Source: Streptomyces sp. NBC_00440 (lineage in GTDB: Bacteria > Actinomycetota > Actinomycetes > Streptomycetales > Streptomycetaceae). Taken from it: DNA of 64,000 bases. The stretch lies in the NCBI RefSeq assembly GCF_036014215.1, contig NZ_CP107921.1, positions 620,001 through 684,000 on the forward strand. Direction: 5' to 3'. Made by a program: the position numbers and the translations under genes. This document shows, piece by piece, positions 1 to 64,000 of this stretch (its first letter is position 1; every line of letters begins with the position of its first letter). Under the pieces are notes generated by a model. That model searched no databases, was not told the origin of the DNA, and saw only the letters and a list, made by a program, of their open reading frames with translations.

Positions 1-208
1 CGCGCGGGGGAAGCCGCTGGTCTCGGTGTTGTGGGGCCGCGACGCCCGAAACCTCCGGCCCCTGCTGGGGAACCTTCCCGCGGTCGAGTCGTCCCACCCC
101 TCCCCCATGTCGGCGGATCGCGGCTTCTTCGGTTCGCGCCCCTTCAGCCGTACCAACGACCTGCTGGTGCGCCAGGGTGCCCAGCCCGTGGACTGGCGAC
201 TGCCGTGA
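1..208 (+). CDS. ung: Uracil-DNA glycosylase, C-terminal part (5' end outside window)
   Basis: The open frame (codons from base 2) enters from the left edge, so only about the last 68 residues are present. The visible part carries the family-1 glycosylase signature [17 protein letters not shown], whose histidine belongs to the catalytic/DNA-intercalation loop, followed by FSRTNDLL. The enzyme removes uracil from DNA as the first step of base excision repair. The TGA stop overlaps the GTG of the next gene by four bases, suggesting translational coupling. Start and promoter are not in the window. Confidence 0.9.
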
Positions 209-1296
209 CCTGGGTGCTGGGGGTGGACTCCGGCGGCTCCGGGCTCCGGGTCGCACTCGCCGCAGCGCCCGATCCGGCGCTCGCCGAATCCACCACCTCG
301 GAGACCACAGCTTCCGGATCCACCGCCTCCGGATCCACCGCCTCCGGGCAGCCCTCGGCCTTCGACTCCGTGGCGTCCCGGATTCCGGTACGCACCGGGC
401 CCCGGGGTATCGAAGCGGCGCATCTGCTGGAGCAGTTGCTGCCCATGGCGGGGGAACTGCTCGGGCGCGCGGGCGGTGCCAGGGTGTCGGCGGTGGCGAT
501 CGGCGCCGCCGGGATGGCGACGCTCGGGGACGATCTGCGCGCGGAGCTGCCCGCAGCGCTGGAGCGATCCCTCGGTGTACGGCGGCTGGCGCTCGCCGCG
601 GACGCGGTGACGGCCTACGCGGGAGCCCTGGGCCAGCGGCCCGGAGCTGTCGTCGCCGCGGGTACCGGGATGATCGCGCTGGGCACCGACCTCACCCGGT
701 GGCGCAGGGCGGACGGCTGGGGGCATCTGCTGGGCGACTGCGGCGGCGGGGCCTGGATCGGCCGGGCCGGTCTGGAGGCCGGGATGCGCGCGCACGACGG
801 ACGGCGAGGTGGTTCGACCGCGCTCCTGGAGCGGCTGGAGGCGGTCTTCGGACCGGCGGCCGGTCTGCCGGGCGTCCTGTACCCGCGTTCGGACCGGCCA
901 GCGGTGCTCGCCTCGTTCGCCCCGGAGGTGGCCTGGTGCGCCGGGAGCGACCCCGTGGCGGCCGCGATTCTGCGGGACGCGGCCCGGCAGATCGCCGAAG
1001 CCGCCGCCGCCGTCTGCCCGCCGGAGTCGTCGGGGTCAGGCTCGGGCTGTGAAGTAGCCCTCACGGGTGGTCTGTTCAAGATGGGGGACCCTCTGCTCAC
1101 TCCTGCCCGCGAGGAGTTCGCCGCCCTGCTGCCCTACGCCAGACCTGTGCCGGCGGCCGGGGATCCGCTGGTGGGAGCGGTACTGATCGCCTCCGCGCTC
1201 GCCACGGGGAGTCTCCGGCTGCCACCACATCCACAGCTCTTGCGTGTCGTGGCGGAACAGGATACGCGACAGGGCCGAGACGCAACGGATAAATGA
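205..1296 (+). CDS. N-acetylglucosamine kinase-like protein (BadF/BadG/BcrA ATPase fold)
   Basis: 363 residues from the GTG that overlaps the ung stop. The frame is open further upstream, but there it only mirrors ung. The N-terminal [10 protein letters not shown] is the phosphate-1 loop of the ASKHA ATPases, [10 protein letters not shown] is a second phosphate loop, and [10 protein letters not shown] fits the GlcNAc-kinase/BadF group, which phosphorylates an amino sugar with ATP in the cytosol. Residues about 20-50 hold a Ser/Thr/Ala-rich insert with ASGST repeats that interrupts the first lobe. The sugar substrate is inferred from the family only. The neighbouring ung gives no pathway clue. 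Confidence 0.75.
310..346 (+). repeat. 15-bp tandem repeat coding for ASGST repeats
   Basis: Copies of the unit CCGCCTCCGGATCCA lie in tandem inside the kinase-like gene and translate to [13 protein letters not shown]. The repeat keeps the frame. It sits in a low-complexity loop not expected in the ATPase fold, so its copy number may vary between strains. Confidence 0.7.
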
Positions 1297-1364
1297 GGAC
1301 AGACGCCGCGCGAACGCACCCTCCCCGAACAGCCGGGCCTGCAAAGCCAGTAGCATGCGGCGCC

Positions 1365-2291
1365 ATGAGCTCCCCCAATGGGCCCGCATCCGGCCTGCCT
1401 GTACGAATGCCGCGACCTCGCCAGACCGGACGGCACCGCCGCCCGGAACCCGCGGTGGCTCCTGAGGGCGCGCCCGCGCTGGTTCTCGCTGTTCCCGGCA
1501 CACCTTCCGCCGCTGTCCGCAGCCTGGCGGAAGAGGTTATTTCCATCGCCCGCTCCGAGCTGCCCGGCCTGGATGCCCGTATCGGTTACCTGGATGGCAC
1601 CGACGACGAGTTTCCCGCCCTTGAGGCGGTCCTTTCCCACACCGCGGCCGAGCGGGTGGCGCGCTGTGCGCAGGCGAGGGCCGCCGGACGTGAGGTGGCC
1701 GAGCCGACGGGCGCCACCGCAGTCGTGGTGCCCCTGCTCGCGGGCCCCGACGCGGCCACCGAGCGGCGGATACGGCAGGCCGTGATGGACAGCACCACCG
1801 CCGCCGAGCTGACCGAGGTGCTGGGACCGCACCCGCTGCTCGCGGAGGGCCTGCATGTGCGTCTCTCCGAGGCCGGTCTCTCCCGCGCCGACCGGGCCAG
1901 GCTGTTCACGGTCGCCACCGCCGCCGACGGCATCATCCTGGCGACGGTCGGCGGCGACGAGGCGGTGCAGGCCGCCGGGATCACCGGAATGCTGCTGGCC
2001 GCACGACTGGCCGTACCGGTGATGGCCGCCGCACTCGATGTGGACGGTTCGGTCTCCGCGATCGCGGAGCAGCTGCGGGGTTCGGGATCGGCCCAGCTGG
2101 CGCTCGCGCCGTACCTGATCGGCCCCGAGGTCAGCGAGGAGCTGCTGGCCGGGGCCGCCAAGGAGGCGGAGTGCGCCGCTGCCGAGCCGCTCGGCGCCTA
2201 CCCCGCGGTCGGCAAGCTGGTCCTCTCGAAGTACACGACCGCGCTGGGTATCACCCCGCAGCAGCCGTCCCAGGGAGCCCCGGTCGGCTGA
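1365..2291 (+). CDS. CbiX/sirohydrochlorin-chelatase-like protein
   Basis: 308 residues from the ATG at 1365 (MSSPNG). An in-frame ATG at 1293 overlaps the previous stop, but it would add only a low-complexity leader. After a basic, proline-rich stretch of about 45 residues come two repeated CbiX-like halves: VVPLLAGP in the first, and a second with a VLGPHPLLAEGLHVRL stretch typical of the family. CbiX proteins insert Co or Fe into sirohydrochlorin. The usual N-terminal catalytic histidine motif (AHG) reads AVPGTPS here, so a chelatase role is doubtful. A second, canonical CbiX gene lies at 53619. Best called a divergent homologue. Confidence 0.7.
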   Translation: MSSPNGPASGLPVRMPRPRQTGRHRRPEPAVAPEGAPALVLAVPGTPSAAVRSLAEEVISIARSELPGLDARIGYLDGTDDEFPALEAVLSHTAAERVARCAQARAAGREVAEPTGATAVVVPLLAGPDAATERRIRQAVMDSTTAAELTEVLGPHPLLAEGLHVRLSEAGLSRADRARLFTVATAADGIILATVGGDEAVQAAGITGMLLAARLAVPVMAAALDVDGSVSAIAEQLRGSGSAQLALAPYLIGPEVSEELLAGAAKEAECAAAEPLGAYPAVGKLVLSKYTTALGITPQQPSQGAPVG

Positions 2292-2312
2292 CCTGCGGAA
2301 CGAACACGGCCA

Positions 2313-2370
2313 CGTACGGGAAGGGTCCGCACCGGGGCAGCACGGAGTGCCGGTGCGGGCCCTCCGTACG
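2313..2370. terminator. Hairpin between convergent genes
   Basis: Between two convergent genes, GGTCCGCACCGG (2324-2335) pairs with CCGGTGCGGGCC (2350-2361), and outer arms CGTACGG / CCGTACG (2313-2319 and 2364-2370) extend the stem past small bulges. The position suits a bidirectional terminator. No U-tract is visible, as is common in Streptomyces. Confidence 0.65.
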
Positions 2371-2466
2371 TCCTGCTCCGGTGCCCCCAGCTGTCACCGG
2401 GAACCGGAGCAGGGGCAAGGGCAGGGGCACCGGGGCAGGACCGTCGGGGCAGCGCTGCCGGAGCAG

Positions 2467-3507
2467 TCAGGCGAACACCACGCACGAGGCGGCGGCCACC
2501 TGCACGGAGCCGGCGCGGTGCGGAATCCCCGTCCGCGGGTCGATGTCGAACCAGGTCACGTCCCCCGAGTGCTCATTGGCCGCGTACAGCCGCCGCCCCC
2601 CGGGGTCCACTACGAGATCGCGCGGCCACCGGCCGCCGCAGTCCACCGTAGTGGTCAGGACGGGCTTCTCCCGGCTCTCGTCGAGGGCGAGGACCGAGAT
2701 GCTGTCCTGGCCCCGGTTCGCCGCCCAGACGAAGCGTCCGCCGGGTGCGACGGCCACTCCCGAGCCGTAGCTCTCCCCCGTCGCGCCCCCGGGCAGCAGC
2801 CGGGTCCGGCCGACCGGCTCCAGCGTGCCCGCCCCGGCGTCCCACCGGCAGACCGTGAGCGTGGGCTCCAGCTCGTTCAGGACGTAGACATGCGCCCCCG
2901 CCGGGTGGAACGCCAGGTGGCGGGGCCCGCTGCCGGGCCGCAGCGCGGTCTCCCCGTGCACCGTCAGCGCGCCCGTGGCGCCGTCCAGCGCGCAGACCCG
3001 TACGGAGTCGGTCCCGAGGTCGACGCTCAGCACCCAGCGCCCCGAGGGGTCCCGCTTCACCTGATGGGCGTGCGGGCCCTCCTGGCGGGCCGGGTCCGGT
3101 CCCCGGCCCTCGTGCCGCAGTACGTGAACGGGCGCGTCCAGCCCGCCGTCCGCGGCACGGACGGGCAGCACACTGACGCTCCCCGAGCTGTAGTTGGCCG
3201 TGACGACATGCCCGCCCGTGAGGACGAGGTAGGTCGGGTCGGCGCCGCCCACGGCGACCGGCTCACCGATCAGCCGTGGCCGCGCTCCGGTGATGTCGAA
3301 GGCCGCCGCAGCGCCCTCGCCGGTCTCCGAGACGGCGTACAGGACCGAGCCGCCGGGGGCCGGGGCGAGGAACGAGGGGTTCGGCAGCGTGTCCACCGCG
3401 CCCAGCAGGGTCAGCGCCCCCGCCCCGTCCACCGTTGCGGCGACGAGCCCCGGTCCCCCCGCCGCGGTGAATGACCCGATGAACGCCCGCCCGGCGTCTG
3501 TGGTGAC
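2467..3507 (-). CDS. Lactonase family beta-propeller protein (6-phosphogluconolactonase type)
   Basis: About 346 residues. The start is placed at one of two adjacent GTG codons (3510 or 3507) that follow a GGGGAG ribosome site; the frame is open to 3588. The product has repeating blade motifs (AFIGSFT, LYAVSET, HVYVLNELEPTLTV, RRLYAANEHSGDVTWFDID) of the seven-bladed YbhE/Pgl propeller. Members hydrolyse 6-phosphogluconolactone or related lactones. There is no signal peptide. The gene stands alone, convergent with the CbiX-like gene, so its substrate is not defined by context. Confidence 0.8.
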   Translation of the reverse strand, partial: VTTDAGRAFIGSFTAAGGPGLVAATVDGAGALTLLGAVDTLPNPSFLAPAPGGSVLYAVSETGEGAAAAFDITGARPRLIGEPVAVGGADPTYLVLTGGHVVTANYSSGSVSVLPVRAADGGLDAPVHVLRHEGRGPDPARQEGPHAHQVKRDPSGRWVLSVDLGTDSVRVCALDGATGALTVHGETALRPGSGPRHLAFHPAGAHVYVLNELEPTLTVCRWDAGAGTLEPVGRTRLLPGGATGESYGSGVAVAPGGRFVWAANRGQDSISVLALDESREKPVLTTTVDCGGRWPRDLVVDPGGRRLYAANEHSGDVTWFDIDPRTGIPHRAGSVQVAAASCVVFA

Positions 3508-3609
3508 CACCGTGCTCCCCTCTCCGACGGCGCCCGGTCCGTGTGTGGCCGGGCTCCGGCAGACGGTAGCAGGAGCGGTCTGGACCAATTCGGGCGCGCC
3601 GCCGCACGG

Positions 3610-4521
3610 TCAGGACAGCACGCGGCGGCGGAAGTTGCGCAGCCCGAGGGTGAGGAAGAGCGCACAGAATCCGGCGAGCACCGGATAGACGATGTACAGG
3701 TGCATGTGGGACACGTCCGTGAAGCCGGCCCGCATCCCCTCGCTCATATAGATCAGCGGGTTGACCAGCACCAGCACCTGGAGCCAGTGGAAGCCTCCCA
3801 CCTGTACCGGAGCCAGTTTGGTCCACTGGTAGTAGGTACCGCCGAGGAAGACGAGCGGCAGCACGACGAAGCCGAACATCACGCCGATGTTCCTCGGCTC
3901 GAACGTGGTGCCCAGGAGCAGTCCGAGTGAGGTCATCGTGAGGCAGGACAGCGGGATCAGGGTGACCACGATCCACCAGTGGATGCTGAGTTGGGGGTGC
4001 ACGCCCGGTGCGTGCACGACGGCCGCGATGGGCAGCACGATGACCGCCGAGATCAGCCCCTGAGCCGACCCGGACAGCACTCTCGCCACCGCCACCAGCC
4101 AGATCGGGCACGGGGCCTGCACCCGGTCCTCGATCTCCCGGGTGAAGCCGAACTCCTGGGACATCTGGATGGCGACCGACTGGATGCCCTGGAACATGAT
4201 CGCGATGGACACCACCCCCGGAACCAGCACAGTGGCGAACGCCGACTCCCCCTTGGCGCCGCCGCCCGATCCGATGCCCTGGCCGATGAGCGGGAACACG
4301 TACAGGAACACGAAGACCAGCAGGAACGGCTGCATGACGGTCCGGCCCGCGAACTCGCCGAAGCTCTTCATCAGAACGGTCAGATCCCGCTGGATCAGCG
4401 CGCTCAGCGCGGAGCGGCTGGAGGCAGCGGCCGACCGGGCGGGCCGTACGCCGATGGGGTGCCCGGACGGGCCCGCGGACGGAACGTCCCCGGGCGGCGG
4501 GACGGCACTCGACGCAGCCAT
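3610..4521 (-). CDS. ABC-2 type transporter permease (DrrB-like)
   Basis: 303 residues. A Pro/Ala/Ser-rich N-terminal tail of about 45 residues is followed by roughly six hydrophobic segments (for example PFLLVFVFLYVFPLIG, LSCLTMTSLGLLLG, FVVLPLVFLGG) and the motif VLVNPLIYMSEGMR typical of DrrB-type exporters. Its ATG shares one base with the stop of the upstream ATPase gene (TGATG), so the two are coupled and form one transporter. Such pairs export drugs, lipids or polyketides. The cargo here is unknown. Confidence 0.85.
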   Translation of the reverse strand: MAASSAVPPPGDVPSAGPSGHPIGVRPARSAAASSRSALSALIQRDLTVLMKSFGEFAGRTVMQPFLLVFVFLYVFPLIGQGIGSGGGAKGESAFATVLVPGVVSIAIMFQGIQSVAIQMSQEFGFTREIEDRVQAPCPIWLVAVARVLSGSAQGLISAVIVLPIAAVVHAPGVHPQLSIHWWIVVTLIPLSCLTMTSLGLLLGTTFEPRNIGVMFGFVVLPLVFLGGTYYQWTKLAPVQVGGFHWLQVLVLVNPLIYMSEGMRAGFTDVSHMHLYIVYPVLAGFCALFLTLGLRNFRRRVLS

Positions 4522-5534
4522 CAGTCCCTCAGCTCCTGTCCGGTCAGGCTGATGAACACCGTTTCCAGGGTGCTCTCGGCGATCGAGAGGTCGACCAGCT
4601 CGAACCCGCCGGCCTCCGCGCTCGTGACCACCCGCGGCAGCAGCCGTTCGGCGCCCTTGACCTGGAGCTCGACGGCTCCGTCGACCAGCCGGGTGCGGAC
4701 GACGCCCGGGATGTCACTGTTCAGCCGGGCCGCCAGGCCGTCCTGGCTGCCGCTGGTGGCGACCGTGACCACGGCGTCGGCGCCGAGCCCCTGCTTGAGG
4801 GCGGCGGGCGTGTCCAGGGCGAGGATCCGGCCGTGGTCGATGATCGCCACCCGGTCGCAGAGGTGGTCGGCCTCGTCCATGTTGTGCGTGGTGAGCAGAA
4901 TCGTCTGGCCGTCGGCGATCAGCCCGTCCAGCGCCTCCCAGAGGGCCAGTCTGCCCTGCGGGTCCAGCCCGGCCGTCGGCTCGTCGAGGAAGAGCACGGC
5001 GGGACGGTGGAAGATCGCGCGCGCCACCATCAGACGCTGCGCCATCCCGCCGGACAGGGCGAACACCGACGCCTTGCCCCAGCGGGACAGATGGAACTGT
5101 TCGAGGAGTGCGTCGGCGGTACGGCGCGACTCCCGGCGCGGGATGCCGAACAGCAGGCCGTGGAAGTACAGGTTCTCCCACACCGTCAGCGAGCGGTCCA
5201 GTGTGTTCTGCTGGCTGACGACGGCGATGAGCTGCTTGGCCAGCGTCGGTTCCGCGACCACGTCGATGTCACCGATGTACGCCGACCCCGCCGTCGGCAC
5301 CACCCGGGCGGTCAGCATGCCGACGGTGGTGGTCTTGCCCGCCCCGTTGGGCCCGAGCAGTCCGAAGATCTCGCCCTGGCACACCCGGAGATCGAGGCCG
5401 TCCACCGCGGGGGTCTGCGTCTTGGGGTAGGCCTTGGTGAGGCCGGCGGCCCGGATGACTGTGGCGCTGCCGTGCGCCGGGCTGTTCTGCTGCCCCCGGT
5501 CAGCCCGGTCAGCCCGGTCAGCAGGATCGGTCAT
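4521..5534 (-). CDS. ABC transporter ATP-binding protein (DrrA-like)
   Basis: 337 residues from the ATG at 5534, which overlaps the upstream 84-residue gene by four bases. Walker A GPNGAGKTTT is at residues 61-70, the Q-loop (VVSQQNTLD) follows, then the signature LSGGM, Walker B LFLDEPTAGLD and the switch histidine (LLTTHNMDEADHL). The C-terminal domain of about 100 residues matches the DrrA-type extension. The N-terminus carries an ADR tripeptide repeat (residues 5-13) encoded by a 9-bp tandem repeat. It energises the permease encoded next. Confidence 0.88.
   Translation of the reverse strand: MTDPADRADRADRGQQNSPAHGSATVIRAAGLTKAYPKTQTPAVDGLDLRVCQGEIFGLLGPNGAGKTTTVGMLTARVVPTAGSAYIGDIDVVAEPTLAKQLIAVVSQQNTLDRSLTVWENLYFHGLLFGIPRRESRRTADALLEQFHLSRWGKASVFALSGGMAQRLMVARAIFHRPAVLFLDEPTAGLDPQGRLALWEALDGLIADGQTILLTTHNMDEADHLCDRVAIIDHGRILALDTPAALKQGLGADAVVTVATSGSQDGLAARLNSDIPGVVRTRLVDGAVELQVKGAERLLPRVVTSAEAGGFELVDLSIAESTLETVFISLTGQELRD
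5495..5521. repeat. Three tandem 9-bp units (CCCGGTCAG)
   Basis: Three perfect copies lie at 5495-5503, 5504-5512 and 5513-5521, encoding the ADR repeats near the N-terminus of the ABC ATPase. The unit length is a multiple of three, so copy changes would not break the frame. Confidence 0.8.
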
Positions 5535-5785
5535 CGTCTCGGCAGCGGGGGCACGTGGAGAGGATGGGCGGACGCGTCGGCGAGCGCCAGGCGTTCCTGG
5601 TCCGCCTGGTAGTCGGCCTGCTCCACCCGGCCGGCCAGCAGATCGGCGGGGCGGGGGTGCCGTGGGTGTTCCGCCGGGGGCCGCTGGGGCCCGAAGCGCT
5701 GTGCTAGGTAGCTGCCGATGGCCCTGGCCGAGCCTGTCACCAGCCGTATGAGGTGTCTGAACACGGTGAGGATGGCTGTGGACAT
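5531..5785 (-). CDS. Unknown 84-residue protein, first gene of the ABC operon
   Basis: The ATG at 5785 follows a near-perfect ribosome site (AAAGGAG) and the stop overlaps the ATPase start (ATGA), so it is very likely translated. Residues 1-30 form an amphipathic or weakly hydrophobic helix (MSTAILTVFRHLIRLVTGSA). The rest is charged and proline-rich, containing PADLLAGRVEQADYQADQERL. I recognise no family. Its place as leader gene suggests a membrane-associated accessory to the transporter or a coupling gene. Confidence 0.7.
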   Translation of the reverse strand: MSTAILTVFRHLIRLVTGSARAIGSYLAQRFGPQRPPAEHPRHPRPADLLAGRVEQADYQADQERLALADASAHPLHVPPLPRR

Positions 5786-6066
5786 ACCGCATCTCCTTTC
5801 AGGACCGCCGGCCCGCGCACCCGGGGGTGCACGAGGCGGATTCACGGCGCGTGTCCATGAGGGCGGCCGGCTCGCACCGGTCCGGCCGGACAGCCGCACG
5901 CCGCCCTGAAAGTCGTGGATCAGCCTGATGTGCAACCCCGTTGCGTCCGCTCGGCGGATACGGCGGGCATATCAGGCACTGACATCTCTCATGGAACCAC
6001 GCAAGCCGGTCCCCGGCATCCGGCGTCGCTCCGGGCCGGTCCGGCGGCGGGCCCTTCGCACAACGC

Positions 6067-6103
6067 GGCCACCCCGGCCGGCGGGATGCCGGCCGGGGCG
6101 GCC
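6067..6103 (-). terminator. Strong hairpin downstream of icd
   Basis: GGCCACCCCGGCCGGC (6067-6082) pairs with GCCGGCCGGGGCGGCC (6088-6103) with one mismatch and a 5-base loop, about 50 bases after the icd stop. It is the only clear feature of the gene-free stretch 5786-6154; the rest of that stretch includes the promoter side of the ABC operon, where I see no convincing -35/-10 pair. Confidence 0.75.
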
Positions 6104-6154
6104 AGGGTGCGGATAGGCGGCCGGCCGCCGCTGGGGCGGCCGGTCTGCCGGACG

Positions 6155-8787
<2,633 letters not shown>

Positions 8788-8827
8788 TCGGGTCCCGTGA
8801 GGGGCGGAGCTGCCGGAAGCTCACCCG

Positions 8828-9691
8828 TCAGCCGGCGGCGTCGCACCGCCGGTACACATGGGCTTTCTCGCCCGCAGGGCTCACCTCGCGGTCGCGCAGC
8901 GTGACCGACAGCTTCCTGCCCCAGGAGTGGCAGGCCCGGTCGAAGTCCTTGGTTCCGTACTCGATGTCGAAAACCCTGCCCCGGTAGGCGTCGGCGAACT
9001 CGGTGCACTCCCGGTAGCGGCCGCACTCCTCGACGACGGCGAAGTCGAACCCGATGCGGTGGCGCAGGCCCAGCAGGTCGGTGGTGTTCTTCTGGGCGAC
9101 GGCGAGGCCCTGCCGGTGCGCCCGCGCGGCCAGCAGGGTGGCGAAGGACGCCGCGTCGTCGGCGGTGAGCAGATGGTCCGAGCGCTCGTACGAGTCGAGA
9201 TTGTCGGGCTCCACCGCGTCGAACCCGGCGTCGGCGCAGCCGTCGATCCAGCGGCCGACGATGCCCGCGAGCTTCTCCCGCTTGGCGGCGCCCGAGATGT
9301 CGAGGAGGGGCTCCTGCCAGTCCTCGTCGACGACCGGCTTGCCGTGGCGGTCGTGCAGCAGCAGGTCGGGGTGGTGCTTGTGCCACCAGCCGACCGCGCC
9401 ACCGGGCTGCGTCTGGAAGGCGTTGACGTAACAGATGTTGTAGAGCCCCGGTACGGGATCCGCGGTGCGGTCCCGGGAGACCGCGCGCACACCGGCCGGC
9501 GGCCGGTACGGACCGCCCAGCTGGTAGTCGAAGGCCGCCCGGGCCGGGGGCTTCTGCACGCCGCCGTCCCGTGCGGAGCCCGAAGCGGCCGGGGAGGAGG
9601 CGCCGTTGGGGTCGCCGGAGGAGCATCCGGCGGCGAGGACCATCAGCAGCGGGGCGAGGACACGGGCGGCACGGCGGAACACAGCAGGCAC
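8828..9691 (-). CDS. Lipoprotein endo-alpha-1,4-polygalactosaminidase-like (GH114)
   Basis: 287 residues from a GTG. A short basic n-region and hydrophobic segment end in the lipobox LAAGC (Cys23), followed by a Ser/Ala-rich linker, so the mature enzyme should be lipid-anchored outside the cell. The catalytic domain (residues about 55-285) is a TIM barrel of GH114 type with YNICYVNAFQT, GFDAVEPDNLDSY (likely acidic catalytic residues), VAQKNTTDLL and EECGRYREC. Family members cut galactosamine-rich exopolysaccharides. The gene is monocistronic and convergent with the truncated HAD gene. The ribosome site is weak. Confidence 0.82.
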   Translation of the reverse strand: MPAVFRRAARVLAPLLMVLAAGCSSGDPNGASSPAASGSARDGGVQKPPARAAFDYQLGGPYRPPAGVRAVSRDRTADPVPGLYNICYVNAFQTQPGGAVGWWHKHHPDLLLHDRHGKPVVDEDWQEPLLDISGAAKREKLAGIVGRWIDGCADAGFDAVEPDNLDSYERSDHLLTADDAASFATLLAARAHRQGLAVAQKNTTDLLGLRHRIGFDFAVVEECGRYRECTEFADAYRGRVFDIEYGTKDFDRACHSWGRKLSVTLRDREVSPAGEKAHVYRRCDAAG

Positions 9692-9763
9692 GTAGGGACT
9701 TTCGGGAGGGGACGGGGGAAAGTGATTGGATCATGCAAGCCGCCCCCGCGGCGAACGGACCCC

Positions 9764-11902
9764 TCAGAGCCCGGCGCCGTCCATCGCCTCCAGCACCTTG
9801 TCGGCGGTGATCGGAAGCGAGCGCATCCGGACGCCGGTGGCGTGGTAGAAGGCGTTACCGACCGCTGCCGCCGTACCGACAATGCCGATCTCGCCGATCC
9901 CCTTGCTCCCCATCGGATTGAGGTGCTCGTCCCGCTCCTCGATCCAGTGCGCCTCGATGTCGCGGATGTCGGCGCAGACGGGCACGTGGTACGAGGCGAG
10001 ATCGCTCTCCACGAAGGCACCGGACGCGGGGTCGACGGTGCTGCCCTCGGTGAGGGCCATCCCGATGCCCATCACCATGCCGCCGATGAACTGTGCCCTG
10101 GCCGTACGGGAGTTGAGGATGTGTCCGGCCGCGTACACGCCCAGCATCCGCCGGACCCGGACCTCGCCCGTCACCGTGTCCGCCTCCACCTCCGCGAAGT
10201 GGGCACCGAAGGCGTGCCTGGCGTACGGCACCGGCTCTCCGGCCTGTCCGCTGGTGTCGGCGGTGGCGTCCAGGCCATCGGCAGGGACCGCTCCCCCGTG
10301 TTCACCGAGCCTTGCCGCGAGCGAGGTGCAGGCCTGGTGGACCGCCCAGCCCCAGGACGCGGTGCCCGAGGAACCGCCGGCGAGAGAGGCGCTGGGCAGA
10401 TCGCTGCTGCCGATGTCGACGGCCACCCGGGCCAGCGGTACGTGCAGCACGTCGGCGGCGATCTGTGCCAGGACCGTACGGGCGCCCGTACCGATGTCGG
10501 TGGCGTTGATCCGTACCAGGAAGGTGCCGTCGGGCGCCGCGTGCGCGGTCGCCCGGGACGGGGAGACCAGGACGGGGTAGGTCGCGGCGGCGACACCGGT
10601 TCCGGCCAGGAGCGCGCCGTCGCGCCGTACACCGGGGCGCGGATCCCGGTCGTTCCAGCCGAAGCGGCGCGCGCCTTCCCGCAGGCACTCGGTGAGATGC
10701 CGGCTGCTGAACGGGAGGCCGCTGTCCGGCTCGGTGTCCGGCTCGTTCCGCAGCCGCAGTTCCACCGGGTCCAGGCCGGTCGCGACGGCGAGTTCGTCCA
10801 TCGCGGATTCCAGCGCGTACATGCCGGGAGCCTCGCCGGGCGCCCGCATCCAGGAGGGGCTCGGCACATCGAGGGCCGCGACGCGATGGGTCGTCAGGCT
10901 GTGCGGTGAGCGGTACATGACCCGCCCGGGAACGGCGGCCTGCTCCACGAACTCCTTGATCCGCGAGGTGTGCGTGATCACCTCGTGCGCCAGGGCGGTG
11001 ATGACACCGTCGTCGCCCGCCCCCAGCCGCACACGTTGCAGGGTGGGGGCGCGGTGCCCGACCATCGCGGGCATCTGCCGCCGGGGAAGGGCCAGCGTCA
11101 CGGGGCGCCCGGTGTGCAGGGCAGCCATGACGGCGAGCACCACATGGGGACGCGGGGTGCCCTTGGATCCGAACCCGCCGCCGACGTGCTGGGAGACGAC
11201 CGTGATGTCGCGCTCCGGCACGGCGAACAGGGTGGCGAGGGCCTCGCGGACGGCTGTCGCACCCTGGCTGGAGTCGTGCACGGTCAGATGCCCGCCGGTC
11301 CACTCGGCGGTGCTGGCGTGCGGCTCCATGGGGTGGTTGTGCAGCGGGGACACGGTGTACGACACGTCGATGCGGACCGGAGCCGCTGCGTGAGCGGTGG
11401 CGAAGTCACCGCGCTCCCGGTGGGCGGGGTGGCCTCCGTTGGCGGTCTCCGGCGCGTAGATCGTGGGGTCGCCGGCCTTCAGGACGGACTCGTGGGAGCC
11501 CCTCTCGTACTCCACCCGCACGGCGTGCGCCGCGGCCCGGGCCCCCGCGAGGGTCTCGGCCACGGCGAGGGCGACAGGCCAGCCGTAGTGCGGCACCCGG
11601 TCGTTCTGCAGAACGGCCAGGGCCGGGTCGTCGGTGGTGCCCAGCCGGGGCGCGTTGCCCGCGGTGAGTACGGCGACGGTGCCGGGCAGCGCCAGGGCGT
11701 CCTCGGTGTGTACGGCACGGACCCGGCCCGAGGCGATCGCGGCCGGGACCGGCCAGGCGTGCAGGCGGCCGGAGGGGGCGTGCTCGGCCGCGTAGGCCGC
11801 TGTGCCGGTGACTTTCGCCCGGCCTTCGCGGCGGCTGACGGGGGTGCCGGTCATGGGCACTTCGGACACGGGCCATGCGGTCACGGGCAGTCGGGGGTTC
11901 AC
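9764..11902 (-). CDS. Xanthine dehydrogenase-family molybdenum-binding subunit (PaoC/YagR type)
   Basis: 712 residues from a GTG preceded by GGAGGAGAG. It has the aldehyde oxidase/xanthine dehydrogenase a/b hammerhead domain (residues about 20-130) and the large molybdopterin domain with GGGFGSKG (molybdopterin contact), AGGSSGTASWGW and, near the end, NPMGSKGIGEIG, whose glutamate is the expected catalytic base. It oxidises an aldehyde or N-heterocycle, passing electrons to the two partner subunits encoded upstream. Gene order 2Fe-2S, FAD, Mo matches paoABC of enterobacteria. The substrate is not predictable. Confidence 0.88.
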   Translation of the reverse strand: MNPRLPVTAWPVSEVPMTGTPVSRREGRAKVTGTAAYAAEHAPSGRLHAWPVPAAIASGRVRAVHTEDALALPGTVAVLTAGNAPRLGTTDDPALAVLQNDRVPHYGWPVALAVAETLAGARAAAHAVRVEYERGSHESVLKAGDPTIYAPETANGGHPAHRERGDFATAHAAAPVRIDVSYTVSPLHNHPMEPHASTAEWTGGHLTVHDSSQGATAVREALATLFAVPERDITVVSQHVGGGFGSKGTPRPHVVLAVMAALHTGRPVTLALPRRQMPAMVGHRAPTLQRVRLGAGDDGVITALAHEVITHTSRIKEFVEQAAVPGRVMYRSPHSLTTHRVAALDVPSPSWMRAPGEAPGMYALESAMDELAVATGLDPVELRLRNEPDTEPDSGLPFSSRHLTECLREGARRFGWNDRDPRPGVRRDGALLAGTGVAAATYPVLVSPSRATAHAAPDGTFLVRINATDIGTGARTVLAQIAADVLHVPLARVAVDIGSSDLPSASLAGGSSGTASWGWAVHQACTSLAARLGEHGGAVPADGLDATADTSGQAGEPVPYARHAFGAHFAEVEADTVTGEVRVRRMLGVYAAGHILNSRTARAQFIGGMVMGIGMALTEGSTVDPASGAFVESDLASYHVPVCADIRDIEAHWIEERDEHLNPMGSKGIGEIGIVGTAAAVGNAFYHATGVRMRSLPITADKVLEAMDGAGL

Positions 11903-11917
11903 GGGGTGCTCTCCTCC

Positions 11918-12907
11918 TCAGCCGCGGTCAGCGAGACGGGCCAGGGTGTCGACCGCCAGACGGCGGGCGAGCCTCACCTTGAAGGCGTTGCCGGACAGCG
12001 GTGCGGCCTGTGCCAGTTCGGCCTCGGCGGCGCGCAGATAGGTGTCCTCGCCTGCCGGAGCTCCGACGAGGAGCGCCTCGGCGGTCACCGCGCGCCAGGG
12101 TTTGTGCGCGACGCCGCCGAAGCAGAGGCGCGCGTGGCGGATCAGCCCGTCGTCGCCGACGGCCAGGACGGCCGCGACGGAGACGAGCGCGAAGGCGTAC
12201 GAGGACCGGTCGCGCGCCTTGCGGTACGCGGAGGGCATCCCCCCGGACGACGCCGGGACCACCACCGAGGTGATCAGCTCTCCGGGCCGGATGACGGTGT
12301 CCTGCTGGGGGCGGTCGCCGGGAAGGCGGTGGAAGTCGGCCACGGGGACCTTCCGTTCGCCTCCGGGACCGACGAGTTCGATTTCGGCGTCGAGGGCCGC
12401 CAGGGCGACCGCCATGTCGGAGGGATGGGTGGCCACGCAGTGCGCGGAGTGGCCGAGCACGGCGTGGTCGCGGTTGACGCCGTCGAGGGCCCCGCAACCG
12501 GAGCCCGGTTCGCGCTTGTTGCAGGGCTGCCCGGTGTCCTGGAAGTACGGGCAGCGGGTCCGCTGGAGGAGGTTGCCCCCGGTGGTGGCCATGTTGCGGA
12601 GCTGGCCCGACGCGCCGGACAGCAGGGCCTGGGCCAGGACGGGCAGGTCGCGGCGCACCGCCGGATGCGCGGCGAGGTCGCTGTTGCGCACGGTCGCCCC
12701 GATCCGGAGCCCGCCGCCGGGCAGTTCGCTGACGGTGTCGAGGGGCAGCCCGCTGACGTCGACGAGGGTGCCGGGGGCCTCCACACCGAGTTTCATGAGG
12801 TCGACGAGATTGGTACCGCCGCCGAGGAAGCGGGCGTCCGGCAGCGAGAGGAAGTGGTGCACGGCGTCCTCGGTGCTGCGGGCCCTGACGTAACCGAACG
12901 GCTTCAC
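11918..12907 (-). CDS. FAD-binding subunit of the molybdenum hydroxylase (PaoB/YagS type)
   Basis: 329 residues; the GTG overlaps the upstream 2Fe-2S gene stop by four bases. FAD motifs are FLGGGTNLVDLMK (residues about 27-39) and ATTGGNLLQRTRC, followed by a CPYF...CNKREPGSGCGAL segment. That cysteine-rich insert is the [4Fe-4S] ligation site known from PaoB-like subunits and absent from ordinary xanthine dehydrogenase FAD subunits. The protein carries electrons from the 2Fe-2S subunit to FAD and then to an acceptor. It is the middle gene of the operon. Confidence 0.88.
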   Translation of the reverse strand: MKPFGYVRARSTEDAVHHFLSLPDARFLGGGTNLVDLMKLGVEAPGTLVDVSGLPLDTVSELPGGGLRIGATVRNSDLAAHPAVRRDLPVLAQALLSGASGQLRNMATTGGNLLQRTRCPYFQDTGQPCNKREPGSGCGALDGVNRDHAVLGHSAHCVATHPSDMAVALAALDAEIELVGPGGERKVPVADFHRLPGDRPQQDTVIRPGELITSVVVPASSGGMPSAYRKARDRSSYAFALVSVAAVLAVGDDGLIRHARLCFGGVAHKPWRAVTAEALLVGAPAGEDTYLRAAEAELAQAAPLSGNAFKVRLARRLAVDTLARLADRG

Positions 12908-13473
12908 GCGATCACGTCCGCGACGGCTTCGACGATACGGGGGTAGGCGCCGCACCGGCACAGATTGCCGCTCATCCGCTCCCGGATCTCGTCCGGGGTG
13001 AGCTCGGCGGGTCCCTCGTCGGCGAGGTCGGCCGCCGCCGTGACGTGGGAGGGGTGGCCCGCGGCGGCTTCGGCCAGCACGCCGACCGCCGAGCAGATCT
13101 GCCCCGGGGTGCAGTAGCCGCACTGGAATCCGTCACGGTCCAGGAAGGCCTCCTGGACGGGGTGCGGGGCGCCGGCGGAAACGAGGCCCTCGATGGTGGT
13201 GATGGGGGCGTCCTGGTGGGCGACGGCCAGCAGCAGGCAGCTGTTGGCCCGGCGTCCGCCGACCAGCACCGTGCAGGCGCCGCACTGCCCGTGGTCGCAG
13301 CCCTTTTTCGCACCCGTGAGCCCGATCTCGTCCCTGAGGGCGTCCAGGACCGTGGTGCGGTGGTCGAGTTCCAGGGTGTGCGCCATCCCGTTGACCCGCA
13401 GGGTCACGGTCGACCACACGGGCGTCTTCCCTGCCGGGTCGCGCGGCCGGGGCCGTCCGGTGCTCGGCTGCAT
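12904..13473 (-). CDS. 2Fe-2S iron-sulfur subunit of the molybdenum hydroxylase (PaoA/YagT type)
   Basis: 189 residues from the ATG at 13473. The N-terminal plant-type ferredoxin cluster is KKGCDHGQCGACTVL with a distal Cys in RANSC. The C-terminal helical domain has the second cluster, QCGYCTPGQ and NLCRCGAYPRI. It relays electrons between molybdopterin and FAD. Unlike periplasmic PaoA, no twin-arginine leader is evident in the first 30 residues, so the complex is probably cytosolic. First gene of the operon; the upstream region contains an inverted repeat at 13503-13518. Confidence 0.88.
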   Translation of the reverse strand: MQPSTGRPRPRDPAGKTPVWSTVTLRVNGMAHTLELDHRTTVLDALRDEIGLTGAKKGCDHGQCGACTVLVGGRRANSCLLLAVAHQDAPITTIEGLVSAGAPHPVQEAFLDRDGFQCGYCTPGQICSAVGVLAEAAAGHPSHVTAAADLADEGPAELTPDEIRERMSGNLCRCGAYPRIVEAVADVIA

Positions 13474-13502
13474 ACGTGTTTCACACCCATTCTGCGCTGG
13501 GT

Positions 13503-13518
13503 CACGGATCGGTCCGTG
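13503..13518. promoter_or_regulatory. Inverted repeat upstream of the molybdenum hydroxylase operon
   Basis: CACGGATCGGTCCGTG forms 6-base arms around a 4-base centre, 30 bases upstream of the 2Fe-2S subunit start. It is placed where a repressor of the operon could bind. No regulator gene is adjacent. Confidence 0.4.
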
Positions 13519-13701
13519 CGCCCGGAGGGTGCGTGGGGCTACCGGATCCACTCGCCGGATCCGGCACACGCGCCGAACGGCCGCCGCTCCCACTTGATGC
13601 CACGGAGCCACCGCATGCCACTGGACGCAGTCCGTGCGGGGCACGGGCCCGGGATCACGGGGTACGTACGGGGGCAGCGGCCGCCCGCCCACTGCACCGG
13701 C

Positions 13702-14355
13702 TCAGGTCGGGACCGTGAACTCCCGCAGGATCTCGATCACCTCGCCGTCGGAGGTCTGGTCGAACTGCTCGTACCACTGCCCGACCGCCTGGAAGAGTGC
13801 CGGCTGCTGGAGGCAGATCACATCGTCGGCCTCCTGGCGCAGCGCCGCGGTGCCGTCGGCAGCGCCCACGGGGACCGCCAGGAGCAGACGGCCGGGTGCC
13901 TGGCGGCGCAGATGACGCACGGCCGCGCGTGCCGTGACGCCGGTGGCGAGTCCGTCGTCGACGAGGATCACGGTTCGGCCCTCGCACACGAGTGGCGGCC
14001 GGCCGTGCCGGTAGAGGTCTTCCCGGCGGTGGAGTTCGGTGCGCTCGCGGGCGACGGCGGAGGCGAGCGCGTCCTCGCTCAGGCCGAGCCACCGCAAGGA
14101 CCGCGAGTCGAACAGCGGCGGGTCATCGCCGGCGATCGCTCCGACCCCCGTCTCCGGCTGTCCCGGTGCGCCGATCTTCCGTACGACGAGCACGTCCAGC
14201 GGCGCTTCCAGGGCCCGGGCGACCTCCGCGGCGACGGGCACACCGCCACGTGGCAGCCCCAGCACCAGGGGGCGGACGAGGCCGTCGGCGGCCACTGATG
14301 CGAGGAGCGCGGCGGCGAGGTCCCGCCCGGCTTCCCGGCGGTCGCGGAATCGCAT
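13702..14355 (-). CDS. Phosphoribosyltransferase-fold protein
   Basis: 217 residues with GGAAGG upstream of the ATG. The PRPP-binding signature VILVDDGLATGVTA (residues about 118-131) is complete, and LVLGLPRGGVPVAAEVA near the N-terminus plus DVLVVRKIGAP are typical of the ComF/Rv2030c-like group. It lies 69 bases downstream of the erythromycin-esterase-like gene in the same direction. In mycobacteria the two domains are fused in one protein (Rv2030c), so the separate products may act together. The substrate is unknown. Confidence 0.82.
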   Translation of the reverse strand: MRFRDRREAGRDLAAALLASVAADGLVRPLVLGLPRGGVPVAAEVARALEAPLDVLVVRKIGAPGQPETGVGAIAGDDPPLFDSRSLRWLGLSEDALASAVARERTELHRREDLYRHGRPPLVCEGRTVILVDDGLATGVTARAAVRHLRRQAPGRLLLAVPVGAADGTAALRQEADDVICLQQPALFQAVGQWYEQFDQTSDGEVIEILREFTVPT

Positions 14356-14424
14356 GATCCTTCCTCTCTCCCATGGGCTGCGACAGCTCCCACAGCTCCG
14401 GGTATCGCTGATCGTGCGCGGGTG

Positions 14425-15777
14425 TCACATCCCGGTGGGCCACGTCTCCTCCTCGCCCGTGCCCAACGGAGCGCCGTGGAGCGGGGCGAGGGCCTGGCTG
14501 CGGTCGAGGAAGACGAAGGCGTCGTAGCGTTCACCGAGCACGGTGGGGACGTAGTTGCCGCGCTTCTCGGCATCCGGCCGGTAGACCACTCCGATGGCAC
14601 GGTGGTCCCGCTCCTCGTCGAACCAGTCGGGGCTGTGGCCGGCCGGCACCCCCTGATGGACGCCCTCCGGGAAGACGAACAGTCCCGCACCGCCGGGAAG
14701 TGCCCGGTGCAGCAGTTCCTCCACGCTGTCGGTCCGCGCGGGAGGTACGCGCATCATGCTCGGGTGATCGCCCCAGTGGCCGGCGGCGATCACCGTTCCG
14801 TCGTAGGAGCCGAAACCGACCAGTACGACGCCTTCCGTGGCGTGGCGTTCGCGAACGAGCTGGCCGAGACTGACCACTCCGGCCGCAGGCATGTCGGTGG
14901 CCCGAGCGTCTCCGACATGGGTGTTGTGTGCCCACACCACAGCCTTCGCGTCGGGACCATGGTGCTCCATGAGCCGGTCGAGGGTGTCAGCCATGTGGTG
15001 GTCACGGATGTTCCAGGACTCCGGGCCGCCGCCCACCATGGCCCGGTAGTAGCGTTCGGCGCCGGCCAGCACTTCCGCGTTCTGCCGTGCGGTGAATTGC
15101 ACGAAGCCGCCGTCTGCCGCCTCGGGGTCCTCCGTGAACTGCCTCAACCGCACCAGCAGGGCGAGGACTTCGCGCTCGCAACCGGACGGCACGAACCGGG
15201 TGGCGTGTGCGTAGGAGCGGGGATCCCCGGCGTACGGCTCGAAGCAGCGGTACGCCTCCAGTGCGCCCGCCGGCTCGGCCGGGGCATGTTCGTCGAGGTA
15301 GCCGATCACGGCGTCCAGCGACTCCCACAGCGAGTAGACGTCCAGGCCGAAGAAGCCCACGCGTGAACTGCCCTGCGGCAGAACGGTGTTGTACTCGCGC
15401 AGCCACCGGGCGAAGCGGAGCACGTTGGTGTTGGCCCACATCCATGTCGGCCAGCGGCCGAACTCCATCAGCACATCGAGCGGGTCCTCCGGGGCGCCCG
15501 GCGCTGCCGTGACCGAGGAGTGAACGGCCTGGCAGTCCGGCCAGTCACCCTCGACCGCGACGAAGGAGAAGCCCTTCTCCTCGATCAGCCGGCGCGTCAG
15601 TACCGCCCTCCAGCGGTAATAATCGGTACTTCCGTGGGAGGCCTCGCCCAGCAGTACGTACCGTGCGTCACCGATCCGCTCCAGCAGCGGGTCGAGGGAC
15701 GCGGGGCCGGTCAGCGGCTGGGCACTCTCCTGGATCAGGTCCGCCCGGGGCTCCGTGTCCGACCGCCTGGAGGTCAT
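14425..15777 (-). CDS. Erythromycin esterase family protein
   Basis: 450 residues from the ATG at 15777. An alternative ATG six codons upstream is less likely, since GAGAGGGAA precedes the chosen start. Family motifs are LLGEASHGSTDYYRWR (active-site Glu and His), VAVEGDWPDCQAVH and VVWAHNTHVGDARATDM with the second conserved His. The family includes EreA/EreB macrolide esterases and succinoglycan-biosynthesis-related hydrolases; most members in actinomycetes have no shown macrolide activity. The neighbouring phosphoribosyltransferase and pntAB point to redox or stress metabolism more than to resistance. Confidence 0.85.
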   Translation of the reverse strand: MTSRRSDTEPRADLIQESAQPLTGPASLDPLLERIGDARYVLLGEASHGSTDYYRWRAVLTRRLIEEKGFSFVAVEGDWPDCQAVHSSVTAAPGAPEDPLDVLMEFGRWPTWMWANTNVLRFARWLREYNTVLPQGSSRVGFFGLDVYSLWESLDAVIGYLDEHAPAEPAGALEAYRCFEPYAGDPRSYAHATRFVPSGCEREVLALLVRLRQFTEDPEAADGGFVQFTARQNAEVLAGAERYYRAMVGGGPESWNIRDHHMADTLDRLMEHHGPDAKAVVWAHNTHVGDARATDMPAAGVVSLGQLVRERHATEGVVLVGFGSYDGTVIAAGHWGDHPSMMRVPPARTDSVEELLHRALPGGAGLFVFPEGVHQGVPAGHSPDWFDEERDHRAIGVVYRPDAEKRGNYVPTVLGERYDAFVFLDRSQALAPLHGAPLGTGEEETWPTGM

Positions 15778-15852
15778 GGCCGTTCCCTCTCGCACCGACA
15801 GCGTGCTGGGCTCAACACCCAGTCTGGTGCCACCCCGGACGCATAGTCCAAC

Positions 15853-15871
15853 GCTCGGGACCCGCCCGAGC
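15853..15871 (-). terminator. Small hairpin after pntB
   Basis: GCTCGGG (15853-15859) and CCCGAGC (15865-15871) form a 7-bp stem 48 bases past the pntB stop. It may be a weak terminator separating pntAB from the esterase gene, whose promoter should lie in the same 141-base gap. Confidence 0.4.
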
Positions 15872-15918
15872 CCCTTCGAGGCCCCCTGCTGGTGCGGATC
15901 AGCCGCGCAGCGAGGCGG

Positions 15919-17343
15919 TCAGAGCGCTTTGAGGATGTCTTCGACACGCAGTTTGGCGTCGCCGAAGAGCATCTGGGTGTTGTCCTTGAAGAAGAGGGGG
16001 TTCTGGACACCGGCGTATCCGGTGGCCATGGACCGTTTGAACGCGATGACGTTCCTGGCCTCCCAGACTTGCAGGACGGGCATACCGGCGATCGGTGATC
16101 CCGGCTGGTCGATGGCGGCCGGGTTGACGGTGTCGTTGGCGCCGATGACGAGGACGACGTCGGTGTCGGGGAAGTCGTCGTTGATCTCGTCCATCTCCAG
16201 GACGATGTCGTAGGGCACTTTCGCCTCCGCGAGGAGGACGTTCATGTGCCCCGGAAGGCGGCCTGCGACGGGGTGGATGGCGAACCGGACGTTGATGTCC
16301 CTGGCCCGGAGGTTCTTGGTGAGCTCGGCGACGGCGTGCTGTGCCTGCGCGGTGGCCATGCCGTAGCCCGGTGTGATGACGACCGATGACGCGTCCGCCA
16401 GGAGCATCGCGGCATCGTCGGCGGTGATCTCGCGGTGTTCCCCGTAGTCGCCCTCGACCGCGGTGGCCCCGGCCTCGACGCCGAAGCCGCCGGCGATGAC
16501 GGAGATGAACGACCGGTTCATCGCCGTGCACATGATGTAGCTCAGATAGGCACCGGAGGAGCCGACGAGGGCACCGGTGATGATGAGCAGGTCGTTGTCC
16601 AGGAGGAAGCCGGCGGCCGCGGCGGCCCACCCGGAGTAGCTGTTGAGCATCGACACGACCACGGGCATGTCGCCGCCACCGATGGACATCACCAGGTGCC
16701 AGCCGAGGAAGAGCGCCAGCAGCGTCACGCCCGCCAGCAGGAGCAGCCGGGTGAGCCCCGCGCCGTGCGGGGTCAGGCAGTAGGTGACGGTCAGGGCGGC
16801 CATCGCGGCGAGCAGGAAGAGGTTCAGCGCGTTGTGCCCCGGCAGGGCCAGCGGCGCACTCTTGATCTTCGCCGACAGCTTCAGGTAGGCGACGACGGAT
16901 CCGGTCAGGGTCACCGCACCGATGAAGACCCCGACGAAGACCTCCACGTCGTGGATCGTCGGGTAGGCCACGTTCTTCTCGTACGAACTGTTCCAGCCGA
17001 CGAGGACGGCCGCGAGACCGACGAAGCTGTGCAGCATCGCGATGAGCTCCGGCATTCCGGTCATCTCGACGCGCCGGGCGAGGGTGATGCCGATGACCGC
17101 GGCGACCGCCATGGCGGGGAGGATCAACGCAAGCCCGGACAGCCCGCTGCCCCCGGACGACGGCCCGCCGCCCGTGGTGCCCGCGACGGCGGCCACCACC
17201 GTGGCGATCAGCGCGATCGCCATGCCCGCCATGCCGTACCGGTTGCCCATGCGGGCGCTCTCGTGCTTGGACAAGCCCTTCAGGGCGAGGATGAAGAGCA
17301 GACCGGCGACGATGTAGGCGCCCTGGAGGAGTGTGGGGTTCAT
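15919..17343 (-). CDS. pntB: NAD(P) transhydrogenase beta subunit
   Basis: 474 residues. The first two thirds contain about nine membrane segments with the dII signature ([19 protein letters not shown] near the start). The C-terminal dIII NADP-binding domain has [58 protein letters not shown] and [17 protein letters not shown]. With PntA it couples proton re-entry to hydride transfer from NADH to NADP+. The ATG overlaps the pntA stop by four bases. Confidence 0.95.
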
Positions 17344-18899
17344 CGGGACGCGTCCTCTTTCTTGAACATCTGCAGCATGCGAGCGGTCACGGTGAACCCG
17401 CCGAAGACATTGATGGTCGCCACGAGGATGCCGACGAAGGCGATCAGCCGGCTGCCGTACACACCGACCTGGAGGAGCGCGCCGACGACGATGATCCCGG
17501 AGATCGCGTTCGTCACCGACATGAGAGGTGTGTGCAGCGCGTGGTGGACGTTGCCGATGACGTAGTAGCCGATGACGACCGACAGCATGAACACCGTGAA
17601 GTGGCCGAGGAACGGCTGCGGGGAGTACGCGGCCAGTACCAGGAACAGAGCTGCGGCGGCGCCGATGACAGCCGTGCGAGTGCCCTGACCGACCGGCTTC
17701 TTCTCGGGTTTCGGTGGCAGCGCGACCGTGGCGGCCGGGGCAGCGGGCGCCGCTGAGACCTGCACCGGCGGCGGTGGCCACAGAACCTCACCGTTGTGAC
17801 ATACCGTCATCCCCCGCTGGACGGCGTCCTCCAGGTCGAGGGTGAGCCGGCCGTCCTTCGCCGGCGTGAGGAGCTTCAGCAGGTTGACGAGGTTCTGCCC
17901 GAACAGCTGGGACGCCTGGGTGGGCAGCCGGCCCGGCAGGTCCGTCCAGCCGAGAATCGTCACGCCGTTGGCTGTGACGACCTTCTGGTCCGCCACCGTG
18001 CCCGCGACATTGCCGCCGTTGGACGCGGCCATGTCGACGATGACACTGCCGCGCTTCATGGAAGCGACCATGTCCGCGTCGATGATCCGGGGCGCCGGGC
18101 GGCCCGGAATCAACGCGGTCGTCACGATGATGTCGACCGTCGGGACGATCTCGCGGTACATCTGCGCGGTCCGCCGGTTGAACTCCTCGCCCATTTCCCT
18201 GGCGTAGCCGTCGGCGGACGGGCCGGTCTCCAGACCTTCGAGGTCGGGGCGGAGGAACTCCCCGCCCATCGACTCGACTTGGTCCGCGACCTCCGGCCGG
18301 GCGTCGAACGCCTTCACGACGGCGCCCAGACTGTTCGCAGTGCCCATGGCGGCCAGCCCGGCCACACCCGCACCGACCACCAGCACCGTCGCCGGCGGCA
18401 CCTTCCCGGCCGCCGTCACCTGCCCGGTGAAGAGCGACCCGTACTCGTTCGCCGCCTCGATGACGGCCCGGTACCCGCCGATGTTCGCCATCGACGACAA
18501 CACATCCAGCGCCTGCGCGCGGGAGATGCGGGGGACGACGTCCATGGCGAGCGCCGTGACGCCCCGCTCGGCGAGAGCGCTGACGAGTTCCGGGGACAGC
18601 GCCGGCGCCATCAGACTCACGACGGTCTGTCCCGGGCGGAACCGGGCCACTTCCGCGTCATCCGGGGCATTGATCTTCATCACGATGTCGGCGTCCCACA
18701 CCTCCGGGCCGGCGGTCTCGGCGCCGGCAGCCCGGTACGACGCGTCGTCGAACGCCGCGCCGTCACCGGCCCCGGATTCGACGGATACGGCATACCCCAG
18801 CTTGATCAACTGCTCAACGGTCCTGGGGGTGGCCGCAACCCGGGTCTCACCCGGTTTGGTTTCCAGTGGAATACCGATACGGCGAACAATCGACGACAT
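17340..18899 (-). CDS. pntA: NAD(P) transhydrogenase alpha subunit
   Basis: 519 residues, full-length fused form, with GAGGAGG upstream of the ATG. The NAD-binding dI domain (residues 1-380) opens with [18 protein letters not shown] and has the Rossmann loop [22 protein letters not shown] and the mobile-loop region. An Ala/Pro-rich linker follows, then three or four membrane helices ([48 protein letters not shown]). Some actinomycetes split this into two genes; here it is one. The gene starts 24 bases after a decayed small membrane gene that is coupled to the fatty-acid-like catabolic operon. Confidence 0.95.
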
Positions 18900-18922
18900 G
18901 GCCGGCCTCCTCGGGCGGGTCG

Positions 18923-19212
18923 GTCAGTTGATGACGAGCAGCGTTCCGGCGCAGCAGAACGCCATGATGAACACGGTGGCGAGAACAGCGAGGCCCGCCT
19001 CGGCGCAGCAGAGTGGGAAAGTACCCGCTGGAGCCCATCCCGAACAGCGCCATACCGATGGCGGCGCTCTGCACCTGGTCGGCCACGTCGAGGGCCCCCT
19101 GGGGAAGGATGTCCGTGGTCCGCAGTATGACGCAGCCTCAGAACGTCACCCCGCCCACCGCCGGGGCGAGATGGTGCATGTACGCAGCCACGGCCTGAGC
19201 GGCCGTGACCAT
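18923..19212 (-). pseudogene. Disrupted small membrane-protein gene between acyl-CoA dehydrogenase and pntA
   Basis: An ATG at 19212 overlaps the acyl-CoA dehydrogenase stop (TGATG) and follows a good AAGGAG, but the frame stops after 24 residues (TGA at 19138-19140). The same frame continues past the stop with a plausible coding stretch (ADQVQSAAIGMALFGMGSS), and after a one-base shift near 19015 reads CAEAGLAVLATVFIMAFC to a stop at 18923. Together these would give a small protein of about 95 residues with two hydrophobic segments. An internal stop plus a frameshift suggests decay or sequencing error. No family is recognised. Confidence 0.45.
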
Positions 19213-20372
19213 CAGCGGCACTCCTTGTCCGGGACGATTCCGACGATGCCGCCGAGACGGGCCCGGTGGCGGACGGGTGTGCCGAGCGCGACCTGGTCCG
19301 CGACGGCGCGCTTCAGCCGCAGATGTGCGGGGTGCTCCCAGGTCATGCCGATCCCGCCGTGGAGCTGAACGCACTCCTCGGCGGCACGGACCGCCACCTC
19401 GCTGCACACCGACGCGGCCACGGCCACCGCCACCGGCGCGTCGCCGGGGTCGTCGGCCAGCGCGGCCGCGGCGTAACGGGCCGCGGCGCGGGCGCTCTCA
19501 ACGGCGATGTGCAGATCCGCCATACGGTGCTTGATCGCCTGGAAGCCACCGACGACTCGCCCGAACTGGCGGCGTTCCGTCAGGTAGGAGACGGTCTCGG
19601 TGAGGCACCAGTGCGCGAGGCCGACCTGCTCCGAAGCGAGCAGCCCGGCGCCCGTGAGCAGACCGGCGCGTACGGCGTCCTCCGCGGCCCGCCCCCGCGC
19701 CACCGGGCGGGCGCGGGCACCGTCAAGCCTGAGGGTGGCCAGCGGACGGGTCATGTCGAGGGCTGTCACGGGGGTGGCCCGGACCTCTGCGCGGTCGACG
19801 AGCCAGAGCCCCGGACCGTCCGTGCCCAGCGCCGGGACGAGGAAGGTGCCGGCGTCCGCACCGGCCACCGGTGTGACGTCACCGTGCAGACCGTCCGGCT
19901 TCTCCCGGACGGTGTACGCCGGGCTGTCCGGGACCGCGGACCAGGGGACCGCGAGCGTGAGGACGAGTTCCCCGGATGCCGCTGCCACCAGCGTGTCGCG
20001 TACCGCGCTCCGGTCCGCGGACTGCTCGGGCATCAGCCGCACCAGGGTGCTCGTGGCGATGACGGCACTGGTGAGGAAGGGGACCGGGGCGACGGCCGAG
20101 CCGAGTTCCTCCAGCACGGTCCCGGTCTCGCGCGGACCTGCCCCGGCTCCCCCTGCCTCCTCCGGTACGAGGAGCCCGGCGAGTCCCAGGTCGGCGGCCA
20201 GGGTCCGCCACAGCGCGCCGTGCAGGCCTTGGGCGCCGTCGTAGACGGCCGCGACATCCTCGGACGCGCACCGGTCGGCGAGCAGTTTGCGCACGACGGT
20301 CCGTACCGACTCCTCGTCCTCGGACTCGACGAGCGAGAGCCGGACCGGGCCTGAGTAAACGGGGAGCGTCAT
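19212..20372 (-). CDS. Acyl-CoA dehydrogenase, second of a pair
   Basis: 386 residues; the ATG overlaps the preceding gene by four bases. It keeps VPEEAGGAGAG in the N-terminal helical domain and the C-terminal motifs RRQFGRVVGGFQAIKHRMADLHI and QLHGGIGMTWEHPAHLRLKRA, but the middle beta domain is less conserved than in its partner. Adjacent unequal acyl-CoA dehydrogenases commonly form alpha2beta2 enzymes acting on bulky CoA thioesters, as in actinobacterial steroid side-chain degradation (FadE28/FadE29). Heteromer formation here is inferred from adjacency, overlap and divergence. Confidence 0.87.
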   Translation of the reverse strand: MTLPVYSGPVRLSLVESEDEESVRTVVRKLLADRCASEDVAAVYDGAQGLHGALWRTLAADLGLAGLLVPEEAGGAGAGPRETGTVLEELGSAVAPVPFLTSAVIATSTLVRLMPEQSADRSAVRDTLVAAASGELVLTLAVPWSAVPDSPAYTVREKPDGLHGDVTPVAGADAGTFLVPALGTDGPGLWLVDRAEVRATPVTALDMTRPLATLRLDGARARPVARGRAAEDAVRAGLLTGAGLLASEQVGLAHWCLTETVSYLTERRQFGRVVGGFQAIKHRMADLHIAVESARAAARYAAAALADDPGDAPVAVAVAASVCSEVAVRAAEECVQLHGGIGMTWEHPAHLRLKRAVADQVALGTPVRHRARLGGIVGIVPDKECR

Positions 20373-21550
20373 CGGGGGACCTTCTTCCAGGGGACGTCCT
20401 TGTCCACCCGGGCCTCGCCCGGGAGGCCGAGCACACGTTCGGCGACGATGTTGCGGAGGACCTCGGACGTTCCGCCCTCGATCGAGTTGCCCTTCGCGCG
20501 CAGGTAGCGGTAGCCCGGTCCCCGGCTCAGGAAGTCGACGGAGGCCGGCCTGACGAGCGCCCAGTCGTCGTACTGGAGTGCGCCGTCGGGGTCGAGTTCG
20601 AGTTCGAGGAGGCTGATGCTCTGGGCCAGGTCGGCGAACATCACCTTCATGGCGGCGCCCTCGAATCCGGGCGCCCCCGTCGCGAGCCGCTGCCGGAGCC
20701 GGGCGCCCGTGAGCCGGAACACCTCGGCGGCGACCCAGCGCTCCATGACGCGGTCGTGCACGGCAGCACTGCGGACCCCGGGGTGCTCGCGCCACAGCTG
20801 CGCGACCTTGGAGATCATCCCCGACTCGCGGTCCGCCTGGTCGCCGCCGATGGCGACCCGTTCGCTGCTCAGTGTCGCGTTGGCGACCTTCCAGCCGTCA
20901 CCGACCTCACCGAGCCGGGCCGTGTCGGGGACGCGTACGTCGGTGAGGAAGACCTCGTTGAACTCGGCCTCCCCGGTGATCTGGCGGAGCGGCCGGACCT
21001 CGACGCCTGGGGCGGACATGTCGAGGACGAAGTACGAAAGACCGCGGTGCTTGGGCACGTCCGGATCGGTGCGGGCCAGCAGGATGGCGAAGCGTGCGAC
21101 GTGGGCGCTGGAGGTCCACACCTTCTGCCCGTTGACGACCCAGCCGCCCCCGTCGTCACGCACGGCACGTGTCGCCACAGCGGCGAGGTCGGACCCGGCA
21201 CCGGGCTCGGAGAACAGCTGGCACCAGACCTCATCGCCGAGCCAGAGCGGCCGCAGGTAGCGAAGCTGCTGCTCCGCGGTTCCGAACGCGAGGATCGTGG
21301 GCGCCGCCATACCGAGGCCGATTCCGATGTGGCCGGCCGGGTTCAAGGGGGCTCCGCCCGACCGGAGTTCGGTGTCGACGACGTCCTGGAGGTCGCGGGA
21401 GATGCCGAGTCCGCCGAGGCCCTCGGGGAAGTGCACCCAGGCGAGCCCGGCGTCGAACCGGGCGCGGTGGAAAACGGCCGGGTCGGTGGTGGCGGGCGGG
21501 TATGCGCGCAGCAGTTCGGTGACGCGTCCACGCATCGTGTTCTCGTTCAT
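20369..21550 (-). CDS. Acyl-CoA dehydrogenase, first of a pair
   Basis: 393 residues. It has the full set of FAD and substrate motifs: QLFSEPGAGSDLAAV, VVNGQKVWTSSAHVARF, FNEVFLTDVRVPD and GTSEVLRNIVAERVLGLPGE at the C-terminus. It dehydrogenates an acyl-CoA at the alpha-beta position, passing electrons to ETF. Its gene follows the kinase-fold gene by four bases and overlaps the second dehydrogenase gene by four. Its sequence type resembles FadE-like enzymes for branched or cyclic acyl-CoAs. The substrate is not known. Confidence 0.9.
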   Translation of the reverse strand: MNENTMRGRVTELLRAYPPATTDPAVFHRARFDAGLAWVHFPEGLGGLGISRDLQDVVDTELRSGGAPLNPAGHIGIGLGMAAPTILAFGTAEQQLRYLRPLWLGDEVWCQLFSEPGAGSDLAAVATRAVRDDGGGWVVNGQKVWTSSAHVARFAILLARTDPDVPKHRGLSYFVLDMSAPGVEVRPLRQITGEAEFNEVFLTDVRVPDTARLGEVGDGWKVANATLSSERVAIGGDQADRESGMISKVAQLWREHPGVRSAAVHDRVMERWVAAEVFRLTGARLRQRLATGAPGFEGAAMKVMFADLAQSISLLELELDPDGALQYDDWALVRPASVDFLSRGPGYRYLRAKGNSIEGGTSEVLRNIVAERVLGLPGEARVDKDVPWKKVPR

Positions 21551-21554
21551 GACC

Positions 21555-22583
21555 TCAGCTCCATTCCCTGAGGAGGGCGATGCCTTCGCCGAAGAGGGGC
21601 TCCACGAGGGTGCCGACCGTGTCGAATCCGGCCCCGACGGTCTGCTTCCGGGAGTGCCGGAGGTGAATGCCTTCGAGGATGACGGCGAGCTTGAACGCCG
21701 CCAGGCCCAGGTAGAACCCGAGACCCGCCGGGGGCAGCGGACCGCTGCGCGCGACGTACCACTCCACGAGCTGGGGCGCGGACGGGAAGCCGGGGGCGCG
21801 GGAGATCGTCGTGATGGCCTCGCCACCGGGGATCCCGGCGACCCGCCCGTAGACGACGAGAAGCGCGAGATCGGTGAGGGGGTCGCCGGTCGTCGCCATC
21901 TCCCAGTCGATGACGGCCCGCACCCCCAACTCGTCGACGAGCAGGTTGTCCAGCCGGAAGTCGCCGTGCACGATCCGGGCGGCCGACTCGGTGGGCACCC
22001 GGGCCGCGAGGGCCGTTCGCAGTTCCTCGGCCCCGGTCAGCTCGCGGGAGCGGGACGCTTCGAGCTGCCGGGTCCACCGGGACAGCTGCCGGCCGAGGAA
22101 GCCCTCGGGGCGGCCGAGGCCGCCGAGGCCGACGGCCTCCGGGTCGACCGCGTGGAGGCCGGCGAGCACGTCGATCATCTCGTGGGCGATCTCCCGGGTG
22201 CGGTCGGCGCCCAGCGCGCGCAGTTCCTTCTCGTCCCGGTAGGCGGTCCCCGGGACGTACTCCATGACGTAGAAGGGCGCGCCGATCAGTGCCGGGTCGC
22301 CGCACACAGCGAGGACCTGCGGCACGGGGACAGCTGTCGTGGCGAGCGCGCTCATGACGCGAGCCTCACGGCCCATGTCGTGGGCGGTTTCCAGGACATG
22401 ACCGAGCGGTGGCCGCCGGACGATCCACCGCCGGTGGCCGTTGCCGACGAGGTAGGTCATGTTCGACTTGCCGCCGGTGATGACCCGGCCGGTGCACTCA
22501 CCGAGCTGCGGGTCGACATGGGTACGGAGGAACGTGCCGACGACATCGAGGTCGAGGCCGGGCAGGTTGCGTTCGTCGGCCAT
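21555..22583 (-). CDS. Phosphotransferase (APH-fold) family protein linked to acyl-CoA dehydrogenases
   Basis: 342 residues. Kinase-fold motifs are VRRPPLGHVLETAHDMGREARVM (Lys/Glu region), the catalytic loop IVHGDFRLDNLLV and the metal-binding loop VIDWEMATTGDPLTDLALL. This group (FadE36/ACAD10 N-domain type) regularly accompanies acyl-CoA dehydrogenases; in ACAD10/11 it is fused to the dehydrogenase and phosphorylates 4-hydroxyacyl-CoAs so that the oxygen can be removed. A similar role for a hydroxyacyl-CoA intermediate is plausible here. The ATG shares a base with the stop of a 32-codon open frame upstream. Confidence 0.85.
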   Translation of the reverse strand: MADERNLPGLDLDVVGTFLRTHVDPQLGECTGRVITGGKSNMTYLVGNGHRRWIVRRPPLGHVLETAHDMGREARVMSALATTAVPVPQVLAVCGDPALIGAPFYVMEYVPGTAYRDEKELRALGADRTREIAHEMIDVLAGLHAVDPEAVGLGGLGRPEGFLGRQLSRWTRQLEASRSRELTGAEELRTALAARVPTESAARIVHGDFRLDNLLVDELGVRAVIDWEMATTGDPLTDLALLVVYGRVAGIPGGEAITTISRAPGFPSAPQLVEWYVARSGPLPPAGLGFYLGLAAFKLAVILEGIHLRHSRKQTVGAGFDTVGTLVEPLFGEGIALLREWS

Positions 22584-22682
22584 CACAGCACCGCAAGGAC
22601 GAGGAGGGCCCGGACGGCACGGACAGGGCGGACGGGGCGGTAGCCGCCCCCGGATGCGACGGTGATATCGAAAGTGCGCATG
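22583..22682 (-). other. Short coupled open frame, 32 codons (22583-22681)
   Basis: The ATG at 22681 follows GAGAG, and the TGA overlaps the start of the phosphotransferase gene. The product ends in a hydrophobic, Arg/Val/Pro-rich stretch (YRPVRPVRAVRALLVLAVL). The sequence is repetitive (GGACGG/GGGCGG-like units at 22611-22642). It may serve only for translational coupling. Evidence for a real protein is weak. Confidence 0.3.
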
Positions 22683-22686
22683 GCTC

Positions 22687-23442
22687 TCAGCCCTTCGGTC
22701 CGCCGGCGACATAGATGACCTGCCCGTTGACGAACCCCGCGTCCGCGCGGGCGAGGAAGGAGGCGACGGCGGCGATGTCGGCCGGTGTTCCCACCCGGCC
22801 GGCCGGGATCTCCTTGGCTCCGTGCTCGACCAGTTCGTCGAAGGAGACGCCCATCCGCTCGGCGGTCGCCCGGGTCATGTCCGTGGCGATGAACCCCGGC
22901 GCGATGGCGTTCGTCGTGATGCCGAACTTGCCCAGCTCGATGGCGAGCGTTTTCGTGAAGCCCTGGAGGCCCGCTTTGGCGGCCGCGTAGTTGGCCTGGC
23001 CACGGTTGCCGAGGGCGGACGTGCTCGACAGGTTGACGATCCGTCCGAAGCCCGCCTTGGTCATGTGCGCCTGGGCGGCACGGGACATGAGGAAGGAGCC
23101 GCGGAGATGGACGTCCATGACGGTCGACCACTCGGCGTTCGTCATCCGGAAGAGGAGGTTGTCGCGGAGCACGCCCGCGTTGTTGACGAGGACCGTCGGC
23201 GGGCCGAGCCGCTCGGCGACGAGCGCTGTCCCGCGCGCCGCGGAGTCCTCGTCGGAGACGTCGATCTGAACGGCCAGGGCATGGCCGCCGGCGGACTTGA
23301 TACGGGCGACGACCTCGGCGCAGGCCCGCTGGTCCAGGTCGGCGACGGCGACGGCGAATCCGTCCGTGGCCAGCCGCTCGGCAACCGCGGCGCCGATGCC
23401 GCGGGCGGCACCGGTGACGATGGCGACGCGTGGGGAGTTCAT
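22687..23442 (-). CDS. Short-chain dehydrogenase/reductase (FabG-like)
   Basis: 251 residues. Cofactor motif TGAARGIG at residues 10-17, NNAG, catalytic Ser in NLSSTSALG and YAAAK give a complete classical SDR. NADLDQR-like residues after beta-2 (VAVADLDQRA) favour NAD(H). The ATG overlaps the upstream HAD gene and is preceded by AAGGAG. In this operon it could act as a 3-hydroxyacyl-CoA dehydrogenase of the beta-oxidation cycle or as an alcohol dehydrogenase; the family does not distinguish them. Confidence 0.88.
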   Translation of the reverse strand: MNSPRVAIVTGAARGIGAAVAERLATDGFAVAVADLDQRACAEVVARIKSAGGHALAVQIDVSDEDSAARGTALVAERLGPPTVLVNNAGVLRDNLLFRMTNAEWSTVMDVHLRGSFLMSRAAQAHMTKAGFGRIVNLSSTSALGNRGQANYAAAKAGLQGFTKTLAIELGKFGITTNAIAPGFIATDMTRATAERMGVSFDELVEHGAKEIPAGRVGTPADIAAVASFLARADAGFVNGQVIYVAGGPKG

Positions 23443-24128
23443 GCTCGGGGCTCCTTGCTCGGGTGGGACGTGGTCGGTCCGACGGGTGCGCCGGACTCGA
23501 TGACGGACAGCAGCGCGTCCCGGGTGGTGGCGGCGTCGCGGTGGAGAAGGCCGTGCAAGCCGGCGCGGCGGGCGCCCTCGACGTTGGGCCTGGCGTCATC
23601 GACGAACGCGACCCGCTCGGGCGGCAGGCCGAGGCGCGTGCACAGCAGCCGGTAGATGTCCGCGGCGGGTTTACGCAGCCCGACCTGCCCGGAGATGACG
23701 ACCGGATCGAACCTTCCGTCGTAGAGCCGGTCCGGGTAGGTGTTCGCCCAGCTGTTGGAGAGGATGGCGACCCTGACACCGCGGGCCCGCAACTCGTCGG
23801 TCAGGTCCCACATCTCCTGGTCGGGGTGGAGCCCGGCGAACATGTCCGCGAGCATGCCCGCGGGCTCGGGGCGGCTTCCGTCGGTGCGCCGCAGCCGGGC
23901 CGCGAGCGCCTGCTCGAACCCCGCCGCGTCGAGCTTTCCGGTCTCCAACTCATGCACCGGGGAGTCCGGTTCGGCCTCCCGGCCGAGCCAGGCACGCAGG
24001 CAGTCGGTGAAGCTCTGCGGGTCGATACGGGAGGTGGCACGCCACAGCGCGAGCGAGTCGGCCACCGGAGTGGTGAGCACCCCGCCGTAGTCGAACGCGA
24101 CGGCCTCGACGGGACCTGCGCCGCCCAT
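23439..24128 (-). CDS. HAD-IA family hydrolase
   Basis: 229 residues from the ATG sharing a base with the upstream SDR stop. HAD motifs are all present: motif I AFDYGGVLTTP (nucleophilic Asp), motif II ILSNSW, motif III Lys in LRKPAADIY and motif IV VAFVDDARPNVEGA. The group resembles the HAD domain of ACAD10 and epoxide-hydrolase N-terminal phosphatases. Together with the APH-like protein and acyl-CoA dehydrogenases encoded nearby, all three ACAD10-type domains occur in this operon as separate proteins. Confidence 0.85.
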   Translation of the reverse strand: MGGAGPVEAVAFDYGGVLTTPVADSLALWRATSRIDPQSFTDCLRAWLGREAEPDSPVHELETGKLDAAGFEQALAARLRRTDGSRPEPAGMLADMFAGLHPDQEMWDLTDELRARGVRVAILSNSWANTYPDRLYDGRFDPVVISGQVGLRKPAADIYRLLCTRLGLPPERVAFVDDARPNVEGARRAGLHGLLHRDAATTRDALLSVIESGAPVGPTTSHPSKEPRA

Positions 24129-24886
24129 CACTCCCCCTCGCCGACGAAGAGGTGTCCGCCGTCGACCACGAGGGTCTGCCCCGTCGTCCACGCGGCGTCC
24201 CCGGAGAGGAGGAAGGCCACCGCGCCTGCGATGTCCCCGGGTTCGCCGAGACGCCCCATCGGGTACCCCTTGGCCACGGCCTCTTCGCGGCCCTCGTAGA
24301 GCGCGGTGGCGAACCGGGTCTTGACGACCGCGGGCGCAACGGCGTTCACCCTGATACCGGGCGCGAGTTCGACCGCCAGCTGGGACGTGATGAAGGAGAG
24401 CATCGCCTTGGTGGCCCCGTAGAAGCCGATTCCGGTGGACGGCCGGAGCCCGGCGACGGAGGAGACGTTGACCACGGCTCCCGGCCCGCGCCCGCCCATC
24501 CCGGCCTGGCGGGCCAGCCGGATCCAGTCCAGCGCCGCAAGGCAGTTGACCTCGAAGATCTTGCGGGCCGCCACCGGGTCGATGTCGATCAGCGGGCCGT
24601 ACACCGGGTTGATTCCGGTGTTGTTGACCAGCAGGTCGATGGAGCCGAATGCGGAGACGGCCGCGGCGACGGCCGCTTGCCGGCTCTCCGGCTGCTCGGC
24701 ACTCCCGGCCACGAACCGGACCTGGTCCGGCGTACCGAGCGCGTCGGCGGCTTCCTTCAGTGATGCTTCTTTGCGCGCGGTGATGACGACCCGCGCGCCG
24801 TCGGCGACGAGCCGCTCCGCGATGGCGTACCCGATGCCGCGGCTGGCACCGCTGACCAGGGCCACCTTGCCGTCGAATGGCTTCAT
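24128..24886 (-). CDS. Short-chain dehydrogenase/reductase
   Basis: 252 residues with GGAGGAGAG before the ATG. Motifs: SGASRGIG near residue 14, ARKEASL after beta-2 (basic residue favouring NADP(H)), NNTG, NVSSVAG and YGATKAM. It belongs to the glucose/3-oxoacyl reductase branch. It is the second gene after the thiolase, 43 bases downstream, within the operator-controlled unit. Its substrate is unknown. Confidence 0.87.
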   Translation of the reverse strand: MKPFDGKVALVSGASRGIGYAIAERLVADGARVVITARKEASLKEAADALGTPDQVRFVAGSAEQPESRQAAVAAAVSAFGSIDLLVNNTGINPVYGPLIDIDPVAARKIFEVNCLAALDWIRLARQAGMGGRGPGAVVNVSSVAGLRPSTGIGFYGATKAMLSFITSQLAVELAPGIRVNAVAPAVVKTRFATALYEGREEAVAKGYPMGRLGEPGDIAGAVAFLLSGDAAWTTGQTLVVDGGHLFVGEGE

Positions 24887-24929
24887 GACTCTCTCCTCCT
24901 CAGGGGATCCAGGTTTCCCGGAACAGCGT

Positions 24930-26147
24930 TCAGGCGAGGCGCTCGATGACCATGGCCATCCCCTGGCCGCCGCCGACGCACATGGACACGAGACCGGTCT
25001 GCTTGTCCTCGGTGCTCAGTGCGTTGAGGAGCGTGGTGGTGATGCGTGCCCCGGTCATGCCGAAGGGGTGGCCCAGGGCGATGGCCCCGCCCTTGACGTT
25101 GAGGCGGTCCTCGTCGATGCCCAGCTCCCGCGAGGACGCGATGACCTGGGCCGCGAACGCCTCGTTGATCTCGACGAGGTCGATGTCCGCCGCCGTCATG
25201 TGTGCGAGATGCAGGGCCTGTTGGACGGCCGTCACGGGACCGAGGCCCATGACTTCCGGGGACAGGCCTGTCACTCCTGTCGATACGATGCGGGCGAGCG
25301 GCCGGAGGCCGAGTTCCCGGGCCCGGATGTCACTCATGACGACGAGAGCGGCCGCGCCGTCGTTGAGGGGGCAGCAGTTGCCCGCGGTGATGGTGCCGTC
25401 GGGACGGAAGACCGGCCGCAGTGCGGACACCGCTTCGAAGGTCACACCCGGCCGGGGGCCGTCGTCGGCTGCGACGACGGTGCCGTCCGGCAGTGTCACC
25501 GGGGTGATCTCGCGGGCGAAGAACCCGTCGGCGATGGCCTTCTCGGCCCGGTTCTGACTGCGTACGGCGAACTCGTCCTGGTCGGCCCGGGTGACGCCCT
25601 TGAGCTGGGCGACGTTCTCGGCGGTCTGCCCCATGGACATGTAGGCGTCGGGCAGCAGCCCCGCCTCACGGGGGTCGGACCAGGTCAGACCGCCCTCGGC
25701 GAACCGCTGGGTCCGCTCCTGGGCCGGCGCGAACACGGGGTTGTACGTGCCCGGGAGGTTGTCGCTGTTGCCGTGCGCGTAACTGCTCACGCTCTCGACG
25801 CCCGCCGCGATGAACGCGTGGCCCTCGCCGGCCCGGATCGCGTGCATCGCCATCCGGATGGACTGGACGCTGGATGCGCAGTATCGCGTCACCGTGGTGC
25901 CGGGCAACTGGTCGAGCCCGGCCAGAACGGCGACGACGCGGCCCATGTTGTGACCGGAATCCCCGCCGGGCAGTCCGCAGCCGAGGATCAGGTCACCGAG
26001 TTCGGCCGGGTCGAGATCGGGTACGGCCCGGAGTGCCGCCCGCACGATGTGCACGGCGAGGTCGTCGGGCCGGATGTCCTTGAGCGAGCCCTTGACCGCC
26101 CGCCCGATCGGCGAGCGGGCTGCGGAGACGATGACCGCCTCTGGCAT
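24930..26147 (-). CDS. Thiolase (acetyl-CoA acyltransferase)
   Basis: 405 residues. The nucleophilic Cys90 (TRYCASSVQSI), the His of GGAIALGHPFGMTGAR and the second Cys of MCVGGGQGMAMV give a complete catalytic set; length and motifs fit degradative type I thiolases. It cleaves a 3-oxoacyl-CoA to acetyl-CoA or propionyl-CoA plus the shortened acyl-CoA. First gene of a minus-strand unit whose promoter region carries a perfect palindrome 21 bases from the start codon. The ribosome site is GGAAGGAAA. Confidence 0.93.
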   Translation of the reverse strand: MPEAVIVSAARSPIGRAVKGSLKDIRPDDLAVHIVRAALRAVPDLDPAELGDLILGCGLPGGDSGHNMGRVVAVLAGLDQLPGTTVTRYCASSVQSIRMAMHAIRAGEGHAFIAAGVESVSSYAHGNSDNLPGTYNPVFAPAQERTQRFAEGGLTWSDPREAGLLPDAYMSMGQTAENVAQLKGVTRADQDEFAVRSQNRAEKAIADGFFAREITPVTLPDGTVVAADDGPRPGVTFEAVSALRPVFRPDGTITAGNCCPLNDGAAALVVMSDIRARELGLRPLARIVSTGVTGLSPEVMGLGPVTAVQQALHLAHMTAADIDLVEINEAFAAQVIASSRELGIDEDRLNVKGGAIALGHPFGMTGARITTTLLNALSTEDKQTGLVSMCVGGGQGMAMVIERLA

Positions 26148-26167
26148 GACATTTCCTTCCGGAATAA

Positions 26168-26185
26168 ATTAATGTCTACATTAAT
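26168..26185. promoter_or_regulatory. 18-bp operator palindrome, site A (thiolase promoter)
   Basis: ATTAATGTCTACATTAAT has perfect 8-base arms around CT. It lies in an AT-rich island very unlike the surrounding DNA, 21 bases upstream of the thiolase start. It aligns base for base with sites B (28437) and C (35885), consensus RTTNNTGTCKACANNAAY. The TGTC-GACA core fits FadR/FCD-type GntR operators, and such a regulator is encoded at 35959. Confidence 0.8.
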
Positions 26186-26278
26186 AACTACTGAGTCACA
26201 AGCGTGCGGGGCGCTCAAGCGGACCGCCCCGGACCGCGAGGTGGAAAAGACCGTATGGACGTGGGTGGGCCGCTGAGC

Positions 26279-26321
26279 CCGGCCCCCGGAGAGCATCGGG
26301 TGGACGGTCTCCGGGGGCCGG
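26279..26321. terminator. Hairpin after the MDR-type reductase gene
   Basis: CCGGCCCCCGGAGA (26279-26292) and TCTCCGGGGGCCGG (26308-26321) form a perfect 14-bp stem with a 15-base loop, just past the stop at 26350 on the minus strand. It separates the amidohydrolase-reductase unit from the thiolase promoter. Confidence 0.85.
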
Positions 26322-26349
26322 ACCTCTGCGCCGGTCGAGCCGCGCCAGG

Positions 26350-27372
26350 TCAATTCCCCGCGGAGGCAGGCGCGACCTCCACGAGCTGCTTGCCGAAGTT
26401 GCGACCGGTGAGCATGCTGATGAAAGCCGCCGGTGCGTCCTCCAGGCCACCCTTGGCGACATCCTCGCGGAACCGGATGCGCCCCTCCTTGACCCAGCCG
26501 GCCAGTTCGCCGATGGCCCGGGGCCAGTAGTCGCGGTGGTCCGCGATGACGAAGGAGTAGACGTTGACCCGGTGGAGCAGCAGGTGGCTGATCCCCTTGA
26601 TGCCGTACGGCTCGTCGCGGTTGTAGTCGCTGATGTTGCCGCAGAGCACGACTCGGCCGTGGTCGTTCATCCGCGGCAGGATCGCGTCGAGGATGCGACC
26701 GCCGACGTTCTCGAAGAGGATGTCGACCCAGTCGGTGGTGAGCTCCGTGAACCGCTGCTCGAAGTCGTCGGCGCGGTGGTCGAGGCACTCGTCGAAGCCG
26801 AGTTCCTCCTTGACGTACCGGCACTTCTCCGGTCCGCCGGCGACGCCGATGACCCGGCATCCCTTGATCTTGGCGAGCTGGCCGACGACACTGCCGACCG
26901 CGCCCGAGGCCGCCGTGACGACAACGGTCTCGCCGGGCTTGGGATCACCCAGGTGCAACAGGCCGTAGTGCGCCGTGGCGCCGGTCATACCGAGAACGTG
27001 CAGAGCCAGCGAGACGTCCGCCGCGCCCAGATCGACGATGCGGGCGGAGCCCTTGGTGACGAGGCCGTATTCCTGCCAGCCGAGCATGCAGGCCACGTGG
27101 GTACCCACGGGCAGCGCGTCCTCATTGCTCTCGACGACCTCACCGACTGTCGCGCCGGGCATGGTCTGGCCGGGCTTGAGCGGCTCCACGTAGGACCGGA
27201 CCGGGTTCATCATCGGCCGCATGTAGGGGTCGAGAGAGAGGTGGCGGACCCGGACGAGCGCCTGGCCGGGGCCGGGAGTGGGGCGCGCGGTCTTCTCGAT
27301 GAGGAAGTCGCCCTCGGTGACCATCCCTTGGGGGTGGTCACGCATCGCGACGCGGAGGGAACCCTCACCCAT
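26350..27372 (-). CDS. NADP-dependent medium-chain reductase (CurA/prostaglandin-reductase type)
   Basis: 340 residues from the ATG at 27372; a GTG one codon earlier (27375) is also possible. Either start overlaps the amidohydrolase stop. The Rossmann loop AASGAVGSVVGQLAKIKGCRVIG and absence of zinc ligands place it in the leukotriene B4 dehydrogenase/CurA branch, which reduces double bonds of alpha,beta-unsaturated carbonyls with NADPH. The N-terminal LSLDPYMRPMM is a family hallmark. It could saturate an enone in the island's pathway. The unit ends at the hairpin 26279-26321. Confidence 0.88.
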   Translation of the reverse strand: MGEGSLRVAMRDHPQGMVTEGDFLIEKTARPTPGPGQALVRVRHLSLDPYMRPMMNPVRSYVEPLKPGQTMPGATVGEVVESNEDALPVGTHVACMLGWQEYGLVTKGSARIVDLGAADVSLALHVLGMTGATAHYGLLHLGDPKPGETVVVTAASGAVGSVVGQLAKIKGCRVIGVAGGPEKCRYVKEELGFDECLDHRADDFEQRFTELTTDWVDILFENVGGRILDAILPRMNDHGRVVLCGNISDYNRDEPYGIKGISHLLLHRVNVYSFVIADHRDYWPRAIGELAGWVKEGRIRFREDVAKGGLEDAPAAFISMLTGRNFGKQLVEVAPASAGN

Positions 27373-28301
27373 CACTTGCCCGCCTTCTTGAGCAGCCGCT
27401 CGGCGTTGCCGTACATGTAGGCGTGCAGGGCGGCGTCGTCGAGGTCGAGCTCACAGCTCTTCAGGACACCCTCCTCGACACCGCAGAAGGAGTAGGCCGA
27501 CGCGTAGACGAAGCGGTTCGGCAGCCAGTTGACGCCGTCGGCGTACGCCTGCCCGCCCGGAGCGAACATGTAGACGTCGGGAGACACGAAGACGTTGTGG
27601 ATCCCCGTGGCCTCGCTCTTGAAGGCGAGCGAGATCGCCTCGTTCACGTACGGGTAGCAGCCGTGCCCGAGGACGACCGGCATCCCGGGGTGGCGGCGGG
27701 CCACCCGGTCGAAGCGGACCGGGTCGGTGTGGCTGATGTCGGGACCGGCGAGCGGGCCCGTCATGAAGAGGAGCGGGACGCCCAGGTCGGCGATCTTCTC
27801 GTAGAGCGGGAAGAGCTGCTCGTCGTCCGCGTACATGGGCGTGCGGGCGAGGCCCGGCTCCATGCAGACGCCGATGAGGCCCAGTTCCTTCACCGCGACG
27901 TCCAGGCCCGCGATGATGTCGTCGATCGGCTTGTCGAAGTCGATGCCGGCCAGGCCGAGTACGCGGCCGTCGGTGCGCTCGGTCAGCTCGGCGAGGTCGG
28001 TGTCCTCGATGTGCACGGGGACCGGACGGTTCACCGAGTGACGGCCGTTCATGACGCCGAGGCGGACGCCGACCGAGTCCATCTCCGCGATCACGGCCTC
28101 GATGGCGCGGTCCTCCGCGTTCGGGAAGGGGTCCGTGCTGATCGTGTAGGACCGCGGAACCGCGTCACCCAGGATGCGGTTCACGGCGCCGACGACGGTC
28201 GGGGTGAAGAAGTTGCGGTAGGGGCCGGTCGGCGGGCGGAGACGGAAGTCGATGATCCGGCCACGGAGGCCGTCGAGCCGCTCGGCGGGGGTGCGGGTCA
28301 T
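27372..28301 (-). CDS. Amidohydrolase family protein (amidohydrolase 2 / ACMSD-like)
   Basis: 309 residues. The TIM-barrel features are IIDFRLRPP near residue 16 (the usual metal motif HxH is absent here), GLAGIDF, LIGVCMEPGLARTPMYADDEQLFPLYEKIADLGVPLLFMTG, MPVVLGHGCYPYVNEAISLA and the late RFVYASAYSF. Members hydrolyse or decarboxylate carboxylated ring-cleavage products. Replacement of the first HxH by FRL suggests altered metal binding. It is transcribed divergently from the quinone-reductase-like gene across operator B. Confidence 0.8.
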   Translation of the reverse strand: MTRTPAERLDGLRGRIIDFRLRPPTGPYRNFFTPTVVGAVNRILGDAVPRSYTISTDPFPNAEDRAIEAVIAEMDSVGVRLGVMNGRHSVNRPVPVHIEDTDLAELTERTDGRVLGLAGIDFDKPIDDIIAGLDVAVKELGLIGVCMEPGLARTPMYADDEQLFPLYEKIADLGVPLLFMTGPLAGPDISHTDPVRFDRVARRHPGMPVVLGHGCYPYVNEAISLAFKSEATGIHNVFVSPDVYMFAPGGQAYADGVNWLPNRFVYASAYSFCGVEEGVLKSCELDLDDAALHAYMYGNAERLLKKAGK

Positions 28302-28436
28302 GGCGTGTTGCCCTTCTCTTGATCAGACGGAGGGACAGGCGGAGGAACAGGCGGAGGTGTCCGGGTAGGCGGAGATGTCCGGGTACTTCGGCCACCGCTC
28401 TCGCGCTGTCGCTCTGGCAGAGTAATCCGTTCCAGT

Positions 28437-28454
28437 GTTATTGTCGACAGTAAC
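28437..28454. promoter_or_regulatory. 18-bp operator palindrome, site B (divergent promoter)
   Basis: GTTATTGTCGACAGTAAC is palindromic except for one pair and is centred on GTCGAC. It sits in the 172-base divergent region 20 bases before the + strand gene and 136 bases before the amidohydrolase gene, so one site could control both units. It matches sites A and C. Confidence 0.8.
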
Positions 28455-28473
28455 TTCTAGGAAGGTCTGACCC

Positions 28474-29463
28474 ATGGATGCTGTACGGATCCGTCCCACT
28501 CCCGACGGCGGCGTTCCGGTCGTCGTCGGCCTGCCCGCACCGGCTCCGGGCCCCGGCCAGGTCCTCGTCCGCGTCCGGGCTTCGGGGCTCAACCGCGGAG
28601 AACTGCTGCAGGCCGGCCGGGTCAAGGACGGCGACCTGGTGCCCGTTGGCGTCGAACTCGCCGGGGAGATCGACACCGTGGGGGCGGACGTCACGGACTG
28701 GAAGCCCGGCGACGCCGTCGTCGCGCACGGCACCGGTACCCAGGCCGAGCTCGTCGTGGTCTCCGCAAGTGCGTTGGTCCGCAAGCCGGAGAGCAGCTCC
28801 TGGGCCGAGGCGGGCTCCTTCCTCAACGTCTACATGACGGCTCACGACGCGCTCGTCACCAACGGCCGCATGGCACCCGGCGAGGCCGTGCTCATCAACG
28901 CCGCGACGGGCGGCATCGGACTCGCGGCCGTCCAGATCGCGCGGGCCCTCGGCGCCGGCACGGTCATCGCGACGACGACCTCGGCGTCCAAGACGCAAGC
29001 CCTGTACGACCAGGGAGCCCATCACGTCATCGACATGTCCTCGCAGGACCAGGTGTCCACCGTCGCGGAGATCACCGGCAACCGGGGCGTCGATGTCGTC
29101 ATCGACTCCGTCGGTGGCACGGTTCTGGACGACAACCTGACGTCGATGGCCGTCAGGGGCCGCCTCGTTCAGGTGGGCCGGATGGGTTCGGCCCGGGCGG
29201 AGATCGACCTGACCACTCTGTGGCGCAAGCGGCTGACCCTCATCGGCGTCACCTTCCGGACCCGGACCGAGGAGGAGCGGCTGGACTGCATCCGGGCGGC
29301 CGAACGCGACCTGCTCGACCTGTGGGAACGCCGGGTCATCGTGCCGGTCGTCGACCGCACGTTCGCCATGGCGGACGTCGCCGCGGCATACGACCACATG
29401 ACCAGGAGCGGGCACATCGGCAAGATCGCACTGCTCATGCCGCCCCCGGCCGGTGACCGGTGA
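28474..29463 (+). CDS. Quinone oxidoreductase-like / zinc-free MDR family protein
   Basis: 329 residues with AGGAAGG upstream of the ATG. Motifs GLNRGELLQAGRV, GVELAGEIDTVG and the NADPH loop INAATGGIGLAAVQIARALGAGTVIATT identify the QOR branch without structural zinc. It likely reduces quinones or enoyl thioesters with NADPH. It heads a four-gene unit in which every junction overlaps by four bases (GTGA or ATGA) and which ends with the acyl-CoA ligase. Confidence 0.88.
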   Translation: MDAVRIRPTPDGGVPVVVGLPAPAPGPGQVLVRVRASGLNRGELLQAGRVKDGDLVPVGVELAGEIDTVGADVTDWKPGDAVVAHGTGTQAELVVVSASALVRKPESSSWAEAGSFLNVYMTAHDALVTNGRMAPGEAVLINAATGGIGLAAVQIARALGAGTVIATTTSASKTQALYDQGAHHVIDMSSQDQVSTVAEITGNRGVDVVIDSVGGTVLDDNLTSMAVRGRLVQVGRMGSARAEIDLTTLWRKRLTLIGVTFRTRTEEERLDCIRAAERDLLDLWERRVIVPVVDRTFAMADVAAAYDHMTRSGHIGKIALLMPPPAGDR

Positions 29464-29912
29464 AGATCGCAGGCCACCGCGGCAAATTCGACCGCCTCGT
29501 GGCCCTGCGCCAACGCCTCGACCCGATCGAGGACTTCGAGCTGTGGTACTGGACGACGCTGACGGCGTGCACCAACGCCTACAACGCGGCCGTCCACGAC
29601 GCCGGACTCACCGTCGCGGAAGGCGCGTTCTCCACGATTCCGGGGATGTACGTGGTCCCGGACACCGACGGCTCGTTCCACCGGGAGCTGCGCGAGCTCG
29701 GCGACGTCAGTCATGTCGGCTGGCCCCCGGTGGACGGTGACAAGCCCGATGACATCGTCCTCCTGGAACACGCCATTCACCGCATCGAGGTCTTCCGCGA
29801 CCCGTGCCTGCGCGGGAACCGGCGGCCCGACGCCGCCGTCGTGGCCGAGTGCGACGACGCGTTCGCGGTCGTGACATCGGTGGCGGCCCCACGTGTGAAG
29901 GGGGAAGCATGA
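29460..29912 (+). CDS. Unknown 150-residue protein of the catabolic island
   Basis: The GTG at 29460 overlaps the previous stop and the TGA overlaps the next ATG. The product is soluble, with Trp/Tyr-rich FELWYWTTLTACTNAYNAAVHDAGLT (helical) at about residues 26-51, a central segment PGMYVVPDTDGSFHRELRELGDVSHVGWPP and VLLEHAIHRIEVFRDPCLRGN. The last 20 residues vary in character. I recognise no family. The overlap on both sides, between a reductase and a CoA ligase, strongly supports translation and a role in the same pathway. Confidence 0.75.
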   Translation: MKIAGHRGKFDRLVALRQRLDPIEDFELWYWTTLTACTNAYNAAVHDAGLTVAEGAFSTIPGMYVVPDTDGSFHRELRELGDVSHVGWPPVDGDKPDDIVLLEHAIHRIEVFRDPCLRGNRRPDAAVVAECDDAFAVVTSVAAPRVKGEA

Positions 29913-30322
29913 ACGTCGAACGCCACGTCGAGCTGGCCTCGAACATCGAACGCTCACTGACCCGACTCGGCCCGGACGACCACGAGATCGCCATCGAGGC
30001 CGCGATGCTCGCCGGCACCCACTGGCTCAACGCCGCCCTGCACGCGGACGGCGTCACAGCCGAGGACGAGGACGTCATCCACTGCTCGATGCTCGTCGTC
30101 AACATGGTCCGCAAGTACGCGGCCGCCGAGCCCGCCCTCGTCCGCGCCCTTCAGGAGATCGAGGATCTGCGTCCCCTGCACGTGCGCGGGGACGTCCCCG
30201 GCGGATCCGCCGCCGGACGCCGCGCGCTGGAACTGCTCACCGCCATGCGGCTGCGCGCCGCCGGCTCCGTCGAAGCCAGGGGCTCCGCCCACTCCGCCGA
30301 CTCACTCCAGGAGGCCCGGTGA
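29909..30322 (+). CDS. Unknown 137-residue helical protein of the catabolic island
   Basis: The ATG at 29909 overlaps the previous stop, and the last codons overlap the GTG of the CoA ligase gene. The sequence is almost all-alpha: NVERHVELASNIERSLTRLG, IAIEAAMLAGTHWLNAALHADGV, VIHCSMLVVNMVRKYAAAEPALVRALQEIEDLRP and a C-terminal helix. The pattern (HWLNAALH, followed by an acidic EDEDVIH) resembles HEPN-like or small metal-binding helical bundles, but I cannot assign it. Likely a partner of the 150-residue protein encoded before it. Confidence 0.75.
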   Translation: MNVERHVELASNIERSLTRLGPDDHEIAIEAAMLAGTHWLNAALHADGVTAEDEDVIHCSMLVVNMVRKYAAAEPALVRALQEIEDLRPLHVRGDVPGGSAAGRRALELLTAMRLRAAGSVEARGSAHSADSLQEAR

Positions 30323-31953
30323 ACGGCCTGATGATGCATCAGCAGCTCCTCGTCTCTACTCTCCTCACCCACGCCGAGCGCCATCACGCGAACACCGAGG
30401 TCGTCTCGGCACGGTGCGAGGGTGACATCCACCGGTACACCTTCCGCGACATGGCCCACCGCAGCCGACAGGTGGCCCAGGCCGTCGGGGCGATGGGCGT
30501 CGGGCCCGGCGACCGCGTCGCCACCCTCGCCTGGAACACCTACCGGCATGTGGAGCTGTATTACGGCGTCTCCGGTTCCGGTTCGGTTCTGCACACGCTC
30601 AATCCGCGCCTGCACCCGGACCAGCTCGTCTGGATCATCAACAACGCCGGCGACTCGGTCCTCTTCTTCGACCTCACCTTCGTCGACCTGGTCCGGGAGA
30701 TCGCTCCGCGCGTGCCCGGCGTCCGGAAGTTCGTCCTGCTGAGCGACGCCGGGCAGCTTGCGGCCGCACAGCCCGCCGGCGACGACCTGGAGGTCACGGC
30801 GTACGAGGACCTCCTGGCGGCACAGGACGGCGACTACACCTGGCCCGACTTCGACGAGAAGCAAGCGGCCTCCCTGTGCTACACGAGCGGCACCACCGGA
30901 CACCCCAAGGGGGCGCTGTACTCGCACCGTTCGACCGTGCTGCACTCGTACGGTGTCGCCCTGCCCGACTCGATGGGGCTCTCGGCCCGCGACGTGGTCA
31001 TGCCCGTCGTGCCGATGTTCCACGTGAACGCGTGGGGCATCCCGTATGCCGCGTGCCTCACCGGGGCGAAACTCGTGCTGCCCGGCAAGGATTTGAGCGG
31101 CCCGGCCCTCACGGCGCTCCAGGAGGCCGAGGGCGTCACGATCTCCGGGAGCGTTCCCACCGTCTGGCAGGGGCAGCTGGACCACGCACGCGCCACCGGC
31201 ATCACGCTCAGGACCCTCCAGCGGGCCGTCATCGGAGGCGCCGCCTGCCCCGCCTGGATGGCCCGTGAGCTGCGGGACGTCCACGGGGTCCGGGTCATCC
31301 ACGGCTGGGGCATGACGGAGACGAGCCCCTTGGGCTCCGCGTCGGTCCTCAAGCTCAGCCACCAGGCTCTCGACCGCGAGGCGCAGGAGGCGGTGCTCGC
31401 CAAGCAGGGCCGCTCCCTGTTCGGCATCGACATGAAGATCACGGACGATGAGGGCGCCGAGCTGCCGTGGGACGGCCGCACGCCGGGCCACCTCATGGTG
31501 CGGGGCCACTGGGTCACCAGCGGGTACTACCCCCCGGGCCGTCCGAGCCCCCTCGTCAACGGCTGGTTCCCGACCGGCGACATCGCGACGATGGACCCCG
31601 AAGGGTTCATGCAGATCACGGACCGGAGCAAGGACCTCATCAAGTCCGGTGGCGAGTGGATCAGTTCGATCGAGATCGAGAACCTCGCTATGGACCACCC
31701 CGAGATCGACACGGCTGCCTGCATCGGCGTCAGGCATGCGAAGTGGGATGAGCGCCCCATCCTCGTGGCCGTCCGGCGACCGGGCTCCACCCTCACGGCG
31801 AAGGAGCTCCTCGGGTCATTCGCCGGGAAGATCGCCAAATGGTGCGTCCCCGACGACGTGGTGTTCGTGGACACCCTGCCCATGGGGGCAACGGGCAAGA
31901 TCCTCAAGGCGCCCTTGCGGGAGCAGTACCGCGAACACCTCACTCACAGCTGA
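30319..31953 (+). CDS. Acyl-CoA synthetase (AMP-forming, fadD-like)
   Basis: 544 residues from GTG at 30319. Adenylation motifs: P-loop LCYTSGTTGHPKGALYSHRS from about residue 186, IHGWGMTETSPLG, the A8 hinge WFPTGDIATMDPEGFMQITDRSKDLIKSGGEWIS and the C-terminal catalytic Lys in MGATGKILKAPL. It belongs to the medium-chain/AlkK-like branch and activates a carboxylic acid to its CoA thioester for the dehydrogenases and thiolase of this island. It ends the operon, 180 bases before a strong hairpin. Confidence 0.93.
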   Translation: MNGLMMHQQLLVSTLLTHAERHHANTEVVSARCEGDIHRYTFRDMAHRSRQVAQAVGAMGVGPGDRVATLAWNTYRHVELYYGVSGSGSVLHTLNPRLHPDQLVWIINNAGDSVLFFDLTFVDLVREIAPRVPGVRKFVLLSDAGQLAAAQPAGDDLEVTAYEDLLAAQDGDYTWPDFDEKQAASLCYTSGTTGHPKGALYSHRSTVLHSYGVALPDSMGLSARDVVMPVVPMFHVNAWGIPYAACLTGAKLVLPGKDLSGPALTALQEAEGVTISGSVPTVWQGQLDHARATGITLRTLQRAVIGGAACPAWMARELRDVHGVRVIHGWGMTETSPLGSASVLKLSHQALDREAQEAVLAKQGRSLFGIDMKITDDEGAELPWDGRTPGHLMVRGHWVTSGYYPPGRPSPLVNGWFPTGDIATMDPEGFMQITDRSKDLIKSGGEWISSIEIENLAMDHPEIDTAACIGVRHAKWDERPILVAVRRPGSTLTAKELLGSFAGKIAKWCVPDDVVFVDTLPMGATGKILKAPLREQYREHLTHS

Positions 31954-32038
31954 CCGGGGGCGTCTCCCCCACCGGAGCCGCCGTCGGGCGGTCCGTTGCA
32001 CCACGCAACGGGCCGTTCGCCGACGGCTTCGTCGTTCC

Positions 32039-32083
32039 AGGGCCGTACGCAGGGCCGTACGCAGGGCCATACTCAGGGCCGGG
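32039..32083. repeat. 12-bp tandem repeat (AGGGCCGTACGC)
   Basis: Two perfect copies at 32039-32050 and 32051-32062, a diverged copy at 32063-32074 and a partial fourth lie in the gap after the CoA ligase. They are not coding. They may have expanded by slippage. Confidence 0.75.
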
Positions 32084-32133
32084 CGCCGGGCACATCAGGA
32101 CGACCCGGGCAGTCCGGCCGCTCCGGCAGCAAA

Positions 32134-32195
32134 AGGGCCCCGCCCCGGCCTTCGCCACCCAGGGGTCCTGGTGGCGTCGGCCGGGGCGGGGCTCT
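32134..32195. terminator. Long hairpin between convergent units
   Basis: Arms AGGGCCCCGCCCCGGCC (32134-32150) and GGCCGGGGCGGGGCTCT (32179-32195) pair along 17 bases with one weak pair. An inner CGCCACC/GGTGGCG pair with CAGG/CCTG extends the structure. It lies between the convergent CoA-ligase and substrate-binding-protein units, fitting a bidirectional terminator. Confidence 0.88.
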
Positions 32196-32233
32196 GAACG
32201 GTCAGCGAAGATGCGGGGTTCGCCCGCCGGCCC

Positions 32234-33211
32234 TCACTGTCCGCAGCTGTTGTCGATCACGTCGAATGGCACAGCGTCCGGCTTCCCGGTGGAAAACTTC
32301 ACGTTCGTCTTCCAGGCGGCGGCGTCGGTCGAGGTGATGTACGACTGATGAACCTTGTCCCAGAGTCGGCCGGCCGCATCCGCCCTGAGTCCCAGCAGCT
32401 TCGACAACGACTTCACACCGGCGGCCTTGTTCGCGTCGTCGTTGATCCACTTCACCGCGGAGTCCATCGCCCTGCAGAACTTGCCGACGGTACCGGGGTG
32501 CTTGGCCTTGTAGCCCTTCGTGGTGGCCCAGAGGACCTGAAGGCCATTGCGGCTGAGGTCACCGGCCCCGCCTGCGAGGGCGTCCGAGAACGGCACGAGG
32601 TCGAGCCCGTGCGAAGCCAGTGTGAAGTACGTCGACGAGGAGCCGACGACGGCATCGACCGTTTTGTTGCGCAGAGCGGGCTCCTGCGTCACGGCCCCGC
32701 CCACGGCCACGAAGGTGACGGAACCGGGGTCCACACCGTTCGCCTTCAGTACCTCCTGCGCGTACTTCTCCACGGCGGACCCGCGTGAGACGACGCCGAC
32801 CCGCTTCCCGGCCAGCTGTTTCACGTTGGTGATGTGACCGGACTTCGGGGCGAGCAGCACCATGTCCAGCCGGCCGTAGGGCGGCAGCAGGGTGACCGGC
32901 TGCTTCTGCTGGATGGCCGGGATGATGTTGTCCGGGCTCACCGCCGCGATCTGGGTCGAGCCGCCGATGAGCTGCGCGGCGAGCTCGGGGCCCGACTTCG
33001 CCGCCAGGGGTTTGACATCCAGCCCCTCCTTCTTGAAGAAGCCCTGCTCAATGGCGATGGTCGAGGGCCAGGCGATGGAGTTGTGCAGATAGTTGCCGAG
33101 GACGATCTTCGAACCGTCGCCCTGGTCACCGGAGTTGCCCTGGCCGCAGCCGGTCAGCAGGACGAGTGCGAAACCGAGCCCGACGGCAGCCGGCTTGCTG
33201 GCCTTGTACAC
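32234..33211 (-). CDS. ABC substrate-binding lipoprotein (NitT/TauT type)
   Basis: 325 residues from a GTG with AGAGGAGG upstream. The signal segment ends in the lipobox LLTGC (Cys22), so the protein is membrane-anchored on the outside. The SsuA/ThiY-like domain shows IVLGNYLHNSIAWPSTIAIEQGFFKKEGLDV, then PELAAQLIGGSTQIAAVSPDNIIPAI and GKRVGVVSRGSAVEKYAQEVL. Relatives bind sulfonates, taurine, nitrate or thiamine precursors, or aromatic acids. Last gene of the TauD-permease-ATPase unit. The ligand is probably the compound degraded by the island. Confidence 0.88.
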   Translation of the reverse strand: MYKASKPAAVGLGFALVLLTGCGQGNSGDQGDGSKIVLGNYLHNSIAWPSTIAIEQGFFKKEGLDVKPLAAKSGPELAAQLIGGSTQIAAVSPDNIIPAIQQKQPVTLLPPYGRLDMVLLAPKSGHITNVKQLAGKRVGVVSRGSAVEKYAQEVLKANGVDPGSVTFVAVGGAVTQEPALRNKTVDAVVGSSSTYFTLASHGLDLVPFSDALAGGAGDLSRNGLQVLWATTKGYKAKHPGTVGKFCRAMDSAVKWINDDANKAAGVKSLSKLLGLRADAAGRLWDKVHQSYITSTDAAAWKTNVKFSTGKPDAVPFDVIDNSCGQ

Positions 33212-33296
33212 CCTGGGCCTCCTCTACTGTTCGATGTGGCAGGGGCCGGGGGGAAAAGCGGACGGACGGTGAACCGGCCGGGTACGCCGCAGGCGT

Positions 33297-34133
33297 TCAC
33301 CGGCGCAGATGGGCACGGAGCCGCTCAAGGATGTCCTGATAGGCCGAGTCCATCGTGATGTGTGTCAGATCCCGCGGCCGCTCGATGTCGATCATGACGT
33401 CGTCGAGGACTCCGCCCTCCCCCATGAGCACGACACGGTCGGCCAGCGCGACGGCCTCACCGAGATCGTGCGTGACGAACATGACCGTGCGGTGTTCCTC
33501 CCGCTGCCACAGATCGAGGAACTCGTTCTGGGCGGACCGCCTCGTGTTGACGTCAAGAGCGGCGAACGGCTCGTCCATGAGGAGCAGTTCAGGGTCGAGG
33601 GCCCAGGTCCGGGCCAGTGCGACCCGCTGGCGCATCCCCTGGGAGAGCTGCCAGGGGTAGTGCTTCTCGTGGTCAGCGAGGTGGACGGTCGAGAGCCAGC
33701 GGGAAGCGGTCTCCTTCCGTTCGGCGGTGGGCTTGACCCCGCGCAGCTCCAGGCCGTACTGCACGTTGCCCGACGCGGTGCGCCAAGGAAGCAGGGCATC
33801 GCGGGCGAGCATGAAACCCATCCGTTTGCGGGCGGCCCGGGGTGCGGACCCGAGGACGGTCACCGCGCCGTCGGCCGCCTCGACGAGACCTGCCGCCATG
33901 TTGAGCATGGTCGTCTTGCCGCAGCCGCTCCGGCCGACGACCGCCACGAACTGCCCGGCGGGTATCGACAGGTTGAGCTCTTCGAGGATCGTGCGGACTC
34001 CGCCGTCGGCAGAGGGAAAGGTGACGGTCACGTTCTCGAACGTCACGGCGTCGGCCGGGTGCGCGCCACCCTGAAGCGCCGACGCGCCGTTCATGGCGGG
34101 ATCCGTCTCGGACCTATGGGATCGGGCTGGCAT
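33297..34133 (-). CDS. ABC transporter ATP-binding protein (SsuB/TauB type)
   Basis: About 278 residues from the ATG at 34133, two bases after the permease stop; an ATG at 34094 (MNGASA) is an alternative start. Walker A GRSGCGKTTML, the Q-loop LARDALLPWRT, signature LSQGMRQRVALARTWA and Walker B LLLMDEPFAALD, then H-loop FVTHDLGEAVALADRV, are intact. The LSQGM signature is normal for this subfamily. It powers the importer with the permease encoded upstream. Confidence 0.9.
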   Translation of the reverse strand: MPARSHRSETDPAMNGASALQGGAHPADAVTFENVTVTFPSADGGVRTILEELNLSIPAGQFVAVVGRSGCGKTTMLNMAAGLVEAADGAVTVLGSAPRAARKRMGFMLARDALLPWRTASGNVQYGLELRGVKPTAERKETASRWLSTVHLADHEKHYPWQLSQGMRQRVALARTWALDPELLLMDEPFAALDVNTRRSAQNEFLDLWQREEHRTVMFVTHDLGEAVALADRVVLMGEGGVLDDVMIDIERPRDLTHITMDSAYQDILERLRAHLRR

Positions 34134-34135
34134 GT

Positions 34136-34990
34136 TCACCGCTCTTCCGGGGGCTGCCACCTGAGCAGCCGTGCCTCGATGGCGCCCATGAATTGGTTGA
34201 GAATGACGGCGATCACGGCCAGCAGGATGAGAATCGCGTACACCGCATCCATCCGGAAGATGGCGGAGTAGTTCGCGATCAGCTGGCCGAGACCGTTCTC
34301 GGCGGAGATCAGCTCGGAGCCCACTACACCCAGCAGTGAGTAGACGAGGCCGAGGCGCAGGGACGCGAAGATGGCGGGCGTCGCGACGGGGAAGAAGATC
34401 TTCGTGAACAGCTGGACCTTGTTCACTCCGAGGACGGCCGACAGCCGGAGCCACTCCGCGTCGGCGGACCGTATCCCCGCGCGCGCCCCCGACATGACGA
34501 TGAAGAAGACGAGCGTCGATGCGAGGGCGACCTTGGCCCACAGCCCGATGCCGAACGCCACGATGAACAGCGGCGCCAGCGCGATGCGCGGCATGGAGTT
34601 CATGGCGTCCAGGAACGGCGTGAGAATCCGCTCGGTGGAGGGCAGGAGGCCCAGCGCGAGCCCCGCGACGACGCCCGCGACCCCCGCCATGACCCAGGCC
34701 AGCAGCACCGCCGTCATCGTCGCCCGGGTGTTGGACCACAGCTCCCCCGACTCCCCGGCAGTGACGAGGTAATGCCACGACTGCTCAGGGGACTTGGAGA
34801 GGACGGGGTCCAGGATGCCCGCGCTGGTGGTCCATTGCCACAGGCCGAACCAGGCGATCAGCAGGAAGACCTGCCATGCGCGCACCTTGATCCGTCCGCG
34901 CTTGCGGCGAGCGGACGGGGGACGGCCTTGCCCTTCGGCGGCTCCGGCCGCCCCCACGGGAACGGGTGACTTGGTGTTGCTGGAGGTCAT
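34136..34990 (-). CDS. ABC transporter permease (SsuC/TauC type)
   Basis: 284 residues from the ATG at 34990 (GGAGAGG site). A basic, Ser/Arg-rich cytosolic N-terminus of about 40 residues precedes six or so membrane helices and the binding-protein-dependent EAA loop (RLSAVLGVNKVQLFTKIFFPVATPAIFASLRLGL). The C-terminus has AIEARLLRWQP. With the ATPase and lipoprotein it forms a complete importer. Fifty bases after the dioxygenase gene, so co-transcribed. Confidence 0.9.
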   Translation of the reverse strand: MTSSNTKSPVPVGAAGAAEGQGRPPSARRKRGRIKVRAWQVFLLIAWFGLWQWTTSAGILDPVLSKSPEQSWHYLVTAGESGELWSNTRATMTAVLLAWVMAGVAGVVAGLALGLLPSTERILTPFLDAMNSMPRIALAPLFIVAFGIGLWAKVALASTLVFFIVMSGARAGIRSADAEWLRLSAVLGVNKVQLFTKIFFPVATPAIFASLRLGLVYSLLGVVGSELISAENGLGQLIANYSAIFRMDAVYAILILLAVIAVILNQFMGAIEARLLRWQPPEER

Positions 34991-35039
34991 GGCCTCTCCG
35001 TCTCGGGAATGCATCAAGAGGTTCAAGATGCCCGGTCGC

Positions 35040-35834
35040 TCAGGCCGGGGCCTCGCCGTGGAGCGTGATCCGGTTGAGGGCCCGCGGCTGGTCGCCGTAG
35101 TCGTGGACGGCGTAGTGCATCGTGCAGCGGTTGTCCCACATCACGAGGTCACCGGGCTGCCAGCCGTGCCGGTACACGTTGTCCGGGGTGACGGACCGGG
35201 TGTAGAGGAACTCCATGAGCGGGTCGCTCTCCTCCCTGGTCCAGCCTTCGATGCAGCTGTTCTCCAGGTGGCCGACATAGAGGGCCTTGCGCCCGGTCTC
35301 CGGGTGCGTACGGACGAGGGGGTGCACCGCCTGCGGCCGCTCCGCCTCGGGGATGCCCATCATCCGGCCGAGCCGGATGCCGCGGAAGCGCACCCGCAGG
35401 GTCTCCAGCACACGCCGCAGATCCGGTGAGAGCCTTTCGAAAGCGAGGTACTGGTTCGACCACAGGGTGTCGCCGCCCACCGGGATGGTGACGGCCGAGA
35501 GCATCGAGATCTTGGGCGGGACCGCCTCGAAAGCGGCGTCGTAGTGCCATGCCTCGGTGGCGGTGGTCTCCTTCTTGACGTCGGTGATCTGGACGACGCC
35601 CGGAGCGTCCGCGAGCTGGTTGAGCATGGCCGTGACGACCGGGTCGCCCCAGTGGCGTGCGAACCTGGCGTGCGCCGGCGGTTCGAGGTGCTGCCCCCGG
35701 AAGAGGAGCATGCAGTGCTCCAGGAACGCTTCCCGGAGTGTGGCGAGTGTCGCCGTGTCGAGGTCCTCCCCCAGGCGGACCCCTTCGACCGACGCACCGA
35801 TCGACCCGGTGAGTGGTGTGATCTTCAGGGCCAT
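35040..35834 (-). CDS. TauD/TfdA-family 2-oxoglutarate-dependent dioxygenase
   Basis: 264 residues from the ATG at 35834 (GGAGG site). Iron ligands His97 and Asp99 are in EAWHYDAAF, the distal His240 in NRCTMHYAVHDY, and Arg255 in RALNRITLHG should bind 2-oxoglutarate. Members hydroxylate the carbon next to sulfonate, ether oxygen or similar groups, releasing sulfite, phenol or another leaving group. Co-transcription with a NitT/TauT-type importer suggests it acts on the imported compound. Its promoter region contains operator C. Confidence 0.92.
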   Translation of the reverse strand: MALKITPLTGSIGASVEGVRLGEDLDTATLATLREAFLEHCMLLFRGQHLEPPAHARFARHWGDPVVTAMLNQLADAPGVVQITDVKKETTATEAWHYDAAFEAVPPKISMLSAVTIPVGGDTLWSNQYLAFERLSPDLRRVLETLRVRFRGIRLGRMMGIPEAERPQAVHPLVRTHPETGRKALYVGHLENSCIEGWTREESDPLMEFLYTRSVTPDNVYRHGWQPGDLVMWDNRCTMHYAVHDYGDQPRALNRITLHGEAPA

Positions 35835-35884
35835 GATGTTCCTCCGCGATCCGTGCCGACAGGGATGGCTCAATCCTTTTTCAG

Positions 35885-35902
35885 ATTGATGTCGACAAGA
35901 AT
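35885..35902. promoter_or_regulatory. 18-bp operator, site C (TauD promoter)
   Basis: ATTGATGTCGACAAGAAT keeps the TGTC-GACA core and the outer ATT/AAT of sites A and B; the arms pair in 7 of 9 positions. It lies in an AT-rich patch 51 bases upstream of the dioxygenase gene and just downstream of the GntR gene, consistent with control by that regulator. Confidence 0.75.
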
Positions 35903-35958
35903 AAAGAAGGGGTGACCACTGTCAACCCCACGGACGAAACCCGTTCAGTCAGATACGT

Positions 35959-36738
35959 TCAGTCAGATACGCGGGTGTCCTCAAGGGCCACCAGGGCCGC
36001 GTCGCGGATTCGCTCGATGCGATCCACGGCGATCCGGACCACCGGGGCGGCCTTGCCCGCCGCCACCGCGGCCCGAAGGGTGTGCCAGCTCTCCAGGGAC
36101 CGCGGGATGCTCCCGGGGTCGCGCGCCAGTCCCAGACGCACATATCGGAGCGTCTGGAGGGAGACGGACTGCAACAGGTCCGCGAGGGTCTGGTTGCTCG
36201 CTGCCGCCGCGATCGACGAGTTCAGCAAGAACGTCGCCGTCGCATAGTCGTCGGCGGACTGGTCGTCGACGGACTGGGAGACCGACCTCTCGACCGCGGA
36301 CATGTGGGAGTCCAGGACGGCGAGCAGCCTCTTCGGTTCCTTCATCTCCTCCCGGAGGAGCATGACGTACAGCGCGATCCGCACGTCGAAGACGTTGCGC
36401 ACCTCCCTGGCCGTCGGCGCGGTGACGAGCGCGCCCCTCCGTGCCTGGAACTCGACGAGCCGGTCCCGCTCAAGGATGCGCAGCGCTTCACGGACCGGCG
36501 CCCGGCTGACACCGAGGATCTCGCAGATGTCCTGTTCGAGCAGGCGCTGACCGCCGTGGATCAGGTCGAAGGTGATGACACAGGCCAACCGGGCAGCGAT
36601 CTGCTCCGCCAGAGAGACCGCCACCTGCATACTGGAGCGATGCCTGAGCAACGACTGCTCCACAGCCGTCATCCGCTGGTCACGAGGCAGGAGCAGCCCG
36701 GACAGGTCAGGCAGGTCCTCCGTCCGTTTGCGTGCCAA
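35959..36738 (-). CDS. GntR-family transcriptional regulator (FCD subgroup)
   Basis: 259 residues if the TTG at 36738 is the start; an in-frame ATG at 36672 (MTAVEQ) is possible. The winged helix covers about residues 45-110, with the recognition region EQDICEILGVSRAPVREALRILERDRLVEF and wing GALVTAPTA. An all-helical FCD-like effector domain follows with FDVRIALYVMLLREEM. Acyl-CoA or organic-acid ligands are common in this group. It is the first gene upstream of the dioxygenase unit and the best candidate to bind operators A, B and C. Confidence 0.9.
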   Translation of the reverse strand: MARKRTEDLPDLSGLLLPRDQRMTAVEQSLLRHRSSMQVAVSLAEQIAARLACVITFDLIHGGQRLLEQDICEILGVSRAPVREALRILERDRLVEFQARRGALVTAPTAREVRNVFDVRIALYVMLLREEMKEPKRLLAVLDSHMSAVERSVSQSVDDQSADDYATATFLLNSSIAAAASNQTLADLLQSVSLQTLRYVRLGLARDPGSIPRSLESWHTLRAAVAAGKAAPVVRIAVDRIERIRDAALVALEDTRVSD

Positions 36739-36912
36739 GCCGCAGCCCTCTTCCTCGGTCGGTGTCGTCGGTCAATGCCACCACCAACCGCGCGGACGCC
36801 ACAGTACCGGCCCATCCAGCCAGGGCGGCCCGTGCGAAGCCACCAGGGAATCCCTGAAAACGCCACAGCCCTACCGACGCGGGGTGAGCCCGCCCAACTC
36901 CCATCGCCCGGA

Positions 36913-37971
36913 TCAGAGTTGGTTGAACAGCGACGAAACGTTGTCCCCGAAGGTCCATCCCTTGGAGCCGTCCCAGTTGAGCGACCAGGTCATGAGTCCC
37001 TTGAGACCGCTGTTGTAGGCGTTCCACGCCTGCGCCACCTGCCCGGTCGACATGTACCCGCCGCCCGCACCGGGTTGCGCCGGCAGTCCCGGCACCTGCT
37101 TGTCGTAGGGGACCTTGACCGTCGTGCCCTGAACGGAGAGCCCCTTGTTCAAGCAGTCCGTCTGCGCGGTGAAGCCATCGACCGTCCCGGCGGAGTACGA
37201 GTCACCGGAGCAGCCGTACATGCTGCCGTTGTAGTACTGCATGTTCAGCCACCAGAGCCGGCCGTTGTCCGCGTACTTCTTCACGATGGGCAGATACGCG
37301 CCCCAGATCGAGCCGTAGGTGACGCTGCCCCCGGTGACGTACGCGGTCTCGGGCGCCATCGTCAGACCGAAGTTCGACGGCATCCGGGCGAGCACGCCGT
37401 CGATGATGCGGATGAGGTTGGACTGGGAGGCCGAGAGCTGGTTGATGTTGCCGCTGCCGGTCAGTCCGGTCTCGATGTCGATGTCGATGCCGTCGAAGTT
37501 GTACTGCTTCAGGAGCGGCACCACGGTGTCCACGAACCGGTCGGCGACCGCGGTGGAGCTCAGGTCGATCCCCGCCGTCGCGCCGCCGATGGACATCAGT
37601 GTCGTGAGGCCGGAGGCTTTGGCCTGGCACATCTCGGCCGGGGTCGGGACCTTCACCGTCGAGTCCATCCCGTCCTCCCACAGGGCGGTACCGTCCGAGC
37701 GGATGACCGGGAAGGCCGCGTTGATCACGTTGTAACCGTGGGCGGGGATACGGGGGTCGGTGATCGGGATCCAGCCGAGCGGCGGATGCACACCGTTGGC
37801 GGCCCCGTCCCAGTTCTCCCAGTACCCCTGGAGCACCTTGCCCGCGGGCTTCGACTTGACCGCACAGGTGTCGACGGCCCGCGGACTGCCGGGCGCGGCG
37901 GCGACCAGCATCTGCACGACGGCGGCCGTCGCGAGACCGACCCCCAGAAGACGTACCGTCCGACCGATCAT
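36913..37971 (-). CDS. Secreted GH18 chitinase
   Basis: 352 residues from the ATG at 37971 (GGAAGGGA site). A signal peptide of about 30 residues ends near AAAPGSPRA. The catalytic domain has the GH18 motif DGIDIDIE (Asp160, Asp163, Asp165, Glu167 as the acid), LMSIGGATAG, LTMAPETAYV and the Trp of GLMTWSLNWD. No chitin-binding module is present, so it is a compact catalytic chitinase hydrolysing beta-1,4-GlcNAc chains outside the cell. Two dre-like sites upstream predict DasR control and induction by chitin products. Confidence 0.93.
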   Translation of the reverse strand: MIGRTVRLLGVGLATAAVVQMLVAAAPGSPRAVDTCAVKSKPAGKVLQGYWENWDGAANGVHPPLGWIPITDPRIPAHGYNVINAAFPVIRSDGTALWEDGMDSTVKVPTPAEMCQAKASGLTTLMSIGGATAGIDLSSTAVADRFVDTVVPLLKQYNFDGIDIDIETGLTGSGNINQLSASQSNLIRIIDGVLARMPSNFGLTMAPETAYVTGGSVTYGSIWGAYLPIVKKYADNGRLWWLNMQYYNGSMYGCSGDSYSAGTVDGFTAQTDCLNKGLSVQGTTVKVPYDKQVPGLPAQPGAGGGYMSTGQVAQAWNAYNSGLKGLMTWSLNWDGSKGWTFGDNVSSLFNQL

Positions 37972-38069
37972 GTCGTGTCCCTTCCTGGCCCGGCGAGTTG
38001 GCGGAGCACGGGCATCACGCACCTGGCACACTCAGACATCCACGCGATGTCACGTACCTGTCAATCTAA

Positions 38070-38106
38070 AGTGGTCCAGACCTGTGGTCAATAGGTCTGG
38101 ACCAAG
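38070..38106. promoter_or_regulatory. Two inverted DasR dre-like sites upstream of the chitinase
   Basis: AGTGGTCCAGACCTGT (38070-38085) and, on the other strand, CTTGGTCCAGACCTAT (38091-38106) both fit the dre consensus TGGTCTAGACCA with a few changes. Together they also form a long inverted repeat (TGGTCCAGACCT / AGGTCTGGACCA). They lie about 100-135 bases upstream of the chitinase start and also near the end of the phosphatase gene. Direct and inverted repeats of this 12-mer are known at Streptomyces chi promoters. Confidence 0.85.
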
Positions 38107-38144
38107 GCGCAGGTGAGGGGTGGACAGCGACGGGGGCGGCCCGC

Positions 38145-39269
38145 TCATTCGCCGGCCGGCAGCCGTTCGATGGCGACCATCGCCGCGTCGTCGCCCAGGC
38201 TGCCGCCGGCATGACGCAGCAGGTCGGTGCAGAGCCGTTCGAGCAGCGCGTCCGGGCCGTCGGCTCCCCAGGACTCGATCCGGTCGGGCAGCGGGTAGAA
38301 CCGGCCTGCGGTGTCCCGGGCCTCGATGACGCCGTCCGTGTACAGGAGGAGGACATCACCGACCCCGAAGTCGAACGTCTCCGCGGTGAAGGCGCTGGGG
38401 AGCAGCTGGCCGAGCCCGAGAGGCAGGGCCGGCTCCCGTACGTCGAGCGAGTGCACCCGGCCCGCGCGCACCACCAGCGGCGGCGGGTGTCCGCAGCTGA
38501 CCAGCTCCAGTTCCGGTTCGGCGTCGGGGATGTCGAGCACGGCCGCGGTGACAAAGGCCTCCCCGATGTCCTCGTCGGCCCGTTGCGCCCCGGCCGTGTC
38601 GCCCCGGTCGGCCGCGACACCGGCCTCCAGCTGGGCAACGGCCTCGGGGAGCTCCGGATCGTAGTGGGTCAACGCCCGGAAGGCGCCGAGGACACCGGCC
38701 GCCTCACCCATGGCTTCGAGTCCGTTGCCGCGTACGTCACCGATGATCACGCGGGTTCCGCCCGCCGTACGCGTGACCGCGTACAGATCGCCGCCGAGCT
38801 GCGCCTCCGCCTCCGCCGCCAGATAGACCGAGGAGATCCGCAGCGGCCCGCTGCGTTCCGGCAGCGGACGCATCACCACGCGCTGCACCGCGCGTGCCAC
38901 CCAGCGCAGATGGGTCATCTCACGTTCGTGCCGCACTCGCAGATGGGCGAGGAAGGTGACGAAGACGGAGATCATGAAGAGTGCGGCGAGCTGGTAGGTG
39001 TGATTGAGATCGGTGACGCTGCCCCGGGCGCCGGCCACGAACGCGTCGGCCACGAGGGCCACCACACTGACGACCGCGGTGCCGAGGGGGCCGGCGAACG
39101 ACGCTGTCACGGCGGGCGCCGCCACCAGGAAGGGTCCGAGATGCACAGCCGGCGGGGTGAAGACGTCCACCACCGTGACAGCGGCGATCAGAGCGAACGG
39201 CACCACCATGAGTGCCTTCGGATGGCGTCGCGGCCCCTGGAGCGAGTGCAGAAAGCGCAACGAACTCAT
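38145..39269 (-). CDS. Membrane-bound PP2C-type (SpoIIE) phosphatase
   Basis: 374 residues from the ATG at 39269. The N-terminal third has about three or four hydrophobic segments (ALMVVPFALIAAVTVVDVF, VVSVVALVADAFVAG, LAALFMISVFVTFLAH), then a linker and the SpoIIE/PP2C domain: GGDLYAVTRT, VIIGDVRGNGLEAM, VSCGHPPPLVV and LLLYTDGVIEARD with metal-binding aspartates. It likely dephosphorylates an anti-anti-sigma factor in a membrane-signal response. No sensor domain other than the membrane part is visible. An AGGAG only one base from the ATG makes the start uncertain. Confidence 0.85.
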   Translation of the reverse strand: MSSLRFLHSLQGPRRHPKALMVVPFALIAAVTVVDVFTPPAVHLGPFLVAAPAVTASFAGPLGTAVVSVVALVADAFVAGARGSVTDLNHTYQLAALFMISVFVTFLAHLRVRHEREMTHLRWVARAVQRVVMRPLPERSGPLRISSVYLAAEAEAQLGGDLYAVTRTAGGTRVIIGDVRGNGLEAMGEAAGVLGAFRALTHYDPELPEAVAQLEAGVAADRGDTAGAQRADEDIGEAFVTAAVLDIPDAEPELELVSCGHPPPLVVRAGRVHSLDVREPALPLGLGQLLPSAFTAETFDFGVGDVLLLYTDGVIEARDTAGRFYPLPDRIESWGADGPDALLERLCTDLLRHAGGSLGDDAAMVAIERLPAGE

Positions 39270-39301
39270 ACTCCTGCCTATCTCACCCGGTTCGCACCCG
39301 C

Positions 39302-39342
39302 GCTTCGGACGGCCAGGGCTTCGGACCGGCCCGGCTTCGGAC
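39302..39342. repeat. Three 9-bp direct repeats at 16-bp spacing
   Basis: GCTTCGGAC occurs at 39302-39310, 39318-39326 and 39334-39342, exactly 16 bases apart, in the gap between the YceI stop and the phosphatase start. The regular spacing could reflect a regulator binding site or simple duplication. Confidence 0.55.
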
Positions 39343-39373
39343 GCCGTGTGCTCCGGGCCGCACAGAGTGCTGC

Positions 39374-39928
39374 TCAGCTCTGTTTGATGGCCGAGATGTC
39401 GAACTCCAGCACCACCTTGTCGCCGACGAGGACGCCACCGCCTTCGAGAGCCGCGTTCCACGTCATGCCGTACTCCTTGCGGCTCACGGCCACCTCACCC
39501 TCGAAGCCCACCCGCTGGTTGCCGAAGGGGTCCTGGGCGGTGCCGGTGAGTTCGAAGTCGATGCTGATCGGCTTGCTGGTGTCCTTGATCGTCAGATCGC
39601 CGGTCAGCCGGAAGTGGGTGCCGTCCACCTGCTTGATCCCGGTCGAGGTGAAGGTGATCCGCGGGTAGTTCGGGACATCGAGAAAGTCGTTGGTCCGCAG
39701 GTGCCCGTCGCGCTGCTCGTTACCGGTGTCGATGGTCTCGGTATTGATGGTGACCGCGACGCTCGACTTGGCCGGGTCCGAGCCGTCCAGCTTGAGCGTG
39801 CCCTCGAACTCGGCGAACGAGCCGCGGACCTTGGTGATCATCGCGTGCCTGGCCACGAACCCGATGCGGGTGTGGGCCGGGTCGAGCACATACGTACCGG
39901 TCAGGTCGGCGAGGGCGGGCATCGTCAT
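39374..39928 (-). CDS. YceI family protein
   Basis: 184 residues with GGAG before the ATG. The lipocalin-like YceI fold is shown by GTYVLDPAHTRIGFVARHAMITKVRGSF, FTSTGIKQVDGTHFRLTGDLTIKDTSKPI and the C-terminal VVLEFDISAIK. YceI proteins bind polyisoprenoids or related hydrophobic molecules. No signal peptide is seen, so it is likely cytosolic. It precedes the phosphatase gene by 105 bases. Confidence 0.9.
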   Translation of the reverse strand: MTMPALADLTGTYVLDPAHTRIGFVARHAMITKVRGSFAEFEGTLKLDGSDPAKSSVAVTINTETIDTGNEQRDGHLRTNDFLDVPNYPRITFTSTGIKQVDGTHFRLTGDLTIKDTSKPISIDFELTGTAQDPFGNQRVGFEGEVAVSRKEYGMTWNAALEGGGVLVGDKVVLEFDISAIKQS

Positions 39929-40183
39929 GGCGTACTCCAGGGGTCGCGGGGGAAGGGCACCTCACGCTAGGCAGACCGGCCGGTACCGGAGCCGGGCCGC
40001 GCCACCGTGCCGCCCGCCGGTCACCCCGATGGGCCAAGGGCTCAGAGCCCGCGATGCCCCTCTCCGGGGCCCCCGGGGAGGGCGCGCCGCCCCGCTGTCC
40101 GCGCACGGCTGCGGCTCCGGATCAGCCGGGGTGCGCCGGCCTCCCGGCGTGCCGGAACAGGCGGCCGGACGCACCCTGAGGTC

Positions 40184-40405
40184 ATGGACAGCACACCGAT
40201 AGTGGTGCACCCGCCCTCCCCCAGCGGCGGACGGCGGGTGACGATCCAAGGAGAGATCGCAGGCCTGGCCCATCACGACGCGGACGTCGTCGAGTTCCTG
40301 CGGCGGGCCGGGCTGCTGGACGCGGACACCCTGCTGGACGACGAGGCGTGGGTGAAGTGGCGGGGCGGGCGAGCCCACCAGTACGCATCGGCCCGACCTG
40401 CCTGA
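40184..40405 (+). CDS. Small conserved-looking protein, 73 residues
   Basis: ATG at 40184 with GAGG only two bases upstream. The product has an N-terminal beta-like segment (TPIVVHPPSPSGGRRVTIQGEIAGLAH) and HDADVVEFLRRAGLLDADTLLDDEAWVKWRG, an acidic helical C-terminal half. The composition and codon-position GC look like a real gene. I assign no function. It is divergent from the YceI gene and 284 bases before the glycosyltransferase gene. Confidence 0.6.
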   Translation: MDSTPIVVHPPSPSGGRRVTIQGEIAGLAHHDADVVEFLRRAGLLDADTLLDDEAWVKWRGGRAHQYASARPA

Positions 40406-40544
40406 TTCCCGGAGCGCCGGAGCGCCGCCGGACGGGGCCGTCAAGGGGGCGCCGCGGCCACTGGGTTGGGGCTCCCTGCGGCTTTCCATCGAGATGCCCG
40501 AGTGCGGTCCGCCGGCCTGATGCGCAGTCATGGCTCCTGGTTCC

Positions 40545-40558
40545 GTGACGATCATCAC
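40545..40558 (+). promoter_or_regulatory. CRP-like palindrome upstream of the membrane glycosyltransferase gene
   Basis: GTGACGATCATCAC has the GTGA-N6-TCAC form recognised by CRP/FNR-family proteins, with a nearly symmetric centre. It lies 131 bases upstream of the start at 40689. Streptomyces Crp sites share this pattern. Binding is inferred only. Confidence 0.45.
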
Positions 40559-40688
40559 GCTCATTTCCCGGTGTCCCGTGTCAGCCGGATGCCCGGTCCC
40601 AGGCGTATTCCCAGGAGAGCCGAACACGCAGGAACCGCGGGTGCCACCGGTCATCCCGGCACGCCCCGCAGACCAGGAGAGAGTCACC

Positions 40689-42056
40689 ATGCCGTTCTTG
40701 CCGTCCGGGCTGCGTGAGAACACACCCGTATCCGCACGCAAGTCCCGCGCGCCGGGCCAGCGGACGCACTCGTCAGCAGGGTGCGAAGCCAAGCCGGACG
40801 GAGACCGGTCGCACGGAGACCGGCCGACCGGAAACCGTTCGCGCGGGGCCCGGTGGTACGGAGACAGCCGGTACCGATCCGAGTCCGGTCCCCGCCACCG
40901 GCCGGGGGCCTTGCGATCGCTTCTTCTGCGGGTGAGCCCTGCCGACCGTGAGGTGCTGTGGCTGTATCTGGTGACCCGCCTGGGTATCTGGACCACGGCC
41001 TACTGCGCCCGCTGGCTGTTTCCCGCCGACCACAACTCCCGTGCCGCCGGTCCCCTTCTGGCACCCTTCCAGCAGTGGGACTGGTACTTCTACCTGCACA
41101 TAGCCAAGGACGGCTACTTCCCCGGGCAGGGCGAATTCCTGCGCAGCACCCTGGACCACAGGGAGGCCTTTCTGCCCGGCTTCCCGCTCGTACTGCGGGC
41201 GGTGCACACCGTCGTGACGAACTGGACAGCGGCCGGCCTGCTGATCTCCTTCGCCGCCGGGGCCGTTGCCGTTCTGGCGCTCTCCCGGATCACCCGGCTG
41301 CACCTGCCCGACCACGGGGCCGGCCGGCGCACCGTGGCCTTCCTGCTGCTCTCGCCGTGCGCGATCTTCCTGGCCGCCGGCTACACCGAGGCGCTCTTCC
41401 TCGCCCTCGCACTGCCCGCCTGGCTCGCCGCCCAGCGGCGCAACTGGCCGCTCGCCGCCACGCTGACCGCCCTGGCCACCGCGGTCCGGGTCAACGGCCT
41501 GTTCCTCGCGGCCGCCATCGCGCTGCACTTCCTGCTCACCGCCCGCACCGGCCGCCAGTGGCGCCAACTCCCCTGGCTCGCCCTGCCCGCCGTACCCGTG
41601 GCGCTCTACAGCGGCTTCCTGCACGCCCACACCGGCGACTGGATGGCCTGGAAACACGCCGAGGAACACGGCTGGAACCGCACGTTCCACGCTCCCTGGG
41701 AGGCCTGGTCCAACACCTGGCACGCCGCCTTCGCCCATGCGCAGACCACCGGTTACGCCGTCATGTTCCAGGCCGAACTCCTGGCCATGGTCGCCGGACT
41801 CGCCCTCGTCGCCTTCCTGGTACGGCAGCGCCGCTGGGCCGAGGCGCTGTACATGGGCCTCACCCTGTGGGCCCTGGGCACCTCGTACTGGTACATGTCC
41901 ATCCCCCGCTCCACTCTCCTGTGGTGGCCGCTGTGGATCGCCCTGGCGGGATGGAGCCTGCGCAGGCCGGGGTTCAAGACCCTCTGCCTCGCTGTCGCCA
42001 CCCCTGTCACGACTGCCGTCGCACTGACCTTCCTCTCGGGCAGGTGGGCGGGGTGA
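40689..42056 (+). CDS. Integral membrane mannosyltransferase-like protein (PIG-V/GT-C type)
   Basis: 455 residues from the ATG at 40689 (AGGAGAGAG site); an open frame from 40530 would add only low-complexity residues. A polar, Arg/Gly/Ser-rich N-terminus of about 75 residues precedes ten or so membrane segments. FQQWDWYFYLHIAKDGYFPGQGEF matches the first luminal-loop WD motif of the GPI-mannosyltransferase II-like family, and PLVLRAVHT, FLLLSPCAIFLAAGYTEALFLALAL fit too. Predicted to transfer a sugar from a polyprenyl phosphate donor to an extracytoplasmic acceptor. Confidence 0.82.
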   Translation: MPFLPSGLRENTPVSARKSRAPGQRTHSSAGCEAKPDGDRSHGDRPTGNRSRGARWYGDSRYRSESGPRHRPGALRSLLLRVSPADREVLWLYLVTRLGIWTTAYCARWLFPADHNSRAAGPLLAPFQQWDWYFYLHIAKDGYFPGQGEFLRSTLDHREAFLPGFPLVLRAVHTVVTNWTAAGLLISFAAGAVAVLALSRITRLHLPDHGAGRRTVAFLLLSPCAIFLAAGYTEALFLALALPAWLAAQRRNWPLAATLTALATAVRVNGLFLAAAIALHFLLTARTGRQWRQLPWLALPAVPVALYSGFLHAHTGDWMAWKHAEEHGWNRTFHAPWEAWSNTWHAAFAHAQTTGYAVMFQAELLAMVAGLALVAFLVRQRRWAEALYMGLTLWALGTSYWYMSIPRSTLLWWPLWIALAGWSLRRPGFKTLCLAVATPVTTAVALTFLSGRWAG

Positions 42057-42176
42057 GGGAGTTGGGGTGAGTCGGGCGACACCAGTGGGCGACACCTTGC
42101 GGGCACGGCCGGTCCGGGCCGCGGCCGCGCTCCGGACCGGCACGCCGCCCTGCTGTCCGGACTCCGGGGCTATAGG

Positions 42177-42195
42177 TTAGGTTAGGCATACCTAA
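42177..42195 (+). promoter_or_regulatory. Iron box (DmdR/IdeR-type)
   Basis: TTAGGTTAGGCATACCTAA differs from the DtxR/IdeR consensus TTAGGTTAGGCTAACCTAA by two central bases. It lies 47 bases upstream of the DUF2470 gene, where iron-loaded DmdR would block transcription. In the surrounding GC-rich DNA this motif is very unlikely by chance. Confidence 0.9.
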
Positions 42196-42241
42196 GTAGC
42201 CGTAATGAGACCTACCCGCCCGCTCCTCCTGGAGAAATTGG

Positions 42242-42949
42242 ATGCGCCCTTTCAACGCCCGCGTCACGCAGCCGACGCCCGCCGAACGCGTGCTGTCGAT
42301 CCTGACCGCAGCCCACTCGATGACGGTGGTGAGCGACGGTCACGACCCCATCGAGGTGCACCGTCTCGACGGCGCCGGCGCGATGGGCCACGTCCACCTG
42401 CACGCGCCGCCCGAGGCCCGCCCGGCCCACCCGGGCACACGCGTCCCGGTCCGGCTGGAACTCACCGACATCGCGCCCACGCCCGTACGGGACCGGATGC
42501 GGGCCCGCGTCACGGTCACCGGCCTGCTGCTGGCCGAGTACAGCGTGGAGACCACGGCGAGCACCTGCATGGAGTTCGGCCAGGCGGTCCTCGACGACCA
42601 CAACGGCCGGGCCTTCGTCACGTATGCCGCGCTGCAGAGGACGGACCCCGATCCGATCGCCACCGGCGAGGGGGCGATGCTGACCCACCTCATGGACGGC
42701 CACAGCGAACTCGTGCCCCTCCTCCTGCGTCTCACACAGCCACAGCCGGACAAGGGCATGGTGCGCGTCCTGCCGCTGGCGATGGACCGTTACGGCCTGA
42801 CCCTGCGTCTGGAATACCCCGGAACCCACCGTGATGTGCGGCTGCCCTTCGCGAAGCCGCTGAGCCGGACCGACCAGGCCGGCTCTCAGATCCGTTCCCT
42901 GGTGGCCGCCGCCCGGCGCGTGTCCCACCTCAACCGGCTGCTCGCCTGA
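42242..42949 (+). CDS. DUF2470-domain protein under iron control
   Basis: 235 residues with a GGAG site (CTCCTGGAGAAATTGG) before the ATG. The C-terminal 80 residues (MLTHLMDGHSELVPLLLRL...YGLTLRLEYPGTHRDVRLPFAKPLS) match DUF2470, the domain that completes HugZ-type heme oxygenases; the N-terminal half is split-barrel-like but short. With a DmdR iron box upstream, a role in heme or siderophore-iron use is plausible. No transport genes are adjacent, so the iron source is unclear. Confidence 0.85.
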   Translation: MRPFNARVTQPTPAERVLSILTAAHSMTVVSDGHDPIEVHRLDGAGAMGHVHLHAPPEARPAHPGTRVPVRLELTDIAPTPVRDRMRARVTVTGLLLAEYSVETTASTCMEFGQAVLDDHNGRAFVTYAALQRTDPDPIATGEGAMLTHLMDGHSELVPLLLRLTQPQPDKGMVRVLPLAMDRYGLTLRLEYPGTHRDVRLPFAKPLSRTDQAGSQIRSLVAAARRVSHLNRLLA

Positions 42950-43032
42950 CCGGCCACGGGCCGCGCCCGACAAGTCCCGCACGGGAGACCGCCTCGACCG
43001 GATGGGGCCCAAGCACGGCCGTACGGCCCGCG

Positions 43033-43692
43033 CTACGCCTGTTCGCTGCTGACCTGATGCGGCCAGCAGGAGATGACGACCAGGAAGGGCCACAGCGCCT
43101 GCGTGAAGGTCAGGACGCGTTCGGCGACGCCCGGCAGCCCGTGAAGCTGGAGCCCGACGAGGAACCAGACCGCGCAGGCGCCCATCATGGCAGTGACCGC
43201 GATCGACACGTCGTGCCGCAGCCCCCATGACGCACCCCCGTCCCGGACTGCGGCAGGCCGCAGTCCCCACGGCGCGTCCGCACCACGGTCGACCGCCAGT
43301 ACCGGCCAGACGGCCAGCAGCCCGAACCCCACCGTGACCACAGCCCCGTGACCGAACGAACCTCCACTCGGGGGCGCCGGTACCAGCGTCAGCACCATCG
43401 CGGAGATCCCGCCCCCGGCGAGCGCGGCCCGGCCGAGGAGCGTGGCGGAGCGCAGCCCGATCGCGGTGACGACGTAACAGGCCCCGAGGGCCAGCAGCAT
43501 CCCGGTCATCACCCCGTATCCGGGCATACCGTAAGCGGCGAGGACACTGATCGTGCGGGTCTTGGGGTTGTAGCCGGGCCCCTGCAGCAGCTCCGCGAGA
43601 TTCCAGCCCCCGATGAGCAACACAGGTGCGAACCCGGACGAGAGCAAGGCCCACCAGGGTACAAGTCGCATCGGATCACCATAAGATGCCAT
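43033..43692 (-). CDS. DUF998 family membrane protein
   Basis: 219 residues; the start may instead be the ATG at 43671. About six hydrophobic segments and the motif GPGYNPKTRTISVLAAYGMPGYGVMTGMLLALGA (DUF998 signature in the second loop) fit this uncharacterised family. No catalytic residues are obvious. The gene is divergent from the VOC gene across a long perfect palindrome. Confidence 0.82.
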   Translation of the reverse strand: MASYGDPMRLVPWWALLSSGFAPVLLIGGWNLAELLQGPGYNPKTRTISVLAAYGMPGYGVMTGMLLALGACYVVTAIGLRSATLLGRAALAGGGISAMVLTLVPAPPSGGSFGHGAVVTVGFGLLAVWPVLAVDRGADAPWGLRPAAVRDGGASWGLRHDVSIAVTAMMGACAVWFLVGLQLHGLPGVAERVLTFTQALWPFLVVISCWPHQVSSEQA

Positions 43693-43731
43693 GCTCTGCG
43701 CTCGCTGGATCCCACGCGGGAAGCACGACCG

Positions 43732-43757
43732 CGCACCCGGGCGGCCGCCCGGGTGCG
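43732..43757. repeat. 26-bp perfect palindrome in a divergent intergenic region
   Basis: The sequence from 43732 to 43757 is a perfect palindrome centred on CGGCCG, with outer arms GCACCCGGG and CCCGGGTGC. It lies between the divergent DUF998 and VOC genes, so it is not an ordinary terminator. It could be a regulator site, a cruciform or a mobile-element trace. Confidence 0.7.
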
Positions 43758-43877
43758 TGCGTGCCGTTGCACCGAACGGATGGGCGGCTGGTGGGCGGGT
43801 GGCGCGGCTGCCGTTCTTCCCGGGGAAGGCCGCTGATCCTGGCGTCTGTCAGGACGTCGGGCGGAAGGGACGAGCTG

Positions 43878-44309
43878 TTGCAGGTCGAATTCGTTACGAG
43901 CATCGCGCCGATCGTGCGGGACCGCGAGGCTGCGCGGGCGTTCTATCAGGACGCTCTGCACTTGACGTTCGAAGGCGGTGAAGGCGACTACGTCTTCACC
44001 CACAGGCTGGGCGGCGTCAAGCACTTCGGGCTGTGGCCGCTCGCCGAGGCCGCTCGCGCCTGCTTCGGAACCGAGGAGTGGCCGACAGATGTTCCCATCC
44101 CTCAAGCCAGTGTGGAGTTCGAGGTCCTGGACGTCGCCGGGGCAGCCGACGAGCTGAAGCAGCGCGGCCACCGGCTGATCCACGAAGCCCGGACGGAACC
44201 GTGGACGCAGGTGACCGCGCGGCTGCTCAGCCCGGAAGGACTCCTCATCGCGGTCTGCTACACACCCCAGTTCCATGCGGACGCGGAGCGGGAGGCCGAC
44301 GGGGGCTGA
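43878..44309 (+). CDS. VOC (glyoxalase/bleomycin resistance) family protein
   Basis: 143 residues from a TTG at 43878 with GGAAGGGA upstream; no ATG/GTG suits the conserved start better. The VOC fold shows VEFVTSIAPIVRDREAARAFYQDALHL, HRLGGVKHFGLWPLAEAA, SVEFEVLDVAGAADELKQRGHRL and ARLLSPEGLLIAVCYTP. Members bind metals or drugs; specificity is not evident. It is convergent with narK. Confidence 0.78.
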   Translation: MQVEFVTSIAPIVRDREAARAFYQDALHLTFEGGEGDYVFTHRLGGVKHFGLWPLAEAARACFGTEEWPTDVPIPQASVEFEVLDVAGAADELKQRGHRLIHEARTEPWTQVTARLLSPEGLLIAVCYTPQFHADAEREADGG

Positions 44310-44393
44310 TCCCGCCCCCGCCCGTGGCCCGGACGTGCCTTCGCGCGCCAGGTACACCACCGCCCCGGGGGTGCCGGCGTTCACCCACCGCCC

Positions 44394-45830
44394 TCAGACC
44401 CCCGGCATCGGTCCCACCCGGGGCCGCAGATAGACCACCCACGTCACGGCGCAGCACACCGCATACGTCGCCAGAAAAGCCCAGTACGCCGCGTCGCCGT
44501 CCCCGACGCCCAGGAACGACTGCCGGAAGGCGATGTTCACCAGGACACCGCCGAACGCCCCGAGCGCGCCGGCCAGTCCGATCAGCGCCGACGCCCGGCG
44601 CCGCGAGTCCCGCTCCGCGGTCTCCTTATCGGCTCCGGCCGCGACCGCGATCCGTGCCCCGGCCTGGAAGATCGCCGGAATCATCTTGTACGTCGAGCCG
44701 TTGCCGATCCCGCTCAGCACGAACAGTGCCACGAAGCCGGTCAGGAACATCGGCAGCGACTTCTGCTGCGAGGCGACCAGCACCACGCCCGTGCCCGCCG
44801 CCATCGCGGCGAAGGTCCACAGCGTCACCCGGGCACCGCCCCAGCGGTCCGCCATCCTCCCGCCCAACGGCCGTACCAGCGAGCCCAGCAGAGGGCCGAG
44901 AAAGGTCAGGTACGCGGCTTTCACGGGGGTGTCGAACTGCTGGTGGAACTGCACCTGCAGGACCTGTCCGAAGGCGAAGCCGAAGCCGATGAACGAACCG
45001 AAGGTGCCGATGTAGAGCAGCGACATGACCCAGCTGTGCGGCTCCCCGGCCACCTCCCGCAGCGCCCGCCTGTCGCTCCTCAGCGACGTCAGGTTGTCCA
45101 TCCTCAGCGCCGCGCCCAGCGCGGCCAGCACGATCAGCGGCAGGTAGACCAGCGGTACCAGCCGCGGGTGCGCCGCGCCCGCTGTGGCCAGCACCAGCAG
45201 GCCGACCAGTTGCACGACCGGGACGCCGAGGTTGCCGCCGCCCGCGTTGACCCCCAGCGCCCAGCCCTTGAGGCGCTGTGGGTAGAACGCGTTGATGTTC
45301 GCCATGGAGGAAGCGAAGTTGCCGCCGCCGACACCGGCGGCACACGCCACGGCGAGCAGCGTTCCGTACGAGACACCGGGCCGCAGCACTAGCCCCGCCA
45401 GCACCGTCGGAACCAGCAGCAGCAGCGCGCTGACCATGGTCCAGTTGCGGCCGCCGAACCTCGCCACCGCGAAGGTGTAGGGCAGACGCAGGACCGCGCC
45501 GAGCGCCGTGGGCAGTGCGGTGAGTGTGAACTTGCCCGCCGCGTCGACGTGGTACTCCGGTCCGAGGAACAGCACCAGTACCGACCACAGGCTCCACACC
45601 GAGAATCCGATGTGCTCGGACAGGACCGAGAAGACCAGATTCCGGCGGGCGACTCCCGCCCCGGTCTCCGCCCAGAACACCTCGTCCTCCGGACGCCAGT
45701 CCGTGATGGACCGGGACCGGGCCGCGTCCACCGCCCCTTCTGTATCTCCGGGGGTGTCCCCGGCCGGGGTTTCTGTTCCGGCTGTTCCGGCTGTTCCGGC
45801 TGTTCCGGCTGTTCCGACGGCAGTGCGCAT
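44394..45830 (-). CDS. narK: Nitrate/nitrite transporter, NarK type
   Basis: 478 residues. A 45-residue N-terminus includes TAG tripeptide repeats, then 12 membrane segments of the MFS fold. The nitrate signature appears as AGVGGGNFASSMANINAFYPQRLKGWALGVNAGGGNLG and a second GIGNGSTYKMIPAIF. It imports nitrate (or exports nitrite). Last gene of the nitrate operon, 96 bases after nirD. Repeat-driven length change at the N-terminus would not affect the membrane part. Confidence 0.93.
   Translation of the reverse strand: MRTAVGTAGTAGTAGTAGTETPAGDTPGDTEGAVDAARSRSITDWRPEDEVFWAETGAGVARRNLVFSVLSEHIGFSVWSLWSVLVLFLGPEYHVDAAGKFTLTALPTALGAVLRLPYTFAVARFGGRNWTMVSALLLLVPTVLAGLVLRPGVSYGTLLAVACAAGVGGGNFASSMANINAFYPQRLKGWALGVNAGGGNLGVPVVQLVGLLVLATAGAAHPRLVPLVYLPLIVLAALGAALRMDNLTSLRSDRRALREVAGEPHSWVMSLLYIGTFGSFIGFGFAFGQVLQVQFHQQFDTPVKAAYLTFLGPLLGSLVRPLGGRMADRWGGARVTLWTFAAMAAGTGVVLVASQQKSLPMFLTGFVALFVLSGIGNGSTYKMIPAIFQAGARIAVAAGADKETAERDSRRRASALIGLAGALGAFGGVLVNIAFRQSFLGVGDGDAAYWAFLATYAVCCAVTWVVYLRPRVGPMPGV
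45772..45816. repeat. Five 9-bp tandem units in the narK N-terminus
   Basis: Four perfect GCTGTTCCG units (45781-45816) preceded by one TCTGTTCCG (45772-45780) encode the repeated Thr-Ala-Gly tripeptide near the N-terminus of NarK. The unit keeps the frame; copy number probably varies between strains. Confidence 0.85.
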
Positions 45831-45926
45831 CAGCTGTCACCTGCTGGTTCGTGAGTTGGGGGTACGTGTCGACCCGACGCTAGGAGCGGCGGGTTTCGCC
45901 GGTCGTCCCCCCGCCGCTCAGCCGTG

Positions 45927-46319
45927 CTACGGCTCGCGCACGGCCGCTCCGACCAGCTGTGAGGGCGCCGCCGCTCCGGTCCGAACCGGCCAGACCCGCA
46001 GTTCTGCCGGGGTGCCGTCGGGGGCGGTGTCCTCGTCCAGGCAGCGGCCGTCCCGCAGGTCGAAGACCTGCTTGTACATCGGCGACGCCACCGTCGGGGC
46101 CGTACCCCGGCTGCCGAGGATGCCGCGTGAGATGACGTACGCGCCGCTGAACGGGTCGCGGTTGTCGACCGCGTACAGCGCGCCCGCCCGGTCGCGGAAG
46201 ACCGCCACCTGCGCACCGCGTTCGCCGAGCACGGCCACACCGCGCCCGGGAATCAGGTCCCGGTAGTCGCAGACAGGCGTCCACTGAGTGCCGTCGAAGA
46301 TCTCCACCAGTGTGCTCAT
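45927..46319 (-). CDS. nirD: Assimilatory nitrite reductase, small subunit
   Basis: 130 residues from the ATG at 46319, overlapping the nirB stop. The Rieske-like fold has VCDYRDLIPGRGVAVLGERGAQVAVFR, YAVDNRDPFSGAYVISRGILGSRG and VASPMYKQVFDLRDGRCLDE, but lacks the Cys/His ligands of true Rieske proteins, as is normal for NirD. It partners the large subunit in NADH-dependent reduction of nitrite to ammonium. Confidence 0.93.
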   Translation of the reverse strand: MSTLVEIFDGTQWTPVCDYRDLIPGRGVAVLGERGAQVAVFRDRAGALYAVDNRDPFSGAYVISRGILGSRGTAPTVASPMYKQVFDLRDGRCLDEDTAPDGTPAELRVWPVRTGAAAPSQLVGAAVREP

Positions 46320-48922
46320 GCGGTACGCACCTCCAGTCGGGCTCCGGCCACCAGGGCCGGTGCGGGGCTCTGCTCGTTCTCGCCGGGGCGGGCCGGCCGG
46401 ATCTGGCCGCGCTCCGGCATGAAGGCCACGGCAGGGTCGGGCGTGCCGGGGGCGTTGACGAAGGATGCGAAGCGGCGCAGCCGTTCGGGGTCGTCCAGCA
46501 CGGCGGCCCATTCGTCGCGGTAGCCGCCGACATGACGCTCCATCAGCAGATCGAGCTCGGCGCAGATGCCCAGCGAGTCGTCCATGACGACCGCCCGCAC
46601 ATGCTCCAGGCCGCCCTCGACGCGGTCCAGCCAGACGGACGTCCGCTCCAGCCGGTCGGCGGTGCGGATGTAGAACATCAGGAATCGGTCGATGCTCCGG
46701 ATCAGCGTCTCCCGGTCCAGGTCGGTAGCCAGCAGGTCCGCGTGACGTGGCGTCATACCGCCGTTCCCGCCGACGTAGAGGTTCCAGCCGGAGGAGGTCG
46801 CGATGATGCCGAAGTCCTTGCCCTGCGCCTCCGCGCACTCGCGTGCGCAGCCGGATACCGCGGATTTGAGCTTGTGCGGCGAGCGCAGGCCCCGGTAGCG
46901 CAGCTCCAGCTCGATCGCGAGGCCGACCGAGTCCTGCACTCCGTACCGGCACCAGGTCTCGCCGACGCAGGACTTCACCGTACGCAGCGACTTGCCGTAC
47001 GCGTGGCCGGACTCGAAGCCCGCGTCCACCAACCGCCTCCAGATCAGTGGCAGTTGATCGACCGCGGCGCCGAGGAGATCGATCCGCTGGCCGCCGGTGA
47101 TCTTCGTGTAGAGCCCGAAGTCCCGGGCGATCTCGCCGATGGTGATCAGACCGTACGGGGTGATCTCGCCGCCCGGGATCCGTGGCACCACCGAGTAGGA
47201 CCCGTTGCGCTGGAGGTTGGCCAGGAAGTGGTCGTTCGTGTCCTGCAGCGCGGCCTGCTCGCCGTCGAGGATGTGGCCGTTGTCCGAGCCGGCCAGGATC
47301 GAGGCGACGGCCGGTTTGCAGATGTCGCAGCCCTCCCCGCTGCCGTGTCCGTCGATCAGGGCCGAGAAGGAGGTGATCCCGGTGGCCCGGACGATCTCGT
47401 AGAGCTCGGCGCGGGTGTGCGCGAAGTGCTCGCACAGGTTCGTGTCGACGCTGACGCCGCTCGCTGCCAGCTCCTCGGTCACGATGGTGCCCAGCAGTTT
47501 GACGCAGCTGCCGCACCCGGTGCCCGCGCTGGTGCACTTCTTGACCGCGGGGACGGTGGTGCAGCCCTGCTCACGGACGGCGGCGCGGATCTCGCCCTGG
47601 CTGATGTTGTGGCAGGAGCAGACCACGGCATCGTCCGGCAGCGCGACCGGCCCGGCCGGGCCGGCACCGGCCGGAAGTACCAGCTGTTCGGGGGCGGTCT
47701 GCAACGGCTTGCCGCCGATCGCCAGCGGGCGCAGCAGGCCGTACGACTCGGTGTCGCCGACCAGCACACCGCCGAGCAGTTGCCCTTCGCGGCCGATGAC
47801 CAGCTTCTTGTAGACCCCGGATCGGCTGTCGCTGTAGAGGACGTCGAGCGCACCGTCGGTCGCGCCGTGGGCGTCACCGAAGCTGGCGACGTCGACGCCG
47901 AGCAGTTTGAGCTTGGTCGAGGTGTCCGCGCCGGTGAAGGCGGACTCGTCGCGGTGTTCGCCGGCGAGTGAGCGGGCGGCCGTGCCGGCCATCGCATAGC
48001 CGGGGGCCACCAGGCCGTAGACCTTGCCGTCGGCGGCCAGCGCGCACTCGCCGATGGCGTAGACGTGCGGGTCCTGGGTACGGCAGCGCTCGTCGACGAC
48101 GATGCCGCCGCGCTCACCGACCGGCAGACCGCTCTCGCGGGCCAGCTGGTCGCGCGGTCGTACACCGGCCGAGAAGACGACCAGACCGGCCGGGAGTTCG
48201 CGGCCGTCGGAGAGTTCCGTCCCGCACACCCGTCCGTCATCGCCGGTGACGATGGCCCGGGTGCCGGCCCCGGTGTGGACGTGGACTCCCAGTTCCTCGA
48301 TCTTGCGGCGCAGCAGCTGCCCGCCTCCCTCGTCGACCTGGAGGGCCATCAGCCGGGGCGCGAACTCGACGACGTGCGTCTCCAGGCCGAGGGCCCTGAG
48401 GGCGCCGGCCGCTTCGAGGCCGAGCAGGCCGCCGCCGACAACGACGCCGGTGCCCGACCGGCCGGCGTCGGCGCGGATCGCCTCCAGGTCCTCGATGGTC
48501 CGGTAGACGTGACAGCCGGCCGCGTCGTGGCCGGGGACCGGCGGCACGAACGGGTACGAGCCGGTGGCCAGCACCAGCGCGTCATAGTGCAGCACCTCGC
48601 CGGATGCGGTGGTGACGGTCTGCGCGGCCCGGTCGATCGCGGCGGCCGGGTCGGCGAGGCGCAGGTCGATGCCGTGTTCGGTCAGGAAGCCCGGCGCGGC
48701 GAGCGACAGTTCCTCGACGCTGGTGCCGGAGAACCACGAGGTCAGATGGACCCGGTCGTAGGCGGGGCGCGGTTCCTCGGCGAGTACGGTGATCCGCCAG
48801 GCGGCGGCCCCGGGCTGCCCGGTCAGCGCCTCCAGGAAGCGCTGGCCGACCATGCCGTGACCGACCAGGACGAGATCCTTCAGCCGGCGGGGCAGCCGGC
48901 CGGATGTCTGGTGATGCGTCAT
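46316..48922 (-). CDS. nirB: Assimilatory nitrite reductase [NAD(P)H], large subunit
   Basis: 868 residues from the ATG at 48922, overlapping the upstream oxidoreductase gene. Domains in order: FAD/NAD reductase (1-320, opening with LVLVGHGMVGQRFLE), a BFD-like [2Fe-2S] domain (VVCSCHNISQGEI to GTGCGSCVKLL, about 425-475), and the nitrite/sulfite reductase part with siroheme-[4Fe-4S] ligands in SCVGETWCRYG and SGCARECAE. It reduces nitrite to ammonium with six electrons. Confidence 0.96.
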   Translation of the reverse strand: MTHHQTSGRLPRRLKDLVLVGHGMVGQRFLEALTGQPGAAAWRITVLAEEPRPAYDRVHLTSWFSGTSVEELSLAAPGFLTEHGIDLRLADPAAAIDRAAQTVTTASGEVLHYDALVLATGSYPFVPPVPGHDAAGCHVYRTIEDLEAIRADAGRSGTGVVVGGGLLGLEAAGALRALGLETHVVEFAPRLMALQVDEGGGQLLRRKIEELGVHVHTGAGTRAIVTGDDGRVCGTELSDGRELPAGLVVFSAGVRPRDQLARESGLPVGERGGIVVDERCRTQDPHVYAIGECALAADGKVYGLVAPGYAMAGTAARSLAGEHRDESAFTGADTSTKLKLLGVDVASFGDAHGATDGALDVLYSDSRSGVYKKLVIGREGQLLGGVLVGDTESYGLLRPLAIGGKPLQTAPEQLVLPAGAGPAGPVALPDDAVVCSCHNISQGEIRAAVREQGCTTVPAVKKCTSAGTGCGSCVKLLGTIVTEELAASGVSVDTNLCEHFAHTRAELYEIVRATGITSFSALIDGHGSGEGCDICKPAVASILAGSDNGHILDGEQAALQDTNDHFLANLQRNGSYSVVPRIPGGEITPYGLITIGEIARDFGLYTKITGGQRIDLLGAAVDQLPLIWRRLVDAGFESGHAYGKSLRTVKSCVGETWCRYGVQDSVGLAIELELRYRGLRSPHKLKSAVSGCARECAEAQGKDFGIIATSSGWNLYVGGNGGMTPRHADLLATDLDRETLIRSIDRFLMFYIRTADRLERTSVWLDRVEGGLEHVRAVVMDDSLGICAELDLLMERHVGGYRDEWAAVLDDPERLRRFASFVNAPGTPDPAVAFMPERGQIRPARPGENEQSPAPALVAGARLEVRTA

Positions 48923-50181
48923 CGGGAGGCTCCGTAAGGGGTGAGCAGGTGCAGGGGTCGGTCGGAAAGGAGGTCGTCGCGCTCGCAGGCAAGGGCGAGG
49001 TCGCCCACGGTGGCCAGGTCGCCGAGCAGGATCGCGCCCACCAGACGCCCGTCGCGCAGCATGAGCTTCTTGTAGGTGCCGCGCGTCGCGTCCGTCAGCC
49101 GCAGCACGTCCAGTCCGGGATCGGCTGCCTGATCGGCATCGTCGAGGTGGGCATCGCCGAAGGCCGCGTACTCCAGCGGTCCGGCGCTGAGCCGGGCCAG
49201 CGGGCGCGCGCCCCGGTAGAGCGCGTCGGGGTCCGCGCCGGAGAGCCGTGCGGCAAGTACGTCGGCCTGCTCCCAGGCCGGTCCGGACAGCCCGTGCACC
49301 GTGCCGCGGTGCTGGGTGCAGTCGCCGATGGCATACACGTGGGGCTCGGATGTGGCCAGCGTGTCGTCGACGACGACGCCGGCGCCGACGTCCAGTCCGG
49401 CGGCGTGGGCGAGCGCGGTGCGCGGCCGGACACCGCAGGCGAGTACGGTCAGGTCGGTGCTGAGGCGGTAGCCGTTGGCCAGCTCGACGGCGGCGCCGTC
49501 GGTGGCGCTCCCCTCCACGACCGCACGGGCGCGGTTGCCCGGATAGGCCTCGACGCCCAGCCCGCGCAGCCCGGCGCGGAGCGCGGCCGCCGCTTCGGCG
49601 TCGAGCTGCCGCTCGATCAGATGCGGACCCTGGTGCACGATCTCGACGGTGAGGCCGATGGCGGCCAGCGCCCGGGCGACGCTGACGCCGAGCACCCCGC
49701 CCCCGATGACCACCGCGCGTCGCGCCCTGCCTGCGTCCTCGGCCAGCCGCGCGCAGTCGGCGAGGGTGCGCAGGGCGTGCACGCCGTCGCACAGCCCGGC
49801 GCCGTCGGGGCGGCGCAGGCCGCGGACCGGGGGCAGCAGCGGGTTGGCGCCGGTCGCGAGGACGAGTTGGTCCCAGGCCTCCCGGCGGCCGTCGGCCAGC
49901 GTCAGCGTGCGTGCGCCGGGGTCCACGGCCACCGCCTCGATACCGAGCCGCAGTTGAGCGTCACCGGTCGGCAGAGCGATCGACTCCGCGTCGTAACGTC
50001 CGGTCAGCACATCCGCGAGCAGCACCCGGTTGTAGGGGGCGCGGGCCTCGGCCCCGTAGAGGGTGATCCGGGCGGTGCCGCCGAGGGCGCGGTAGCGCTC
50101 GGCGAAGCGCGCTGCGGCCATCCCGGCCCCGACGACCGCAATATGACGTGTCGTCAGGCCATGGTTCAGGCGCTCGTTCAT
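48919..50181 (-). CDS. FAD/NAD(P)-dependent oxidoreductase of the nitrate operon
   Basis: 420 residues. The FAD motif AVVGAGMAAARFAERYRALG is at the N-terminus and the NAD(P) loop AVVIGGGVLGVSVARALAAIGLTVEIV in the middle; CGVRPRTALAHAAGL and VYAIGDCTQHRGTVHG complete the pyridine-nucleotide-disulfide fold. It resembles NirB's N-terminal reductase half and NasB-type proteins, so it probably supplies electrons to NasA. Both ends overlap the neighbouring genes by four bases, placing it firmly in the operon. Confidence 0.9.
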   Translation of the reverse strand: MNERLNHGLTTRHIAVVGAGMAAARFAERYRALGGTARITLYGAEARAPYNRVLLADVLTGRYDAESIALPTGDAQLRLGIEAVAVDPGARTLTLADGRREAWDQLVLATGANPLLPPVRGLRRPDGAGLCDGVHALRTLADCARLAEDAGRARRAVVIGGGVLGVSVARALAAIGLTVEIVHQGPHLIERQLDAEAAAALRAGLRGLGVEAYPGNRARAVVEGSATDGAAVELANGYRLSTDLTVLACGVRPRTALAHAAGLDVGAGVVVDDTLATSEPHVYAIGDCTQHRGTVHGLSGPAWEQADVLAARLSGADPDALYRGARPLARLSAGPLEYAAFGDAHLDDADQAADPGLDVLRLTDATRGTYKKLMLRDGRLVGAILLGDLATVGDLALACERDDLLSDRPLHLLTPYGASR

Positions 50182-52292
50182 ACGGGTTCCCCTTCGCCGG
50201 ACCGCGCCGCTCCGGCCGGCGCTGCTTCCACCCGCACCGCGCAGACCTTGAACTCGGGCATCTTCGAGGTCGGGTCCAGTGCCGGGTTGGTGAGGGTGTT
50301 GGCCCGGCCCGCACCCGGCCAGTGGAAGGGCATGAACACCGTGTCCGTTCGGATCGCATCGGTGATCCGGGCCGGTGCGACCGCCCGGCCCCGCCGGGAG
50401 GTGACCGCGAGCAGCTCCCCCTCCGTCACCGCCAGCCGCCGCGCGAGCAGCGGGTGCAGCTCCACGAACGGTCCGGGTGCGGCGGAGTTGAGCGCGCCGA
50501 CCCGCCGGGTCTGCGCCCCGCTCTGGTACTGCGACAGCACGCGCCCCGTGGTCAGGTACAGCGGGTACTCCGCGTCGGGCTCCTCCGCCGCCGGGCGGTG
50601 GGTGACCGGGGCGAAACGGGCGCGGCCGTCCGGCGTGGCGAAGGCGTCCAGGAAGAGCCGCGGCGTGCCGGGGTGGCCCCCGGCCGGGCAGGGCCAGAAG
50701 ACGCCGTCCCCGGCGCGGATCCGGTCGTAGCTGATGCCCGCGTAGTCGGCCGCTCCGCCGGCCGATGCGCGGCGCAGCTCATCGAAGACCGTCTCCGGGT
50801 CGTCGTGGAACCCCCGGTCGACGCCCAGCCGTTCGGCGAGTTCGCGCATCAGCCACAGGTCTCCGCGTACGCCGTCGGGCGCGTCCACCGCCCGCTGCCG
50901 GAGGATCACCCGGCCCTCGACATTGGTCATCGTGCCGGTCTCCTCCGCCCACTGGGCACTGGGCAGGACGACATCGGCGAGCTGCGCCGTGTCGGAGAGC
51001 ACGAGGTCGCTGACCACGAGCAGGTCCAGTGAGCGCAGCCGCTGCGTCACATGGGCCGCGCGCGGGGCGGAGACGACGGGGTTGGACCCCATCAGCAGCA
51101 GCCCGTGCACGCCGTCCCCGCCCGGCGCGCCGAGGCTGTCGAGCAGTTCGTAGGCCGAACGGCCCGAGCGCGGCAGGCTGTCCGGGTGCACGCCCCAGAC
51201 GCGGGCGACGTGTTCACGTGCGGCCGGATCCTCGATGGAGCGGTAGCCGGGGAGCTGGTCGGCCTTCTGGCCGTGCTCCCGCCCGCCCTGCCCGTTGCCC
51301 TGGCCGGTCAGACAGCCGTATCCGGAGTACAGCCGGCCCGCCTTGCCCGAAGCAAGGCAGAGGTTGATCCATGCGCCGACGGTGTCGGTGCCCTTGCTCT
51401 GCTGTTCCGGGCCGCGTGCGGTCAGCACCATGCCGGTCCTGGCCCGTCCGAAGCGGTGGGCAGCATCCCGGAGTTGTTCGGCCGCTATGCCGGTGAGCCG
51501 CTCGACGCGCTCCGGCCAGTGGGCCATCGCCGCGGCACGTGCCTGCCCGAATCCGGTGGTGCGCGCCTCGACGAAATCGGTGTCGACCGTCCCGTCGGCG
51601 ATCAGCAGGTGCAGCAGGCCGAGCGCGAGTGCCAGATCGCTGCCGGGCAGCGGCTGAAGGTGGAGGTCGGCCAGGGCGGCGGTCCTGGTGCGGCGCGGGT
51701 CGACGACGATCAACGTGCCGCCGTTCTCCCGCAGTTCGCGGAAGTAGCGCAGCGCGGGCGGCATCGTCTCCGCGGGGTTGCTGCCGACCAGGATCAGGCA
51801 CTCGGTGCGCGGGATGTCCTCCAGCGGGAAGGGCAGCCCCCGGTCCAGGCCGAAGGCGATCCTGTTCCCGGCGGCGGCCGACGCCATGCAGAAGCGGCCG
51901 TTGTAGTCGATGTTGGCGGTGCCGAGTGCGACCCGGGCGAACTTGCCCAGCTGGTACGCCTTCTCGTTGGTCAGCCCGCCGCCGCCGAAGACTCCGACCG
52001 CGTCGGCGCCGTGCTCGGCCCGGATCGCCGCGAAGCCCCGCGCGACCCGGTCCAGCGCCGCGTCCCAGCTCGCCGCCCGCAACTCGCCGCGTTCACGGAC
52101 CAGCGGCGTGCTCAGCCGGTTCGCCGGGCCGAGCAGCTCTGCGGCGGACCGGCCCTTCCCGCAGAGCGCGCCCCTGTTGACGGGGAAGCCGGGCCGCTCG
52201 ACGACCAGCGTCCCGGCGCCGTCGGCCGCGGCGAGGCGCATACCGCACTGCAGCGAGCAGTACGGGCAGTGCGTGTCGGTGAGGGTCGTCAT
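50178..52292 (-). CDS. nasA: Assimilatory nitrate reductase, catalytic molybdopterin subunit
   Basis: 704 residues with AAGG before the ATG. The [4Fe-4S] site Cys9-X2-Cys12-X3-Cys16-X27-Cys44 opens the protein, and motifs GGGGLTNEKAYQLGKFARVALGTANIDYNGRFCM, LILVGSNPAETMPP and the C-terminal PEFKVCAVRVE are those of cytosolic bis-MGD nitrate reductases; no Tat signal is present. No C-terminal [2Fe-2S] domain is found, so electrons likely come through the separate FAD protein encoded next. First gene of the operon, divergent from nnaR. Confidence 0.94.
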   Translation of the reverse strand: MTTLTDTHCPYCSLQCGMRLAAADGAGTLVVERPGFPVNRGALCGKGRSAAELLGPANRLSTPLVRERGELRAASWDAALDRVARGFAAIRAEHGADAVGVFGGGGLTNEKAYQLGKFARVALGTANIDYNGRFCMASAAAGNRIAFGLDRGLPFPLEDIPRTECLILVGSNPAETMPPALRYFRELRENGGTLIVVDPRRTRTAALADLHLQPLPGSDLALALGLLHLLIADGTVDTDFVEARTTGFGQARAAAMAHWPERVERLTGIAAEQLRDAAHRFGRARTGMVLTARGPEQQSKGTDTVGAWINLCLASGKAGRLYSGYGCLTGQGNGQGGREHGQKADQLPGYRSIEDPAAREHVARVWGVHPDSLPRSGRSAYELLDSLGAPGGDGVHGLLLMGSNPVVSAPRAAHVTQRLRSLDLLVVSDLVLSDTAQLADVVLPSAQWAEETGTMTNVEGRVILRQRAVDAPDGVRGDLWLMRELAERLGVDRGFHDDPETVFDELRRASAGGAADYAGISYDRIRAGDGVFWPCPAGGHPGTPRLFLDAFATPDGRARFAPVTHRPAAEEPDAEYPLYLTTGRVLSQYQSGAQTRRVGALNSAAPGPFVELHPLLARRLAVTEGELLAVTSRRGRAVAPARITDAIRTDTVFMPFHWPGAGRANTLTNPALDPTSKMPEFKVCAVRVEAAPAGAARSGEGEPV

Positions 52293-52317
52293 GCCATCGA
52301 CCTTGGCCGCCGGTCGT

Positions 52318-52359
52318 TACGCGTCCTTGTCGCCCGTGTTGCGCCCGCGGTACGCGTCC
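52318..52359. promoter_or_regulatory. Direct repeats TACGCGTCC in the nasA-nnaR promoter region
   Basis: TACGCGTCC occurs at 52318-52326 and 52351-52359, 33 bases apart, about three helical turns. They lie 26-67 bases upstream of nasA. They are candidate binding sites for NnaR or GlnR, although they do not match the published GlnR box. Confidence 0.45.
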
Positions 52360-52423
52360 CTCACGCCGCAGCCGGGACGGGGTGCGGTCGCGGACATGCG
52401 CCGTAACACCGCACGGCGTCATC

Positions 52424-52437
52424 TCACGCGCGCGTGA
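52424..52437. promoter_or_regulatory. 14-bp palindrome upstream of nnaR
   Basis: TCACGCGCGCGTGA is a perfect palindrome 46 bases before the nnaR start. The GTGA/TCAC ends resemble sites of dimeric regulators. It could serve nnaR autoregulation. Confidence 0.45.
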
Positions 52438-52482
52438 CAGCTGGGCAATCTCCCGGTAACCGGGTGGCCCGAGTCTGCGTCC

Positions 52483-53622
52483 ATGAGCACTTCCGGCAAC
52501 CCCACCCCGACCGCGCCGACGGGCCCGCTGACGGGGTACACCGTCGGCGTGACCGCCGCGCGCCGCCGTGACGAGCTCGTCGCGCTGCTGACCCGGCGCG
52601 GCGCGCGCGTGGTCGAGGCACCGGCGCTGCGCATCCTCCCGCTGGAGGACGACATCGCGCTGCGCCGGGCGACCGAGCTGTGCCTGACCGCGCCGCTGGA
52701 CTACGTCGTGGCGACCACCGGCGTCGGCTGGCGCGGCTGGATGAGCGCGGCCGACGGCTGGGGGCGCGGCGCCGCACTGTCCGCCGCGTGCCGGAACGCC
52801 GTCGTACTGTCCCGTGGCCCGAAGGCGACCGGCGCGGTCCGCGCCAGCGGGCTCGACGAGGCGTACTCCCCCGGGAGCGAGGTCACCGGCGAACTGCTCA
52901 CCTGGCTGCTGGCCCAGCCACTGGCAGGCCGCCGGATCGCGGTGCAGGAACACGGCCTGCCGCTCACCGCGTTCGGCGCGGCCCTGCGCGAGCGCGGCGC
53001 CGAGGTCGTCCCGGTCCCCGTCTACCGCTGGGCTCCGCCGGAGGATCCGGGCCCGGTCCGGCGGCTGGTCGAGCAGACCGTCCGCCGCGAGGTCCACGCG
53101 CTGACCTTCACCAGCGCGCCCGCGATCACTGCCTTCCTGGAGACCGCGGCGGCCGACGGCCTGCATGAGCTGGTACTGGAGGCGATGTCCGGCGACGTAC
53201 TGCCGGTCTGCGTCGGCCCGGTCTGCGGCCGGCCGCTGCTGGACGCCGGGCTGCCGGTGGTCTGGCCCGAACGCGGCCGCCTCGGCGCGCTGGTCCGCAC
53301 GCTCACCGAGACGCTGCCCGGGCGCAGCCGCCGGGAACTCCGCGTCGCCGGGCGTACGTTGGTGCTCCAGGGCAGCGCACTGCTGGTCGACGGGGAGAAC
53401 TACTGGCTCTCGCCGAAAGGCGCGACGCTGCTCCGCGCGCTGGCCGAGAGACCTGGCCGGGTGCTCAGCCGCGCCGAACTGCTGGGCCGCGCCTGGGCCG
53501 GCTCCGATGCGGACGAGCACGCGGTGGAGGCCGCGATCGGCCGGCTGCGCGCCTCGCTAGGCCCGCACGGCGACCTGGTCAGGACCGTGCCCAAGCGCGG
53601 CTACCGCCTGGCGACGGCATGA
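52483..53622 (+). CDS. nnaR: Nitrate assimilation regulator NnaR (HemD-like domain plus winged helix)
   Basis: 379 residues. Residues about 15-265 form a uroporphyrinogen-III synthase-like fold (GYTVGVTAARRRDELVALLTRRGARVVEAPAL, LDYVVATTGVGWRGWM, HALTFTSAPAITAFL). Residues 285-379 are an OmpR-type winged helix ending in VRTVPKRGYRLATA. This architecture defines NnaR of Streptomyces and mycobacteria, a co-activator of nitrate/nitrite genes with GlnR. Divergent from nasA and coupled to cbiX (ATGA). The HemD part may sense rather than catalyse. Confidence 0.93.
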   Translation: MSTSGNPTPTAPTGPLTGYTVGVTAARRRDELVALLTRRGARVVEAPALRILPLEDDIALRRATELCLTAPLDYVVATTGVGWRGWMSAADGWGRGAALSAACRNAVVLSRGPKATGAVRASGLDEAYSPGSEVTGELLTWLLAQPLAGRRIAVQEHGLPLTAFGAALRERGAEVVPVPVYRWAPPEDPGPVRRLVEQTVRREVHALTFTSAPAITAFLETAAADGLHELVLEAMSGDVLPVCVGPVCGRPLLDAGLPVVWPERGRLGALVRTLTETLPGRSRRELRVAGRTLVLQGSALLVDGENYWLSPKGATLLRALAERPGRVLSRAELLGRAWAGSDADEHAVEAAIGRLRASLGPHGDLVRTVPKRGYRLATA

Positions 53623-54389
53623 CCGTCCCTGCCGGTCCCGATGCCGCCCGCCAGGCGCCGCCGACCCTGCTCGCGGTGGCCCACGGCACCCGGGACGCCG
53701 AGGGTGTCGCGGTGACCGAGGCGCTCGTCGCCGGGGTGCGCGCGCTCCGTCCCGGACTGCGCGTGGAGCGGTGCTTCCTCGACCTGGTCGCCCCCTCCCT
53801 GCCGGAGGCGCTGGCCGGACTGAACGGTGAGGTGGTTCTCGTACCGCTGCTGCTCGGCGCCGGATACCACGTCCGCGCCGACATCCCCGGCGCCCTCGCG
53901 GCCGCGCCGCACCTGCGCGTCCGGGTCGCCCGTGTGCTCGGCCCCGACCCGCTGCTGGCCGAGGCCCTCGCCGACCGTCTCGCCGACGCCGGGTGGCGCG
54001 CCGGGGACGGGCCGGTCGTACTCGCGGCGGCGGGATCCACGGATCCCGGCGCCAACGCCGGCACCGCGGCCATGGCCTCGCTGCTGCGCGAACACCTCCC
54101 GGGCGGGGACGAAGTCGTCCCCGCCCACCTCTGTGCCGCCGGCCCCACCCCCGCCGCGGCCGTCGCCGCACTTCGCTCCGAGGGCCACGCCCGCGTCGCT
54201 GTCGCCGAATACCTGCTGAGCCCCGGCTACTTCGCCCGCAGCGCCACCCGTTCCGGCGCCTGCCTCACCTCCGCCCCGCTCGGCACGCACGACGCGCTCG
54301 CCCGCCTCGTCATGCGCCGCTACGACAAGGCCCGCGGTGCCGGTCGTCAGCCGCGGGGGCTGCTGACCCGTTCGGGCCGGATCACATAG
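53619..54389 (+). CDS. Sirohydrochlorin chelatase (CbiX/SirB type)
   Basis: 256 residues; the ATG overlaps the nnaR stop. The first half has the catalytic LLAVAHGTRDAEGV, VPLLLGAGYHVRADIP and the second VVLAAAGSTDPGANAG and AEYLLSPGYFARS. It inserts iron into sirohydrochlorin to make siroheme, which NirB needs, so its place beside nnaR is functional. The same pair occurs in mycobacteria (Rv0259c-Rv0260c). Its 3' end overlaps the convergent flavoprotein gene by 43 bases. Confidence 0.9.
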   Translation: MTVPAGPDAARQAPPTLLAVAHGTRDAEGVAVTEALVAGVRALRPGLRVERCFLDLVAPSLPEALAGLNGEVVLVPLLLGAGYHVRADIPGALAAAPHLRVRVARVLGPDPLLAEALADRLADAGWRAGDGPVVLAAAGSTDPGANAGTAAMASLLREHLPGGDEVVPAHLCAAGPTPAAAVAALRSEGHARVAVAEYLLSPGYFARSATRSGACLTSAPLGTHDALARLVMRRYDKARGAGRQPRGLLTRSGRIT

Positions 54390-54799
54390 ATCACCCGGAC
54401 CTGGTCCCGGCCGCCGAACCACGGGTAGGGGCCGCCGAGATACTTCTGCGCGAGCGCCTCGATGTGGTCGACAGCCCCCTCGGTGGTCACCCGCAGCACC
54501 CGGCCACGGATCTGGACGTAGGAGGAGGGGTCCGAGGGGTCGGAGACCGCGACGGCCACGCGCGGGTCGCGCGCGATGTTCCGGGTCTTCTGATGCGACT
54601 CGACGCTGTTGATCAGGACGTGCTCGCCGTCGGTGTCCACCCATGTCTGGGTGAGCTGGGGCGAACCGTCGGGCATCGTCGTGGCGATGTAGCACGTGCT
54701 GGGGCGGCGCAGCAGCGCCACCACGTCCTCGCCGAGGGGTACGGACACGGGGCTGCTCCAGAGGTCGGGTTCGGTGGGGTACTGGGCAACGGTAGCCAC
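54347..54799 (-). CDS. PPOX-class F420/FMN-dependent split-barrel protein
   Basis: About 150 residues from the GTG at 54799; the frame is open to an ATG at 54880, but the conserved region starts near the GTG. Motifs LRRPSTCYIATTMPDGSPQLTQTWVDTDGEHVLINS, TRNIARDPRVAVAVSDPSDPSSYVQIRGRV and HIEALAQKYLGGPYPWF identify the F420-dependent PPOX family (Rv1155-like). Likely binds F420 or FMN and reduces a small molecule. It is divergent from another split-barrel gene across two inverted repeats. Confidence 0.85.
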   Translation of the reverse strand: MATVAQYPTEPDLWSSPVSVPLGEDVVALLRRPSTCYIATTMPDGSPQLTQTWVDTDGEHVLINSVESHQKTRNIARDPRVAVAVSDPSDPSSYVQIRGRVLRVTTEGAVDHIEALAQKYLGGPYPWFGGRDQVRVIYVIRPERVSSPRG

Positions 54800-54833
54800 G
54801 GCAGGAATCCCGGCCCTCCCCCACCCCTTGGAA

Positions 54834-54854
54834 TCATCGAACAGCCGTCGATGA
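54834..54854. promoter_or_regulatory. Inverted repeat TCATCGA-N7-TCGATGA
   Basis: Perfect 7-base arms lie 35 bases upstream of the minus-strand flavoprotein gene. It is one of two inverted repeats in this 242-base divergent region and a candidate operator. Confidence 0.45.
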
Positions 54855-54914
54855 CTCAGTGACGGAATTCGTTGAATCAATCCACCAGTGCAACGAAATC
54901 AGAAGAGGATCTGG

Positions 54915-54939
54915 GCATACAGGGCCGAAATCTGTATGC
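54915..54939. promoter_or_regulatory. Inverted repeat GCATACAG-N9-CTGTATGC
   Basis: Perfect 8-base arms separated by 9 bases lie in an AT-richer part of the divergent region between the two split-barrel genes. Spacing suits a dimeric repressor such as TetR or MarR. No regulator gene is adjacent. Confidence 0.5.
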
Positions 54940-55041
54940 TCCGCCGGAAGCCGGGATCCGGACCGCCGGAAACCGTGCGAGCGCGGGGACCAGGGCCAGT
55001 ACCGGCTCAGCCCCGTACACCGTCACCGCGGAGAGACAGCC

Positions 55042-55722
55042 ATGAGCCCAGCCCTCCCCAGCCGGCCGCTGCCGGAGTCCGAGCGCACACGCCACCGCCG
55101 GCTCCGCGAACAGGGCAGCCTCGAACGCGCCGACCTCGACGCCATCCTGGCCGCAGGCTTCATCTGCCATCTCGGGGTGACCGTCGAGGGGACCATGATG
55201 GTCGTCCCCACGGTCTACGGATCGGACGGCGCCACGCTCTACTTCCACGGCTCCGTCGCCAGTCGCAGTCTGGTCGCGTCCCCGGAGGCAGCCGTCTGCG
55301 TCACCGTCACGCACGTGGACGGCCTGGTACTCGCCCGCTCGGTCTTCGAGCACGGTGTCAACTACCGCAGTGCCATGGTCTTCGGCACCCCTCGTCTCGT
55401 CACCGACCCGGACGAGAAGACCGAGGGCCTGCGCTGCCTCACCGAGCAGGCCACTCCGGGCCAGTGGGACTACGCCCGCCGCCCGAGCCGCAAGGAACTG
55501 GCCGCCACCGCCCTGCTCGCCCTCTCCCTCGACGAGGCATCGGTGAAGATTCGCACCGGCCCCCCGGACGACGGCGAGAGCCCCGACGCCGAGCTGGACG
55601 TCTGGGCCGGCACCCTCCCCCTCCGCACCACCTGGGGCACCCTCGAACCGGACCCCCTGCTCACCCCCGGCATCACCGCCCCGCCCCACATCGCAGACCG
55701 CGCGGGGACCGACGCCACGTAG
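55042..55722 (+). CDS. Pyridoxamine 5'-phosphate oxidase-like split-barrel protein
   Basis: 226 residues from the ATG at 55042 (GGAGAGA site). The fold shows HRRLREQGSLERADLDAILAAGFICHLGVTVEGTMMVVPTVYG, LYFHGSVASRSL, VCVTVTHVDGLVLARSVFEHGVNYRSAMVFG and WDYARRPSRKELAATALLALSLDEASVKIRTGPP. This is the nimA-like FMN-binding group, which in other species reduces nitroimidazoles or stores flavin. The C-terminal 35 residues are Pro-rich. Confidence 0.85.
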   Translation: MSPALPSRPLPESERTRHRRLREQGSLERADLDAILAAGFICHLGVTVEGTMMVVPTVYGSDGATLYFHGSVASRSLVASPEAAVCVTVTHVDGLVLARSVFEHGVNYRSAMVFGTPRLVTDPDEKTEGLRCLTEQATPGQWDYARRPSRKELAATALLALSLDEASVKIRTGPPDDGESPDAELDVWAGTLPLRTTWGTLEPDPLLTPGITAPPHIADRAGTDAT

Positions 55723-55797
55723 TCACCGACCCACCGGTCCGCCCCCTCCCCCTCGGCCTCCGCGCCGCCCGGCCGCCTGCGGCACGCGGTCACGTCC

Positions 55798-55824
55798 GGA
55801 GCGACCGGAGCGACCGGAGCGACC
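55798..55824. repeat. Three 9-bp tandem units (GGAGCGACC), intergenic
   Basis: Three perfect copies lie in the gap between the split-barrel gene and the MFS gene. They have no coding role; slippage origin is likely. Confidence 0.75.
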
Positions 55825-55945
55825 GGCGTGCGGATGCCCGGATCACCAATCCTCTGCGCACCCCTGGCCCATACCGACCAGTCAGTACTACCCTCCCGGC
55901 CATGCGACGCCCGAAGGCGTACGCACTCATCGGCAGGAGGCCAGG

Positions 55946-57640
55946 ATGACGGTTCCGTCACCGGCGGGGACAGCACGGCCGCAGGGCCGGGCGCTCACTT
56001 CAGCGTTGAGGGGGCTGGGCAACCGTCAGCTGGACCACTATCCGGAGAACCGTCGCCGCTACTGGTATCTGGCGATCGTCGTGCTCGCCACGGTCGTTCT
56101 GTACTACCAGCTCTACATCCAGTACGCCGTGTCGACGGCCATCATCAGCCACTACCACATGACGTTCCTGTACTTCGTCTACATCTCGGTGGCCGCCAAC
56201 GCGGTCGGTGCCTTCGCCTCCCTGGTGGCCGGTCTTGCCGACCGCTGGGGACGGGCGAACATCGCGGTGTACGGCCTGCTCCTGGTCGGCCTGCTCACCA
56301 CGTTCGCCCTGCCGAACGCGCCGGGAAAGGTGAGCTACCTGATCATCTACGCGTGCGTCGCACTCGTCGAAGGCATGATCCTGGTGGCCACCCCCGCGCT
56401 GATCCGCGACTTCTCGCCGCAGCTCGGCCGCGCCTCGGCCATGGGGTACTGGACGATGGGCCCGGTTGTCGGGAGTCTCGTGGTCACGGCGGTCACCGGC
56501 CGCACCTTCACCGGCTCCACCACCTGGCAGGACGAGATCCGGTATGCGGGGGTCGCCGGACTGGTCGTGTTCGTGGCCGCGCTCATCGGACTGCGGGAAC
56601 TCGCCCCCGCGCTGCGCGGCCAGATCATGGTGAGCCTGCGTGACCGCGCCCTGGTCGAGGCACGCGCCAAGGGGATCGACGCCGAGTCGGCCCTGCACGG
56701 ACAGTGGCGCCAGATGCTCCGCCTCGATGTCCTCGGCTCGGCCCTCGCCATCAGCCTCTACCTGTTGCTGTACTTCGCCGCGGTCGGCAACTTCGTAGTC
56801 TATTTCGCCACGAACTTCGGATACTCCGCGCAGCGCACGAACTCCCTGCTCAACTGGTATTGGGGGACGAACGCCGTCTTCCTGGTGGCAGCCGGACTCC
56901 TCTCCGACCGGCTGCGGGTGCGCAAGCCGTTCATGCTGATCGGTGCGCTCGGTTCGATCGGCTTCACCCTCGCATTCGTGCTGCACACCACCCAGCCGCA
57001 CACGGGCTATTACACCTTCGCGTTCATCGTGGCGGGCATCGGCGCCACCAGCGGCGTCGCGTACTCACCGTGGATGGCGGGCTTCACCGAGACGGTCGAG
57101 CGGCGCAACCCCGCGGCCATCGCGACCGGGCTGGCCGTGTGGGGGTGGCTCATACGGATCACGGTCGCCGCCTCCGCTGCCTGCCTGCCGCTGGTCGTGA
57201 GCACCGTGACCCCGCTCATCGAGCACGGCACAGCGGTCAAAGAGGCCTCTGTGCAGGCCGCCCCCGCCCTGGCCATCACGCGCGCCCATCCGCAGCTCTT
57301 CGCGCAGCTCTCCTCCTATCCCCCGGGCAAGGCGCCCGCACCGCTGACGGCGCGGGCGGTGCAGGAGGTCGGCGCGGGCGGCTTGCGGACCGTCCGGAAG
57401 GCCGCACCACAACTGAAGATCCTGCGCGTCCACGGCCCGGAAGTGCAGAAGGCCACCGCACACAACGCGCAAGAGTGGCAGACCTGGTGGTGGGTCTGCC
57501 TGGGAGGCCAGGTGCTGTTCCTGCCGTGCATCTTCGTGATGACCGGCCGCTGGCGCCCACGTGAAGCGCGCCGCGACACCGAGGCCCACGAGCGTCTGGT
57601 GGCACAACAGCTCGCCGGGATGAAGGAGATCAACGCATGA
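55946..57640 (+). CDS. MFS transporter
   Basis: 564 residues with AGGAGG before the ATG. About 12 membrane segments with the loop GLADRWGRANIAVYG after helix 2 (MFS motif A variant) and LLSDRLRVRKPFMLIG after helix 8. A 75-residue extracytoplasmic loop (residues about 430-505) lies between the last two helices. The C-terminal tail is cytosolic. The stop overlaps the amidase ATG, so the transporter probably imports the amide the amidase hydrolyses. Confidence 0.87.
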   Translation: MTVPSPAGTARPQGRALTSALRGLGNRQLDHYPENRRRYWYLAIVVLATVVLYYQLYIQYAVSTAIISHYHMTFLYFVYISVAANAVGAFASLVAGLADRWGRANIAVYGLLLVGLLTTFALPNAPGKVSYLIIYACVALVEGMILVATPALIRDFSPQLGRASAMGYWTMGPVVGSLVVTAVTGRTFTGSTTWQDEIRYAGVAGLVVFVAALIGLRELAPALRGQIMVSLRDRALVEARAKGIDAESALHGQWRQMLRLDVLGSALAISLYLLLYFAAVGNFVVYFATNFGYSAQRTNSLLNWYWGTNAVFLVAAGLLSDRLRVRKPFMLIGALGSIGFTLAFVLHTTQPHTGYYTFAFIVAGIGATSGVAYSPWMAGFTETVERRNPAAIATGLAVWGWLIRITVAASAACLPLVVSTVTPLIEHGTAVKEASVQAAPALAITRAHPQLFAQLSSYPPGKAPAPLTARAVQEVGAGGLRTVRKAAPQLKILRVHGPEVQKATAHNAQEWQTWWWVCLGGQVLFLPCIFVMTGRWRPREARRDTEAHERLVAQQLAGMKEINA

Positions 57641-59121
57641 CGGAAGTGACGGGACAGGCCGGAGCGCCCCAGCAGGCGGGTGGCGGTCTCCACGGACTCA
57701 GCGCCCTCGACCAGGGCGCCGCCGTACGCAGGGGCGAGGTCGGCCCCCTGGAACTCGTACAGCACCAACTGGCCCGTATCGAGCAGTTCAACGACCGCTA
57801 CGGAGCATTCCTCACCATCGATCACCGTGCGGCCGTCGCGCAGGCCGCAGCGGTGCAGGAGCGGCGCGGGGAGGAGGGTCTCTCACCGCTGTTCGGCGTA
57901 CCGACGGCTGTCAAGGACCTGGTCGACACCGCCGGTGTGCGCACGACGTACGGTTCCCGGGCCTTCGCCGGGTCCGTACCGGAGGTGGACGCCCACACGG
58001 TGACCCGGTTGCGCGAGGCCGGCACGATCAGCCTGGGAAAGACCAACACCCCGGAATTCGGCTGTTGTTGCTACACCGACAACGACCTGACCGGGCCGGC
58101 CCGCAATCCCTGGGACCCCGCGCTGTCCGCCGGCGGCTCCAGCGGCGGGGCGGCGGTCGCGGTGGCACTCGGCATGGTCGCGGTCGCACACGCCAGTGAC
58201 GGCGGCGGCTCCATCCGGATCCCGGCGAGCGCCTGCGGGCTGTTCGGCATCAAGCCGTCCCGTGGCCGGGTCAGCTCCGGGCCGGCCGGGGCCGAGGTCA
58301 ACGGCCTCGCCGTGCAAGGCCCGTTGGCCCGTACCGTACGGGACGCCGCCGCCATGCTGGATGTGCTGGCCGGACCCATGCCGGGCGACCCGCACTGGGC
58401 GCCGCCGCTGCCGGAGGGCGAGACGTTCCTGGCCCACGCCGAACGCAGCCCCGGTCGACTGCGTATCGGCCGGTACGCGAAGCCCGCAGCCCCGGGCGTG
58501 GACGTCGACCCCACGTGCCTGGCGGCCTGGGAGCACGCCTCCCAGCTCCTGGAGGAGCTGGGACATGACATCGAGGACATCACCACGCCGTTCGGCCCCG
58601 AACTCGGCGACTTCTTCACCGCCGCATGGAGCGTGCAGTCACTCGGCTACGCCGTGGAACCCGGGGCCGAGGAGCTGCTGCGCCCGGTGACCCGCGCCTG
58701 GCGCGAGTACGGGAGGACGGTCACCGGCGAGCGGTTCGCCGCCGCGATCACCGGTATGCAGCGGGCGAGCCGCCGTGCCGTCGAGGCGACCGCCGGTTAC
58801 GACGTCATCCTCACCCCGACACTGGCTTCGCTGCCGCAGCCGGTGGAGTACTTCGCCGAGACCGGCGATCCGCTGGCCAACCTGCGGCGCCAGAGCGCCT
58901 TCAGCGCGTTCACCAGCCCGTACAACATGACGGGCCAGCCGGTCGTCAACGTACCGTTGTACTGGTCCCGGGGCGGGCTGCCCGTCGGAGTCTCCCTGGT
59001 GGGGCGCCCGGCCGGCGAGACCACCCTCATCTCGCTCAGCGCCCAGCTGGAGGAGGCATCTCCCTGGCAGCACCGGTACGCACGCCTCCTCTCCGCGGAT
59101 CCGGGAGCGGCGGCCGGCTGA
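57637..59121 (+). CDS. Amidase (amidase-signature family)
   Basis: 494 residues; the ATG overlaps the MFS stop by four bases. The Ser-cisSer-Lys triad is visible: Lys93 (TAVKDLVDTAGV), Ser168/169 in SAGGSSGGAAV and nucleophile Ser192 in DGGGSIRIPAS. A run of cysteines, FGCCCYTDND, precedes the signature. It hydrolyses a carboxamide to acid plus ammonia. With its transporter it forms a small nitrogen- or carbon-scavenging unit; the substrate is unknown. Confidence 0.92.
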   Translation: MTEVTGQAGAPQQAGGGLHGLSALDQGAAVRRGEVGPLELVQHQLARIEQFNDRYGAFLTIDHRAAVAQAAAVQERRGEEGLSPLFGVPTAVKDLVDTAGVRTTYGSRAFAGSVPEVDAHTVTRLREAGTISLGKTNTPEFGCCCYTDNDLTGPARNPWDPALSAGGSSGGAAVAVALGMVAVAHASDGGGSIRIPASACGLFGIKPSRGRVSSGPAGAEVNGLAVQGPLARTVRDAAAMLDVLAGPMPGDPHWAPPLPEGETFLAHAERSPGRLRIGRYAKPAAPGVDVDPTCLAAWEHASQLLEELGHDIEDITTPFGPELGDFFTAAWSVQSLGYAVEPGAEELLRPVTRAWREYGRTVTGERFAAAITGMQRASRRAVEATAGYDVILTPTLASLPQPVEYFAETGDPLANLRRQSAFSAFTSPYNMTGQPVVNVPLYWSRGGLPVGVSLVGRPAGETTLISLSAQLEEASPWQHRYARLLSADPGAAAG

Positions 59122-59170
59122 AAGCCACCCGACGGCAGGCCGGGCACGGCGGTGAAGGGTGCTCCGCGCC

Positions 59171-60019
59171 TCACTCAGGTGCGGTTCCGGTACTGCGCAC
59201 GGCGGCCACGAACGACGCGACCAGCGGGCGGCGGTCCTGCTCGTTCCAGGCGAGCACCAGACGGCTGGGCGGCGCGTCGGTCACCGGGACGCAGATCAGA
59301 CCGGCCGGGACCGGTTCGACCAGTGAGCGCGGCAGCACCCCGATCATCCGGCCGACCGTGATCATGTGGAGCATCTGGACCACATCGGTGACCTCGGGAC
59401 CGGTGCCGTCGCCCCCGGGGATCCCCTTCCAGCGCGGCAGCGTCTCACCCTCCAGATCGGCCATGAGCACCGAGGCGCGCCCGGCCAGCCGGTGCCCGGA
59501 CGGGACGATGACCACGCGGTCCTCGGTACGCAATGTCTCGTGGGCCAGGCCGTCGAGATCGTCGAACGGCACATAGAGCAGGCCGACATCGGCCCGGCCG
59601 CCGAGCAGGAAGTCGGCGCGGTCGGCGGGGCCGCTGAACAGGACGTCCACCCGGCGGGCGTCGGGCTGGTGGGCGTACGCGGCCAGGATCCCGGACAGCA
59701 GGCCCGCGTCACCGCCGGGCTTGAGTACGAGTCGCAGGTGGAGCTGGGTGTCGCCGGCGCGCCGGGCGTTGCGGACCGCGGCACTGACCGCGTTGAGCGC
59801 GTGCCGCCCGTGTTCCTGCAACGCCTCCCCGGCCGGGGTGAGTTCGACTCGGCGGCTGGAGCGGACGAACAGCGGGACACCGAGCCGGGTCTCGATCCGC
59901 TGGATCGCCTTCGACAGCGCCGGCTGGGCGATCGAGAGCCGCACGGCGGCCCGGCCGAAATGCAGCTCGTCGGCGACTGCGATGAAGTACTCCAGCTCAC
60001 GGGTCTGTAGTTCAATCAT
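59171..60019 (-). CDS. LysR-family transcriptional regulator
   Basis: 282 residues. The N-terminal winged helix has the HTH ELEYFIAVADELHFGRAAVRLSIAQPALSKAIQRIETRLGVPLF and the C-terminal effector domain is of type PBP2. It is convergent with the amidase gene and divergent, by 69 bases, from the 105-residue/SDR pair, which it most likely controls; the amidase-MFS unit is a second candidate target. Confidence 0.9.
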   Translation of the reverse strand: MIELQTRELEYFIAVADELHFGRAAVRLSIAQPALSKAIQRIETRLGVPLFVRSSRRVELTPAGEALQEHGRHALNAVSAAVRNARRAGDTQLHLRLVLKPGGDAGLLSGILAAYAHQPDARRVDVLFSGPADRADFLLGGRADVGLLYVPFDDLDGLAHETLRTEDRVVIVPSGHRLAGRASVLMADLEGETLPRWKGIPGGDGTGPEVTDVVQMLHMITVGRMIGVLPRSLVEPVPAGLICVPVTDAPPSRLVLAWNEQDRRPLVASFVAAVRSTGTAPE

Positions 60020-60088
60020 GCCTCCAGGTTATCGCTGAATATCGAACCGATCTTGGACACGGTCGGTGGTCGCCATCAAAATTGGCAC

Positions 60089-60406
60089 ATGATCAACCAC
60101 ACAATGATCGTCTCCTTCGATCAGCCGCTGCCCACCGCTGAACTCGACCAATACCTCACAGACATCGAACGGGCCATGCTCGACTCCGGTCTCGTCCAGT
60201 CGATCGCGGCCCGGCGCCACATCCCCGTCCCCGGCGAGGAGGCCATTCCGGCGCTGATCGCGACCGCGATCGTGCAGGTCGCCGTGGCCGACACCGACGC
60301 CCTCGCGAAGGCGTTCACCGCGCCCGGCCTGCACGAGGTCATCCGCCACTGGCAGTCACGGCACCCGTACAAGGTCGCCTGGGCGAACCACGAGCCGCTG
60401 GTATGA
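60089..60406 (+). CDS. Small protein of unknown function, 105 residues
   Basis: ATG at 60089; two upstream in-frame ATGs (60053 onward) are less likely because they would intrude on the divergent promoter. Sequence MINHTMIVSFDQPLPTAELDQYLTDIERAMLDSG followed by strand-helix-strand elements and AVADTDALAKAFTAPGLHEVIRHWQSRHPYKVAWANHEPLV looks like a ferredoxin-like (Dabb/EthD-like) fold, but the match is only by pattern. The stop overlaps the SDR ATG, so both act together. Confidence 0.7.
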   Translation: MINHTMIVSFDQPLPTAELDQYLTDIERAMLDSGLVQSIAARRHIPVPGEEAIPALIATAIVQVAVADTDALAKAFTAPGLHEVIRHWQSRHPYKVAWANHEPLV

Positions 60407-61158
60407 GCGACCTCTCCCGAAAGGCCCGCAAGGCGGGACTGGTCACCGGCGCCGGCAGTGGGATCGGCCGCGCGACGGCGCTGGAGCTGGCCCGGAGCGG
60501 CGCCGCGGTCGCCGTGCTCGACATCGACGAGCGCACCGCGGCCGAGACCACCGAAATGATCACAAAGGACGGCGGGGAAGCGCTGGCCGTCACCGTCGAC
60601 ATCGCCGACGAACGCTCCGTGCGGACGGCCGTGGAGCGCACGGTCACGGCCTACGGCGGCCTCGATTTCGCCGTGAACAACGCCGGCCTGGCCTCGCACC
60701 ACCGGCAGCTCGACCGGATGACCCTGGACGAGTTCGAGCGCGTGGTCCACGTCAATCTGGCCGGGACCTTCCTGTGCATGAAGTACGAGCTGCCCTTGCT
60801 CCGTGGAGGCGGCGCGATCGTCAACATCGCCTCCAACGGCGGCCTGTACGCGATCCCGCACGCCCCCGCCTACGTGGCCGCCAAGCACGGCATCGTCGGG
60901 CTCACCAAGGCCGCCGCGGTGGACTACGCGCCGGACAACATCCGGGTCAACGCCGTCTGCCCCGGCCCGACTCTCACTGCCGGGTTCGAGAAGGTGGCGG
61001 ACGGCACGGACATGATCGCGCAGCAGGCGGGGATCACGCCGCTCGGCCGGCTCGCCATGCCGGAGGAGGCCGCCGCGGCGGCGGTCTGGCTCTGCTCGGA
61101 CGCCGCGTCCTACGTCACCGGGATCGCGATGTCGGTCGACGGCGGCAGACGGGCATGA
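60403..61158 (+). CDS. Short-chain dehydrogenase/reductase
   Basis: 251 residues. VTGAGSGIGRATALELARSG, AVLDIDERT (acidic residue favouring NAD+), NNAG, NIASNGGL and YVAAKHGIVGLTKAAAVDYAPDNIRVNAVCPGPTLT are classical motifs. Coupled to the 105-residue gene by an ATGA overlap and divergent from LysR. Probable oxidoreductase for an alcohol or hydroxyacid. Confidence 0.9.
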   Translation: MSDLSRKARKAGLVTGAGSGIGRATALELARSGAAVAVLDIDERTAAETTEMITKDGGEALAVTVDIADERSVRTAVERTVTAYGGLDFAVNNAGLASHHRQLDRMTLDEFERVVHVNLAGTFLCMKYELPLLRGGGAIVNIASNGGLYAIPHAPAYVAAKHGIVGLTKAAAVDYAPDNIRVNAVCPGPTLTAGFEKVADGTDMIAQQAGITPLGRLAMPEEAAAAAVWLCSDAASYVTGIAMSVDGGRRA

Positions 61159-61258
61159 GGCGCCCGTGAAGGCCATCGCGGCCGGGGAGCACACCGGTCC
61201 CGGTGCCCGGCCGCGATCGTACGGCGGCGCCCGGGCCGGTTCGGCGGCCGGTCTCGGT

Positions 61259-61342
61259 TCAGGTCATGACCTTGCCGACCACTGCGCCCATGTCGGTGTC
61301 CAGGAATCGGTGTTGGGCGGGCTCGGCCGTCGGGAGCCGAGG
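61259..61342 (-). pseudogene. Possible 3' remnant of an oxidoreductase gene, overlapping the LysR tail
   Basis: In the frame one off from the LysR gene, the DNA reads RLPTAEPAQHRFLDTDMGAVVGKVMT and a stop at 61259. This resembles the end of medium-chain dehydrogenases (lid segment plus GKVV-type final strand). At about 28 residues it is only a trace. The match is from memory of the family's pattern, so confidence is low. Confidence 0.3.
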
Positions 61343-62211
61343 TAGTCGCGGAATTCGGCGAGCGCGGGGTGGGGGTTGTCGTCGCGCCAGATCAGGGACA
61401 GCGGGTAGATCAGTGCCGGGCCGCGTACCGGGATGCGCCTCAGGTCGTAGCTGTCCGGCCACAGATACCGCGTACGCTCGCCGACCAGAGTGGCCAGCTC
61501 CGCGGAGTCGGCGATCTCGGCCAGCAGTGCCTCGTTGCCGAAGACCGGCCCGATGAAGTCGAGGGTGAGCCCGAAGGCGGCGGCGAGCTCGTCGAAGTAC
61601 GCGGCCACCTCGGTCCCGGCAGCGATACCGGGCATCCAGATCCGGTGTCCGACAAGCTGCGCCGGCGTGACGGTGCGGGCGTTGGCAAGTGCGTGGCGGG
61701 GCCCGACGAGCAGCTGGTGCGGCTCGTCGATCACCCGGGCGGTCCTGATGGCATCCGGCAGATGCAGCTGCGGGGCCACAGCGTGGAAGGTGGCGTCGAT
61801 CGTGCCGGCTTCGACAGCGGCGACTGCCGCGTCGACGTCGGCGCTCAGCAGTGCCACGACATCCAGCAAGATCTCAGGACGCATACGGTGGAAGTCCTGC
61901 AGGAGCACTGCCGACGCGATCCGCCGGCTGACGACATCGATACGCAGAGCGCGCCGGCCCGGACGCACCGACGCGTCGGCGCGTTCTTCCGCCCGCAGGA
62001 GTTCGCGGGCGTGAGGCAGGAACGCCTGGCCGTCGATCGTGAGCCGGGCTCCGCGGGCCGTGCGGGTGAACAGACGCGCCTCCAGGTCCTTCTCCAGCGC
62101 GGCGATGCGCTTGGAGACGGCCTGCTGGGTGATCGAGAGCGCCGCGGCGGCTTCCTGAAACTGCCCGGCATCCGCAGCGGCGACGAAGGTACGAACGGCG
62201 TCGAGGTCCAT
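61264..62211 (-). CDS. LysR-family transcriptional regulator with altered C-terminus
   Basis: 315 residues. The HTH DLDAVRTFVAAADAGQFQEAAAALSITQQAVSKRIAALEKDLEARLF and the PBP2-type effector domain are intact up to about residue 293 (FRDYLGSR). The last 22 residues (RPSPPNTDSWTPTWAQWSARS) are unlike a LysR tail, and the DNA there reads well in another frame. This suggests that the original end was replaced. No clear target is adjacent; the region downstream (62212-62537) is divergent. Confidence 0.82.
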   Translation of the reverse strand: MDLDAVRTFVAAADAGQFQEAAAALSITQQAVSKRIAALEKDLEARLFTRTARGARLTIDGQAFLPHARELLRAEERADASVRPGRRALRIDVVSRRIASAVLLQDFHRMRPEILLDVVALLSADVDAAVAAVEAGTIDATFHAVAPQLHLPDAIRTARVIDEPHQLLVGPRHALANARTVTPAQLVGHRIWMPGIAAGTEVAAYFDELAAAFGLTLDFIGPVFGNEALLAEIADSAELATLVGERTRYLWPDSYDLRRIPVRGPALIYPLSLIWRDDNPHPALAEFRDYLGSRRPSPPNTDSWTPTWAQWSARS

Positions 62212-62537
62212 GCGGCCACCCTATGTGTACAACGGGAGGTTGTGGCTCGGCGCCGCATCAGCTGTCCGATCCGTTCCCGCCGATCGCGTTGCCACCCGTG
62301 GCCGAGGGTGGAGTTACGCGGCGGGCGGCTGCGCCCGCAGACCGGGATCCGTCGTACAGGCGTGCGCCAACTGCACACCCTTTTGGGACAGTTGATGCAG
62401 GAGTAAAGCCTGTGGCGCTTTGCACAACGCTTCCCCTCTGTTCACTCAACTGAGCTTCAGCAAGCCTCCGCGCTATGCCCTACTGGGATGCGCTACGCGC
62501 GTTGCGCGCCCCCACGAGACTACGTACAGGAGCCCCG
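62212..62537. other. Divergent intergenic stretch
   Basis: No gene is seen in this 326-base gap. A hairpin GCGGGCG-GCTG-CGCCCGC lies at 62321-62338, and an AT-richer patch at 62395-62470 probably holds the promoter of the phospholipase-D-like gene. A CTGTTCACTC stretch (62438-62447) resembles half of a PHO box, but the second half does not fit. Confidence 0.5.
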
Positions 62538-63527
62538 GTGAACCCCACACACCGCCTCATGCCCACCCTGGCCGCAGGCGCCCTGGCCGCCGTATGTGCC
62601 CTTCTCCCTGCTACGGCCCATGCCGCGAGCGCCTACTCCCTGGTGGTCCTGCCGGACCAGAAGGAAGGCGCGATCTACGACTTCGTCAACTCGGCCAAGA
62701 AGTCGGTCGACGTGACGATCTACGAGTTGCGCGACACCACTCTCGTCAACGATCTGGTGAAGCAGCAGAAGGCGGGCGTGAAGGTCCGCGTGGTCTTCGA
62801 CTCCCAGCATTCGTCCATCGACGGCGCCGCCTACAAGGCCCTGTCCGCCGCCGGTGCCGGGGTCACGTACTCGTCATCGGCGTATGTCTACACCCACCAG
62901 AAGACGATCACCGTCGACGGCGCCAAGTCGTACATCAGCACCGGCAACTTCGACACGGAGTACTACTCGACCTCGCGCGACTACGGCGTGTTCGACACCG
63001 ACCAGGCCGATGTCGCGGCGATCGAGAAGGTCTTCGACGCCGACTACGCGAAGACCTCCGTCACCCCGTCCGACGGTACGGACCTGGTCTGGTCGCCCAC
63101 CGACTCGCAGAGCCATCTGCTGGCCCTGGTCACGGGCGCGAAGAGCAGCCTCGATGTCCAGGAGGAGGAGTTCGGTGACTCCGCGCTGGTGAATGCGGTC
63201 GTCGCGGACGCGAAGCGCGGCGTCGCCGTTCGCGTCGTCGCCGAGAACCAGTCGTCGAAGTACAGCAAGGAGCTGCAGGAGGTCACTGCGGCGGGTGGCA
63301 AGGTGACCACCTACACGAGTTCCACCGGCTACTACATCCACGCCAAGGCGATCGTCGCCGACTACGGCACGTCCTCCGCGAAGGTGTTTGCCGGTTCGGA
63401 GAACTTCTCCGACAACTCGCTCAACCACAACCGCGAACTCGGCCTCATCGTCAGTGACTCCGCAGTGGTCAGCGGCATCGAGAAGGCATTCGACGCCGAC
63501 TTCCTCAAGAGCTCCGGCACGGCCTGA
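62538..63527 (+). CDS. Secreted phospholipase D-like protein
   Basis: 329 residues from a GTG with AGGAG six bases upstream. A signal peptide ends at about residue 29 (ATAHA-ASA). Two HKD motifs, His120-Gln-Lys122-X4-Asp127 and His268-Ala-Lys270-X4-Asp275, give a complete PLD active site from two repeats of about 140 residues (SVDVTIYELRD and SLDVQEEEFGD start the repeats). Smaller than classical Streptomyces PLD (about 500), so it may act on another phosphodiester. Terminated by a strong hairpin. Confidence 0.9.
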   Translation: MNPTHRLMPTLAAGALAAVCALLPATAHAASAYSLVVLPDQKEGAIYDFVNSAKKSVDVTIYELRDTTLVNDLVKQQKAGVKVRVVFDSQHSSIDGAAYKALSAAGAGVTYSSSAYVYTHQKTITVDGAKSYISTGNFDTEYYSTSRDYGVFDTDQADVAAIEKVFDADYAKTSVTPSDGTDLVWSPTDSQSHLLALVTGAKSSLDVQEEEFGDSALVNAVVADAKRGVAVRVVAENQSSKYSKELQEVTAAGGKVTTYTSSTGYYIHAKAIVADYGTSSAKVFAGSENFSDNSLNHNRELGLIVSDSAVVSGIEKAFDADFLKSSGTA

Positions 63528-63560
63528 CCCCGTCGGGATCAGGACCACAGCAGCTCTGCC

Positions 63561-63601
63561 GGGAGTCCGGCCCCGGCCCGCGCGGCCGGGGCCGGACTCC
63601 C
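63561..63601 (+). terminator. Strong hairpin after the phospholipase-D-like gene
   Basis: GGGAGTCCGGCCCCGGCC (63561-63578) and its exact reverse complement (63584-63601) form an 18-bp perfect stem with a 5-base loop, 34 bases past the stop codon. A second weaker hairpin pattern (GCCGGCC/GGCCGGC-rich) follows. Confidence 0.92.
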
Positions 63602-63772
63602 GGCCGCGTCGGCCGGCCGGGAAGCACTCCCGGCCGGCGCCGCGAAGTCCGCTGTTCACGGGCCGGGGCACGACCGGTCCACGGTCGGGTGATGTTTACG
63701 GGATCCCACGTCGCCGGGGTCCCTGCCAGGGCAGTGGTAGGGGTGGGAACACCACCACCACGGAGGATCGTC

Positions 63773-64000
63773 ATGCCCGATGTCACCAGTCCGTACACAC
63801 CCGGCACCCCCTGCTGGGTCGATCTCATGGTCCCCGACCAGCAGGCTGCGCTCGATTTCTACCGTGACCTGTTCGGCTGGCAGGGAGAGGCCGGAGGGGC
63901 CGAGACCGGGGGATACGCGGTCTGCACACTGAACGGCAAGCCGGTCGCCGGGATCATGAAAGCGATGAACCCGGACGGCAGCACACCCGACCCGGCGCCC
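63773..64000 (+). CDS. VOC family protein, N-terminal part (cut by window end)
   Basis: The ATG at 63773 follows GGAGGATCGTC, and 76 residues are visible before the window ends. TPCWVDLMVPDQQAALDFYRDLFGWQGE and GYAVCTLNGKPVAGIMKAMNPDGS are the first VOC module of glyoxalase-like proteins, usually about 260 residues with two modules in this group. The 3' part is outside the window. Confidence 0.88.
   Translation, partial: MPDVTSPYTPGTPCWVDLMVPDQQAALDFYRDLFGWQGEAGGAETGGYAVCTLNGKPVAGIMKAMNPDGSTPDPAP

Follow-up and report, generated by a model that had tools for sequence, protein, structure and literature searches.

The 64,000-nucleotide stretch of Streptomyces sp. NBC_00440 DNA analysed here (the window) carries a plausible, and on balance probable, regulon for the catabolism of an imported organic acid; it would be controlled by a GntR-FCD regulator, and an enzymatic route can be proposed for it. 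At the level of sequence, a single type of putative operator stands before the operons, and the same core of genes recurs in two phyla. A preliminary description of the locus had proposed a co-regulated catabolic regulon combining import, 2-oxoglutarate-dependent oxygenation, CoA activation and β-oxidation; this appears to be the best reading still, given the one rare site common to the promoter regions, the domains of the encoded proteins and the recurrence of the core.

Gene calling and Pfam/NCBIfam scans defined 18 genes between 19212 and 36663, each one open frame (Table 1), and bore out the domain inventory first given for the locus, with its two acyl-CoA dehydrogenases (ACADs), kinase, SDRs, HAD, thiolase and MDR reductases. 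About 20 genes in three transcription units had been envisaged; the gene set stood and the layout did not, because, read by its operator sites, the cluster is made of the GntR gene alone plus four putative operons served by three sites. Regarding the NCBIfam models, the cut-offs were passed by the ligase, the thiolase, SDR 2 (a broad subfamily) and the HAD protein (broad HAD-IA level only); among the matches listed (the best 25, at limits of 1e-10 and 0.01), those of the two ACADs, kinase, SDR 1, both MDRs, binding protein, ATPase, permease, TauD and GntR were below cut-off, and Amh2, unk1 and unk2 had none. Enoyl-CoA hydratase was absent by Pfam among the window proteins scanned. PntA and PntB, located just outside the range first considered and omitted from its gene set, probably belong to the regulon; six further genomes have the pair adjoining the cluster, and one of these is nearly identical to the window. 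About 0.9 kb beyond L005 there is a PntA fragment, 77% identical and interrupted by a stop, and full PntA genes were located on other contigs in the genomes of L005 and L006.

Table 1. Features of the cluster and its immediate flank (window coordinates).
Feature	Position	Strand or sequence	Basis
PntA + PntB transhydrogenase, probable end of thiolase operon	15919..18899	-	Pfam; outside the 18900-36738 range
ACAD small subunit, IpdE2/PimD-like below cut-offs	19212..20372	-	family scans
ACAD large subunit, PimC-like below cut-off	20369..21550	-	family scans
APH-fold kinase, ACAD11/LvaA kind	21555..22583 (start at internal Met44)	-	PDB matches, motifs
SDR 1, FabG-like below cut-offs	22687..23442	-	family scans
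HAD-IA hydrolase, TIGR02247-like (that model below cut-off)	23439..24131	-	family scans
SDR 2	24128..24886	-	family scans
Acetyl-CoA acyltransferase (thiolase)	24930..26147	-	family scans
Operator 1 (putative), upstream of thiolase operon	26167..26186	AATTAATGTCTACATTAATA	matrix score 33.6
MDR reductase, CurA/prostaglandin-reductase type, below cut-offs	26350..27324	-	family scans
Amidohydro_2 protein (Amh2) without usual HxH metal motif	27372..28301	-	Pfam, translation
Operator 2 (putative), divergent promoter Amh2/QOR	28436..28455	TGTTATTGTCGACAGTAACT	matrix score 25.4
MDR reductase, quinone-oxidoreductase type (QOR)	28474..29463	+	family scans
unk1, unk2 paralogue with inserted beta strands	29460..29912	+	no Pfam/NCBIfam family
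unk2, new small family	29909..30322	+	no Pfam/NCBIfam family
Acyl-CoA ligase (AMP-binding), PRK07008 family	30319..31953	+	score 845.6 vs cut-off 822
NMT1/SsuA-like substrate-binding protein	32234..33211	-	PF09084 5.9e-22
NitT/TauT-type ABC ATPase	33297..34094	-	ABC_tran; SsuB/TauB-like below cut-offs
NitT/TauT-type ABC permease	34136..34885	-	BPD_transp_1; TauC/SsuC-like below cut-offs
TauD-family Fe/2-oxoglutarate dioxygenase	35040..35834	-	Pfam TauD 1.9e-57
Operator 3 (putative), upstream of TauD-transporter operon	35884..35903	GATTGATGTCGACAAGAATA	matrix score 31.8
GntR-FCD regulator, presumed operator owner	35959..36663	-	Pfam GntR+FCD

As for the operator, three copies of a near-palindrome, wTTAATGTCGACATTAAw, lie in the window: before the TauD-transporter unit, in the Amh2/QOR gap and before the thiolase operon. 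In a matrix scan these sites scored 25.4-33.6, with 6.6 for the next best and 17.5 for the best of 20 Markov shuffles; the matrix was trained on Rhodococcus and Burkholderiales loci, without any Streptomyces site, and is partly dependent, in that its training sites were chosen with the help of a site core which the window and its Streptomyces sisters had first revealed. The whole genome holds an exact match, on at least one strand, at four places, three of them within the cluster and the fourth adjoining a GntR paralogue (78% identical); at up to one mismatch it gave 10 strand-hits against 3 for the reversed control. Operator 3 has the same position in L003-L006 and operator 2 is kept in all four, and a counterpart of operator 1 scoring above 20 with the matrix was found in L003 and L004 and not in L005 or L006. 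Among 36 related loci, 13 of which had supplied matrix training sites, 19 had both the GntR gene and the site, 12 neither, 5 the site alone and 0 the GntR gene alone; thus the site was also present in 19/19 loci with a GntR gene at 40% identity or more, and four Rhodococcus loci have the site with the GntR gene not in the locus. Searched with the strict pattern, two of 14 related genomes (G067 and G078) gave no match, and the controls gave 0; looser sites are present in L013 and L027, the loci of these two genomes. A site in Hydrogenophaga (G069:C49) was taken as chance, with no cluster gene adjoining it, and a GntR site of the TnGTnnnACnA form was not found in the promoters examined. Because the near-palindrome recurs before the operons, the units appear to belong together; binding of the GntR protein to it is putative.

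The core, consisting of CurA, Amh2, QOR, unk1, unk2, CoA ligase, TauD and GntR, recurs in Rhodococcus and Burkholderiales, and Amh2 is 72-81% identical in Rhodococcus and Burkholderiales-type loci. With its own genome counted, unk1 was found in 2/392 Streptomyces genomes (E ≤ 1e-20), Amh2 in 1/150 (E ≤ 1e-60) and TauD in 1/150 (E ≤ 1e-70). The units might have occurred separately in most relatives, as the preliminary description had contemplated; at the level of sequence the opposite was seen, judging by the shared site, the rarity in Streptomyces of unk1, Amh2 and TauD individually and the joint presence in two phyla. The comparison set comprised 37 loci that are not independent (several per genus or even per genome), many of which are cut off by a contig end or after about 10 kb. 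The kinase lies within about 10 kb in 4 of them and is missing from one of four Streptomyces relatives, and for this reason the ACAD-kinase-SDR-HAD part is, as judged from gene content, accessory. That a TauD-transporter unit merely sits beside a separate β-oxidation cluster is very improbable: kinase relatives are indeed present in most Streptomyces sampled (139/150 genomes, E ≤ 1e-80), and in R. wratislaviensis some 350 kb separate a GntR-TauD-TauD-importer locus from one Amh2/QOR cluster, but the separated units of that species have the site in common, its second cluster (L034) keeps all units together, and the three tested core genes are each all but missing from the other Streptomyces sampled and occur together in a second phylum.

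Regarding the substrate of the proposed regulon, a sulfonate, an ether acid and a lactone are the candidates. The columns of E. coli TauD H99, D101, H255, R266 and R270 are invariant in the TauD alignment; we take the first three to be the HxD...H iron ligands and R266 the 2-oxoglutarate Arg. The window shares with E. coli tauABCD a NitT/TauT-type importer adjoining a TauD-family dioxygenase; however, the two TauD proteins are 34% identical, Thr occupies the column of His70, presumably the sulfonate-binding residue, and the window unit is embedded in CoA metabolism with a GntR gene adjoining. An organosulfonate carbon source, which TauD would split into sulfite and an aldehyde or keto acid, is possible, if doubtful; it would agree with the SsuA/TauC-like importer (below cut-offs), with a second Burkholderiales TauD type that keeps His at the position-70 column (5/5 aligned), and with YeiH-type transporters encoded within the cluster or next to it in 8 genomes. 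A probe from L013 matched L016, L027 and L030 at 70-78%, and L021, L025, L037/L083 and L004/L086 at 28-36%; in L025 an operator site lies 138 bp upstream of the YeiH-type gene. Salmonella YeiH confers sulfite resistance (PMC12880088). However, the Thr of the window TauD argues against a sulfonate, and so does the absence of YeiH from the window cluster, its only own-genome match being 7 Mb away. Many Burkholderiales loci moreover encode Bug/TctC binding proteins, which are carboxylate binders. More doubtful is an RdpA/TfdA-like cleavage by TauD of a carboxylic acid of the ether or the aryloxy/enol-ether type: among solved structures the phenoxypropionate dioxygenase RdpA ranks second for the window TauD, and the four TauD genes of the L008 cluster bring to mind enantiomer-specific pairs, but TauD is about equally similar to taurine, alkyl-sulfate and PlaO1 enzymes, so that this likeness does not discriminate, and no ring-cleavage family occurs among the window proteins scanned. 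A lactone or butenolide, saturated by CurA/QOR, opened by Amh2 and passed as a 4-hydroxy acid to a kinase/ACAD11 route, is unlikely; the Amidohydro_2 family includes lactonases, and the kinase together with the ACAD11-like genes of the sister clusters suggests a 4-hydroxy acid, but Amh2 has IDFRLRPP in place of HxH, as in 3irs, and lacks the late Asp as well, both being metal sites of canonical Amidohydro_2 enzymes, which makes it questionable as a classical lactonase, and the kinase is within reach in just 3/16 Amh2-keeping loci.

The kinase most likely starts near the internal Met44, at about 22583 (22586 by the gene caller); this start removes the overlap with the SDR gene, and the L004 and L005 relatives are 344 aa long. 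Its PDB matches were 9o56 (1.2e-52), 3dxp (1.7e-48) and ACAD11 8v3v (7.6e-45), ACAD11 being the nearest among named PDB enzymes of that kind, and it contains the stretches HGDFRLDN and VIDWEMATTGDP, which we assume to be functional kinase motifs. In L004 and L005 a further ACAD gene stands between those for the ACAD large subunit and the kinase, that of L005 matching ACAD11 with an E of 4e-133. This ACAD11/LvaC-type dehydrogenase is absent from the window cluster, where 4 bp separate the two genes; the nearest copy in the genome is 66% identical, at 1.374 Mb, and the window kinase may rely on this distant copy or be a relic. Since the two sister clusters keep the dehydrogenase, its combination with the kinase suggests a 4-hydroxyacyl-CoA step. 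The earlier statement that no named pathway has this exact set needs qualifying for the kinase part, which by its PDB matches resembles the ACAD11/Lva 4-hydroxyacyl-CoA type. The window shares with the lva operon of Pseudomonas putida (levulinate catabolism, LvaABCDE) a CoA ligase, an SDR, an APH-type kinase and nearby small proteins of unassigned family. It differs by the addition of TauD, the ABC importer, two MDR reductases, Amh2, thiolase, a two-subunit ACAD and PntAB, and by the missing LvaC type, which is shared in L004/L005 only. As for ACAD10/ACAD11, the window kinase is close to the ACAD11 kinase domain, an ACAD11-like gene is found in L004/L005, and only one gene separates the kinase from a HAD gene, ACAD10 having a HAD domain there; in the window, instead, the genes are separate, the ACAD part is missing and the HAD part in the chemistry is putative.

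The profiles of unk1 and unk2 matched each other (hhalign E 1.2e-8), and the two are paralogues by this comparison; searched against the sequences of solved structures, they gave no match better than an E of 0.29. AF2 models had pLDDT values of 93.8 (unk2) and 85.7 (unk1), HEPN chains lead the matches of unk2, and the helical fold of the pair is possibly HEPN-like. HEPN ribonucleases carry a conserved RX4-6H motif; unk2 has no such pair among its invariant or nearly invariant columns, and unk1 has R78 and H85 at RX6H spacing, but in a low-confidence, non-helical stretch of the model. Around the same pair, a tblastn recount of the 37 loci found the ligase in 17, a beta-keto-acid cleavage enzyme (BKACE, PF05853) in 17, both in 1 (L013) and neither in 4, in a table whose rows that are not cluster-own include the L006 thiolase (39%) and the L053 ATPase (36%); an earlier count on called ORFs gave 16, 13 and an overlap of 0. 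This near mutual exclusion hints at a beta-keto acid. BKACE without ligase thus accompanies unk1/unk2 in 16/37 loci, as in BKACE pathways, whereas the window employs ligase and thiolase. A BKACE-family enzyme of phosphonate synthesis (PMC12871164) was of no help for this cluster.

In the proposed pathway, in which the enzymes could also act in another order, GntR would keep the three operator regions shut without inducer, the NMT1-type ABC transporter would import the substrate, and TauD would oxidise it with O2 and 2-oxoglutarate. QOR and CurA would reduce enone bonds, with NADPH maintained by PntAB; Amh2 and the unk1/unk2 pair would carry out a hydrolytic or ligand-handling step to a keto or hydroxy acid, which the CoA ligase would activate. 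At a 4-hydroxyacyl-CoA stage the kinase would phosphorylate and an ACAD11/LvaC-type enzyme, here perhaps the core-genome copy, would dehydrate, and the two-subunit ACAD, SDRs and thiolase would complete β-oxidation; in many Burkholderiales, BKACE would replace ligase and thiolase. It can be proposed, tentatively, that this is a new pathway of Actinomycetota and Burkholderiales, in which TauD-family enzymes remove a sulfonate or ether group carried by a carboxylic acid, an unk1/unk2 heteromer, possibly of HEPN fold, acts as a new enzyme or carrier at the keto-acid stage, the beta-keto acid goes to BKACE or to ligase plus thiolase, and one GntR with an operator found in two phyla controls most versions. 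In the literature searched, mostly open-access, no description of the cluster was found by gene combination, BKACE with TauD, BKACE/DUF849, lva-type genes with Streptomyces, or the operator letters.

In conclusion, an unnamed string of genes becomes a defined and testable putative regulon, whose operator could be used to list members in any genome. Its multi-gene setting, HAD gene included, would tie bacteria to the ACAD10/ACAD11 chemistry reportedly described in mammals of late, and two unannotated families of small proteins would have a central place in the pathway in both phyla.

The gene list of the preliminary description was borne out by gene calling on codon-position composition and by family scans (table). 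The window lies at 620-684 kb in an 8.68-Mb genome, and Streptomyces sp. NBC_01306 (L003) has the same stretch, with protein identities of 97-100%.

Coordinates and arrangement of the cluster and of associated features (G000, the window's own genome; L0xx, numbered related loci)
Feature	Position	Strand	Remark
GntR-FCD, TauD, permease, ATPase, NMT1-type binding protein		-	order right to left
QOR, unk1, unk2, CoA ligase		+	
Amh2, CurA		-	divergent from QOR-unk1-unk2-ligase
Thiolase, SDR2, HAD, SDR1, kinase, ACAD large, ACAD small		-	~200 bp beyond CurA
PntA, PntB	window 15919-18899	-	~310 bp beyond ACAD small
Operator sites	window 26167-26186, 28436-28455, 35884-35903		
Erythromycin-esterase-family protein (PF05139)	window 14425-15777		adjoins the PntAB genes
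Molybdopterin hydroxylase set	window 9764-13419		three subunits (MoCoBD, FAD-binding, 2Fe-2S)
GntR-paralogue locus with exact operator match	G000:C1 ~1,183,989-1,190,700 (L081:5990-12696)		
Kinase and ACAD11/LvaC-like gene pair	G000:C1:1,373,129-1,375,360 (L085:7130-9355)		beyond the window
Rieske-domain protein and long TauD protein	L016:3327-6856		Hydrogenophaga sp. 2FB; upstream of QOR-unk1-unk2-ligase

As for the operator, a search for common palindromes found TTATTGTCGACAGTAA between Amh2 (Amidohydro_2 protein) and QOR (MDR reductase) in the window and in the Streptomyces relatives L004, L005 and L006; TGTCGACA or TGTCTACA, with AT-rich flanks, occurred upstream of TauD (Fe/2-oxoglutarate dioxygenase) and of thiolase, and two other TGTCNACA places in the window had no such flanks. 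A matrix was trained on 38 TGTCGACA sites with AT flanks, taken from 13 loci of Rhodococcus and Burkholderiales. It returned exactly three sites in the window (33.6, 31.8 and 25.4; next value 6.6), and no value above 17.5 and 15.4 was reached in 20 second-order Markov shuffles; the test is strong, and its independence from the window is partial because the operator core was chosen there. Genome-wide, TTNNTGTCKACANNAA matched exactly at four places, the three window sites and 1,184,726, and with at most one mismatch it gave 10 strand-hits versus 3 for the reversed control. At 1,184,726 the site comes after a GntR gene that shares 78% identity with that of the cluster; it precedes genes for a CoA transferase of the CaiB type (closest to the model for succinate-glutarate CoA-transferase, with a score below its cut-off), an ACAD (acyl-CoA dehydrogenase), a LysR regulator, a CMD protein and an MFS transporter.

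Across 36 loci (site score at least 20, GntR identity at least 40%), regulator and site were both present in 19 and both absent in 12; five had the site without GntR and none the reverse, and for 65 of the 75 sites a probed gene started no more than 350 bp downstream. Thirteen of these loci had supplied training sites; among the other 23, nine had both (four being the Streptomyces sisters where the motif was first noticed), 12 neither and two the site only. The five site-alone loci comprise L014, a truncated contig, and four from Rhodococcus, two of which, L021 and L024, have GntR in another locus of the same genome (L019; L034 and L082, respectively). R. wratislaviensis has GntR, two TauD genes, the NitT/TauT-type importer and two site copies at a locus ~350 kb away from its L024 cluster, and in a further cluster of this genome, L034, all units are together. 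Nine loci had an AraC probe hit without GntR, and all nine were without the site. Judged from sequence, the regulon is very probably real.

Neither unk1 nor unk2, two small paralogous proteins, matched a family in Pfam or NCBIfam scans; at E<=0.001 they had 139 and 168 relatives, respectively. When the unk1 alignment was run against named genomes, 35 loci were found, four from Streptomyces and the others from Rhodococcus, Burkholderiales and proteobacterial MAGs. In these plus L038 and L053 (37 loci, many incomplete, 23 of at least 18 kb; tblastn, at least 60 bits), we counted QOR-type MDR of three kinds in 27, TauD of either type in 22, CoA ligase at any identity in 20, GntR in 19, Amh2 in 16, CurA (the other MDR reductase) in 14, thiolase and NitT components in seven each, HAD in five and the kinase in four; by these counts, CurA-Amh2, QOR-unk1-unk2-ligase, TauD and GntR make up the core. 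The other half, with ACAD, kinase, SDR, HAD and thiolase, is chiefly actinobacterial: of the four Streptomyces relatives three have the kinase, which also occurs (35% identity) in Cupriavidus L036, where one strand bears unk1, unk2, QOR, TauD, PntAB, SDR, ACAD and kinase. Counting the window's own genome, unk1 (E<=1e-20) was found in 2 of 392 Streptomyces genomes, and Amh2 (E<=1e-60) and TauD (E<=1e-70) each in 1 of 150.

Among the 37 loci, which are not mutually independent, 17 had a CoA ligase (>50% identity; tblastn), 17 the beta-keto-acid cleavage enzyme BKACE, one both (L013) and four neither; the cluster-type thiolase was confined to Streptomyces and Rhodococcus loci. BKACE converts a free beta-keto acid and acetyl-CoA into acyl-CoA and acetoacetate, and the combined action of ligase and thiolase has a similar outcome, so that this near-exclusion suggests a beta-keto acid intermediate.

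The APH-fold kinase matches 9o56, 3dxp and ACAD11. Because its relatives (E<=1e-80) occur in 139 of 150 Streptomyces genomes, a pair of the ACAD10/11 type may be a general feature of the genus; the ACAD was sought in the window's own genome only, where a second kinase copy adjoins an ACAD11-like gene. The window lacks such a gene, ACAD large and kinase being 4 bp apart, and L004 and L005 have an extra ACAD between these two; that of L005 matches ACAD11 (E 4e-133) and keeps the stretch LADGPDEVH, where entry 8v3v, presumably a mutant of the catalytic Asp, has LANGP. ACAD10 has a HAD domain, of which the window's HAD gene, one gene from the kinase, is reminiscent; its product scores 76.7 against TIGR02247, below the cut-off of 125.4. 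Phosphorylation of 4-hydroxyacyl-CoAs en route to beta-oxidation is described for ACAD10/11 (PMC12440821; PMC11342911), and the same step is reported for levulinate in the lva operon (PMC6692424). A CoA-dependent pathway that passes through a 4-hydroxyacyl stage is somewhat more likely than not.

That the substrate is a sulfonate seems rather unlikely, even though eight genomes have a YeiH-type transporter gene within or adjoining the cluster. In L013, L016, L027 and L030 it follows the ligase gene, in Streptomyces LHD-70 (L086) it separates ACAD small from PntA, and in Cupriavidus lacunae (L025) an operator site lies 138 bp upstream of it; the other two cases are in or beside the L021 and L037/L083 clusters. 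Salmonella YeiH is required for sulfite resistance (PMC12880088), and the placement of these genes therefore favours sulfite release; against it, the window cluster is without a YeiH gene, and Thr occupies the column of TauD His70 in the window's TauD.

As for the transhydrogenase PntAB, PntA adjoins the cluster in the window and, just beyond the locus ends, in the genomes of L003 and L004; it is inside L024, L025 and L036, and in L037 there is a fragment at the contig edge. PntAB is thus beside the cluster in the window and six other genomes of two phyla, one of the six nearly identical to the window. L005 has only a PntA fragment close by, none was seen near the L006 cluster, and the matrix scan of the window gave no site directly ahead of pntA. 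From this pattern of adjacency, PntAB is predicted to be a likely member of the regulon.

In conclusion, the regulon is well defined and brings enzymes of known kinds together in a new combination, along with two protein families that have no annotation; none of the individual elements is demonstrably beyond known kinds.
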